Below, piece after piece: positions 1-42,961 of a stretch of DNA of 42,961 bases (positions within the stretch are counted from its first letter, which is position 1; every line of letters begins with the position of its first letter). A program made the translations under genes and the position numbers. This DNA is from Lentilactobacillus rapi DSM 19907 = JCM 15042 (GTDB lineage Bacteria; Bacillota; Bacilli; Lactobacillales; Lactobacillaceae): the NCBI RefSeq assembly GCF_001436255.1, contig NZ_AZEI01000086.1:1-42961 (forward strand). Reading direction: 5' to 3'. Below the pieces are notes generated by a model, which worked only from the letters and a program-made list of their open reading frames with translations, was not told where the DNA came from and made no database searches.

Positions 1-55
1 AATTTCCTTTTTTGCAAAAGTATACCAAAACTCAATTTAGATCTCAAACAGTTTC
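1..55. mobile_element. End of an insertion sequence (left window edge)
   Basis: Bases 5-56 are a perfect reverse complement of 42910-42961, so both edges hold the same sequence pointing outward. Read out of the window, the element would begin GAAACTGTTTGAGATC; the preceding triplet is TCA here and TAA at the other edge, and flanking bases differ beyond that. A shared start after a TNA triplet resembles IS5-family elements of the IS1031 group, as I recall them. No transposase is inside the window, so the family is inferred. It interrupts metN. Confidence 0.6.
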
Positions 56-766
56 TGAGAACACGTCAGCCACAGGACCGCGTTCAATAATTTTGCCTTG
101 ATCCATAACAGCAACGTGTTGGCAAACGGATTTAATGACCTGCATTTCGTGAGTGATTAAGACGATGGTGAGGTCAAGAGTTTCATTGAGATGCTTGAGC
201 AATTTCAAAATATCGTTAGTCGTTTTAGGATCCAAGGCACTCGTGGCTTCATCACTGACTAAGATATCTGGATCGTTGGCTAACGACCGGGCGATGGCGA
301 CCCGCTGCTTTTGGCCGCCGGACAACTGTTCGGGATAAGAAGCTTCGAATTCACCCAACCCAACTAATTCGAGGAGTTTTTTCGCCTTTGCTCGGCGATC
401 ATGCTTATTAATTGATTGGCTCAAGAGGGGATATTCAACGTTATTCAACACAGTTCTGGAATTGAGTAAGTTGAAGTGCTGAAAGATCATCCCAATTTTT
501 TTGCGGGCTGTTCGCAAATCGGGATTGCTAAGCTGCTGAAGGTGGCGGCCACTAACCGTCACGGTACCAGTGGTTGGCTGTTGCAGTAGATTGATCGTTC
601 TAACCAGGGTACTTTTACCTGCTCCTGAGTAACCGATAATGCCATAAATGTCTCCTTGATTAATTTGTAGGTTAACGTGATTAACGGCGTGCAGTGTCTT
701 CCCATTTGATTGGAACGTTACACTGACGTCGTGAAGGTCGATAATTGGATTTGTTGCTTTTAGCAT
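44..766 (-). CDS. metN: Methionine ABC transporter ATPase MetN, C-terminally truncated
   Basis: ATP-binding subunit that would energise methionine import with a MetI-type permease and MetQ-type binding protein, neither in the window. Walker [10 protein letters not shown] is at residues 45-53, signature LSGGQKQR near 150, Walker [14 protein letters not shown] near 170 and the H-loop ITHEM near 205. The stretch after the H-loop is MetN-like rather than GlnQ-like. At 240 aa it is about 100 aa short of usual MetN and lacks the C-terminal NIL regulatory domain: after DVFS the last codons (ETV, stop) come from the insertion-sequence end. Start has RBS AAGGGAAG. It lies 29 bp after an SDR gene and probably shares its Met T-box. 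The ATPase core is intact, but function as a transporter is doubtful. Confidence 0.85.
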
Positions 767-795
767 ATTTTCACTTCCCTTAGTTAGAGTTTATT

Positions 796-1569
796 TTATT
801 GATATCTCATACCGCCATCGACCAGCAAAGACTGGCCGGTGATATAGGCAGCGTGCTTGGAAACAAACCAGGAAACGACTTCGGCAACATCTGCCGGCGT
901 CGCCTCTCTACCCAGGGAAATTTCCGAAAGGCAGTTGGCGCGTTGCTGTTCGACGGTGATTCCGTTAATTTCGGCACTTCGCTTGTCGATACCGTCTCGA
1001 AGTGGGGTGCGGACAATTCCCGGGTCATATGCATTGACAGTGATTTGGTATTTTGCCAATTCTTTGGACGCGGATTGGGTGATACCACGGATACCAAATT
1101 TTGAGGCTGAGTAGGCGCTTTGCAGGGCAGAGGCTTCAACACCGGCCAGCGAGGCTGCGTTGACAATCCGACCACCGTGGCCTTGCTTGATAAACTGTTC
1201 TGCAGCTGCTTGAACACCCCAGTAGGTTCCTTTCAGATTAACATCTAATAAGCGTTCGACGTCATTGGGGCGCGAGTTGACAAATGAATCAATAAAGGCA
1301 ACCCCAGCATTGTTGATGAAAGCAGCCAGTTCACCCAAATCTTTAACGGCTGTTTTAACCAGGTCAAAGACTTCATCCCGATGGGCAACGTCAACGTAGT
1401 AGGCTTTTGCTTTGAAGCCAGCGTCTTTCAAATCTTTGGCAACTTTCTTGGCCGTCCGCTGGTTAATGTCGGCGACAGCTACGGCGTAACCGTCCTTGGC
1501 CAGCCGATGAGCAATTCCTTCACCAATTCCTTGTCCCGCACCAGTCACAATTGCTAATTTTGTCATCAT
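796..1569 (-). CDS. Short-chain dehydrogenase, acetoin/diacetyl reductase type
   Basis: Classical SDR of about 257 aa. It has the nucleotide-binding TGAGQGIG near residue 10, NNAG near 88, catalytic YSASK near 155, and a C-terminal LLVDGGMRYQ typical of the (S)-acetoin-forming diacetyl reductase/BudC group; substrate is inferred. RBS AAGGAG sits 5 bp before ATG-ATG, so translation starts at 1569 or 1566 rather than at the upstream GTG (1575). It is the first gene after a T-box leader and is followed 29 bp later by metN, an odd partner for methionine transport. A second SDR of the same group lies at 23888-24664. Confidence 0.85.
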   Translation of the reverse strand: MMTKLAIVTGAGQGIGEGIAHRLAKDGYAVAVADINQRTAKKVAKDLKDAGFKAKAYYVDVAHRDEVFDLVKTAVKDLGELAAFINNAGVAFIDSFVNSRPNDVERLLDVNLKGTYWGVQAAAEQFIKQGHGGRIVNAASLAGVEASALQSAYSASKFGIRGITQSASKELAKYQITVNAYDPGIVRTPLRDGIDKRSAEINGITVEQQRANCLSEISLGREATPADVAEVVSWFVSKHAAYITGQSLLVDGGMRYQ

Positions 1570-1592
1570 TATCACTCCTTAAATTTTTCAAT

Positions 1593-1628
1593 AAAAAAAG
1601 CACTTCTGTATCAAATACAGAAGCGCTT
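1593..1628 (-). terminator. Intrinsic terminator of the T-box leader
   Basis: On the minus strand AAGCGCTTCTGTAT and ATACAGAAGTGCTT form a near-perfect 13-14 bp stem followed by a T run. Its 5' arm lies just after the T-box sequence, as expected for the competing terminator. Confidence 0.85.
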
Positions 1629-1855
1629 GATCGCGATGCCATCCTGAGTTCACTTAATCAGTTACCTAAAAAAGTCTCTTCAACCATCTCTCGTAAGAAA
1701 TGGTGTGTCTATTAACGAAGACCACTCCGTCTGCCGCTTTCGAGGATCCCGATCGCGTCAGCCAATCATCGGCCATTTTCATTCCCGCACAAAGATCGAC
1801 TTTCATCAACTGCCGACTCTCTGAACAATGCTTGGTAATTACTTTCCGAATCAAA
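1593..1855 (-). promoter_or_regulatory. T-box leader, probably methionine-specific
   Basis: Read on the minus strand, the leader upstream of the SDR has T-box riboswitch features: an AGTA-type bulge near 1840, an AGAGAG-containing stem I at about 1795-1822, a specifier region (1771-1788) with two ATG triplets, the T-box sequence AGGATGGCATCGCG at 1632-1645 (a variant of AGGGTGGCACCGCG), and a terminator. Uncharged tRNA would stabilise the antiterminator and switch on the downstream genes. A Met specifier fits metN, since Met T-boxes are known upstream of methionine transport genes in Lactobacillales. The exact specifier was not modelled and the 5' limit is approximate. Confidence 0.8.
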
Positions 1856-2034
1856 TTGTTTAGATAACATTATTAAAATCAAATGAGATAACACTGATAA
1901 AACTAACAGGTTCATTTCGGTTTGTCAACTCATTTTGGAAAATCGAAATGATGTGGAATCTTTGGCGGGAATTAAATTCTAGTGATAACCTAGATTATAA
2001 CAATGTCCAAATGAATTTTCGAAAGGAGTCCAAT

Positions 2035-4560
2035 ATGTCATATCAATCTCAACCAACTCAAATCGAAGTCATCGGCGGCAACGTCAATAACCTGAAAAAC
2101 ATCTCGGTCAACATTCCGTTACATCAATTTGTCGCGATCTCCGGCTTATCGGGATCAGGGAAATCGTCACTGGCGATGGGGATCCTCTATTCAGAAGGGG
2201 CTCGCCGCTACCTTGATTCTTTGGCAACCTATACCCGCCGGCGGATCAGCCAAGTTGGCCGGGCAAATGTCAAAGAAGTCCGCCATATTCCGTCTGCACT
2301 CGCACTGCGTCAACGGCCAACTGTTCCAGGTGCCCGGTCGACAGTTGGAACCATGACCGAAATTTTCAATGTCTTGCGGTTGATTTATTCCCGATTAGGC
2401 TCACCAAAGTGTCCCAATGGTCACCAAGTACCACCAACAATCAATATTGCCGAGGCAATGGATAAACAAGACGACACGATGGGCGTCATCACTTGCCCGA
2501 CTTGTGGCGTCAAATTTCATGCTTTTAGCGCGGAAGACTTTGCCTTTAATTCCGATGGTGCCTGCAAGAATTGTCAGGGGCTGGGGATCACCAAACAGCT
2601 TGATCCTGACCGGCTGATTGGCGACGAAACCAAAACCATTAAAGATGGCGCAGTTGCTGCATGGCGAACGCCTGGGCGAAACTTCATGCCAATTGTTGCT
2701 CAAGCCGCCGGGGTTCGAATCGACGTTCCGTATAATCAGCTGACTGATAAGGAACGGGAAATGGTTTTGCATGGTGGCCAGAAGCATTATGCGATCGACA
2801 TTCCCAGCAAAAATGGCCGCGTCTTTCATATGGATAACGCGCTGTACGAAAATGCCTATAATGCCATCGAAGATAGTATGCGAACAACTAAAAGTGAGGT
2901 TGCTTTGAAGCGGTTGAATCGATTTTACCGGTTCTTCACGTGCCCGGTTTGTCATGGGACGCGAATTAACCCTGACCGCCTCAATCAGCTGGTAGCTGGT
3001 AAGAATATCGCCGAAGCAAGTAAAATGCCATTAAGCGACCTGCCAGATTTCGTGAAGCAAATTAAAGCTTGGCTGCCGGCGGATATGCAAAAATTAGCGA
3101 ATAACCTGACTACCGAGTTACTCAATCAAGTTCAACCACTGTTGGATCTGGGTCTCGATTACCTAACGATGGATCGAGCTGGCGCCAGCCTTTCAACCGG
3201 TGAACTGCAACGAATTCAGTTGGGGCGGACATTGCGCACCCAGACCACTGGCGTCCTTTATGTATTGGATGAGCCCTCGGTTGGGTTGCATCCGGATAAC
3301 GTCGCTGGGTTGATCAAAATCTTTCATCAATTAATCGATCAGGGTAATTCGCTGGTCGTCGTTGATCACGAAACGGCAATTATTGATGCCGCTGACTGGA
3401 TCATTGAAATTGGTCCGGGTTCCGGCGCCAATGGTGGGACTGTGATTGATCAGGGAACCCCAAAACAAATTCATCATAGTCAACAGTCGTTGATTCGGCC
3501 ATTTTTGACTGGTGAGGGCAAATTGGTGACCCGCCAGGTTGCAAAAGACGATGTATTTGCCAAGGGCAGCGTTTCTTTGACGATTACCCACAAATTCAAT
3601 TTAAACGATGTGACTGCCCAGTTCCCCGTCAATCGCCTCATTGCCATTACTGGTTTTTCTGGTGCGGGTAAGACAACCCTTGTCCTTGATGGGTTGTTGG
3701 ATGCCTTTCAAGCAAAATTCCATCACCGGACGATGCCAGATTATATTTCAAAGTTTGAGCCCGCGAAATTAAAACACATCGTCAGTGTGGATGCGACGCC
3801 GGTTGGGAAGAATGCCCGGTCAACTGTGGCAACTTACACCAATATTATGGATAATTTGCGAAAACTGTACGCAGGCTTGCCAGCTGCCAAAAAAGCCGGC
3901 TACTCTGCCAGCTATTTTTCATATAACAATAAACAAGGCGCTTGCCCAACGTGTGGGGGTACCGGCGAGATTTCACTGGATATTCAATACCTGCCGGATA
4001 TGGTTGAAGTTTGTCCGACTTGTCATGGGAAACGTTTCAATCATAAAGTCCTCGCGGTGAAGTGGCGGGGAATGTCAATTGCGGATGTCTTGGATTACGA
4101 TATTGATCACGCAATTGCGTTGTTTAAAGATAATTCATCGGTGGCTCAGACTCTGAATGTGCTGCAGCAGATGGGATTAGGGTATCTCCATTTAGGTGAG
4201 GCCACTCCAAGTTTGTCCGGTGGGGAAGCCCAGCGCTTGAAGCTCACTTCGCACATGAAACGCAGCCAGAATGATACGTTATTTATCTTTGACGAGCCGA
4301 CGGTGGGCTTGCACCCACTGGATGTGCGGGTGTTGCTGAAGGTGTTCTCTCAACTCATCGACCAAGGTGCCACCGTGCTGATGATCACCCACGATCTAGA
4401 CTTAATGGCCAACGCGGATTACATGATTGACATGGGTCCCCGCGGTGGTGATCAAGGTGGCAAAATTGTGGCGAAAGGCCAGCCACAGGAATTGATTAAA
4501 AATCCCCGGAGTTTGACGACGAGGTATCTGAGGGCGCAATTTGAGAAGTACCAATCTTAA
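2035..4560 (+). CDS. UvrA-like excinuclease ATPase (short UvrA paralogue)
   Basis: ABC-type DNA-repair ATPase of 841 aa with two UvrA-type nucleotide-binding halves. The first has Walker A GLSGSGKSS, zinc-module CxxC pairs (CPTCGVKF, CKNCQGLG, CPVCHGTR) and signature LSTGELQR. The second has GFSGAGKTT, CPTCGGTGE, CPTCHGKRF, LSGGEAQR and DEPTVGLHPLDV. Canonical UvrA is about 940-960 aa, so this is a shorter paralogue of the UvrA2/drug-resistance-linked kind; a role in damage tolerance or self-protection is inferred. The start is ATG 2035 after GAAAGGAGT; the longer open frame from 1948 has no RBS and a non-UvrA N-terminus. No uvrB or uvrC is nearby. Confidence 0.85.
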   Translation: MSYQSQPTQIEVIGGNVNNLKNISVNIPLHQFVAISGLSGSGKSSLAMGILYSEGARRYLDSLATYTRRRISQVGRANVKEVRHIPSALALRQRPTVPGARSTVGTMTEIFNVLRLIYSRLGSPKCPNGHQVPPTINIAEAMDKQDDTMGVITCPTCGVKFHAFSAEDFAFNSDGACKNCQGLGITKQLDPDRLIGDETKTIKDGAVAAWRTPGRNFMPIVAQAAGVRIDVPYNQLTDKEREMVLHGGQKHYAIDIPSKNGRVFHMDNALYENAYNAIEDSMRTTKSEVALKRLNRFYRFFTCPVCHGTRINPDRLNQLVAGKNIAEASKMPLSDLPDFVKQIKAWLPADMQKLANNLTTELLNQVQPLLDLGLDYLTMDRAGASLSTGELQRIQLGRTLRTQTTGVLYVLDEPSVGLHPDNVAGLIKIFHQLIDQGNSLVVVDHETAIIDAADWIIEIGPGSGANGGTVIDQGTPKQIHHSQQSLIRPFLTGEGKLVTRQVAKDDVFAKGSVSLTITHKFNLNDVTAQFPVNRLIAITGFSGAGKTTLVLDGLLDAFQAKFHHRTMPDYISKFEPAKLKHIVSVDATPVGKNARSTVATYTNIMDNLRKLYAGLPAAKKAGYSASYFSYNNKQGACPTCGGTGEISLDIQYLPDMVEVCPTCHGKRFNHKVLAVKWRGMSIADVLDYDIDHAIALFKDNSSVAQTLNVLQQMGLGYLHLGEATPSLSGGEAQRLKLTSHMKRSQNDTLFIFDEPTVGLHPLDVRVLLKVFSQLIDQGATVLMITHDLDLMANADYMIDMGPRGGDQGGKIVAKGQPQELIKNPRSLTTRYLRAQFEKYQS

Positions 4561-4650
4561 ATGGACGCCGTTTTGAATTCAAATTAATTTTGAGTATTCC
4601 CTCCCCATTTGATATGCTGAAATCAATCAGAGTCCCCGGAGGAAAGCCAC

Positions 4651-5871
4651 ATGCCACAATCACGTTCAACGCAAAAGCGCGGGTTAATCTCAAAGGTGTT
4701 GCTACTGCTTTTGGTGATCTATTTAGTTGATATCAGTCTGGGGTTGCCAGATTCGTTGCTCGGATCGGGATGGCCAGACATGCATTTGGATCTGAATGTG
4801 CCGGCCTCGTACGCTGGCTTTATCACGATGATCATCGCGGCTAATACGATTATATCAAGCTTGCTGTCGACTAGAATGACCCTTAAATTTGGTGCCGGGG
4901 TTGTGACTTTTATAAGTATTTTACTAACGGCGATTGCCATGTTGGGATTTTCACTTTCCAATCAGTTCTTCATGCTATGTCTTTGGGCAATTCCTTATGG
5001 ACTGGGTGCTGGTGCAATCGACGCGGCTACCAACAATTTTGTTGCCCTGCATTATAATTCTCGGCAGCTCAATTGGTTAAATAGCTTCTGGGGTGTCGGG
5101 ACAATTATCAGCCCAGCTATCATGGGCGAGAGCTTAAGTACCAGTGGTGGCTGGCATCTCGGTTACGTCATAGTTGGAAGCATCCAACTGACGATTGCCG
5201 TGATTGTCTTCTGCAGTTTACCGTTGTGGCGCCAAACTGAGGCTCACCACCGGAAAATTGTTGGTGAGTCTAAGCAGATTTCAAATCGACAAATGACCAA
5301 AGTTCCCGGGATGTGGGCCGCAATTCTTGCCTTTTTTGCTTATTCGACGATTGAGCAGACAACGGGTTTATGGGCCAGCACTTTTCTGGTTCAGACGCAC
5401 GATTTGGATATTGTCACGGTTGCCAAGGCTGGATCTCTATTTTATATTGGGATCACTGTTGGTCGGTTCATTGCCGGGATCATTTCGAATCGAGTTGGCG
5501 ATTATTGGCTAACCAGTGTGGGTTATTCAATTATTGCAATTGGGATTGTCATGCTGCTATTGCCTCATACTGGTTACGCATTTGCCATGGTTGGCCTAGT
5601 GATTGTGGGGCTGGGCTGTGCGCCAATTTGGCCGGCAATTTTACACTCAACCCCAACTAATTTTGGCATTGAGCATTCGCAAACGGCGATGGGAATTCAA
5701 ATGGCGGCTGCCTACACAGGAACAACCACGATGCCACCGGTATTTGGCTGGTTGGCGGGGATGGTTGGGATGAAGTTGTTTCCGATCTTCTTGTTATTAT
5801 TTTTATTAATTTGTGCCTTGGCAACCAAACGACTGAAAGCTTTGGTTAGCAGGGATCATCAAGGCCTTTAA
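4651..5871 (+). CDS. MFS transporter, fucose-permease-like
   Basis: Membrane carrier of 406 aa with about 12 hydrophobic segments. The first halves LVIYLVDISLGLPDSLLGSG and WAIPYGLGAGAIDAATN resemble FucP/YfmO-like major facilitator permeases; the substrate cannot be read from sequence. A strong RBS (CCCGGAGGAAAG) lies 6 bp before the ATG. It starts 90 bp after the UvrA-like gene in the same direction and is followed by a structured element that opens with a terminator-like hairpin, so it is probably the last gene of its transcript. Confidence 0.8.
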   Translation: MPQSRSTQKRGLISKVLLLLLVIYLVDISLGLPDSLLGSGWPDMHLDLNVPASYAGFITMIIAANTIISSLLSTRMTLKFGAGVVTFISILLTAIAMLGFSLSNQFFMLCLWAIPYGLGAGAIDAATNNFVALHYNSRQLNWLNSFWGVGTIISPAIMGESLSTSGGWHLGYVIVGSIQLTIAVIVFCSLPLWRQTEAHHRKIVGESKQISNRQMTKVPGMWAAILAFFAYSTIEQTTGLWASTFLVQTHDLDIVTVAKAGSLFYIGITVGRFIAGIISNRVGDYWLTSVGYSIIAIGIVMLLLPHTGYAFAMVGLVIVGLGCAPIWPAILHSTPTNFGIEHSQTAMGIQMAAAYTGTTTMPPVFGWLAGMVGMKLFPIFLLLFLLICALATKRLKALVSRDHQGL

Positions 5872-5887
5872 TTTGAAAATCAATATG

Positions 5888-6090
5888 AAAAAGCTCAGAC
5901 TGGGACTACAGGCGTTTTGATCCCAGAATTTAACGAGAAAAACCAGTTATTCCTGATGTTGGAATAACTGGTTTTTCTTGTTAAATGGCCGGGATCAGCC
6001 GTTTGTCGCAGCTTTTATCTGAATATCAGTGGCGGTCCAAATGATGATCACTGATTGAAGATCAACATAGGTCCCACCCTCAGCTTTTTT
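5888..6090 (+). repeat. ~200-nt structured element, copy 1
   Basis: The ends pair over long range (AAAAAGCT..AG..TGGGAC with GTCCCA..CT.AGCTTTTT). Inside is a long hairpin: TGATCCC pairs with GGGATCA, then AATTTAAC.AGAAAAACC.. pairs with its complement around loop TGATGTT, and ATCAGT pairs with ACTGAT further on. The same plan recurs at 40441-40636 with a different sequence in the big stem but conserved ATTTA..TAAATGGC, TTTGTC.CAGCTTT and TACTGATGGAA-like parts. The first ~30 nt (CTGGGA..GATCCCAG) also match the terminator at 32672. It may double as terminator between two convergent genes; beyond that the function is unknown. Confidence 0.7.
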
Positions 6091-6104
6091 CACATTAACT
6101 GCAA

Positions 6105-7517
6105 TTAGTTACTAGTGTGTGCTTCCACATTTTTAGCATCTGATTTTGCCATTCGAGTTCGCAAGGTTTCCTCGATATCTTCGAGAGAACGGTTTCTGGT
6201 TTCGAAGACTTTCTTTTGAACGAACCAGATTGAAGCAAAGCAGAGAACGGCGTACCCGATAAACAGGCTTCCGGTACCAAAGAAGTCAAGCAATGGTGGG
6301 AAGGTTAATGAAACGATCATGTTGGCACTCCAGTTGATCACACTTGAGAAGGAGTTACCCAACCCACGAATGTTTAATGGGAAGACTTCACCGATCATTA
6401 CCCACATTACAGGGCCCCAAGTTGCGGAGAAGAATGCAATGTAGATGGTGAGGGCGATAACACAGATTACGCCGGCGGTCAGACTGTGACCAGAGAACTT
6501 CATGGCAAAACTCATAACCAGTAGAGAGACGCCCATTCCCAGCGCACCGATGTTTAACATCTTGCGGCGATCGATTTTATCCATAATTGCCACGGCGATA
6601 GCGGTTACAATTACGTTGAAAATTCCAATCCCGATATGGGCAATTAAAGCGGCAGACACACCAAAGCCAACGTCGGTAAAAATAGTTGGGGCGTAGTAAA
6701 GCACGGTGTTACAGCCCATGACTTGTTGGAAGATAGCTAACCCAACTCCAATCACGAGGGAAGGACGAACTAATTTACCGAATAATTCTTTCCAGCCGCC
6801 ACTCTTGATGGCTGCCTGTTCCTTGATGTCAGCGAGTTCACTGTCCACGACACCAGGGTTCTTTTTATTCATGATCTTAAGAATCTGTTTAGCTTCTTCA
6901 GGCTTGTTTGCCTTAACCAGAAAACGGGGGCTTTCTGGCAAGATCAAGGCACCAAAGAATAGCAAGGCTGCTGGAACGGCCGCAAATCCTAACATCCAAC
7001 GCCAACCGCTGTAGAAGCCGGATAGGCCATAGTTAGTAACGTAAGCCAAGAAGATTCCAGTCATAACCATTAATTGAAATAGACTAGACATTGAGCCTCG
7101 CTTATCGGCAGGTGATAGTTCTGCCAAATAGGTTGGAATCAAGGCAGAGGCAGCCCCAACGGCCATTCCTAAGATGATTCGCGATAGAATCAGTGTCCAA
7201 AATTCTGGTGAAAAAGCGGAGCCAATCGCCCCAACAAAGAAGATAATAGCTGATAACAAAACGAGTTTTCGCCGACCAAACCGATCAGACATTGGTCCAA
7301 TCACGGCAGCTCCCAAGATCGCGCCAAGTAATACGGCACTAACGACCCAGCCCTGCTGCCATGAATCTAGATGTAGTTGCCTTTCGATAAAGAGGATCGC
7401 TCCGGAAATAACTCCGGTATCGTATCCAAATAGTAGTCCACCCAAAGCTCCAAAGAAGTAGACAAATCCAGCTGATACTTTATGAATCTTAACTTGTGGC
7501 TTTGAAGAATTTTCCAT
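6105..7517 (-). CDS. xylT: D-xylose:H+ symporter XylT
   Basis: Sugar-porter-family MFS protein of 470 aa with 12 predicted membrane segments. N-terminal GGLLFGYDTGVISGA, loop motif DRFGRR, PESPRFLV after TM6 and the C-terminal WFVQKKVFETRNRSLEDIE are sugar-porter features. The whole protein closely resembles the L. brevis xylose symporter as I remember it. RBS AAGGGG lies 8 bp before ATG 7517; the GTG at 7526 falls on the RBS and is unlikely. The gene is divergent from xylR, with five tandem hairpin repeats between them, which would form a long 5' leader if its promoter lies beyond them. Xylose rather than arabinose is inferred from context. Confidence 0.88.
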   Translation of the reverse strand: MENSSKPQVKIHKVSAGFVYFFGALGGLLFGYDTGVISGAILFIERQLHLDSWQQGWVVSAVLLGAILGAAVIGPMSDRFGRRKLVLLSAIIFFVGAIGSAFSPEFWTLILSRIILGMAVGAASALIPTYLAELSPADKRGSMSSLFQLMVMTGIFLAYVTNYGLSGFYSGWRWMLGFAAVPAALLFFGALILPESPRFLVKANKPEEAKQILKIMNKKNPGVVDSELADIKEQAAIKSGGWKELFGKLVRPSLVIGVGLAIFQQVMGCNTVLYYAPTIFTDVGFGVSAALIAHIGIGIFNVIVTAIAVAIMDKIDRRKMLNIGALGMGVSLLVMSFAMKFSGHSLTAGVICVIALTIYIAFFSATWGPVMWVMIGEVFPLNIRGLGNSFSSVINWSANMIVSLTFPPLLDFFGTGSLFIGYAVLCFASIWFVQKKVFETRNRSLEDIEETLRTRMAKSDAKNVEAHTSN

Positions 7518-7540
7518 ATTTTGCACCCCTTAAAAAGATA

Positions 7541-8157
7541 AGTGAGCAGAGCAAAGCGGTTAATAACCGGAGCATAAGTCTCCACAACCAGAAATCCTGG
7601 GTTTGGATTTTTGGTTGTGGTGCTTATGTGCAGGTTATTGCTTTGCGGAGCTGTCCTAGAAATAAGTGAGCAGAGCAAAGCGGTTAATAACCGGAGCATA
7701 AGTCTCCACAATCAGAAATCCTGGGTTTGGATTTTTGGTTGTGGTGCTTATGTGCAGGTTATTGCTTTGCGGAGCTGTCCTAAAAATAGTGAGCGGATCC
7801 AAGTGGTTAGGGATCGGAGTGTAAGTCTCCTCGAACGGAAATTCCGGTTTTTGGAATTTTTGTTCGAGGTGCTTACATGTAGATCCCTGCTTGGAGGAGC
7901 TGTCCTAAAAATAGTGAGCTGAACAAAGTGGTTAGAAGTCGGAGCGTAAGTCTCCTCAAGCGGAAATTCCGGGTTTGGGAATTTTTGCTTGAGGTGCTTA
8001 CGTGCAGACTTCTGCTTTGGTAAGCTGTCCTAAAAATAGTGAGCCGAACAAAGCGGTTAGGGATCGGAGTGTAAGTGGCCGCTGAGGGAAATTCCCGATT
8101 TTGGAATTTTTCTCAGTGGTGCTTACATGCAGATTCCTGCTTTGAGCAGCTGTCCTA
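7541..8157 (+). repeat. Hairpin-repeat cluster A: five tandem ~120-nt units
   Basis: Units at 7541-7658, 7665-7782, 7788-7907, 7913-8032 and 8038-8157, with starts 123-125 bp apart. Each opens AGTGAGC, closes GGAGCTGTCCTA (slightly varied in later units) and folds into one long interrupted hairpin. Four helices vary between units while remaining paired: unit 1 AATAACC/GGTTATT, CATAAG/CTTATG, CCACAACC/GGTTGTGG; unit 3 GGGATC/GATCCC, TGTAAG/CTTACA, CCTCGAAC/GTTCGAGG; unit 4 GAAGTC/GACTTC, CGTAAG/CTTACG, CCTCAAGC/GCTTGAGG. Short internal loops are conserved. It fills the gap between divergent xylT and xylR. Function unknown. Confidence 0.9.
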
Positions 8158-8276
8158 ATTCACTGCCACCAGGAGGCGATCCTTGCGCCAATAATTGACT
8201 GATTATTAACTTTTGAAAGGTCTCTTGGCTTTAAACTATTGACACTGGGAAACAAACAATGTAAGTTGATTGAGAT

Positions 8277-8297
8277 AGTTGGTTTGTTGAATGAACT
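8277..8297 (+). promoter_or_regulatory. Putative XylR operator upstream of xylR
   Basis: This 21-nt imperfect palindrome starts AGTTGGTT and ends GAACT. It shares its first eight bases and spacing with the better palindrome before xylA (20634-20654). Upstream, AACAAAC at 8251-8257 gives an inverted match to GGTTTGTT at 8281. Bacillus XylR operators have AGTTTGTT/AACAAACT-type arms, so an operator serving xylR and/or xylT is plausible. Confidence 0.5.
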
Positions 8298-8489
8298 TTC
8301 CAACGAAGGGAATATTAGCACATTTATTTTTGAAAAGCAATCGCTTACATCTCAACCTAATTTTCACCAAGATAAATGGCTTATACTTTTGATAACATCA
8401 TTGTTGCCAAACTTGGTATATTAGTTGTAGAGTATAGAGTTAGTAAAGAATGAAATTTTAGTAAACGTAAAAGGGAAGGAATAAAATCA

Positions 8490-9656
8490 ATGACAAATGC
8501 AACGGGGAGGGAGCTATTTCACAAGCAAAACCTGGATTTGGTTCTCCAACAAATTTTTAATAATAAAAATATTTCACGAATCGACATTTCGCGAACGTTG
8601 AATTTAAATAAGTCAACGGTTTCGGCCCTTTATAATGAGTTGGATGAAAAAGGCATCCTGAAAGAGGTTGGTTCCGGTGAATCTACCAGTGCCGGTGGCC
8701 GCAAGCCGGTGTTGGTTAAAATCAATGAGCGCTATGGTTACACGATGAACTTTGACCTAGGGTTTCGTCACCTTCACGTGATGGGCAATTATGTCAATGG
8801 TAAAGTCTTTTACTACCAACGAATTGAGGTTGGTGGCCGCAATATTCATCAAATTGTGGACATAATTGACCAGCAACTGGCGGCTTCGTTTCAAAATGAT
8901 CAAACTAAGCACGGCCTGTTTGGAATTGGGTTCTCAATTCACGGGATTGTGCAGGATAATCAAATTCTGAATTCACCTTTCATTGATATGGACGGGGTGG
9001 ATTTAGCTGACCGATATTCAACCAAGTTTGATGTTCCCGTTATTTTGGAAAATGAAGCCAATCTTTCAGGCATCTATGAGCGGGACTTTAACGATGGCCG
9101 CGATAAGGATAATATTGTCGCCATTAGTATTCATAAAGGAATCGGTGCCGGGATTGTCCTCGATAAGCAGTTGTATCGTGGCTTTAACGGTGAAGCGGGT
9201 GAAATTGGCCGCTCATTGATGTTTACCGAAAATTTCACGGATAATAAGAATGATAAAGTGGAAGATTTTTGTTCCGAGGATGCCATTATTGATCAGGTGG
9301 AAGCTCAAACAAAGCGGCAACACCTGACCAGAGAAGACTTGGTTAAGATGAATCAAGCCGGTGATCAGATTGTTCAAAAAGAATTGGTTCACTTTACGTA
9401 TGCCATTTCTCGGGTCATCTACAACGTGGCCATTAGTTTTGCCCCCGAGGAGCTGTATATCAATTCACCACTCATTGAAGCGATCCCAGCACTCTTTGAT
9501 GATGTGGTTGCCAACACTCAGAAATTGGGGATGAAGATTCCAATTCGATTAATCGTGCATTCAGGTTACGCGACCTTGTTGGGTTGCTGCTCGTTGGTGA
9601 CTCATCGGGTATTGAATATGGACGACTATGATTTGGCGTTTGAATTGAAAGAGTAG
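8490..9656 (+). CDS. xylR: ROK-family xylose repressor XylR
   Basis: 388-aa regulator. An N-terminal winged helix-turn-helix (SRIDISRTLNLNKSTVSALY, about residues 29-50) precedes a ROK sugar-binding domain with GIGFSIHGIVQ and GAGIVLDKQLYRGFNGEAGEIG. By family analogy it represses xylose genes and releases DNA when xylose binds. RBS GGGAAGGAAT lies 6-7 bp before the ATG. It is divergent from xylT, 11 kb from xylA, and operator-like palindromes lie before both xylR and xylA. The ROK zinc-site cysteines are not clearly present in the usual arrangement, as is common for XylR. An alternative would be a regulator of a related pentose or glucoside. Confidence 0.85.
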   Translation: MTNATGRELFHKQNLDLVLQQIFNNKNISRIDISRTLNLNKSTVSALYNELDEKGILKEVGSGESTSAGGRKPVLVKINERYGYTMNFDLGFRHLHVMGNYVNGKVFYYQRIEVGGRNIHQIVDIIDQQLAASFQNDQTKHGLFGIGFSIHGIVQDNQILNSPFIDMDGVDLADRYSTKFDVPVILENEANLSGIYERDFNDGRDKDNIVAISIHKGIGAGIVLDKQLYRGFNGEAGEIGRSLMFTENFTDNKNDKVEDFCSEDAIIDQVEAQTKRQHLTREDLVKMNQAGDQIVQKELVHFTYAISRVIYNVAISFAPEELYINSPLIEAIPALFDDVVANTQKLGMKIPIRLIVHSGYATLLGCCSLVTHRVLNMDDYDLAFELKE

Positions 9657-9682
9657 TGAGCGACCGGTTGACACGGTTAATA

Positions 9683-9733
9683 AAAGGCCCTGCAAGTAAA
9701 TCCTAATTGGAGGATTTTGCTTGCAGGGCCTTT
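9683..9733. terminator. Bidirectional terminator between xylR and the AraC gene
   Basis: AAAGGCCCTGCAAG pairs with CTTGCAGGGCCTTT, with an inner AATCCT/AGGATT helix. It is the only hairpin between the convergent genes. The preceding bases (AGTGAGC at 9655 and CGGTTAATA at 9674) match the start of the ~120-nt hairpin repeat, so it may be a reduced relative of that family. Confidence 0.75.
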
Positions 9734-9791
9734 CATATGAGGTAGTAGTCGCATTGAAGCGGTTGTGAAATGGTATGGTTATTATTGAAGA

Positions 9792-10595
9792 TTAACCTGA
9801 AATATAATTTTCTTGAATCGCCTTGGCATACTTGGTTGTTTTAGAAGATTTCCGGTATTCGGCAGGGTTATTGCCGTTTAATTCTTTAAAGTTGCGATTG
9901 AAAGTTCGCAGGTTGGAATAGCCAACAGCAAAAGCAATGTCAGTGATGGCCTCATTAGAGTTCTTAAGCAATTCACGGGCTTTTGAAATTCGAAAACTAT
10001 TTAAATATTTTGTATATGAAATATTCATCGTTTTTTGGAATAATTTAGACAAATAAACGTAATCATAGCCAATCGCAGCTGAAATTTGCTTTAGCGTACA
10101 TTCTTCTTGGTAATGGTTGTTAATATAGTCAATAATTAAATGAATAGTTGTCAACTGGGAAGATGCTTTTCGAGGGGCAAGGCGGGTTTGTTCGACAACC
10201 TTATTACACAATCCGTAAAGAAAACTCTTAATGCCAAAAATATTGTTCATATGTTCAAATTCTGGCGGGGTACTATCAAAAATAACCGGATTATCTGGCA
10301 CTTGGTCAGTGTACTGCTCACTGAACGCACTGATGATTTCTGGAGAAAATAAAATAATGGTCGCTGTTGTGTTCGGAGCCATGTCAAATCCATGAATTTG
10401 ATTTGGAAAAACGATGATGAATTGGCGGGGATTGATATGATAGACATGATCGTCAACTTGCTCTTGAACTTGACCTCTTCTGACGTAGAGAATTTCAAAT
10501 GCTCGATGTAGATGAATCGGATAATTTAAGTCTGTAACATCAAAATGTTTGAAGATTGGTTTGGATTCCAAGCCAAAATGCTGGAATAATACCAT
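9792..10595 (-). CDS. AraC-family transcriptional regulator
   Basis: 267-aa regulator with an N-terminal cupin-like sensing half (HLHRAFEILYVRRGQVQEQV near residues 28-47) and a C-terminal pair of helix-turn-helix motifs. The first is LKQISAAIGYDYVYLSKLFQ; the second is ITDIAFAVGYSNLRTFNRNFKELNGNNPAEYRK, split here by the usual linker. RBS GAGGTGAC lies 6 bp before the ATG. It is divergent from the GH120 gene with 140 bp between, so it most likely activates the GH120-MFS-GH30 block in response to a xylo-oligosaccharide or related sugar; the ligand is inferred from context only. Confidence 0.85.
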   Translation of the reverse strand: MVLFQHFGLESKPIFKHFDVTDLNYPIHLHRAFEILYVRRGQVQEQVDDHVYHINPRQFIIVFPNQIHGFDMAPNTTATIILFSPEIISAFSEQYTDQVPDNPVIFDSTPPEFEHMNNIFGIKSFLYGLCNKVVEQTRLAPRKASSQLTTIHLIIDYINNHYQEECTLKQISAAIGYDYVYLSKLFQKTMNISYTKYLNSFRISKARELLKNSNEAITDIAFAVGYSNLRTFNRNFKELNGNNPAEYRKSSKTTKYAKAIQENYISG

Positions 10596-10660
10596 TTGAA
10601 GTCACCTCGATAATGACAAATATTGTCTCATTTATAACAAAAATCAAGCTATCATGCAAA

Positions 10661-10676
10661 TTGTAAGCGCTGTAAA
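10661..10676 (+). promoter_or_regulatory. Putative catabolite responsive element (CRE)
   Basis: TTGTAAGCGCTGTAAA fits the CcpA box pattern (WTGNAARCGNWWWCA) except near its 3' end. It lies in the gap between the AraC gene and the GH120 gene, 60 bp before the latter's start, so glucose repression through CcpA is likely. Confidence 0.6.
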
Positions 10677-10735
10677 GTTAGAGAGGAACAGCGTACAGGT
10701 CGTTCAATCATTGAATTTGGGAGGAGTGCTATTCA

Positions 10736-12679
10736 TTGACAATTTATCATGTTTCAAAGAGTGGCGATGACCAAAATCCTGGGTCAAAGCAAGCCCCGTT
10801 TCTGACGATTAATCAGGCAGCACAAACGGCTCAACCTGGCGATACGATCCTTGTCCATCAGGGAACTTATCGAGAGTGGGTCAATCCACAAGTCGGCGGA
10901 AGCAGTCCGAAAAAAATGATCACTTACCAAGCCGCAAGCAATGAGCGCGTAATCATTAAAGGCTCTGAGATTGTGACTCATTGGGAAGATATGGGGCATG
11001 GCATTTGGAAAGCAGTTGTTGACAATCAGATTTTTGGGAATTTTAATCCCTTTGCGTTTGAGCTGAATGGCGACTGGCTTGAACAGGGAAATGGCTGTCA
11101 CGCGGGAATGGTGTTTGTAGATGGCAAGGCGCTATTTGAAGCTCATGATTACAACGAGATGGCAACGGGGATTGCTGCAGGTCAGGTACGGGAATACATT
11201 ACCCAAAAGACCGTTCCTAATCCAAATCACCAAAGTGGCAAATATAAATGGTTTGCCGAGGTTGGAGCTACCCAAACGACGATTTATATCAATTGTCATG
11301 AGATCGATGTTAATAAACAAACCGTGGAAATCAGTGTTCGAAAGTTTTGCTTTTATCCTCAAAAAACGGGTCTGAATTATATCAAGGTTGCCGGATTTGA
11401 AATGGCGCAGGCAGCCACAAATTGGGCGCCGCCAACTGCAGAACAAGAAGGCTTGATTGGCGTCAACTGGTCCAAAGGCTGGGTCATCGAAAACAATGAC
11501 ATTCATGATTCAAAGTGCTGTGGAATTAGTCTGGGGTCTGTGCCAATTAGCAAGTCAAAACAAAATCAATTTGCGGCCAAGCATGATCGGCCGGGATATC
11601 AGTATCAAATCGAAGCCATGTTTCATGCGTATGCTCAAAACTGGGACAAGGACCATATTGGGTCCCATATCATTCGCCATAACCAAATTCATGATTGCGG
11701 TCAGGCTGGTGTGATTGGGTTCTTGGGTGGGGCCTTTTCAACTATCTCTGATAATCATTTCTACCAAATTGGGACCCGTTATGAATTTGGTGGCTGGGAA
11801 ATTGCGGCCTTAAAATTGCATGCACCAATTGATACCATCATCGAACATAACCTGTGCAATCAATGTTCACTTGGTACATGGCTGGATTGGCAGGCGCAGG
11901 GAACCAGGATCACCAAAAACGTGTATGCAGAAAATTTGCGCGATTTACTTTTCGAGGTGAATCATGGTCCTTTCTTGGTTGATAATAATATGCTCTTGTC
12001 GAATGAGGCGATTAATGAATTCTCACAGGGTGGGGCGTTTGTTAACAATTTGATTGCGGGCAAAGTCCTGATTCAATCTGTCTTGAATCGAACGACGCCA
12101 TACCATCAGCCACACTCGACCCTCATCAAGGGATACGCCTGTATTTATGGTGGGGATGATCGATATTTGAATAATATTTTTATTGGCAAGCCAAATGACC
12201 CTGACTTGAATAAACAGATTGGAACTGCTATCTACAATGGGAGTCCCACCTCGATGGCTGAATTTAAGGCTGCTGTCGAGCAACGACTTCCTGGAGATAT
12301 CGAGTTGTTTGAAACGATTCGTCAGCCAGCATATATTGATCACAACGTTTATCTTGGCGGTGCCCAAGCCTTTGATCAGGAACAAACGACTATTCAACAA
12401 ACTGAATGGCAGGCCAAATTGAAGGCGTCAGTTCAGAAATCAACGGTTGGGCTACAAATCAACATTCCACCAGAATTAATTGACTTTTTAGTGCCAATTC
12501 AAGATACCGAATCGCTTGGAAAAGTTCGATTGGCAGATGCAGATTTTGAAAATCGCGATGGTTCTGAAGTCAGAATTGATGAAGATATTAATCGTGATAA
12601 AAATGCGAGTCTGAGAATTGCGGGCCCAATTAATCAGCTAAAGCCCGGAATGAATCAGCTTAAATTCAGTGGTTTTTAA
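10736..12679 (+). CDS. GH120-like beta-xylosidase, right-handed beta-helix
   Basis: 647-aa protein without signal peptide, so probably cytoplasmic, removing xylose from imported xylo-oligosaccharides. The N-terminus (YHVSKSGDDQNPG, then TINQAAQTAQPGDTILV) is typical of parallel beta-helix enzymes. WLDWQAQG carries Asp384 and LLFEVNHGP carries Glu407. Their 23-residue spacing matches the nucleophile Asp382 and acid/base Glu405 that I recall for the Thermoanaerobacterium GH120 enzyme. The start is a TTG at 10736, 11 bp after GGGAGG; no in-frame ATG is near. Neighbours (AraC regulator, sugar MFS, GH30) support an oligosaccharide utilisation block. Family assignment rests on motifs, not on a search. 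Confidence 0.75.
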   Translation: MTIYHVSKSGDDQNPGSKQAPFLTINQAAQTAQPGDTILVHQGTYREWVNPQVGGSSPKKMITYQAASNERVIIKGSEIVTHWEDMGHGIWKAVVDNQIFGNFNPFAFELNGDWLEQGNGCHAGMVFVDGKALFEAHDYNEMATGIAAGQVREYITQKTVPNPNHQSGKYKWFAEVGATQTTIYINCHEIDVNKQTVEISVRKFCFYPQKTGLNYIKVAGFEMAQAATNWAPPTAEQEGLIGVNWSKGWVIENNDIHDSKCCGISLGSVPISKSKQNQFAAKHDRPGYQYQIEAMFHAYAQNWDKDHIGSHIIRHNQIHDCGQAGVIGFLGGAFSTISDNHFYQIGTRYEFGGWEIAALKLHAPIDTIIEHNLCNQCSLGTWLDWQAQGTRITKNVYAENLRDLLFEVNHGPFLVDNNMLLSNEAINEFSQGGAFVNNLIAGKVLIQSVLNRTTPYHQPHSTLIKGYACIYGGDDRYLNNIFIGKPNDPDLNKQIGTAIYNGSPTSMAEFKAAVEQRLPGDIELFETIRQPAYIDHNVYLGGAQAFDQEQTTIQQTEWQAKLKASVQKSTVGLQINIPPELIDFLVPIQDTESLGKVRLADADFENRDGSEVRIDEDINRDKNASLRIAGPINQLKPGMNQLKFSGF

Positions 12680-13241
12680 ATTTGTACATTTCACCAGCTT
12701 CGTCATTTGGCGAGTGAAGGATGGTTAACAGATAAAGTGAGGTTCCAATAATGAGCGCAGAGCTCACTAATTGGAATCTTATTTTTGTCTGTTGAGTTTA
12801 AGCTAACGTAACGACACATCCTGCTATACCAGCTCTTTCGCCGGACATGATTTGAGAGCAAATTAGTCAGATGACAATTATTGTCCAATAGAAAACAAAT
12901 AGCAGCATATCGACAAGTTTGTTTTGGGAATAAACTAACGTTGTACTTAATTAAGTTACGGTTTTCGAGATTATTCATTAGGTTTGGCTTTTTTTAAGGA
13001 TGAATGAAAGCGGTTGCTAAGAGCCCTGGAGTTTATTGGCGATACAACTAAACGCAGCTAAATGACGGTGACGACCGTCTGAATGATTTGCAATTTTAAC
13101 AAATGTTTGGGCTTTTAAAAATCACTTTTGTTCGGAATCAAGATAGTTTAACGCGTTTCATAAATAAAATTGTAAGCGGATCCACCCAGGTGGGCGGAAT
13201 CAGGCTTGCAGTGAGCATGTCAATAAATAGAAAAGGTGAAG
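12680..13241. other. Intergenic region with a large imperfect inverted repeat
   Basis: No credible gene is visible in these 560 bp. At 12717-12828 AGGATG..TTA pairs with TAA..CATCCT around an inner 15-bp arm pair (GGTTCCAAT.ATGAGC with GCTCA.T.ATTGGAATC). There is no T run, so it is not a standard terminator. The rest is AT-rich; near the downstream gene, TTTAACGCGTTTCA (13147-13160) has a CGCG-centred palindrome like LacI-family operators, followed by a CRE-like box. Confidence 0.6.
13170..13184 (+). promoter_or_regulatory. Putative CRE upstream of the MFS sugar carrier
   Basis: TTGTAAGCGGATCCA matches the CcpA box with one poor position. It lies about 60 bp before the carrier start, suggesting carbon catabolite repression. 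Confidence 0.55.
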
Positions 13242-14546
13242 ATGATGGCACAAAATGAAAATGTCCCAGAATGGCATGGGACGGTTCTAGATAGTGAGCA
13301 ACCCAAGAAACCAATCAAAATTGGGATTGCCACCGGGATTGGCGCACTCTTATGGTTGGGACCTTATTTAGGAGTTAACGGTGTTTTGCTTCCTGCCAAG
13401 GTTCAACAGATTATCCCTTCTGAAAAAGCCCAAGTGGTCGCGTTACTGGCTTCGGCCGCAATGATTGCTGCAACGTTGGCGAACATTGTTATCGGTGGGT
13501 TCTCTGATATTACCCGATCAAGATTTGGTCGCCGGACCCCCTGGATCATTGCAGGATCTGTTGGAAGTTTGCTGACATTGCTGTGGTTTAACATGGCTGG
13601 CACGGTAACAATGATGGTGGTTGCCTGGTGTTCGTATCAAATTTGTTTGAACGCGATTGTTGCTCCATTGCTTGCATTTTTGCAAGACCAGGTTGCGCCG
13701 AAGAACCGGGGAACAATTTCATCAATTTACGCCTTTGGTTATGTAATCGGGCAATATGGTGGTCAAGTTGTTGGTGCGCAATTCTTAAGTCATGTAGGGA
13801 CTGGGATTGTTGTCATGGCCTTCTTAACATTACTTTCTGGACCGCTTGCCGCAATTATCGTTCGGGAACCATCTAGCTTAGGAATGCCGAAGAAGCACTT
13901 TACCATGGGAATGGTTGTTCAAAACTTTATTTTCCCATTACATCATGCAAAAGACTTTTACTTAGCCCTGTTTGGTAAGTTATTAATCAACACGGCGACG
14001 ACTGCCATCATGGGTTATCAATTGTACATCTTGAGTGATTACATTCAGTTAAATACTGGTGGTCAACAGAAGTACATTTCAATCATTAACATGATGCTGA
14101 TGGTAACTGCAATTATTATGTCAATCAGTGCTGGTCCGGTCTCTGACTGGATGAAGAGTCGTAAAATCCCCGTATTCATTGCAGCGTTCTTAGTTGCTGT
14201 CGGGGTTGCCTTCCCAATGTTGAGCCGTAACCCTTGGACTATGTTAGTTTACGGATTACTTGCCGGTCTTGGAATGGGAATCTTCTTTGCGGTTGACCAA
14301 GCCTTGAACTTGGAAGTTTTGCCAAATCCACAAACAGCCGCTAAAGATTTAGGAATCTTGAATTTAGCTAACACTGGTTCACAAATTATTGGACCAATTG
14401 TGGCTGCCTCAATCGTTACAGCTAACCACGGCAGCTACTTTGGAATATTCCCGGTATGTGCCGGTCTTGCCCTTATCGGTGGCGTGATGATTCTCTTTGT
14501 TAATGAGCATCGAGACGTGAAGACGCAAGAAGCAAATGCCAAGTAA
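13242..14546 (+). CDS. MFS sugar transporter (SLC45/GPH-like)
   Basis: 434-aa carrier with about 12 membrane segments. The loop motif GGFSDITRSRFGRRTPWI after TM2 is the signature of SLC45/GPH-like sugar carriers, and a second copy-like motif (GPVSDWMKSRK) follows TM8. It probably imports a xyloside or xylo-oligosaccharide for the neighbouring cytoplasmic GH120 and GH30 enzymes. Start ATG 13242 (or 13245) follows AAAGG; the GTG at 13236 overlaps the RBS. It lies 105 bp before GH30 with an intercistronic hairpin between them. The substrate is inferred from neighbours only. Confidence 0.8.
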   Translation: MMAQNENVPEWHGTVLDSEQPKKPIKIGIATGIGALLWLGPYLGVNGVLLPAKVQQIIPSEKAQVVALLASAAMIAATLANIVIGGFSDITRSRFGRRTPWIIAGSVGSLLTLLWFNMAGTVTMMVVAWCSYQICLNAIVAPLLAFLQDQVAPKNRGTISSIYAFGYVIGQYGGQVVGAQFLSHVGTGIVVMAFLTLLSGPLAAIIVREPSSLGMPKKHFTMGMVVQNFIFPLHHAKDFYLALFGKLLINTATTAIMGYQLYILSDYIQLNTGGQQKYISIINMMLMVTAIIMSISAGPVSDWMKSRKIPVFIAAFLVAVGVAFPMLSRNPWTMLVYGLLAGLGMGIFFAVDQALNLEVLPNPQTAAKDLGILNLANTGSQIIGPIVAASIVTANHGSYFGIFPVCAGLALIGGVMILFVNEHRDVKTQEANAK

Positions 14547-14569
14547 CAGTCAGAATGGTATCAATCAGT

Positions 14570-14600
14570 CCTTAAGGTGTATTGTCTTTGCCACCTTAGG
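14570..14600 (+). other. Intercistronic hairpin
   Basis: CCTTAAGGTG pairs with CACCTTAGG (one bulge) between the carrier and GH30. There is no T run, so partial attenuation or an mRNA-stability stem is more likely than full termination. Confidence 0.5.
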
Positions 14601-14651
14601 ATTGTCATAAATGATGTAAAGACAAATACAAAACAGAGGTGAATTTTATTT

Positions 14652-15980
14652 ATGAGTGCAACACAAATCGAAAGTACTCAAGACTCACAACTTGTAAAGA
14701 GTGAGTTGAGCACCACGACCGAGAAGCTTCATAATAATCTCGAAGTTGGCACTGAAAAGCGTCAAGAAATTTGGGGCTTTGGCCAAACTTTTAACGAATT
14801 AGGTTGGCAGGCATTACAAAGTCTTTCTGAAGAAAAGCGCAATGAGATTTTGGACGATTTGTTCAAGCCTGGTGAAGGCGAAAATTATCGAATCTGCCGG
14901 ATCCCGGTTGGTGCCAGTGATTATGCTTTAAACTGGTATTCATTAGACGAAACACCGGATGATTATGAATTAACAGATTTTTCCATCGAACGTGATAAAA
15001 AGTATTTAATTCCGTATATCAAGGCTGCCCAAAAGCGGAACCCAGACATCGTCTTTTCCGCTTCACCATGGAGTCCGCCTACATGGATGAAGACTAAGCC
15101 CGTGTATAACTACGGAATCTTGAAACATGATGAGAAGACCCAACAAGCTTATGCCAATTACTTTGTAAAGTTCATTCAAGCATATGAGGCTGAAGGAATT
15201 CATATCAGCCAATTGTTCCCCCAAAATGAACCACAACGGGATCAGAAATTCCCATCATGCTACTGGACTGGTGAAGAGTTACGTGATTTCATTAAGAATT
15301 ATCTTGGACCAACCTTTGAAAAAGCAGGGTTGAATACCGATATTTGGTTAGGAACGATCAATTCACCACTCGAAGATACGGAAATGACCAAGGATGAAAC
15401 CACTGACTATCCCGTCATTACCGAAACGGTTCTTTCAGATCCAGATGCTTACAAGTACATTAAAGGGGTTACCTACCAGTGGGCAGGCAAGTCAGTGCTG
15501 CAACGGACTGTTCAATCATTCCCAGAACTGAATTACTTCCAGTCAGAATCTGAATGTGGTAATGGTAACAATACTTGGACGTATGGGGAATATGTCTTTA
15601 ACCTGTTCCGTCACTATATCAGTAACGGCGTAAATGCTTATATGTACTGGAACTCCGTTTTACAAGATGGTGAAAGTACCTGGGGCTGGCTGCAAAACAG
15701 CATGATCTCAGTTGATTCTAAGACTGGACAATCGACGTTGAACCCTGAGTACTATGTCATGAGACATTATGCGCATTATGTTCAACCTGGTGCCCACTTG
15801 CTTTCATATGGTGGTCACGCCGCTGGTGAAGCGACGGCGTATGAAAACCCAGATGGCAGCAATGTTGTGGTTATGTCAAACAGCATGAATCATGATCGTG
15901 ATATTACGATTAATGTTAAGGGTGACACATATAAGGCCCATCTAAAGGCACATTCATTCAGTACGTTTATATTTAAGTAA
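14652..15980 (+). CDS. GH30 family glycoside hydrolase, cytoplasmic
   Basis: 442-aa TIM-barrel enzyme. Visible GH30 hallmarks are GFGQTFNELGW near residue 42, SASPWSPPTWMKT, the acid/base in FPQNEP (Glu193), and a nucleophile region FQSESECG with Glu299 the likely catalytic residue (Glu301 the alternative). It ends in the small beta-domain common to the family. There is no signal peptide, so it acts on imported sugars; beta-xylosidase or beta-glucosidase activity is plausible from the neighbouring GH120 and MFS genes but not decided by sequence. RBS AGAGGTG lies 12 bp before the ATG. A terminator follows at 16020. Confidence 0.8.
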   Translation: MSATQIESTQDSQLVKSELSTTTEKLHNNLEVGTEKRQEIWGFGQTFNELGWQALQSLSEEKRNEILDDLFKPGEGENYRICRIPVGASDYALNWYSLDETPDDYELTDFSIERDKKYLIPYIKAAQKRNPDIVFSASPWSPPTWMKTKPVYNYGILKHDEKTQQAYANYFVKFIQAYEAEGIHISQLFPQNEPQRDQKFPSCYWTGEELRDFIKNYLGPTFEKAGLNTDIWLGTINSPLEDTEMTKDETTDYPVITETVLSDPDAYKYIKGVTYQWAGKSVLQRTVQSFPELNYFQSESECGNGNNTWTYGEYVFNLFRHYISNGVNAYMYWNSVLQDGESTWGWLQNSMISVDSKTGQSTLNPEYYVMRHYAHYVQPGAHLLSYGGHAAGEATAYENPDGSNVVVMSNSMNHDRDITINVKGDTYKAHLKAHSFSTFIFK

Positions 15981-16019
15981 AAATTTTAGTATGGTATCAA
16001 CCAACTTACAAACAAAAAG

Positions 16020-16056
16020 GAGGGACGGGGATCTTGATTCCTCGTCTCTCTTCTTT
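16020..16056 (+). terminator. Intrinsic terminator after GH30
   Basis: GAGGGACGGGGA pairs with TCCTCGTCTCTC (G-T pairs included) around a 7-nt loop and is followed by TTCTTT. It would end the AraC-linked transcript before the secreted protein gene. Confidence 0.8.
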
Positions 16057-16113
16057 ACAAAAATCTTGAATGGTTATTTGTTAAGAATTATTAACTAATG
16101 GAGGAATCGTATC

Positions 16114-18117
16114 GTGAAACTAGCAAGAAGATTCCGACGATTGGCTAAAGGGGCAGTTATAGCCGCTGCAGTGGCCGTCGTTGAAACAACCGGATTGTCA
16201 GTATCAACCCAAGCTGATAGTAAGCTAACACCAATTAACACTAATGTGTACACGCCTAAGAATGATGGTAGTGGTTGGTTAAATGGCAAGAATTATGCTG
16301 CCCTATCACCACGAGTCATTCAATTGGAACACCAAGCAAACCCCAAAGATAACGGAAAATTGCTAATGACTTTTGAACAGGTCATTACAAATAATCAGGC
16401 CAAAACGGGAAGTCCAAGTTTTCCAATTTATGAAAGTGATGATAGTGGTAAAAGTTGGAAGAAGGTTTCTAGCGTCCTGCCAACCAATCACCAAGGCAAT
16501 AGTCCTAGATGGGGATTCATGAACTGCCCACAGCTTTATGAATTGCCAGAAAAGATTGGTGACATGCCAAAGGGAACAGTTGTGTTGGCAGGAAATGCCA
16601 CACCAAATGACTTCAACGATCCTAAGGCCGCAACTGACCTTGAGATGATGAGAAGCGACGATGCTGGTCAAAATTGGACGTTTGAAAGTTCAATTGCCAC
16701 CGCTGGTCCTAGCAAGTTACTTGGCGATCCAGTCTGGGAACCATACTTAATGGTTTATAATCATCAATTAGTTTGTTATTACTCGGATGAACGGGATAGT
16801 AGTGGTCTTAAACCAAAAGCCCAAGCCTTAGTTCACCAAACGACGACGGATGGTAAAACTTGGTCGCCAATCAAATTTGACGTTGATCCGAATAAGATCA
16901 GTGATAGTCGCCCTGGGATGGCAACTTTAGCTCAGTTATCGAATGGTAAGTGGGTCCTAACTTACGAACAAGAGGGGGGCAAAAATTCGGGAGCCAAGAT
17001 TTCTGACGACCCAACCAATTTCAATAGTGCAGATGCTGGTACGACGATCGCCCCAGGTGGTGCTCCATATGTGACAAAATTAAACAATGGCGACATTGCC
17101 TTTAATAACAATGGAAATAGCACGAGTGATAACAAAGGCGGATATGTATTTGTCTTTAAGGATCAGGAAAGCTTGTTAAAAGGGACCTGGCACCCAACTA
17201 AGCAATATTCAACACAAACAGGAATTGGCTACAATCGTCAGATATTACCATTAGCTAATGGGATGCTGCTGATTGCCAATGGTCATGAAACCAATTGGAA
17301 TCCAAGTCGAATTGATGTTGAAACGATTGACGTTGGGGACACGGAACAAACTGGCGGCAATGTCACCGTTCATTATGTTGACCAAAACGGCAAATCGATA
17401 GCTCCTGATGATGTGTTAAAAGGTGGTCAAATTGGTACCAGTTATGACGTAAGTGCTAAGACAGCAAAACAAATTGATGGTTATACCTTAACGGGCATTA
17501 CGACTGGCAAAGATGACGTAACTGGTAATTTTGGTGCTGACCCAATCGATATTACGGTGAGCTATCGAACGATCCAGTCGAGTGGTACGCCAACCGGGCC
17601 AATTATACCTAATTCGAATACGCCGACTAATCCGACCAACCCGACTACAGATACGCCCACTAAGCCGACTTCAACTAATCAAGCGGCTAAACCTACAAAA
17701 GTCAAACCATTCATGGCTTATGCCAAACGAGTAGTCTACAAGTACGATAAAGCCACGTTTACTCACTCGGCTCGTTTAAGCAAGGTTGCCAAGAATACAA
17801 CAATGAAAGTTGTGGCAACGGCTCAATCAACTAATGGTGCTAAGCGCTATCAGTTAAGTGATGGTACTTATGTAACAGCCAAGGATTCGTTTGTGGCCCC
17901 ACTATACTTAACAAAGAAAGTTAAACAATTGCGGGTCATCAAAACAGAAGGTGTATACACGTATAAGGAACGAACGTTGGCCAAGAAGAATCGGGTTAAG
18001 CATGTAAAACGAGGGACGACATTGAGAGTGAAGAGATTGATTACTCACCGTCTCACAACTCGCTATCAATTAACTAATGGCAATTACGTGACGGGGAATG
18101 TACAGTTCGTCAAATAA
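16114..18117 (+). CDS. Secreted GH93/sialidase-superfamily beta-propeller with MucBP and DUF5776
   Basis: 667-aa exported protein. A basic N-terminus and hydrophobic stretch end near TQA-DS (residue ~36). Residues ~50-410 form a BNR-type propeller with Asp-boxes (SDDSGKSW, SDDAGQNW, TTDGKTW), plus WEPYLMVYNHQLVCYYSDERD and SRPGMATLAQLSNGKWVLTYE, which resemble GH93 exo-arabinanases more than true sialidases. One MucBP-like domain follows (VHYVDQNGKSIAPDD, ~425-490), then a Pro/Thr linker, then two DUF5776-type wall-associated repeats (~535-667). GTG start at 16114 has GGAGGA 8 bp upstream; a nearby ATG at 16098 is out of frame. It follows the GH30 terminator. Action on arabinose side chains of xylan is inferred. 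Confidence 0.7.
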   Translation: MKLARRFRRLAKGAVIAAAVAVVETTGLSVSTQADSKLTPINTNVYTPKNDGSGWLNGKNYAALSPRVIQLEHQANPKDNGKLLMTFEQVITNNQAKTGSPSFPIYESDDSGKSWKKVSSVLPTNHQGNSPRWGFMNCPQLYELPEKIGDMPKGTVVLAGNATPNDFNDPKAATDLEMMRSDDAGQNWTFESSIATAGPSKLLGDPVWEPYLMVYNHQLVCYYSDERDSSGLKPKAQALVHQTTTDGKTWSPIKFDVDPNKISDSRPGMATLAQLSNGKWVLTYEQEGGKNSGAKISDDPTNFNSADAGTTIAPGGAPYVTKLNNGDIAFNNNGNSTSDNKGGYVFVFKDQESLLKGTWHPTKQYSTQTGIGYNRQILPLANGMLLIANGHETNWNPSRIDVETIDVGDTEQTGGNVTVHYVDQNGKSIAPDDVLKGGQIGTSYDVSAKTAKQIDGYTLTGITTGKDDVTGNFGADPIDITVSYRTIQSSGTPTGPIIPNSNTPTNPTNPTTDTPTKPTSTNQAAKPTKVKPFMAYAKRVVYKYDKATFTHSARLSKVAKNTTMKVVATAQSTNGAKRYQLSDGTYVTAKDSFVAPLYLTKKVKQLRVIKTEGVYTYKERTLAKKNRVKHVKRGTTLRVKRLITHRLTTRYQLTNGNYVTGNVQFVK

Positions 18118-18238
18118 GTGTATTGGTTAATAATTCAATTTGGTTAATCCTTTATCCTCCGTGTAACCCCATTTACGGAGAGATGAAGAATTAAAATAAG
18201 CTTGCTGCTAAAAATTCTGACTTTTTGGCGGAGCTGAG

Positions 18239-18271
18239 ATGGCAGTGCGGTCAAAAGCACGGCCATTTTTT
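18239..18271 (+). terminator. Terminator downstream of the secreted propeller protein
   Basis: ATGGCAGTGC pairs with GCACGGCCAT (one A/G mismatch) and is followed by a T run, 120 bp after the stop codon. Confidence 0.7.
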
Positions 18272-18306
18272 GTTAGTACCCGCGAATAATAATATAACAA
18301 ATCAAT

Positions 18307-18354
18307 AAAAAGCCATTAACTGAAAGTCGGCTAACTTTCAATTAATGGCTTTTT
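18307..18354. terminator. Bidirectional terminator
   Basis: AAAAAGCCATTAA.TGAAAGT and ACTTTCA.TTAATGGCTTTTT form a 20-bp stem with A and T tracts on either side. It serves the amino acid permease on the minus strand and backs up the terminator before it. Confidence 0.85.
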
Positions 18355-18384
18355 GATCATATTATATGGAACACGAGAGCTATA

Positions 18385-19782
18385 TTACTGTTCCGCATTT
18401 GCCGTAACCAGACTGCGTTGATGCAGGTAGGTCACGCCACCGAAGACGACGGTCCAGATGATGGCACCGACCGCACCGATGATATTCTGTGGAATGAAGA
18501 ACAACGTGATAAAGATAATGGCAAAGAAGGCAATGGTGAGTGGGCTAGTGACCGAATACCAAGGCATTTTGAAGCCATTTGGCAAGAAGTCGGTCGACTC
18601 ACGATACTTTCTGTGGGCGATCATGGCCAGTGCATAAACGATGATGTACATGTCGTTAGATGAGCCGGCAACAATCGTGAAGACGGAAGCAGTGGCACTG
18701 GTTAAACTCATGATCGGGGTGATCAACAAGAAGAGTGCCGAGACAATGATTGCGGCAGCGGGAACGCCATTTTTGGAAATCTTGGCGATATGTTGGTGCA
18801 TCCAGCTATCTTCCGGATTTTCTTGAGCAATTTGATACATGTGGCGGCCAGCTGAGAAGATGAAACTATTCAATGATGATGAAGCTGACGTCAACACAAC
18901 AAAGTTAATGATGGCAGCCGCTGCAGGGAAACCAGCCAATTTGAATACCTGAACAAATGGGCTGCTGGCTGCGTTGAGGTGAGTCCAAGGAATAATCCCC
19001 ATGATGACAATCAAAGCGCCAAAATAGAAGATCAAGATTTTCAGTAAGGTTTCATTAACAGCCTTCTTGATAATCTTGTGAGGAGTTTCGGCTTCACCAA
19101 TGGTAATGCTGACAAATTCGATTCCTTGAAAGGCAAAGAAGACCATCGGAAAGGCGGAAATAAATCCTAAGCCACCATGAGGGAACATTGTGAAGTTATG
19201 AAAAATGTTTTGAATGGATGCATGACCAAGTGGGGTAACTGAATGACTGAACATCATGAATGCCCCGGTAGCGATCAAGGCAAGAATGGCAATAATCTTA
19301 ATTAAAGCGAACCAGAATTCTGCCTCGCCAAATACTTTGGCGGCGATTAGGTTAACTGAAGCCAAAGTTCCCAGGAAGACTAATTGAATAATCCACGAGG
19401 GGATATTGGGGAACCAGAATTGAATGTAAGTAGAAATGGCTGTGATTTCAGCCATGGCACAAAATGAAAGCCCCAGCCAGTAAGTCCAGCCTGTGAAGTG
19501 ACCAACTGTTGGCCCCAAATATCGGGTAATAAAGGCAACAAATGTATGTTGTGAGGGATCAGAATAAAGCATTTCGCCAATTGCCCGCATCATTAAGAAG
19601 AAAAAGATTCCTAATACTAAATAAACTAATAAAATAGAGGGTCCGGTCTTACTGATGGTGGTTCCGGAGCCAAGAAACAACCCGGTACCAATCGTGCCAC
19701 CAATCGCAATCATTTGAACGTTGCGGTTGCTTAAGGACCGCATCGTACCATCTGCATTTTCAGTAATCTGAGATTTTTCCAT
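18385..19782 (-). CDS. APC-superfamily amino acid permease
   Basis: 465-aa transporter with about 12 membrane segments. NVQMIAIGGTIGTGLFLGSG near residue 20 is the amino acid transporter (AAT) family signature; GWTYWLGLSFCAMAEITA and FQGIEFVSITIGEAETP are also family-like. The cargo cannot be fixed from sequence (GABA, lysine or aromatic amino acid permeases all have this frame). RBS GAAAGGAAG lies 8 bp before the ATG. It reads away from xylA and follows an Lrp-type regulator on the same strand, a natural candidate to control it. Confidence 0.85.
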   Translation of the reverse strand: MEKSQITENADGTMRSLSNRNVQMIAIGGTIGTGLFLGSGTTISKTGPSILLVYLVLGIFFFLMMRAIGEMLYSDPSQHTFVAFITRYLGPTVGHFTGWTYWLGLSFCAMAEITAISTYIQFWFPNIPSWIIQLVFLGTLASVNLIAAKVFGEAEFWFALIKIIAILALIATGAFMMFSHSVTPLGHASIQNIFHNFTMFPHGGLGFISAFPMVFFAFQGIEFVSITIGEAETPHKIIKKAVNETLLKILIFYFGALIVIMGIIPWTHLNAASSPFVQVFKLAGFPAAAAIINFVVLTSASSSLNSFIFSAGRHMYQIAQENPEDSWMHQHIAKISKNGVPAAAIIVSALFLLITPIMSLTSATASVFTIVAGSSNDMYIIVYALAMIAHRKYRESTDFLPNGFKMPWYSVTSPLTIAFFAIIFITLFFIPQNIIGAVGAIIWTVVFGGVTYLHQRSLVTANAEQ

Positions 19783-20039
19783 GAACTAACTTCCTTTCAA
19801 AAATTTAAATAATAGCTTAAATTAGAGAATCTCTAATCAAATTGGCATTATCCTACCACAGATGATCATTGTGGTGGCATTTTTGAAAGGAAGTTTTAAC
19901 ATCATTTTTTAATTTTAGAATATTTTTTATGGAAATAAGGAAAAGTGAGCAATCTTCCTATGAAAATAAAAAAATTCTTTCAAAGCATGGAAGCAAGTAG
20001 TGGGAGTTGGACCATCAGTCTCTGATGAGCAGATTTCTG

Positions 20040-20483
20040 CTACTTATCTTCCGGTAGCTTCAGCGGTCGGGGGCCAATATTGGTCGTAAAGGCCACGTTC
20101 GTATGGGTATTTCCAAACTCCTTTAACGACGCGTTAAATTCGTTCAGCTCAGTCATCGTTTTGTAAAAGACTTTGAGCTGAACGGCGGCGTCCCCAGTGA
20201 TGTAGTTACACTCGACGACATTAGGAACTTTTGAAATAAATTCAACAAACTTCGGCATCTGCTTGTAGCTGACATCCAGCCGGACGAATGCTTTGATGAG
20301 GTAGCCTAATTTTTCGTAATTAACATTAGCGGTGTAGCCGTTGATAAATCCATGGTTTTCCAAGTTCTGTAGGCGAACGGAAGCCGATGGCGCAGAAATG
20401 AAACAGCGTTCCGCGATACTTTTAACAGAAGCGCGGCCGTCTTCTTGTATAATGTTGAGAATTTTGCGATCTAATTTGTCCAT
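20040..20483 (-). CDS. Lrp/AsnC-family transcriptional regulator
   Basis: 147-aa protein with the standard layout: an N-terminal helix-turn-helix (LDRKILNIIQEDGRASVKSI and the following SAPSASVRLQNLE) and a C-terminal RAM ligand-binding domain (residues ~70-140; GDAAVQLKVFYKTM). RBS AAGGGAG lies 8 bp before the ATG. It sits 257 bp upstream of the APC permease on the same strand and divergent from xylA. It probably senses an amino acid and regulates the permease and itself. Its stop codon lies in an AAGTAG/CTACTT hairpin (about 19992-20044). Confidence 0.85.
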   Translation of the reverse strand: MDKLDRKILNIIQEDGRASVKSIAERCFISAPSASVRLQNLENHGFINGYTANVNYEKLGYLIKAFVRLDVSYKQMPKFVEFISKVPNVVECNYITGDAAVQLKVFYKTMTELNEFNASLKEFGNTHTNVAFTTNIGPRPLKLPEDK

Positions 20484-20586
20484 CTAATCGGGCTCCCTTC
20501 GTAAACCAAATGATAAATTACATTATATCATCACTAAATTGGGTTTGCTGATCTAGGCATTTCAGCTAATTATGTCAAAAAATCAG

Positions 20587-20623
20587 TGAAAGGGATTGCA
20601 AATAAATTCTAATGTTGTAGAAT
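20587..20623 (+). promoter_or_regulatory. xylA promoter with overlapping CRE-like box
   Basis: TTGCAA at 20596-20601 and TAGAAT at 20618-20623 are 16 bp apart. TGAAAGGGATTGCA at 20587-20600 is one base from the CcpA box and covers the -35 hexamer, so CcpA binding there would block RNA polymerase. Confidence 0.6.
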
Positions 20624-20633
20624 ATAGCTTGTA

Positions 20634-20654
20634 AGTTGGTTGTGCAAACAAACT
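20634..20654 (+). promoter_or_regulatory. XylR operator upstream of xylA
   Basis: AGTTGGTT..GCAAACAAACT is a 21-nt palindrome in which 7 of 10 positions are symmetric (AGTTnGTT / AACnAACT). It lies just after the predicted -10 and before the RBS, the expected place for a repressor, and its arms resemble Bacillus xyl operators. Confidence 0.7.
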
Positions 20655-20678
20655 AATTAAAAATTGGAGGACTTCTAA

Positions 20679-22016
20679 ATGAGTTATTGGAATGTCGATA
20701 AAATCAAGTACGTTGGTACCGGAGAAAAAAAGTCAGGATTAGGGTTCCAGTATTACAATCCAGATGAAGTTGTTGGTGGTAAGAAAATGCGTGACTGGTT
20801 ACGCTTTGCCGTAGCATACTGGCACACATTTGATCAACGACTAGTCGATCCATTTGGCGACGGAACTGCCCTTCGTCCATATGACAAGTACACAGATCCA
20901 ATGGACCAAGCATTGGCAAAAGTGGATGCTGCCTTTGAATTCTACGACAAATTAGGCGTTGACTTCCTTTGCTTCCATGATCGTGACTTAGCTCCTGAAG
21001 GTGACACCCTTCGTGAAACTAACAAGAACTTGGACAAAGTGGTTGATAAGATTGTTGAGAACCAAAAGACTTCCGGAATGAAAGTTCTTTGGAATACTTC
21101 AAACTTGTTCACGAACCCTCGATTTGTTGAAGGTGCCGGTACTTCTCCATATGCAGACATCTTTGCCTACTCAGCTGCTCAATTAAAGCACAGTCTTGAA
21201 ATTGGTAAGCGAGTTGGCTCTGAAAACTACGTATTCTGGGGCGGCCGTGAAGGTTACGAATCACTTTGGAACACTGATATGAAGCGTGAACAAGAACATG
21301 CTGCCAAATTATTCCACATGGCTAAGGATTACGCTAACGAAATTGGCTTCGACGCTCAGATGTTGCTCGAACCAAAGCCAAAGGAACCAACCACTCATCA
21401 ATATGACTTTGATGCCGCAACCACTATTGCGTTCATGAAGGAATACGGCTTGGACAAAGACTTCAAGCTGAACTTGGAAGGCAACCATGCCAACTTGGCA
21501 GGACACACTTATCAACACGAAATCCGCGTTGCTAGAGAAGCTGGTTTGCTTGGTTCCCTTGATGCTAATCAAGGTGACAAGTTAATTGGCTGGGATATCG
21601 ATGAATATCCATCAAATCTTTACGAGACAACCGCTGCAATGACTGAAGTTGTTGAAAATGGCAGCATTGGCCCTCGTGGTGGCTTGAACTTTGACGCTAA
21701 ACCACGTCGTTCATCATTCGAACCAGAAGACCTCTTCTATGGCCACATTGTTGGTATGGATAGCTTTGCTGCTGGTTTGCGGGTAGCTGTTGCTATGAAG
21801 AGTGATGGCGTTCTTGATAACATTGTTAAGAACCGTTACAGCTCATTTGATTCAGGAATTGGTGCCGATATCGAAAGTGGCAAGGCCAGCATGGCTGACC
21901 TTGAAAATTACTCATTAGATAAGACCCAAAAAGAATTGCGTGACGCAACGCATTCTGATCATTTGGAAGAGATTAAAGATACGATTAATCATTATATTAT
22001 CCAGACACTAAAATAG
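20679..22016 (+). CDS. xylA: Xylose isomerase
   Basis: 445-aa enzyme converting D-xylose to D-xylulose in the cytoplasm, with two divalent metal ions. Family motifs are present: [10 protein letters not shown] (catalytic His), FWGGREGYE, the metal-binding [10 protein letters not shown] and [17 protein letters not shown], and GWDIDEYP. The length is normal for the long class II enzymes of Firmicutes. RBS TTGGAGGAC lies 7 bp before the ATG. A XylR palindrome and CRE-like box precede it. The downstream xylB is separated by hairpin elements, an extra promoter candidate and a terminator-like stem, so the two genes may be expressed at different levels. Confidence 0.95.
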
Positions 22017-22212
22017 AGTGCGGAACCAAGCGGTTAGAGACTGGAACCTAAGTTTTCTCCGCCAGAAATCCTGGGCTTGGATTTTTGGTGGAGAATGCTT
22101 AGGTGCAAGTCTCTGCTTGGTGGAGCACATTTCCACTATGTTGCCAGGGGACCATTACCAGGTTTGAAATTTTTGGTGATGGTGCTTATGCGCAGATTGC
22201 TGCTTGGTGGAG
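22017..22212 (+). repeat. Hairpin-repeat cluster B between xylA and xylB
   Basis: Unit at 22017-22133, starting one base after the xylA stop: CCAAGC/GCTTGG, AGAGACT/AGTCTCT, CCTAAG/CTTAGG, TTCTCCGCC/GGTGGAGAA and AAATCC/GGATTT helices, on the same plan as cluster A but with new stem sequences and a GAGCACATTTCC end. A second, 5'-truncated unit (about 22154-22212) keeps the 3' arm (GGTGCTTATGCGCAG..TGCTTGGTGGAGCAC) but has lost most of the partner strand. Confidence 0.85.
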
Positions 22213-22231
22213 CACGTTTCAGCAATATAAT
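22204..22231 (+). promoter_or_regulatory. Candidate internal promoter for xylB
   Basis: TTGGTG at 22204-22209 and a perfect TATAAT at 22226-22231 are 16 bp apart. The -35 lies inside the 3' arm of a hairpin-repeat unit. A second TATAAT-like box at 22246 has no good -35. Confidence 0.45.
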
Positions 22232-22248
22232 GGTTGAACACAACGTAT

Positions 22249-22283
22249 AATGGGAATGGAATTAATTTTCCATTCCCATTTTT
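22249..22283 (+). terminator. Terminator-like stem directly before xylB
   Basis: AATGGGAATGGAA pairs perfectly with TTCCATTCCCATT around TTAATT and is followed by TTT. It ends 7 bp before the xylB RBS, so it could attenuate read-through from xylA or act on translation. Confidence 0.6.
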
Positions 22284-22302
22284 AGATGAAGGAGGAACAC
22301 AT

Positions 22303-23817
22303 ATGACCGACTGCGTATTAGGAGTGGATCTCGGCACGAGTGCCGTCAAGGTCTCGGCCGTCACCCAATCCGGGGAGATTATCGCCCAAGAAGGGATGGA
22401 TTTCCCGCTCAATCAACCCAAGCCAGGCTATGCGGAACAAAACCCCAACGACTGGGTGAACGCAACGACTGTGGCGATTGTTAAATTGATTTTAAATGAT
22501 TCACTGAAACCAGAACAAATTAGGGGGATCAGTTATTCGGGTCAAATGCACGGATTGGTCTTATTAGATGAAGATAATAAGGTCTTGCGGCCAGCCATGC
22601 TCTGGAACGACACCCGTTCTACCAAACAACGCGAAGAAATTATGGCTAAGATGGGTGACCGCTTTGTTGAAATTACCCATAATCAGCCGCTCGAAGGCTT
22701 TACGCTGCCAAAACTCCTTTGGGTGAAGGAAAATCAACCAGAAATCTTTGCCAAAGCGAAGACCATGCTGCTGCCCAAAGATTACCTGCGATTTAGAATG
22801 ACCGGCAAGTTAGCGATCGATTATTCGGATGCTACTGGAACGGTCATGCTGGATGTAGATAAACAGGAATGGAGCCAGGAGATCTTGGACGCCTTCGATA
22901 TTCCAGCCAGTCTCTGCCCACCGTTGGTTCGGTCCATCGATAACACTGGTAATATTGACGAATGGTATTCAATGTATTCCGGCCTCTCAACCGATACGGT
23001 CACATTTGGTGGTGGCGCTGATAATGCCTGTGGGGCCGTTGGAGCCGGAATTGATAGTCCTTCCAAAGTACTTTCAAGTATTGGGACCTCTGGCGTTATT
23101 TTAAAATACGAACCCCAAAAGGAAACCAATTATAATGGTGTCTTGCAGTATGAAGACCATGCCATTCCAGATGCTTACTATTCAATGGGGGTTACTTTGG
23201 CCGCTGGTTTTTCACTCAGCTGGTTCAAAAAGACGTTTGCTGAAAAAGAAGACTTCACTGAAGTTGTAGATAGTGCCGCCAAATCAACAGTTGGTGCCAA
23301 TGGATTATTGTTTGCTCCATACATTGTGGGTGAGCGGGCCCCCTATGCCGATGCTGATGTTCGAGGCAGTTTCATCGGGATTGACGGCATTCACAAACGC
23401 TATGATTTTGTTCGGGCCGTCTTGGAAGGGATCATCTTTTCATTCAGGGATATCTTGGACATCTATGAAAAGGAAGGCGCCAAGTTTGATACGGTTGTGT
23501 CAATCGGTGGTGGTGCCAAGAGCCCATTGTGGCAACAAATTCAAGCTAATATTTTCAATACCAAAGTGGTTTCCCTGCAAAATGAACAGGGACCAGGCCT
23601 AGGTGCCGCAATGTTGGCTGCTGTTGGTCTCGGCTGGTTTGAAAATATGCAAGAATGTACCAAAGTTTTTGTGAAGTTTAAGGATGTATTCCTGCCAGAA
23701 GAAGACGATGTTGTCAAGTATCAGAAATTGCATGACATCTATAAGCAGATTTATCCAAGTACCAAGCAGATTACCCATGAGTTAGTCGCTTATCGTCGGG
23801 AGAATGAAGAACAGTAA
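22303..23817 (+). CDS. xylB: Xylulokinase
   Basis: 504-aa FGGY-family sugar kinase phosphorylating D-xylulose to xylulose-5-phosphate, the entry to the phosphoketolase pathway. [16 protein letters not shown] near residue 5, [23 protein letters not shown], and the C-terminal ATPase-fold motif [14 protein letters not shown] are typical of XylB. The start is ATG 22303 after AAGGAGGAAC; the longer frame from 22234 runs across the terminator-like stem and is not likely translated. It follows xylA and is convergent with an SDR gene, with a shared terminator between them. Confidence 0.93.
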
Positions 23818-23835
23818 GCCACTAGGTTAATAACA

Positions 23836-23872
23836 AAAAAGAACCGTTGTCCCGAGGGAAGCGGTTCTTTTT
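23836..23872. terminator. Bidirectional terminator between xylB and the SDR gene
   Basis: AAAAAGAACCG pairs with CGGTTCTTTTT, with A and T tracts at the two ends, in the gap between convergent genes. Confidence 0.85.
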
Positions 23873-23887
23873 GCATCGTTATTGAAA

Positions 23888-24664
23888 TTATCTGTAAACC
23901 ATCCCACCATCAACCAGAATTGTTTGACCGGTAATGTAGTCTGAATCTGGGGATGCTAAGAATGAAACGAGGTTGGCAACATCTGATGGTACTTCGTAAC
24001 GACCTAATGAAATATCAGCCGTGTATTGGGCAAAAGCGTCACCTGGTTTGAGGGATGGATCGTTCTTAACCATCTCGGCGTCAATCCGATCCCACATTTT
24101 GGTTTTGGCAACGCCGGGTGCATATGCATTGACATTAATCTTGTACTTAGCGAGCTCTTTTGAAGCTGTCTGGGTAAACGAACGAACCACGTGTTTGGTA
24201 GCGGAATAAGTGCCTAACATTGGATAGGATTCGTGGCCGGCAATACTGGAGGCGCTGATAATTTTACCGCCTCCACCTTGTTTGATGAACTGGTCGGCGG
24301 CTGCCTGGGTACCAAAGAGCATCCCGAAGGCGTTAATTGAGAACAGCCGTTGAAGTTCGTTTTCGTCGATCTCAAGTAACGGCTTAACCGCTTCTACCCC
24401 AGCATTATTAACGAATACGTCCAAGCGGCCAAAAGTATCAACCGCATGTTTTACCAAGGCAAATTGGTCATCTCGCTTGGAGACGTCGCCAGAAAAACTG
24501 GTTACCTCAATTCCTTTGTCCTTAAATTCTTTCTCAGTTTCAGCTAATAAATCCTTATTGATATCGTGAAGTACAATTGCAAACCCATCTTTTGCCAGTC
24601 GTTCAGCGATGCCTTTCCCCAAACCACCTGCTGAACCAGTGATAACTGCAACTTTTTCTGCCAT
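23888..24664 (-). CDS. Short-chain dehydrogenase, (S)-acetoin/diacetyl reductase type
   Basis: 258-aa classical [13 protein letters not shown] nucleotide-binding motif near residue 10, NNAG near 88, catalytic Ser and YSATK near 153, C-terminal [11 protein letters not shown]. It belongs to the same group as the SDR at 796-1569. A role in recycling NADH by reducing diacetyl/acetoin, or in polyol oxidation, is plausible; the position beside xylB may instead mean a xylitol or pentitol dehydrogenase. RBS GGGGAGGAAT lies 5 bp before the ATG. Three hairpin-repeat units lie directly upstream of its RBS. Confidence 0.85.
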
Positions 24665-24686
24665 GATTAATTCCTCCCCAAAAACA

Positions 24687-25056
24687 AGTGAGCGGATCCA
24701 AGCGGGAATAATCGGAATATAAGTCTCCTTCGGTGGAAATCCTGGTTTAGGGGATTTCTGCCGAAGGTGCTTATATGCAGATTATTGCTTGGAGGAGCTG
24801 TCCTAAAAAACAAGTGAGTGGATCCAAGCGCTTAGAGATCCGAGTGTAAGTCTCCTCGAACAGAAATTCCGGTTTGGGGAATTTTTGTTCGAGGTGCTTA
24901 CATGCAGATCTCTGCTTGGAGGAGCTGTCCTAAAACAAGTGAGCGGATCCAGGCGGTTAGCAACCGGAACGTAAGTCTCCACAAGCAGAAAGCCAGAATC
25001 CACTAATTTCACATGGACACTTACACGTTGATCTCCACTTGGAAAAGCCGTCCCAA
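24687..25056 (+). repeat. Hairpin-repeat cluster C: two good units and one degenerate
   Basis: Units at 24687-24805 and 24813-24932 keep AGTGAG.GGATCC starts and GGAGGAGCTGTCCTA ends. Their helices differ but pair: AATAATC/GATTATT, ATATAAG/CTTATAT, CCTTCGG/CCGAAGG in the first; AGAGATC/GATCTCT, TGTAAG/CTTACA, CCTCGAAC/GTTCGAGG in the second. The third (24938-25056) keeps the 5' half but has a disrupted apex and altered 3' half. The cluster fills the gap between the divergent SDR and MFS genes. The remaining 25057-25300 is AT-rich with nothing recognisable. Confidence 0.88.
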
Positions 25057-25300
25057 CAGGTAACTAAAGCATTTGAATACAGTTACATAATACCTCGCTT
25101 GTGAATCGATTGCACACAATTACGTTTTAATTTTTGGTCGAGCTGATTAATTATTTTTTCAGTTAGTAAAATAACTTTCTTAACCAGTTGGAAAGGATTT
25201 CAAAATTAGTTCATCGCCGGCAACAAGTTGATACCTACAATGATAATCGCTATAATGAATTCCATATGCAGAAATTCGATTTTAGTAAGGATCTTGAAAT

Positions 25301-26524
25301 ATGACAAAAAATAAACGACCTCAATGGCAAAAAAACATGTGGGCCTTGTGGTTTGGCAACTTTGCAACTGGTGCTGGCGCGAGTATGTCGATGCCGTTCC
25401 TACCATTATTTATCAATGAAATGGGTAACTTTCCCAAATGGCAACTGACCCTCTACGCTGGGCTGGCTTTTTCCAGTGTGTTCCTTAGTCAGGCGATTGT
25501 GTCGCCGCTTTGGGGCAACTTAGCCGATCGAACGGGACGAAAGCCAATGCTGCTGCGGGCATCGATTGGGATGACGATTAGTGCAACTTTAACCGGCCTA
25601 TCAACGAACGTCTGGATGCTCATTGCCATTCGACTCATCCAGGGGACATTTTCTGGTTACATTAATAATGCTTATGCACTGGTTGCCAGTGAAGTTCCCC
25701 GTGAACAAAGCGGCCGGACGATGGGCGCATTAACCACTGGAAACGTTGGCGGTCAATTGATTGGTCCAATTATTGGTGGCTTTCTCTCTGGCATTTTCGG
25801 CTATCGACTACCATTCTATATGTTCGGTTTTATGATGCTACTCGCTTCTTTGACGACCTGGATATTTGTGAAGGAAGACTTTAAGCCTCGGCCAAAGACT
25901 GCAAAAACCGGTATCAAGGACGCGTTTGTAGGCGTTAAACATAAGCGCGTCGTTCTTGCGATGATTGCTTCCTCAATGCTCATTATGGCGGCGACGACTT
26001 CGATCAATCCTATTATCAGTTTGTTTGTTAAAGAATTGATGCACAGTCATGGTAACGTTGCGTTTGCCAGTGGAATTATCGCGGCATTGCCAGGAATCGC
26101 CACCCTATTCTCGGCCCCATACCTTGGACGGCTAGGTGATCATATCGGACCGGAAAAGATTTTATTAGCCGGATTAATCTTCTCGGCGGTTGTCTTTTTC
26201 CCGATGTTCTTCGTTACGACCGTGTTAATGTTGGGCATTTTGCGATTCTTGATTGGCATTGCCAACGCGGCTTTATTGCCAATCACTCAAACGGTCATGA
26301 CCCTTGAGGCACCCGCGAGGTCTGTTAGTCGGATCTTTAGTTATAATCAATCGTTTCAAGCAATTGGTGCGGTTGTTGGCCCAATGCTGGCTTCTGGGGT
26401 TGCCGGGGTGCTGGATTACCGTTATGTATTCTTGATGACAACGCTGTTGGTTGTGATCAACTTGCTGGTCGTAGTGATCGCCTATAAGAAGGACAAAGTG
26501 AATGTGACTTCGATTTCGGAGTAA
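25301..26524 (+). CDS. MFS multidrug exporter, DHA1-like
   Basis: 407-aa membrane protein with about 12 hydrophobic segments. WGNLADRTGRKPML in loop 2-3 is motif A of the major facilitators, and GGQLIGPIIGGFLSGIFGYR at TM5 resembles motif C (antiporter motif) of drug:H+ antiporters, which favours export over import. The second half repeats the loop motif in a weaker form (GRLGDHIGPEKIL). RBS AAGGAT lies 9 bp before the ATG. No regulator is adjacent; the hairpin-repeat cluster C lies upstream in the same orientation. The substrate is unknown. Confidence 0.8.
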   Translation: MTKNKRPQWQKNMWALWFGNFATGAGASMSMPFLPLFINEMGNFPKWQLTLYAGLAFSSVFLSQAIVSPLWGNLADRTGRKPMLLRASIGMTISATLTGLSTNVWMLIAIRLIQGTFSGYINNAYALVASEVPREQSGRTMGALTTGNVGGQLIGPIIGGFLSGIFGYRLPFYMFGFMMLLASLTTWIFVKEDFKPRPKTAKTGIKDAFVGVKHKRVVLAMIASSMLIMAATTSINPIISLFVKELMHSHGNVAFASGIIAALPGIATLFSAPYLGRLGDHIGPEKILLAGLIFSAVVFFPMFFVTTVLMLGILRFLIGIANAALLPITQTVMTLEAPARSVSRIFSYNQSFQAIGAVVGPMLASGVAGVLDYRYVFLMTTLLVVINLLVVVIAYKKDKVNVTSISE

Positions 26525-26688
26525 GCCATTATTGTGACTCGTTTCTTATCATTTTATTTCTGAATAGTTACAAAGAAAAGACTTTCTCATTAAGTTCAGG
26601 CATATATTTTCCCTGGCAATCTTGATCGTGTTAACATTTAAATAGCGTCAGATATTCTGGACGTGAAAATATGTGGGGAGTTGAACTT

Positions 26689-27963
26689 ATGAATTCAGGA
26701 TTAAAAAAATCATTATATTTTGGGTTGGCAGCTGTTTCAATGTTAGCTGCGTCAGGTTTGGCCACAACGAATGCAAGTGCCAAATCATATGCAAAAGTCA
26801 CGTCAAACGAAACAATGACAAGTGCGCCAGCAAGTCGTAACGTTACGACGAATGGGTCGAACGCTTTGTATACAAAAGCTGGTACGTTGCGTGGCGCTCG
26901 TTTGATTGCTTCCAAGTACACATTGCAGAGCTATGGAAATTCCAAGAGCTCAACTAAATACTTCCGAGCATATCGAGTGGCAACCACTAATAAGGGATCT
27001 GTCTATTATAAGGTCGTTTCATTCAATGGAAATTATCGTGGATGGATCTACGGTGGTAAGTCAACCGGTAGTTTTGGTGGGGGACTTGCAACCGCTAATA
27101 CCATGACGAATGCGAACATGCCAACCGTTACAACTGGTTATACTTTAAAAGACAATAACAAGAACACACTTTGGGTCAACCCTAAGTGGTCTCAGTACAA
27201 GGCTCAGCAAACGAACATGAGTGGGTACAAGACTGGCGATACATTTACAATTACCGGTGCTGCTACCAAGACTCGTGAGGGTTATCTCTATTATCAAGTG
27301 ACTGACGATAACAATACTGCGATTACTGGCTGGGTTTACGCAGGCGGCTTGAATGCTCCCGCAAATAACAACACGCCAACTTCCAACAACAGCTTAAAGA
27401 TTAATTATCTTAATGCTCAGGGTCAGTCAGTTGGTAGTTACCAGTGGATTATCCAACCAAGTGATTTAAAGAGTGGTGCTAAGTTATTATATGGTGCCAA
27501 GCTAGGCGACATCTTGAACACAACTGATTCACTCACTTCAGCCGTTTCCAAGAACGTCCCTGCAGGTTATGTGGTAAGCAAGACCCAACCTAATACAAGC
27601 CTTGCTAATCTGACAGTTGGTAGTGATAACTATGCGGTTTATGTTGATGCTGCGAATGCCCAATATACATCACAAGTTACTTATTATTTGACTAACACCA
27701 ATAGTCAAATTAACGCTGGTCAACTCGTCGGAAACACGTATCCAGCATTGTCGGATTCAGAAAAAGCCCTCTTCTCTAGTAACGGCCAGGGTGTGATTGC
27801 GACATCACTATTTGATAATCAGTTGTTTACAACTGGTAAGCTTGCTACTTTAAATGGTGTTGGCGGAACAACCTATTACTTTGACAAGAATCGAACACTT
27901 ACTGAAAATGCTAACGCTCGTTATGGTGACACGCTGAAACTGTATTATATGCAACGACAGTAA
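26689..27963 (+). CDS. S-layer-like surface protein (Lentilactobacillus type)
   Basis: 424-aa exported protein. The signal peptide (LKKSLYFGLAAVSMLAASGL, cut near NASA-KSYA) and the mature N-terminus, with SYAKVTSNETMT, SNALYTKAGTLRGARLIASK and AYRVATTNKGSVYYKV, closely match what I know of L. buchneri/kefiri S-layer precursors. This cell-wall-binding region spans about residues 30-230 in two SLAP-like repeats ending GWIYGGKS and GWVYAGGL. The C-terminal half (SLKINYLNAQGQSVGSYQW onward) looks like a MucBP-type beta domain rather than the usual assembly domain. The start is ATG 26689 after GGGGAG. It may be a minor wall protein using the S-layer anchor; being the main S-layer is less likely. 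Confidence 0.75.
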   Translation: MNSGLKKSLYFGLAAVSMLAASGLATTNASAKSYAKVTSNETMTSAPASRNVTTNGSNALYTKAGTLRGARLIASKYTLQSYGNSKSSTKYFRAYRVATTNKGSVYYKVVSFNGNYRGWIYGGKSTGSFGGGLATANTMTNANMPTVTTGYTLKDNNKNTLWVNPKWSQYKAQQTNMSGYKTGDTFTITGAATKTREGYLYYQVTDDNNTAITGWVYAGGLNAPANNNTPTSNNSLKINYLNAQGQSVGSYQWIIQPSDLKSGAKLLYGAKLGDILNTTDSLTSAVSKNVPAGYVVSKTQPNTSLANLTVGSDNYAVYVDAANAQYTSQVTYYLTNTNSQINAGQLVGNTYPALSDSEKALFSSNGQGVIATSLFDNQLFTTGKLATLNGVGGTTYYFDKNRTLTENANARYGDTLKLYYMQRQ

Positions 27964-27999
27964 CAGTGAGGTGTTTTTAATAATCTGAGTACAACGAAG

Positions 28000-28030
28000 C
28001 CAGCCTCTAGTCTGATAGGGGTTGGTTTTT
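28000..28030 (+). terminator. Terminator after the S-layer-like gene
   Basis: CCAGCCTC pairs with GGGGTTGG (G-T pairs included) around a 10-nt loop, followed by five T. Confidence 0.75.
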
Positions 28031-28271
28031 GTTTTCATAATTTGCAGGCAGAATAAATGACAACATTATTTATCACATGCTAATATGATTATCGGGATAA
28101 TTTCTGGTTGCAAGTAGTTAATTTTCCCGACTGTTATAACGGCATGACGCAGTGGATCGCAGGGGATGCTCATTTGACATAGCTGAATCATTACGGGGGA
28201 TTGACGACTGTCAAGATTAATGTTGTTCAGCTAAAGTTAAAACTGCTGCATGCTAAATATTCTCCGAGTAA

Positions 28272-28302
28272 GGCCCAAAATGACGATTTCTGGGTCTTTT
28301 TT
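28272..28302 (+). terminator. Orphan terminator in the gap before the aldo/keto reductase
   Basis: GGCCCA pairs with TGGGTC around a 13-nt loop, followed by six T. In the 420-bp gap 27964-28384 no convincing gene is visible; since the S-layer-like gene already has a terminator, this one may end an unannotated small RNA starting near 28170-28210 (TTTGACA at 28172), or it may be residual. Confidence 0.6.
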
Positions 28303-28384
28303 GGTGCGACATTCTCGCGTTTCATTCCTAAAAGCGTCATAATAAAGTTACTCATCACAATTAAATTAAAAAGGGGAGACGAAC

Positions 28385-29209
28385 ATGTCAATCTTAACTG
28401 ATACCTACGAATTAAATAACGGAATCGCCATTCCTAAAGTTGGCTTTGGCACCTGGCAGATTCCAGGTGGTCAACAAACATACGACGCCGTTAGTCTGGC
28501 GCTTAAGGCTGGGTACCGCCATATTGATACCGCTAAAGCTTACCGCAACGAAAAAAGCGTTGGTGAAGCCATTTTAGATTCCGATGTTGATCGCGAGAAC
28601 GTTTTTGTGACTTCCAAGCTGCCAGCGGCTACTAAAACATACGATGGCGCAATTGCCGACTTTCGGTCAACCATGAAGGAACTGAACCTTTCATATCTTG
28701 ACCTGTATCTCATTCATGCGCCGTGGCCATGGAATGAACGTGGCGCCAACTATGATGAAGGAAATGTGGAAGTGTGGAAGGCCATGCAGGATATTTATGC
28801 CAGCGGCGATGTTAAGGCAATTGGCGTTTCCAATTTTAATGTGCATGATCTCGAAAATATCTTGCAGATGGCAGATGTGAAGCCGATGGTTGATCAAATT
28901 CGCTACTTCGTTGGGTACACAGAACCGCAGATTACCAAATTTGCCCAAGATAACGGGATGCTGGTTGAAGCTTACTCACCTTTAGCAACCGGAGGAATTT
29001 TGGAGAACGAAGACATCACCCGAATGGCTGACAAATATGGGGTAAGTGTTGCCCAACTAGCGATTAAGTTTGTTCTGCAGAATGGCGTTCTACCACTACC
29101 AAAGGCAACTCATCAAGAACATATTGAAAACAATACCAAATTGGATTTTGAAATTAGCCCGGAAGATATGCAGGCACTGAATGCAATGTCTGGGACCGAC
29201 ATGGGTTAA
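28385..29209 (+). CDS. Aldo/keto reductase
   Basis: 274-aa NADPH-dependent oxidoreductase of the AKR5-like group. The catalytic tetrad is visible: Asp48 and Tyr53 in RHIDTAKAYRNE, Lys78 in VTSKL, His111 in LYLIHAPWPW. AIGVSNF and the C-terminal LPLPKATHQEHIENN (nucleotide-binding loop) complete the fold. Members reduce aldehydes, 2,5-diketogluconate or methylglyoxal; the substrate here is unknown. RBS AAAGGGGAG lies 6 bp before the ATG. An NAD(P)-binding protein starts 42 bp downstream, probably in the same operon, suggesting a shared redox or stress role. Confidence 0.9.
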   Translation: MSILTDTYELNNGIAIPKVGFGTWQIPGGQQTYDAVSLALKAGYRHIDTAKAYRNEKSVGEAILDSDVDRENVFVTSKLPAATKTYDGAIADFRSTMKELNLSYLDLYLIHAPWPWNERGANYDEGNVEVWKAMQDIYASGDVKAIGVSNFNVHDLENILQMADVKPMVDQIRYFVGYTEPQITKFAQDNGMLVEAYSPLATGGILENEDITRMADKYGVSVAQLAIKFVLQNGVLPLPKATHQEHIENNTKLDFEISPEDMQALNAMSGTDMG

Positions 29210-29251
29210 CGATATTAGCATCAACAATGAACAAGGGAGAATATGTAAGTT

Positions 29252-29893
29252 ATGGCAAATGTATTAATTTTAGGTGCGAATGGTCAGATTGCAAAACTGG
29301 CTGAAAAGCAATTGTTAAATGAAACAGATCATCATTTGACGTTATTCTTGAGAAATTCTAAACGGCTCTCGATTAGTGATCCGAGTCGTGAAAAGGTGAT
29401 TGATGGGGATGCGACTGATGTCAAGGACATTGTGGCCGCCTTAGATGGTATTGACATCGTTTATGCAAACTTGGCTGGTCGCAACATTGAGGAAGAGGCC
29501 AAGGCAGTGTTGGCCGCAATGGACCAAACCGGCGTTAAGCGGTTGATTTGGATTTCAACTTTAGGGATTTACGATGAAGTTCCTGGCAATTTTGGTAAAT
29601 GGAATCATCAGCAGTTGGATGGTGGGTATCTTGAACCCTATGCTGCTGCCGCAAAAGTTATCGAAAGCTCGGGCTTGGATTATACCATCATCCGGCCAGC
29701 CTGGTTGTCAAACGATGATATTGTGAGTTATGAAACAACTCAAAAGGGCGAGCCGTTCAAAGGTACCAAGGTGTCACGTAAGAGTATTGCAGACTTTGTC
29801 GTGCATTTGATTAATGATCCAAGCGCTCAGGTTCGCCATTCAGTTGGCATTAACCAGCCGAATACGGATGGAGACAAGCCGTCGTTCATGTAG
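29252..29893 (+). CDS. NAD(P)H-binding oxidoreductase (atypical SDR, NmrA-like)
   Basis: 213-aa protein with an N-terminal Rossmann motif VLILGANGQIAKL and an IWISTLGIYDEVPG segment in place of the classical YxxxK site; YTIIRPAWLSN near residue 150 is typical of SDR subgroup a5 (YwnB/NmrA-like). These often sense or reduce with NAD(P)H under stress. RBS AAGGGAG is 13 bp before the ATG; an ATG closer to the RBS is followed at once by a stop. It lies 42 bp after the aldo/keto reductase. Confidence 0.85.
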   Translation: MANVLILGANGQIAKLAEKQLLNETDHHLTLFLRNSKRLSISDPSREKVIDGDATDVKDIVAALDGIDIVYANLAGRNIEEEAKAVLAAMDQTGVKRLIWISTLGIYDEVPGNFGKWNHQQLDGGYLEPYAAAAKVIESSGLDYTIIRPAWLSNDDIVSYETTQKGEPFKGTKVSRKSIADFVVHLINDPSAQVRHSVGINQPNTDGDKPSFM

Positions 29894-29949
29894 TGAGTCA
29901 AGTAACCCAACAAAGTCAATGATGTTTCACCAATCGAATAACCAAAAAT

Positions 29950-29990
29950 AACCGCAAACTTCAGTTTCCATTAAGAAGTTTGCGGTTTTC
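29950..29990 (+). terminator. Terminator of the reductase operon
   Basis: AACCGCAAACTTC pairs with GAAGTTTGCGGTT around a 10-nt loop, followed by TTTTC. Confidence 0.85.
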
Positions 29991-30026
29991 TTAAACTCAA
30001 GTGAATTTTGAGCGTTAGTTTGTGTT

Positions 30027-30068
30027 TTTAAGCTTCGGTTAAGTCAGTTCAATTAATCTAGGGATAAT
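30027..30068 (+). promoter_or_regulatory. Direct-repeat box upstream of a small secreted protein
   Basis: TTTAAGCTTCGGTTAAG contains two TTAAG half-sites exactly 11 bp apart, the helical-turn spacing used by OmpR/PhoB-type response regulators. GATAAT at 30063-30068 could be the -10. The box and following bases recur at 30608. Confidence 0.5.
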
Positions 30069-30073
30069 CAAAT

Positions 30074-30547
30074 ATGAAAGGACGGGATGCAGAGAACAAC
30101 CAAAATACCTATATTGAAACAAAGGGGAGATTGAACACGATTAAACTGAAGAAAGTATTATTTACAGCAGGTGCCAGCTTGGTGATGACGGGAACTATCT
30201 TCGGATCGGTGATTTCCGCTAACGCAGCGGTCACCTCGACACAACCTCAACAAGCCAAAAAGTTTCGGCCGAGTGTTGAAACTGAAAGTCAGCATCTCGA
30301 TCCTGACCTGATGGCTAAAGTGGATCTCACAATCAACCAAGACAATTCATTAAAGAACGTTGAACCACCTAAAATAGCAACCACTCAGTCGGAAACCTCG
30401 GCGGAAACTTTAACCAATAACAGCGGCTTCGAGCACCGACCTGAAAAGCTCACCAATTCATCATATAAGACGGCTGATTCGGGATTGACCGACAATGGCA
30501 ATGTTAATAGCAGCCAAAGCAGTATCAGATATACCCAATCCAGTTAA
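30074..30547 (+). CDS. Small secreted protein of unknown function
   Basis: 157 aa, family not recognised. A charged 24-residue N-terminal extension precedes a signal-peptide core (LKKVLFTAGASLVMTGTIFG) with a likely cut at ANA-AV near residue 52. The mature part is hydrophilic, rich in Ser, Thr, Asn and Gln and without cysteines, so it is probably disordered or wall-associated. The ATG at 30074 has no good RBS; the real start may lie further in, near the lysines before the hydrophobic core. Upstream is the TTAAG direct-repeat box, whose duplicate at 30608 precedes what looks like a decayed second copy. Regulated expression, perhaps stress-linked, is inferred. Confidence 0.55.
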   Translation: MKGRDAENNQNTYIETKGRLNTIKLKKVLFTAGASLVMTGTIFGSVISANAAVTSTQPQQAKKFRPSVETESQHLDPDLMAKVDLTINQDNSLKNVEPPKIATTQSETSAETLTNNSGFEHRPEKLTNSSYKTADSGLTDNGNVNSSQSSIRYTQSS

Positions 30548-30607
30548 AACAGGAGATCAACAAGAAAGGTGATGACCAAATAAAAAAATATTGAGATTCT
30601 TTCCAGA

Positions 30608-30790
30608 TTTAAGCTTCAGTTAAGCTCAACTCGATATTATATAGACAATCAAATATGAAGGAAGGCGATAACAACAGCACAACCCAACATGATTTCTAAC
30701 CCAGCTTCTCCAATAATGATTTATACGAAAGGAAGGATGCACACAGTGCCTACAACAACAAACCGAAAATTATATTTTAAATATGATCGA
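30608..30790 (+). repeat. Diverged duplicate of the promoter and 5' region at 30027
   Basis: TTTAAGCTTCAGTTAAG at 30608-30624 repeats the box at 30027-30043 with one change, and ATCAAATATGAA follows at the same distance (30648, against 30067). Further on, a GAAAGGA..GGATGC ribosome-binding-like motif and ACAACAA.ACC.AAAATTATATT resemble the first copy. The ORF from ATG 30653 ends after 14 codons, so this is probably a decayed paralogue. Confidence 0.5.
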
Positions 30791-30838
30791 CAAGAAACTT
30801 CCAATCATCAGAAGATTATTGTTTGGAGTTGCTACTAA
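30737..30838 (+). CDS. Possible 33-aa small ORF
   Basis: A short frame starts directly at a strong purine-rich motif GAAAGGAAGG (spacing to the ATG is zero, so the RBS does not fit it well) and encodes a basic peptide ending IIVWSCY. It has no recognised family and may be a chance frame in a decayed duplicate. The surrounding 30548-31289 (about 740 bp) otherwise holds the duplicate box, two hairpins and the CRISPR leader. Confidence 0.2.
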   Translation: MHTVPTTTNRKLYFKYDRQETSNHQKIIVWSCY

Positions 30839-31031
30839 AACCGAAGTGAGTTAACCCGGTCCGTGAGCCGAAACTCGAAATCTATTTTGAAAGAAGGGAT
30901 GCCCGTGAATCAATAAGCCGATTGGCAACGATACACCCAAATATAATAATTCACCCCTCAAATAATTACTAAGAAACCCCAACGATTTCTTAACTTCATG
31001 AATTACCCCTCAATATGAAAAAAATCCCTTA

Positions 31032-31060
31032 AGTCCCTGCGTGTTAGCGGGGGCTTTTTT
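31032..31060 (+). terminator. Terminator upstream of the CRISPR leader
   Basis: AGTCCCTGC pairs with GCGGGGGCT (two G-T pairs) around GTGTTA, followed by six T. Confidence 0.8.
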
Positions 31061-31079
31061 GTGCTTTTGTAAAATGATT

Positions 31080-31140
31080 AGGGATTTGAGATGGGCCTTT
31101 GTGAGTGGTCCACCATTTGCCATTTCAACAATCCCTTTTT
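31080..31140 (+). terminator. Long hairpin with T run before the CRISPR leader
   Basis: AGGGATT..GAGATGG pairs with CCATTTC..AATCCCT, with AGTGGTCCAC at the apex, followed by five T. It could be a second terminator insulating the array, or the end of a lost upstream operon. Confidence 0.5.
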
Positions 31141-31289
31141 CGTAGCACCAGCAAATATTTTTTGTTATTCTTAAGGTGGCTAATTGGCTAGGGGTATGGA
31201 TTGGTGTAGGAAGGAACTTTCTAGTTCAAACTAATGAAAAACAGTTGAATTGGAATTTTCAAATGCCGAGATGACAGGCTTTCTTTAGT
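31141..31289 (+). promoter_or_regulatory. CRISPR leader
   Basis: This AT-rich non-coding stretch directly abuts the first perfect repeat, while the degenerate repeat is at the other end. Repeat orientation (TTCCCC first, GGGG then GTGATCC) matches the crRNA sense of type I-E. The leader promoter is not clear from sequence. Confidence 0.65.
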
Positions 31290-32110
31290 GTATTCCCCAC
31301 GTATGTGGGGGTGATCCTACTTTTAGTAAGCAGCAAATATTTTCTACTAAGTATTCCCCACGTATGTGGGGGTGATCCTATCATTGATCATTGATATCGA
31401 ATCAGGAACAAGTATTCCCCACGTATGTGGGGGTGATCCTTACTACGATGCAGGCTGGTATAGCTGAGAAAGGTATTCCCCACGTATGTGGGGGTGATCC
31501 CCATGAGGAGCGACTCAAGAACTTGGAAGTTGAGTATTCCCCACGTATGTGGGGGTGATCCCACCCATTGCCAGTTGTTGAATCTGTTGACCAGGTATTC
31601 CCCACGTATGTGGGGGTGATCCTTTTTCAGCTTGCCGCCGGTTTGCTCGTACTTAGGTATTCCCCACGTATGTGGGGGTGATCCTCTACGGAATAACTGA
31701 TTAGGTAAGGTGAAGATGTATTCCCCACGTATGTGGGGGTGATCCTAATAACGGTTTCTCCCAATGCCAAAACGTCGCGTATTCCCCACGTATGTGGGGG
31801 TGATCCTATAGCACAATCTTTCTGCGAGGTGGGCGTGGTGTATTCCCCACGTATGTGGGGGTGATCCTGGTTGACACCTATTTGGATAATTTGACCGACC
31901 GTATTCCCCACGTATGTGGGGGTGATCCTGAGTTCCACACGCTGCTGATAAACGAACTTGAGTATTCCCCACGTATGTGGGGGTGATCCCAGTATCCTTA
32001 TACAATTTGATGATGCGATATTGTATTCCCCACGTATGTGGGGGTGATCCTCCTTGTGCAGTCAATGAACCGTCAATAATTCGGTATTCCCCACGCATGT
32101 GAGAATCCCG
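31290..32110 (+). CRISPR. Type I-E-like CRISPR array, 14 repeats and 13 spacers
   Basis: The 28-nt repeat begins GTATTCCCCACGTATG and ends GGGGGTGATCC, with a CCCCAC/GTGGGG stem. Repeats start at 31290, 31351, 31412, 31473, 31534, 31595, 31657, 31718, 31779, 31840, 31901, 31962, 32023 and 32084. Thirteen are identical; the last (GTATTCCCCACGCATG then AGAATCCC) is degenerate and marks the distal end. Spacers are 33 nt, with one of 34 (31623-31656). The repeat class is the type I-E one of lactobacilli, but no cas gene occurs anywhere in the window. All 13 spacers begin with a pyrimidine (10 T, 3 C). Spacer targets cannot be told without a search. Confidence 0.97.
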
Positions 32111-32225
32111 TTATTTTGAATGTTCACCGATCCAACAATTTCTTGAATTCATTAACTTAAAATATTCACGTCAAATGTTTCAAAATATCCTATAATAAAA
32201 TTGTTTCTTGTTCCCAAAATGAAAG

Positions 32226-32663
32226 ATGGTGATTATTATCAAATTTAAACGACTCTTACTAATTGCATTGCTACCAATTTTATTATTAACGATAACCTGT
32301 GCGCCGACTCACGCCGCTACTTGGCATCGAGGGACACCAACCGTATTACGTGGCCACTGGAAGACGAAAACTTGGCGACCATATAAGCAGTATAAAATGA
32401 CTGGGCACGCGTATCTAAAAGTTCATCAAACCTGGTTCACTAATTCACCTGCCTTACCGCCCGTCGATCCGTCCAGTGTTATGAAGGTCTATTACAAGAA
32501 GGTCGGTCATGTCTACCATCTTGTCGGGCGCGACTTCAATAACGCCCCAGCTGGTGGCATTAAAGTTTCTTATCGCATCAAAGTTTATAACCGCCACAAG
32601 ATCTACTTTAAGCAATTGCATCAATTACGTAAGGATATTAATCATACTTATTACAAATATTAA
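32226..32663 (+). CDS. Small secreted protein, WHxGTPxxLR family (paralogue 1)
   Basis: 145-aa exported protein. The hydrophobic signal region (LLLIALLPILLLTI) ends near THA-ATW. The mature start ATWHRGTPTVLRGHWKTK matches ASWHSGTPKILRHTW of the protein at 38495, so the two are paralogues; the pattern is common in lactobacillus small exported proteins of unknown function. The mature part is basic, aromatic-rich and cysteine-free. The start is uncertain: ATG 32226 has only a weak GAAAG before it. A CTGGGA/TCCCAG terminator follows. It is the first gene after the CRISPR array. Confidence 0.7.
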   Translation: MVIIIKFKRLLLIALLPILLLTITCAPTHAATWHRGTPTVLRGHWKTKTWRPYKQYKMTGHAYLKVHQTWFTNSPALPPVDPSSVMKVYYKKVGHVYHLVGRDFNNAPAGGIKVSYRIKVYNRHKIYFKQLHQLRKDINHTYYKY

Positions 32664-32671
32664 TCACTCGA

Positions 32672-32706
32672 GACTGGGAATAGGCATTTTGATCCCAGCC
32701 TTTTTC
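32672..32706 (+). terminator. Terminator sharing sequence with the ~200-nt element
   Basis: CTGGGA pairs with TCCCAG around an 11-13 nt loop, followed by TTTTTC. The stretch AGACTGGGA.TA..GGC.TTTTGATCCCAG is almost identical to the start of the structured element at 5888. Confidence 0.8.
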
Positions 32707-32838
32707 TTTATTCAATTCGGTTTATGAAGGTAAAACAAAAGCCGCTGATTTAAGCGGCCAAAATAGGTTTGAATTGACAGTTATTGCGGAGGCTGACAAT
32801 TCATATTTAAAAAAACAATTGATAGCTAGACATTTTTT

Positions 32839-33636
32839 CTACTTACCCAGTTCAAACAACTGGGCCATCATGCCCGAGCCATCCGCGTGGAAACTAAATG
32901 CTGGCTCGCTATAGGTTGCCCATTTATTTAATTCAGTGTCTCGGTGTTCCTGATCACAAGTCAACAATTCGTTGCTGGCAGTTTTGGCGGTCTTCTTGTA
33001 TGAAACGAGGCCGTTGCTGTTATAGACCAACATTGCTCCTAGGCCGGTATTGGTTGTAGCAATTCCTGTCGACAAAAAGTAAGCTGGCAATACTGCCATA
33101 ACTTCGGCGTACCCACTGAGGTTGGCATTGTAAGATTGTCCATTCGGACGGACATGGCTTGTCTTTTGCCATAATTCCTTTGAGCGGACAATTGCTTTTG
33201 ATTTCAAAGACTTGTTGTGCTTGAATGACTTCAAGCCTTGGGTTGCTCTGTAGGCGTTGATCTGCTTTAGGTACTGCTTCTCAACTCGACGAGCCAATGT
33301 CGATTCTTTTATGTACTTCACGGTCAGTGAGGCGGGCATTTGGGCGTAGGCATAGTCTTTCTGAAGCTGATAAGGGACGTAGCCTTTTACCTTTTTAACG
33401 TACCCCTTCGATGAGGTATAACCACCGGTTGCAGAATAAGCCAAACCGGATCCAAATGCCGACACGCCGTTGACCGACCGATGATAAGTGAGTGGTGCGC
33501 GAACTTGTTGGCCGGTCGTTGAAACATAATTAACGGTCATTGCTTTAATAGTCTGTGCGTTCGCCACTGAAGCCGAAGCACATAAGAATCCTAACGCCAG
33601 CCCCAATGAGGTCAGCACTTTACATATTGATTTCAT
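32839..33636 (-). CDS. Secreted CAP/SCP-domain protein
   Basis: 265-aa exported protein. The signal peptide (ICKVLTSLGLALGFLCASAS) ends at ANA-QT. A MucBP-like segment (VNYVSTTGQQVRAPLTY) and a short module lead to a CAP domain from about residue 120: LKQINAYRATQGLKSFKHN, an ELWQKTSHVRPNGQ segment containing the family His, and a late Glu-His region (CDQEHRDTE). CAP proteins of lactobacilli are wall-associated with unknown activity. The start is ATG 33636 after GGGGGAC; the longer frame from 33693 adds a non-signal stretch. It is convergent with the small secreted protein gene. Confidence 0.78.
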   Translation of the reverse strand: MKSICKVLTSLGLALGFLCASASVANAQTIKAMTVNYVSTTGQQVRAPLTYHRSVNGVSAFGSGLAYSATGGYTSSKGYVKKVKGYVPYQLQKDYAYAQMPASLTVKYIKESTLARRVEKQYLKQINAYRATQGLKSFKHNKSLKSKAIVRSKELWQKTSHVRPNGQSYNANLSGYAEVMAVLPAYFLSTGIATTNTGLGAMLVYNSNGLVSYKKTAKTASNELLTCDQEHRDTELNKWATYSEPAFSFHADGSGMMAQLFELGK

Positions 33637-33898
33637 GTTAAGTCCCCCAAAAGAAAGAATGAATAAATGATCACAAACAGTAATTAATTTCATTATAGCA
33701 AATCCTGCCAGCCCCGTTCTAATAAATTTGGGGGTGGCCTTGAATTTTAAGAGTGCTTGATTTGGAATTAGGAGAGCGATAACATAAATAGTTGTGACTA
33801 AAGTGTTAACCTTTTATTTGGTTTAACTTATTAATTGGTAATATGAAAGGTTACGACAGTATTCTCGGGATGTTGACAATAATTGGGAGGGAATCAGG

Positions 33899-35251
33899 AT
33901 GTCTATCGTGCAAATTTTGTTATACATAAGTTTAGTGGCCACGATTTTATACATTATTTGGGATCTGTTTTTGTTTCATTTTCGCGGTAAAACGCCAGCT
34001 ATCAGTCCACATCAGCAACGGAATTTAAGAAATCTGTATCTGATGGTACCAGCGTTAAACGAGGCTAATACGATTGGTTTCACTGTTAAGACCATTTTAA
34101 AAGATTTAAAACACCTTCAATTGGATCGGGTAAAACTGGTCGTGATCGATGACGGCAGTGATGACGGGACCGGTGAGGTGCTTCGTCATTTTAAAGATCC
34201 TGACTTGCATGTCATTACGAGAAAAATGCCGACTGCCCGCCATGGCAAAGGAGATGCGTTAAATACCGGTCTTGAGTATATTCGAAATCAAGTTCAGGAT
34301 GATGAAGCTTCTGCGACGTTAATCGGGGTCATTGATGCTGATTCGCAGCCAAATCAAGCTTTTTTCGAACAAGTCGTTCATGCCTATAATTATTCGGATC
34401 GAGATATGTTACAAACCGGGGTTCATGTTTATGAAGATCATAGTTGGTGGACGATTTTGCAAAACTTTGGGTTCAATACCATTAATCGATTAGCCCAGAC
34501 CGCCCGAAGTCAGATGCAAAGCGCAATTGCCAGTGGAAATGGGCAATTTATGACTTATGAGATGGCAACAACAATTGGCTGGAGCAGATCAGCCTTGTTG
34601 GACGATATGGATTGTTCCTTGAGAGGGATGTTGCATGGGTATAAAGCAGTTTTTTTGCCAAATGTGAGTGTTCCCCAAATGGGTGTCCATCATTATTGGC
34701 CGCTTATAAAACAGCGAACTCGTTGGTGCCAGGGTGGCATTCAATGCTTCAAACAATACGGTAGGCGTATCGTGGCCAGCAAACAAATCAAGGCTTCGTT
34801 GAAGATTGACATTTTATTACTCCTGGCATTGCCGTTTGCATCACTGATTTATACGTTAGCAGGAATTATATCGATCATTGTGTTTGGTCATAGCTTATTG
34901 GTTCATCTGGGAGCAACTTTAATCGTCCTCGGATTATTGCTGGCTTTGAGTATAATTATCAATGGCGCAATGATTTATGCCGCTCATTTGAGTGCGCCCA
35001 CAGAAACTTACACAACTAAGCAAAAAGTAATTATCCTGTTTCTACAACCATTGTATGCATTTATTCAGAGCCCAGTTGTATACATTTCAATGAGTCGGGA
35101 GCTGCTTGGAAAGAGAGATTGGGCTAAGACGGCCCACTATAAACATTTGGCCCAGCCCACCGAACGTCATGATGCTGTGATTCAGGACAAATTAACATCC
35201 TCTTCAATAGATCCTGCTAAGCCCAGGGAAGAAGATATTTCCCAAAAGTAA
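33899..35251 (+). CDS. GT2 glycosyltransferase, membrane-bound, processive type
   Basis: 450-aa protein. One N-terminal membrane helix (residues ~5-25) is followed by a GT2 catalytic domain with PALNEANTIG, VVIDDGSDDGT, the DxD-like VIDADSQP, a DDMD acid motif near 240 and the QTRW-like QRTRWCQGG near 278, then three or four C-terminal helices. Acid, QxxRW and the flanking helices are typical of processive polymer synthases (hyaluronan, cellulose, PNAG type). It probably makes or extends a surface polysaccharide. RBS GGGAGGGAAT lies 5 bp before the ATG. No other polysaccharide gene is adjacent, so the product is unknown. Confidence 0.83.
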   Translation: MSIVQILLYISLVATILYIIWDLFLFHFRGKTPAISPHQQRNLRNLYLMVPALNEANTIGFTVKTILKDLKHLQLDRVKLVVIDDGSDDGTGEVLRHFKDPDLHVITRKMPTARHGKGDALNTGLEYIRNQVQDDEASATLIGVIDADSQPNQAFFEQVVHAYNYSDRDMLQTGVHVYEDHSWWTILQNFGFNTINRLAQTARSQMQSAIASGNGQFMTYEMATTIGWSRSALLDDMDCSLRGMLHGYKAVFLPNVSVPQMGVHHYWPLIKQRTRWCQGGIQCFKQYGRRIVASKQIKASLKIDILLLLALPFASLIYTLAGIISIIVFGHSLLVHLGATLIVLGLLLALSIIINGAMIYAAHLSAPTETYTTKQKVIILFLQPLYAFIQSPVVYISMSRELLGKRDWAKTAHYKHLAQPTERHDAVIQDKLTSSSIDPAKPREEDISQK

Positions 35252-35406
35252 TTAAAAGGCGTTAATCGAGTTGATGCTCGAATTAATAAAAATTAGAGAA
35301 TTATTTGAAAATAATCATTTAAATTCGAAAGACAAGTAGCAAAGTTACTTCTATAAATGACAAAGAATCAAGACAATCAGTGCAAAAAATTAAATATAGT
35401 TAACGG

Positions 35407-35435
35407 TTGACAGATAATTCGAAACGGATTATGGT
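35407..35435 (+). promoter_or_regulatory. Promoter of the T-box-controlled peptide operon
   Basis: A perfect TTGACA at 35407-35412 and TATGGT at 35430-35435 are 17 bp apart, just upstream of the T-box leader. Confidence 0.7.
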
Positions 35436-35441
35436 GGTTAC

Positions 35442-35736
35442 ATTAAATGTTGATGAGAAAAAATAAAGCGTTGACGAAGAAAGTAGTGCATGAAGACGTT
35501 GGGTAGCGAACCTGGATGAGTGAAAGCAGGGACAACAATTCGTGGACGAAAATCACTTTTGAGCTATGGGCTGAACTAAGTAGGTAACCATCGGTACGCA
35601 ACCGTTACAAATGCGGCAAATCGCAATTCCAGCAATTCGGGATTGCCGTTTGTGTGAGGCTTTTTTAGCAAACAAAGGTGGTACAGTGCGTTGAGCGCCC
35701 TTTCAGAGACTTATTTCTCTGAGAGGGCGCTTTTTT
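35442..35736 (+). promoter_or_regulatory. T-box leader upstream of pip-oppA
   Basis: The leader has an AGTA-type bulge (GAAAGTAGTG near 35480), a stem I with GAACCTGGATGAGTGAAAGCAGG, stem III near 35625-35660 (CAATTCC..GGGATTG), the T-box AAGGTGGTACAGTGCG at 35675-35690, and a terminator GCGCCCT.TCAGAGA / TCTCTGA.AGGGCGC with T6 at 35695-35736. The specifier region GAAAATCAC (near 35549) reads most naturally as ATC (isoleucine) followed by A, but this was not modelled. Isoleucine or another amino acid shortage would then induce peptide uptake and cleavage. Confidence 0.8.
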
Positions 35737-35766
35737 CTTGTCAAGATCAAAGGAGATGGCAGTTAG

Positions 35767-36670
35767 ATGCATGAAGGTAGTCGGATTTTAACGTTGGATA
35801 ATGGATTCCACTTATTTACAAGAACAGTTGGTGAAGGGGATGTGAAGTTGCTCTGTGTCCATGGCGGGCCGGGGAGTAATCACGAGGAGTTTGAAAACTT
35901 TGGTGAACGACTTGCTAAATATGGTGTCCAAGTTTCAATGTACGATCAGCTGGGGTCGTTTTATTCCGATCAACCCGACTTTACCAAGCCGGAGAATCAA
36001 AAGTATTTGACCCTTGATTATTACTTGTCGGAATTAGAAGAGGTTCGCCAGAAACTTGGCCTAGACAACTTTTACTTGTTGGGTCATTCTTGGGGCGGCT
36101 TGTTAGCTCAGGAATATGCCTTGAAATACGGTGACCATCTCAAAGGCGTTGTCGTTATGAGCATGATCGATAACATTGAGGAGTACACGGTTCACATTAA
36201 TCAGCTTCGCGAGAAAACATTCTCCAAGTTTGAAGTTGATTACATGAAAGATGTTGAAGAACACGAGCGGTTTGATGATCCGAAGTATCAAGAATTGGTT
36301 GCCCAACTTTATAAGATCTATGTCAATCGCCATCCGGAGCGAGCGCCACGGCATTTAGTCGAGACAATGGCAACCCCGGTGTATAACCATTTTTCAGGGA
36401 AACAACGAGTTTGTGATGGTTGGCACCCTGAATGGGTGGGATCGCCGAGCTGATATTCATAACATCACCGTACCAACACTACTAACATTTGGGGATCACG
36501 ACACTATGCCTCTAGCGACCGCCCAACGGATGCACAAAGAGATTCCCCACTCCCGGTTGGTACTTACCCCAGATGGCGGGCATTGTCATAGTATCGACAA
36601 TCCGACGGCGTTTTTCAGCACCCTTGGAGAATTCCTCACGGATGTTGAAACCGGAAACTTTAAAGATTAA
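35767..36670 (+). pseudogene. Proline iminopeptidase, frameshifted
   Basis: Alpha/beta-hydrolase that would release N-terminal proline from peptides. The first frame (35767-36453) has VHGGPGSNHEEF (oxyanion region) and GHSWGGLLAQEYA (nucleophile Ser). The rest (DRRADIHNITVPTLL, GDHDTMP with the catalytic Asp, GGHCHSIDNP with the His) is in the next frame up to 36670. Removing one T from the run 36390-36394 restores a single ~301-aa protein, the usual length. So there is one frameshift, either real, phase-variable or an assembly error. RBS AAAGGAGAT precedes the ATG. It is the first gene after the T-box, with OppA 33 bp downstream. Confidence 0.85.
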
Positions 36671-36703
36671 TGATTCAAAAATTGATGGTTGGAGGGATTA
36701 CAG

Positions 36704-38323
36704 ATGAGAAAATTATTATTAACTTTGATGGTTGGCGCCTCAACGGTGTTACTAGCTGCTTGTGGCAGTAAAACTTCCAGTTCCAAACGAAATTCAGTCT
36801 CACTCATGCAGACGTCGGAACTCCTGTCGCTGGATACGTCGGAGCATGCGGATTTCACAACTTGGAATACGTTGGAAAACAGTATGGAAGGCCTATATCG
36901 GGCTAACAAAGAAAATGAACCGGCGCCGGCTTCGGCAACTTCCGTGGTTAAGCCCACGGATCATGGGTTAACCTATACGTTCCATCTTCGTAAAAATGCC
37001 AAATGGAGCAATGGTGATCCGTTGACTGCCCAGGATTTTGTGACTGCCTGGCGGCGATCGGTATCCCCAACTTCTAAATCTGGATACAATTACATATTCT
37101 CTGGAATTAAAAATGCTGACGCGATTACAGCAAATAAAAAGTCACCTAAGACCCTTGGTGCCTATGCTTTAAACAAACATACCTTCCAGGTTAAGCTGGA
37201 TCACCCAATGCCTTATTTCAACAAGATGATGGTGTTGCCAGCCTTCTTCCCCGAGAATCCAACGGCATTAAAGAAATTTGGCTCTAAATACGGCACGCAA
37301 TCGAAATATATGTATTACAACGGTCCGTTTAAGGTTACCGGCTGGAATGGGACCAATGATAACTGGACGTTAAAGCGCAATAAGTATTATTACGATCAAA
37401 AAGCCATTCACTTGAATGAATTGAAATATAGTGTGGTCAAGGATGCCAATACGGCTCATGAACTATTTGACCAAAAGAAACTGGATGATGCGACGATTAC
37501 CGGGGTAACCGCCAAGAGCCTTCAGAAGAACAAGGACTTAATTCATGAACGAAAAGCGGGCACCTATTATCTGCGATTGAATTTACGAAAGGGCCGACCA
37601 TTGACCAATCAAAAGATGCGCCAAGCCCTGAGCCTCGTTTTGAATCGGGAACAATTAACCAAGGATGTTCTTGCGGACGGATCTGAACCAGCTTACACCT
37701 ATACATCACGCGACTTAACCAAGGATCCAACAACTGGCAAAGATTTTGCGACAGAAACCAAGCCAGCCGATACCTACGATGTTGCCAAAGCCAAGAAGTT
37801 GTGGGCAGAGGGGGTTAAGGAATCTGGTCAAAAAGGAACCGTTAAGATGGATGTCGTTGGCGATGATCAAACCATCACGAAGAACGTTGCCCAATTTGTT
37901 CAGGCTTCCGTTAAGAAATCATTGCCGGGAGCAGACGTTGCTGTTAAGAGTTTGCCAACGAAGGGCCAACAATCGGCTGAAGCTAACGGAACCTTCGACA
38001 TGGAGCAGATATTCTGGTTAGCTGATTTTGCTGATCCAATCAGTTTCATGGGAATTTTGCAGAGCAGTAACCCTCAGGACTACGGGAAATATAAAGATAG
38101 TTACTTCGATAAACAATACCAGGAAGCAAGCAGTTCTCATGCTGCGGATCCAAAACAGTACTGGCAAAACATGCGCAATCTCCAAGAGCGCTTGAACACC
38201 ACGATGCCGGTTGTCCCGCTGTATCAAATGGTTGAAAGCCACTTGGTTAATCCGAATTTGAAAGGCGTTTTGCGTCATCCAGTTGGGGAGGATGATTACA
38301 CGCGGGCTTATTTGAGTGATTAG
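36704..38323 (+). CDS. Oligopeptide ABC transporter substrate-binding lipoprotein (OppA-like)
   Basis: 539-aa exported lipoprotein. The signal (LLLTLMVGASTVLLAAC) carries the lipobox LAAC. The mature SBP_bac_5 domain has TYTFHLRKNAKWSNGDPLTAQDF near residue 85 and RQALSLVLNREQL near 310, both typical of OppA. It would bind extracellular peptides for an Opp permease not in the window. Start ATG 36704 after GGAGGGATT; the frame from 36689 has no RBS. It follows the pip gene by 33 bp and is probably under the same T-box, so peptide uptake and proline-peptide cleavage are co-regulated. A terminator follows at 38351. Confidence 0.9.
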   Translation: MRKLLLTLMVGASTVLLAACGSKTSSSKRNSVSLMQTSELLSLDTSEHADFTTWNTLENSMEGLYRANKENEPAPASATSVVKPTDHGLTYTFHLRKNAKWSNGDPLTAQDFVTAWRRSVSPTSKSGYNYIFSGIKNADAITANKKSPKTLGAYALNKHTFQVKLDHPMPYFNKMMVLPAFFPENPTALKKFGSKYGTQSKYMYYNGPFKVTGWNGTNDNWTLKRNKYYYDQKAIHLNELKYSVVKDANTAHELFDQKKLDDATITGVTAKSLQKNKDLIHERKAGTYYLRLNLRKGRPLTNQKMRQALSLVLNREQLTKDVLADGSEPAYTYTSRDLTKDPTTGKDFATETKPADTYDVAKAKKLWAEGVKESGQKGTVKMDVVGDDQTITKNVAQFVQASVKKSLPGADVAVKSLPTKGQQSAEANGTFDMEQIFWLADFADPISFMGILQSSNPQDYGKYKDSYFDKQYQEASSSHAADPKQYWQNMRNLQERLNTTMPVVPLYQMVESHLVNPNLKGVLRHPVGEDDYTRAYLSD

Positions 38324-38350
38324 ATAGTTAATTGGAGTGAAATTTAAACG

Positions 38351-38376
38351 AGAAGTCAGAGATGGCTTCTTTTTTC
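38351..38376 (+). terminator. Terminator after oppA
   Basis: AGAAGTCA pairs with TGGCTTCT around GAGA, followed by six T. Confidence 0.85.
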
Positions 38377-38494
38377 ATGAAATAATTTAACAAACTGTGA
38401 AATGATTGTGTTGGTAATATTTGGAAGCTGTATAATTAAATCGTTAACTGTTGATAATATAGTTAGCAATTTACATTTATTGGAGGGATCAATT

Positions 38495-38881
38495 ATGAGG
38501 GGAAACAAAGTAATTGCAGTTGCATTGCTATCGGTGGGAATCGGCTTGGGCGTTACAGCGGTCACTCCGGCCAATGCTGCCAGCTGGCATAGTGGCACGC
38601 CAAAAATATTGAGACATACTTGGCGAGGGTATGGAAAGTCCCAATGGTATAACTGGAAATTTACAGCCACAAAGATTAAAGCGTGGAACAATGATAAAAG
38701 TGCGGCGGATTATGGGTCTTCTGAATACTGGAAGAATGTTAAGTACAAGAAGAGTAGCGGGACGACTTATAAACTAACTGGTTTTGCTGGCAAGGAGAAG
38801 GATCGTTTTACTGTAAAAGTGAATGGTTCGGCCATTCATGTTTGGCAAGGAACTACTGATACTCTTTATTATCGAAAGTAA
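38495..38881 (+). CDS. Small secreted protein, WHxGTPxxLR family (paralogue 2)
   Basis: 128-aa exported protein. The signal (VIAVALLSVGIGLGVTAVT) ends near ANA-ASW. ASWHSGTPKILRHTWRGYGK is shared in pattern with the protein at 32226. The rest is Lys/Trp/Tyr-rich and cysteine-free. The ATG at 38495 has a strong RBS (TGGAGGGAT); the longer frame from 38402 includes no signal start. It opens a run of three exported proteins (38495, 38902, 39493) with gaps of 20 and 15 bp, so probably one operon of unknown role. Confidence 0.75.
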   Translation: MRGNKVIAVALLSVGIGLGVTAVTPANAASWHSGTPKILRHTWRGYGKSQWYNWKFTATKIKAWNNDKSAADYGSSEYWKNVKYKKSSGTTYKLTGFAGKEKDRFTVKVNGSAIHVWQGTTDTLYYRK

Positions 38882-38901
38882 AATAATTGGGGGAATTTCA
38901 C

Positions 38902-39477
38902 ATGGAAAACAATAAACTACGAAGAGCAGCTATAGCAGTCTTAAGTACACTAGCGATTATCTTATTTTTTACTTCAACAACCGCTAATGCTAGTACAAAG
39001 ACATACCGTGATCATCGCGATAACGCTACGGTTACCGTTCACAAGAAGGGCAGTAAAATTGTTTCGGTCGTTTATCAACTTAAGAACACTAGCAAATATA
39101 AGAAACATTATCAAAAACGGTCAAAATTTTATACCAAGGTATCTGTGATTAATTCCAAGACGGCTAAGTTGCTGCGAAAAAACTATAAAGGCACGATCAC
39201 ATTTAATCGTGTGATGGGGTATTATGGTAAATCTTACGCTAATGAGCAGACAACTCCAGTTAAAGGGATGACCAACGATGCTACTGACGCAATTTTCATG
39301 AATGTTTCTTACTTTGGTAAGAACCCAAGTAAGTATCACAATGCGCTGCTTTCGTTTGGATATTGGTGGAATGTTATGGATGAGGCACCGAAAGGGAACC
39401 CAGAAGGAAACGCTGTTGTGATGAAGAATGGTCGAGTTTCGTTTTCAGACAATTTTTATGAAAAGTTACCGGATTAA
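38902..39477 (+). CDS. Secreted protein of unknown function
   Basis: 191-aa protein with an N-terminal signal (AAIAVLSTLAIILFFTST, cut near ANA-ST). The mature part begins TKTYRDHRDNATVTVHKKG and then has FNRVMGYYGKSYANEQTTP and MNVSYFGKNPSKY; no family recognised, no cysteines. Start ATG 38902 after TGGGGGAATT. It is the middle gene of the three-gene exported-protein run. Its cargo-like beta-strand pattern suggests a small folded domain rather than a structural linker. Confidence 0.65.
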   Translation: MENNKLRRAAIAVLSTLAIILFFTSTTANASTKTYRDHRDNATVTVHKKGSKIVSVVYQLKNTSKYKKHYQKRSKFYTKVSVINSKTAKLLRKNYKGTITFNRVMGYYGKSYANEQTTPVKGMTNDATDAIFMNVSYFGKNPSKYHNALLSFGYWWNVMDEAPKGNPEGNAVVMKNGRVSFSDNFYEKLPD

Positions 39478-39492
39478 ACGAGGGGCTGTCTA

Positions 39493-40437
39493 ATGAAAAA
39501 TTCCATATTAAAACGGGTGCTCATATTGGTTTCAATCATGACTGCGATTCTTGTTTCGGTGGTTGCCACGACGACATCAGTGAGTGCTGACAATAAATAT
39601 AAAGTCGTTAAAAATTATTATTTCAGCCCGCAGCAATATCACGTGAAGGGTGAAATTTACAAAAAGTCGTTTTCTGGCTTTGTTTCGCACAAGTACCGTC
39701 AGAAGGCTACTTGGTTTGAGACTCAACAGAAGTCGCTCATTCGTCAACCTAATGGGAAAAAGGTGGTTTATTATTATATTGGGACGTCGATACCACAACT
39801 TGACCAAAATGCTGGGTTAACTGGTTATAAACCGTTAGGCGGTTGGATTAAGAAAGGACAGCTTTATCATCGAAGAAGTCAGGCTCAGCCTAAACGTGAC
39901 CTTGCTTATCTCAGAGAATTAGTAAGCACAATGCCCGAAAGCGCTCAAAAACAGATTTTGCCAATCTTTTCCAAGATCCATTTGGGGACTGCATATACTG
40001 GTTATACTGATAGCGACATGTCTGGTCGGATGACGCCCAAAAATATGAAGAAGCTGATGGCGGCACTGAACAATGAACAAACAATCTCTGATATTGAAAA
40101 TGCCATTCCTGATGCATCAATCGAAACCGATGATGAGGACTTTTATCCAACTTGGCAAGCTGCCGATCTTTACAAGATTTATCATCATTTCCGGCCACGA
40201 TTTAAGCAGGAAATGAAGTCCTTAAAAGGTGCCGACCGATATGCCAGCAAGTTAAAAGAAATTTCAACTTGGTCACAAAGCCAATATAACCATTACCAAA
40301 CAAGGCATAATGACGCTAACGGTGACCCCTGGGATCTGGGCGAATTTTCTGAAGACTATCTTTATGGTTTGCTTGCAGGCTTAGGTAGGTCAAATATGTC
40401 GTACAAAGCATCATCTCCATCGGCATACGCATTGTAG
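39493..40437 (+). CDS. Secreted protein of unknown function
   Basis: 314-aa protein. The signal (VLILVSIMTAILVSVVATTT) ends near VSA-DN. Residues ~35-130 carry repeats of an SH3-like or GW-like kind (YHVKGEIYKKSF, LGGWIKKGQLYHR), suggesting wall binding; the C-terminal ~180 residues are helical with charged segments (DLAYLRELVSTMPESAQ). No enzyme motif was recognised. RBS GAGGGGCT lies 6 bp before the ATG. It is the last gene of the three-gene exported run. Confidence 0.65.
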   Translation: MKNSILKRVLILVSIMTAILVSVVATTTSVSADNKYKVVKNYYFSPQQYHVKGEIYKKSFSGFVSHKYRQKATWFETQQKSLIRQPNGKKVVYYYIGTSIPQLDQNAGLTGYKPLGGWIKKGQLYHRRSQAQPKRDLAYLRELVSTMPESAQKQILPIFSKIHLGTAYTGYTDSDMSGRMTPKNMKKLMAALNNEQTISDIENAIPDASIETDDEDFYPTWQAADLYKIYHHFRPRFKQEMKSLKGADRYASKLKEISTWSQSQYNHYQTRHNDANGDPWDLGEFSEDYLYGLLAGLGRSNMSYKASSPSAYAL

Positions 40438-40440
40438 TCA

Positions 40441-40636
40441 AAAAACTGGGAGAATAGTGTTTTAATCTCAAAATTTAGACAAAAGCGGTGATGCATTCGG
40501 ATTTTGGAATGCATCGCCGCTTTTGCTAAATGGCAAGGGTCAACTATTTGTCACAGCTTTCTTACCGAATAGTTGCGGCAATCAAAGCCGATGGTTACTG
40601 ATGGAAAATCAATATATGTCCAGCCTTTCTTTTATG
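40441..40636 (+). repeat. ~200-nt structured element, copy 2
   Basis: Same plan as 5888-6090: CTGGGA at the start with TCCAG near the end, a large hairpin (AAAAGCGG.GATGCATTC with GAATGCATC.CCGCTTTT), conserved ATTTA..TAAATGGC around it, ATAGT/ACTAT, TTTGTCACAGCTTT, and a 3' section with TACTGATGGAAAATCAATATA. The main stem shares no sequence with copy 1 but is equally well paired. It lies between two convergent genes, as copy 1 does. Confidence 0.7.
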
Positions 40637-40649
40637 CTAAGAAAGTTTT

Positions 40650-41594
40650 CTAAATAACCTTCAAATTAGTAATCAAAATACTTCCCACAATCACCAAAAT
40701 AGTTCCCAGCACAATCTTGACCATTTGATCGCCGGTCTTGTGTTCATGAAGGATGTAAATCCCACCAAAGGTGCCGACAATGATTCCCAACTGGGAAAGA
40801 GTGGCAGCCGTGGCTTGGCCGATTGATGGGTTGGCGGCGGAGATAAACATAAACAAATTTCCGATCGCCCAATCGATTCCCGTGACGATGTTCTTGGCTG
40901 CTGGCTTCGTTAATAGTTTGCGCTCCTGAAGGAAGAAGAAGCCGATTAAAAATGAACCGACAACTTGGCCAACTGCCTGTGGGGTCACGATCGCCGTCAT
41001 GTAATTGATGCCGTTGTTGGCGTTATGGATGGCCGGGCTAATAAAACCGAACTTGAATAACATGTTTGGAAAAATAAAATACAGGGCAAAACCAGCCGTT
41101 GAAGCTAAGATTGCGGCAATCCCTTCGCCGTACGAGACTGGCCGCTTTTTGGTAATTTTTTTCTCAGCCTTGGAACGGGCTGCAATTAGCAATGCGCCAA
41201 GAGTGACCAAGGCGATCGAAAGTACTCCGAATATCCACATCTTAATGGTGATCCATTCGTTGAGAATTGCAGCTGCGAGAAGGGCGTTGGCAATGATTTG
41301 CCCAGCCGTCGAGAGTGGGAAGGCCGCCGAGACGCCCATCTTTTTATAGGCAATAAATTGGCCGGCGGTTCCGACTGACCAGAATAAGCCGGAAAACAGA
41401 CCAACCAGCCAAATTCGGCCAGTGACTTCAACACCATTGGGCATCACAAAGAACAGGTAGACACCAATTCCCAGTAGCAAAGCGCCACAGGATTCCCCGA
41501 AGGTTTGTTGAGCAGCAGATCCGCCCATTTTCGTACCGATGATTCCAGTAGCTCCCCATGCGAGGGGTGGAATTAATGCTAATAAAATACTCAT
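40650..41594 (-). CDS. GRP-family sugar uptake protein (GlcU/RbsU-like)
   Basis: 314-aa membrane protein with about 10 hydrophobic segments, the layout of glucose/ribose porters. The N-terminus LLALIPPLAWGATGIIGTKMGG and internal PLSTAGQIIANALLAAAIL and AIGNLFMFISAANPSIG are typical of the family. It would be a proton-coupled glucose or ribose importer; the sugar is not decided. RBS GGAGAAAAG lies 4-5 bp before the ATG. It faces the exported-protein run across structured element copy 2. No rbsK or rbsD is adjacent, which leaves glucose as likely as ribose. Confidence 0.83.
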   Translation of the reverse strand: MSILLALIPPLAWGATGIIGTKMGGSAAQQTFGESCGALLLGIGVYLFFVMPNGVEVTGRIWLVGLFSGLFWSVGTAGQFIAYKKMGVSAAFPLSTAGQIIANALLAAAILNEWITIKMWIFGVLSIALVTLGALLIAARSKAEKKITKKRPVSYGEGIAAILASTAGFALYFIFPNMLFKFGFISPAIHNANNGINYMTAIVTPQAVGQVVGSFLIGFFFLQERKLLTKPAAKNIVTGIDWAIGNLFMFISAANPSIGQATAATLSQLGIIVGTFGGIYILHEHKTGDQMVKIVLGTILVIVGSILITNLKVI

Positions 41595-41841
41595 GACTTT
41601 TCTCCATATTCATTTCAGATTTTCCCTCAAAAATAAAATAACAGGTGAGATTATATCACAGACGAAAGCGTTTTTAAAAACGAACCTGGATCAAAAAAAG
41701 GTAAAATCAAAATTATCTGAGACAATGATCCTTGATTTTGCGCCGATTATGGCCAATAAGTGAAGATGAAAATTTTTACCATTATTTTTAAATTTGGTCT
41801 ATACTAATAATTGAAATGACAAAGTGAAAGGAGCTCACACC

Positions 41842-42474
41842 ATGGTTCTTCATACAATTTTAACCCCCGATTGGATCAAAAATGCCAAACTCATCGCCGC
41901 GGAAAATCCGCGGTTAGAGGGTTTCGTTCCCAGCGAAGGCGGACTGCATCCCCGAATTTTATTGCTTGGAGAAGCTCCTGGCGATCAGGAGGTCAAACAG
42001 GGTCGCCCATTCATGGGACCCGCTGGTAAGGAACTCGACCGTTGGCTGGCCTCTCTTGGCTTAACACGGGAAGATATTTACATCACAGGAGTCGTGAATT
42101 CTCGCCCATTTTCGATTGGCAAAACCGGCCGCAAACGGGATCGGCGGCCTAACCAAACGGAAGTGAAAAAGTCAGCACCGATGTTTGACTGGGAGCTGGC
42201 CCAATTTCCCGGCATCCTGTTGGTTCCGATGGGCAATGCCAGCCTGCAGCGGCTGTTGGGGAATCACGCCAAGATTGGCGAGCTGCATGGTCAACTTTTG
42301 GAGCGACCTATTCAACAATTTGACCAAGCTTCAAACTCATTTAAACTCACGACTGCGAAGCGCAAAATTTTTCCACTTTATCATCCGTCATATTCAAAGC
42401 GATTTAAGAATATGCAGACAATTGTCGATGAAGATTCGCGCAAATTGAAACAAATTATTCTTAATGAGATATAA
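41842..42474 (+). CDS. Uracil-DNA glycosylase superfamily protein
   Basis: 210-aa protein of the UDG superfamily, closest in motifs to families 4/5: motif A LLLGEAPGDQEVKQGRPFMG near residue 40, ITGVVNSRP near 85, and motif B LYHPSYSKRF near 180. It would remove uracil from DNA or act on related lesions. No cysteine occurs anywhere, so the [4Fe-4S] cluster of typical family 4 enzymes is absent. The start is ATG 41842 after GAAAGGAGCT; the frame from 41824 has no RBS. It is divergent from the sugar transporter and monocistronic as far as can be seen. Confidence 0.8.
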   Translation: MVLHTILTPDWIKNAKLIAAENPRLEGFVPSEGGLHPRILLLGEAPGDQEVKQGRPFMGPAGKELDRWLASLGLTREDIYITGVVNSRPFSIGKTGRKRDRRPNQTEVKKSAPMFDWELAQFPGILLVPMGNASLQRLLGNHAKIGELHGQLLERPIQQFDQASNSFKLTTAKRKIFPLYHPSYSKRFKNMQTIVDEDSRKLKQIILNEI

Positions 42475-42609
42475 AAAAACAAATGGCTAGTAATTTAAAG
42501 CTATAACGCTGTACAATTCAGATGAAGGGTCGAACAACGGACTTTTGTGTGTTGCTGGCCACTATTGAATAGCTCAATGATCTTCGTATTGCCGAGGAGA
42601 GGATAACCC

Positions 42610-42910
42610 ATGAATTTGAAATCAAGCCGACTTATTCTGATGCTGTTAGCGACAGCTTTCTTACTTGTACTATTTCCAAGCCAAACGTATGCCAAAAAAG
42701 AAGTTTGCCCACCAAAAGATGCCCAATTAACCGAATATTACTTTAAAACAAAGAAACCGATCAAGACTTGGATTGGGGTCGATAATCCAACTGCCCACAT
42801 GTTTCAAAGTCGGTGGATCACGATTCCAAAGGGAACAATTGTGTCCGGCCACCCGATTGAAGTGAAAAATAAGCAAATCAAAAAAATCACGGTGGTTTCC
42901 AGCAGCCTAA
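42610..42910 (+). CDS. Small secreted protein, cut by the insertion sequence
   Basis: Partial gene. A signal peptide (LILMLLATAFLLVLFPSQ, cut near TYA-KK) is followed by EVCPPKDAQLTEYYF and KTWIGVDNPTAHMFQSRWIT, ending at the insertion-sequence boundary after ITVVSSSL. The frame runs open through the IS bases to the window edge, so the natural C-terminus is lost. RBS GAGGAGAGGAT lies 5-6 bp before the ATG. No family recognised; a single cysteine near residue 33. Confidence 0.7.
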
Positions 42911-42961
42911 GAAACTGTTTGAGATCTAAATTGAGTTTTGGTATACTTTTGCAAAAAAGGA
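42911..42961. mobile_element. End of an insertion sequence (right window edge)
   Basis: Begins GAAACTGTTTGAGATC after a TAA triplet and equals the reverse complement of bases 5-55. It interrupts the secreted protein gene. Since typical terminal inverted repeats are short, 51 bp of identity means the same end of the same IS at both edges, in opposite orientation. Confidence 0.6.

Follow-up and report, generated by a model that had tools for sequence, protein, structure and literature searches.

REP sequences are high-copy intergenic palindromes, often located by stop codons, and are thought to be moved in trans as single-stranded DNA by RAYT. IS200/IS605 elements insert directionally without target duplication, and their left target resembles the right end of the element; in integrons, attC sites form imperfect hairpins whose stems vary and whose loops are fixed, and they are used as a folded single strand. 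In the literature cited here, REP are 20–40 nt long with a tag tetranucleotide, GTAG or CGTC (PMC3733652), are reported as protein-binding sites (PMC2817692) and, in E. coli, are reported to affect translation when they lie at most 15 nt from a stop codon (PMC12306157). BOX, RUP and SPRITE of Streptococcus pneumoniae are described there as small structured interspersed repeats thought to be parasitic; BOX distances follow the intergenic distribution, and those of RUP peak 50–150 bp away (PMC3049150).

The repeats analyzed here are best read as comparable in type to REP or BOX repeats, though both their fold and their target rule are new. They occur in a 42,961-nt window (the whole stretch of DNA analyzed, from Lentilactobacillus rapi) as units of about 118–122 nt that run from AGTGAGC to GTCCTA, all on the + strand. 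The first array begins 22 nt off the start codon of a minus-strand sugar transporter gene (Sugar_tr/MFS; 6105–7526) and comprises five full units, at 7540–7659, 7664–7783, 7787–7908, 7912–8033 and 8037–8158; the second is 98% identical to the first, and the fourth is 96–97% identical to units in an array on contig C26. The second array adjoins xylA, the plus-strand xylose isomerase gene (20679–22016; named from an earlier note on this DNA and from conservation), and its unit at 22014–22134 starts on the stop codon, the first AG being part of the TAG (22014–22016); the 3′ part of a partial unit was matched by nhmmer at 22156–22213. The third array begins 21 nt off the start codon of a minus-strand short-chain dehydrogenase gene (adh_short; 23888–24664), with full units at 24686–24806 and 24812–24933 and a degenerate last unit at 24937–25056, which has lost the hairpin; G011 has a single unit at this site, and the two are 85% identical. 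The starts of the nine covariance-model matches, the degenerate unit included, lie within three bases of those in the earlier note, which had also named the partial copy. Folding of the + strand compared with shuffles gave z of −5.95 to −10.68 for seven of eight window units, and no significant fold for the degenerate unit (z −0.76; 50 of 200 shuffles equally good).

The family is genome-wide, and the window is a small part of a larger set. A covariance-model search of the source Lentilactobacillus genome, as the earlier note had proposed, found at least 150 units, with related units in Secundilactobacillus, Paucilactobacillus and Levilactobacillus; this dispersal removes the tie to the xylose genes that the note had drawn. 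Within the 302,490 bases of the source genome examined there were 233 units in 104 arrays. At E 1e-6, five members of the genus gave no match at all and three others gave one or two, and contig C12 (534 kb) held 1 of the 87 arrays against 16.3 expected, among the matches listed. Identity with a described Lacto- structured RNA, which the note had raised but left undecided, found no backing: the whole window matched none of 4227 Rfam families at the gathering score. Permissive Rfam searches of positions 7500–8300 and three loci of other genera returned sub-threshold matches only. Most of these were to microRNA precursors, and MIR6459 ranked highest, at 32.2 bits (E 3.9e-5) where its cut-off is 100. 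Since PMC2864571 gives the Lacto-int motif without an Rfam number, it lies beyond the reach of such a search. No description of the placement rule set out below, or of anything like this repeat family, was found in full-text searches of one open-access library.

Analysis of 138 distinct units, in an alignment made up of the best-scoring matches and fitted to the covariance model, revealed standard pairs in 98.8% of pair cells, compared with a shuffled mean of 84.0% and with 37.9–45.5% when partners were slid by 1–3 columns; 29 of the 41 pairs showed two-sided change. When 42 units drawn from four genera were aligned independently with MAFFT, 90.6% of cells were paired and 36 of 39 pairs varied on both sides. 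Pairing was kept through two-sided change in both alignments, which upholds the earlier view that structure is under selection, “in RNA or in single-stranded DNA”. Of 197 units, 196 folded more stably as the + strand (among them 112 of 113 by antisense neighbors and 52 of 52 by sense neighbors), and fold energy did not differ between units with antisense and sense neighbors (p 0.33). That the fold is kept equally whichever strand the neighbor transcribes argues against a role in the neighbor's mRNA. Conserved G-U pairs, such as columns 42–91 in 129 of the 138 units, are possible on the + strand alone.

The 13 most similar pairs of units (≥97%) differed by nine one-sided and no two-sided changes, and the ratio comparing two-sided with one-sided changes climbed with distance (0.25, 0.37, 0.74, 1.55 and 2.90). 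This is the pattern of stepwise mutation and selection, and the idea that compensation arose when one arm was copied onto the other by folding back was rejected. As judged by comparison of the units, stepwise compensatory change preserves the fold of one particular strand. Helix alleles recombine freely, with 64 combinations of helix 2 and helix 3 alleles. The repeats are a warning that strong covariation alone need not signify a regulatory RNA.

Placement was scored by gene edges, at least 96 of which were sampled in one genome; the 5′ end counted as lying at an edge if it was on a sense stop codon or 10–30 nt away from the start codon of an antisense gene, next to the Shine-Dalgarno sequence of that gene. 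Of 96 arrays, 80 had the 5′ end at a gene edge, where 16.1 (sd 3.3) would be expected. Start-side placement was found for 50 of 60 5′ ends but 2 of 50 3′ ends, and stop-side placement for 30 of 36 and 6 of 46, respectively. Where a unit lies depends on the gene next to its 5′ end and not on the gene it points to; the shared direction of all window copies, described in the earlier note, stands. The note's overall interpretation is partly supported, mobility and the gene-edge rule being absent from it. When three placement classes were distinguished (upstream of an opposite-strand Shine-Dalgarno sequence, at a stop codon, and after a terminator), 17 of 27 array starts in G006 and 17 of 23 in other genera fell into one of them. 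Predicted promoters beyond the array that would drive the antisense neighbor gave 8.30 versus 8.06 (p 0.30; 50 arrays).

Among the 161 units having array mates, the nearest relative was in another array for 153 and in the same array for 8, so unit similarity does not support growth of arrays by local tandem duplication; adjacent units were 75.7% identical compared with 73.2% for random pairs. In 14 near-identical pairs compared, likeness generally ended at AGTGAGC and GTCCTA. Spacers are array-specific (identity within an array 0.716 versus 0.455 shuffled, in the 20 arrays that have at least two), which leaves room for local tandem duplication, and they resemble the array's own left flank (0.637 versus 0.420, last 3 nt). 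The first unit outscored the last in 55 of 72 arrays, and in 40 of 58 when full units alone were counted, and the share with a relative of ≥95% identity elsewhere was 37% for first, 51% for middle and 23% for last units (first versus last, p 0.13). The idea that the newest units lie nearest the gene is only partly supported: last units are weaker, but the first position is not where units with a recent spread are most frequent.

Comparison with G011, a sister species with 97% identity in xylA, covered 63 orthologous sites, of which 52 had units at the same start, one had a truncated unit and 10 had none. Unit numbers differed at orthologous sites (for example, 4 versus 1, 5 versus 3 and 4 versus 0), and many same-site units were only 70–85% alike, with the flanking 100 nt 85–100% alike. 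Alignments read by eye revealed seven start-side sites where one species has units and another has none, the leader being otherwise continuous (G000 versus G011 at sites 7, 15, 45, 57 and 58; G000 versus G004 at sites 14 and 21). TCC was seen, again by eye, at the left joint and at the right end of the element in the seven empty/filled comparisons, with near-TCC (CTC, CCC) in two. Left and right flanks of 68 arrays matched no better than shuffled ones at most lengths and offsets, although a few tests reached p 0.01 or less, uncorrected, and site 15 had an apparent 8-nt duplication by eye; no clean target-site duplication of the kind left by MITEs emerged at most flank lengths and offsets. No case of movement inside a single species was observed. 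Dispersal, sharp boundaries, and differences in sites and units between close species are what these comparisons of sequence demonstrate.

A search for a mobilizing enzyme in 24 genus genomes found Y1_Tnp (PF01797) in 7, Transposase_20 (IS110-type) in 6 and RVT_1 in 8. None of them tracked unit copy number, and with one Pfam family each, Y1 transposase, IS110-type transposase and reverse transcriptase were rejected as drivers: Y1_Tnp was absent in 17 genomes, among them G003, G004, G006, G014 and G018 with 50 to at least 149 units, and three genomes that carry no units (G002, G007 and G017) do have reverse transcriptase. No longer autonomous element sharing the unit ends was seen.

The units share with REP/BIME and their RAYT the character of high-copy intergenic hairpins near stop codons (for the stop-codon distance, as reported in PMC12306157). 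However, they are about 120 nt long rather than 20–40 nt (PMC3733652), lie head-to-tail in one direction with interior loops, and also occur upstream of antisense Shine-Dalgarno sites, and the 17 genomes lacking Y1_Tnp include copy-rich ones. Like BOX, RUP and SPRITE of S. pneumoniae, itself a relative of the lactic acid bacteria, they are small structured repeats with tandem modules variable in number; the distances given in PMC3049150 show no hugging of gene edges by BOX or RUP, in contrast to the present units, and BOX is modular (boxA-boxB(n)-boxC), whereas the present arrays repeat the hairpin as a whole. There was no Rfam match either way. Directional insertion, and TCC at both joints by eye, may recall IS200/IS605, but no Y1, IS110-type or RT domain tracks the repeats. 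Variable stems with fixed loops recall attC; however, these tandem units have no gene cassettes between them, and attC core sites were not recognized in them.

The units are probably short non-autonomous mobile elements of about 118–122 bp that are recognized as a folded single strand; their movement we infer from the comparisons above. The fold would be kept because the + strand, as single-stranded DNA or an RNA copy, is recognized and inserted by a putative cellular or mobile-element enzyme. Insertion would be directional, with the 5′ end joined beside a gene edge and the far end lacking a consistent target duplication; further units of like orientation would pile up there, those farthest from the gene tending to decay. 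Spacers that copy the left flank of the array are a problem for this explanation, as simple insertion does not predict them; local duplication or recombination might. Other observations against it are that none of the three enzyme families searched tracked the units, that no clean target-site duplication emerged, that recently spread units are not gathered next to the gene and that no movement inside a single species was seen. It is unlikely that no dedicated mobility exists, with old repeats kept alike by homologous recombination or gene conversion and array length changing via unequal exchange: such a process would suit the array-specific, flank-like spacers, the replacement of units at fixed sites and the free recombination of helix alleles, but conversion is unable to seed new sites, as the seven start-side sites filled or empty between species would demand, and direction and gene-edge placement are left unexplained.

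Similarly improbable is a role as cis-acting RNA elements in the neighbor's mRNA ends (stability, RNase III processing or translation control), placed by selection. Positions that hug Shine-Dalgarno sequences and stop codons, occupancy mostly kept between sister species while units change, and the E. coli REP precedent near stop codons, as reported in PMC12306157, speak for such a role; yet the two main placement classes put opposite strands in mRNA, the stable fold is almost always that of the + strand (112/113 and 52/52), and the conserved G-U pairs exist on it alone. Copy number, occupancy kept between sister species and the report of REP as protein-binding sites (PMC2817692) would also fit a chromosomal site under host selection, such as one serving a nucleoid or topoisomerase protein, that has spread through occasional copying, but the genus members with few or no matches, the rapid unit turnover and the single array on contig C12 among the matches listed make this very improbable. 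The reading as mobile elements could be extended, tentatively and with considerable doubt, to a new class of mobile DNA in which the folded strand is the substrate and the target mimics the element's own right end. A GTCCTAA subfamily would go mainly to anti-Shine-Dalgarno sites (TCCTCCTAA-like) and subfamilies with other ends mainly to stop codons, ends and target changing together; such elements would sit on the stop codon, sometimes supplying it themselves, or in the narrow untranslated stretch that separates the promoter from the ribosome-binding site.

If the reading as mobile elements is right, many genes of food-relevant lactobacilli harbor small mobile repeats at their untranslated edges, and these repeats offer a natural test both of folded-strand recognition by shape with free sequence and of selfish DNA living between promoter and ribosome-binding site. 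No plasmid record with an empty site was recognized among the 30 of 278 rows listed. Copies of the unit were present on 8 plasmid records, and a minority of arrays carried extra, shorter modules of the 3′ half.

The window contains three unit arrays, all placed on the + strand by the covariance model and nhmmer: five units at 7540–8158, one unit and a partial one at 22014–22213, and two units with a decayed one at 24686–25056. An earlier note had described same-direction copies around the xylose genes; both points hold for these arrays, but a link of the family to these genes is not supported, since nhmmer revealed 233 non-overlapping units (204 with at least 100 columns) in 302,490 bases comprising the window and the stretches surrounding matches. 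The intact unit folds into a single long hairpin with four helices and fixed internal loops. The covariation that the note had attributed to this ~120-nt repeat was confirmed: in an alignment of 138 distinct units fitted to the covariance model, 98.8% of cells were paired and 29 of 41 pairs had changed on both sides, and none of 500 shuffles, which leave relatedness in, matched any of five measures. A separate alignment, made with MAFFT and covering 42 units of four genera, was scored with a structure derived from that same alignment and showed two-sided change in 36 of 39 pairs and pairing in 90.6% of cells, with 0 of 500 shuffles (relatedness again left in) as good. Because the 13 unit pairs at ≥97% identity differed by nine one-sided and no two-sided changes, compensation is stepwise. 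Arms within one helix (helices 2, 3 and 4) were tightly linked (NMI 0.60–0.91) and adjoining helices weakly (e.g., 0.40 versus 0.27 shuffled); the helices behave as though reassorting.

In the whole L. rapi genome, a single-unit query gave 107 blastn matches, and the covariance-model search proposed in the earlier note gave at least 150. The 233 units fall into 104 arrays; three of these consist of partial units only, and the others hold between one and six full units. Within the genus, 19 of 24 genomes had a match at E 1e-6 and five had none; four carried at least 149 units, and three only one or two. Under stricter filters, the 17 genomes searched from other genera, just one of them in the same family, gave no match. 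Around xylA in named genomes, units were present at 19 of 80 loci (4 Lentilactobacillus, 5 Secundilactobacillus, 2 Paucilactobacillus and 8 Levilactobacillus). Eight plasmid records (seven L. plantarum, one L. parabuchneri) carried a copy, and the phage records searched carried none. Among the matches listed, only 1 of 87 arrays lay on the 534-kb L. rapi contig C12 (16.3 expected, p 1.5e-6), and arrays were dense on the other contigs.

Comparison of arrays with genes, called by our own ORF script, revealed a gene edge at the array beginning in 80 of the 96 arrays with both neighbours; when position and orientation are random, 16.1 would be expected (sd 3.3), the highest of 5,000 draws being 29. 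With an antisense 5′ neighbour, the distance to its start codon was 10–30 nt (usually 18–21) in 50 of 60 arrays, compared with 2 of 50 at 3′ ends; these distances are somewhat biased, because start codons were chosen partly on Shine-Dalgarno score. With a sense 5′ neighbour, the end of its stop codon fell between −8 and +12 in 30 of 36 arrays, compared with 6 of 46 at 3′ ends. A pyrimidine-rich anti-Shine-Dalgarno stretch directly preceded the unit in the 47 start-side arrays with listed flanks, and in several stop-side arrays the unit contributed part of the stop codon. A third class, directly after a terminator, was seen in other genera, whose 23 array starts (six internal units dropped) divided into 2 at gene starts, 10 at stops, 5 after terminators and 6 elsewhere; the Lentilactobacillus genome G006 gave 4, 12, 1 and 10 of 27 (three dropped), so that 16 of 50 array starts outside L. 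rapi belong to no class. In L. rapi, single genes (439 and 262 aa) at C25:43588 and C66:73947 are flanked by arrays with both 5′ ends toward the gene. In plasmids from L. parabuchneri and L. plantarum (L061–L063), the one unit present runs opposite to the usual direction: its 3′ end overlaps the termination codon of a LacI-type gene that adjoins an alpha-glucosidase operon.

Arrays beginning AGTGAGC were mainly on start sides and those with other beginnings mainly at stops. In L. rapi, the former numbered 44 at start and 17 at stop sides, versus 3 and 8 for the latter (p 0.012). When G006 and the other genera were added, the hand-tallied counts, with relatedness left in, were 47/19 versus 6/28 (p 5e-7). 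By eye, the AGTGAGC subfamily ends in GTCCTAA, resembling its own anti-Shine-Dalgarno target, and the sequence that follows units of the AGAGTG subfamily is GCTAGATAA-like, with stop codons within.

The + strand gave the better fold in 196 of 197 units, and fold energy was similar beside antisense and sense neighbours (−58.2 and −59.6 kcal/mol, p 0.33). Since opposite unit strands are transcribed with the neighbour in the two placement classes, the fold is not maintained for the neighbour's transcript. What remains is a role for the folded + strand as DNA while units move, or for an RNA copy that works in trans. In a narrow test with a single Pfam model per enzyme kind, neither Y1_Tnp (7 of 24 genomes), Transposase_20 (6 of 24) nor RVT_1 (8 of 24) tracked unit copy number.

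The nearest relative lay in another array for 153 of 161 units with array mates, and identity hardly differed between adjacent and random units (0.757 versus 0.732). In the 14 near-identical pairs shown, similarity usually ran from AGTGAGC to GTCCTA; one pair also had ~15 nt of the left flank in common, and in two the right-hand spacer was shared. In the sister species (G011), 63 of 80 sites (33/40 and 30/40, from 100 prepared flanks) were comparable: 52 had the same unit start, one was truncated and 10 lacked units, two of these with visible remnants and two with poorly aligning flanks. The more distant G004 had units at 17 of 27 sites, some possibly paralogues. Many same-site units were 70–85% alike, some 94–99%. 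At the xylA stop codon in 15 genomes, compared partly by eye, five carried units, their offsets differing slightly, and the other ten had none within 420 nt. In seven start-side filled/empty comparisons by eye, the empty-allele leader resumed directly past GTCC of the filled allele, and 7–13 extra nt separated the anti-Shine-Dalgarno from AGTG. No consistent duplication was found at the far end; a few uncorrected tests gave p ≤0.01.

Spacers within an array were alike (0.716 versus 0.455) and resembled its left flank (0.637 versus 0.420, over three nt). Units farthest from the gene were weaker: the first outscored the last in 55 of 72 arrays, and partial units numbered 16 in last, 10 in middle and 1 in first place. 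An L. rapi cluster of eight AATAATC-type units (94% linkage) was gene-proximal in seven of eight arrays, differing in this from other clusters.

Among known kinds, REP and BOX-type small interspersed repeats come closest; compared with these as described in PMC3049150, PMC12306157, PMC2267715, PMC8632094 and PMC2864571, the units differ in their size and fold, their direction and their placement at gene edges. No published description of the family was found in the open-access literature searched. In L. rapi, at C36:158234-161354 (L090) and also on contigs C66 and C84, a full unit is followed by several ~83-nt copies of its 3′ half (model columns ~50–122), a layout recalling BOX-type modules.

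Three ORFs near a separate array in the window matched no Cas family, one being SBP_bac_5 and two lacking a Pfam match. That array, at 31350–31989, is CRISPR-like, with a ~28-nt repeat (GTATTCCCCACGTATGTGGGGGTGATCC) at a ~61-nt period, and is presumably of type I-E by its look.
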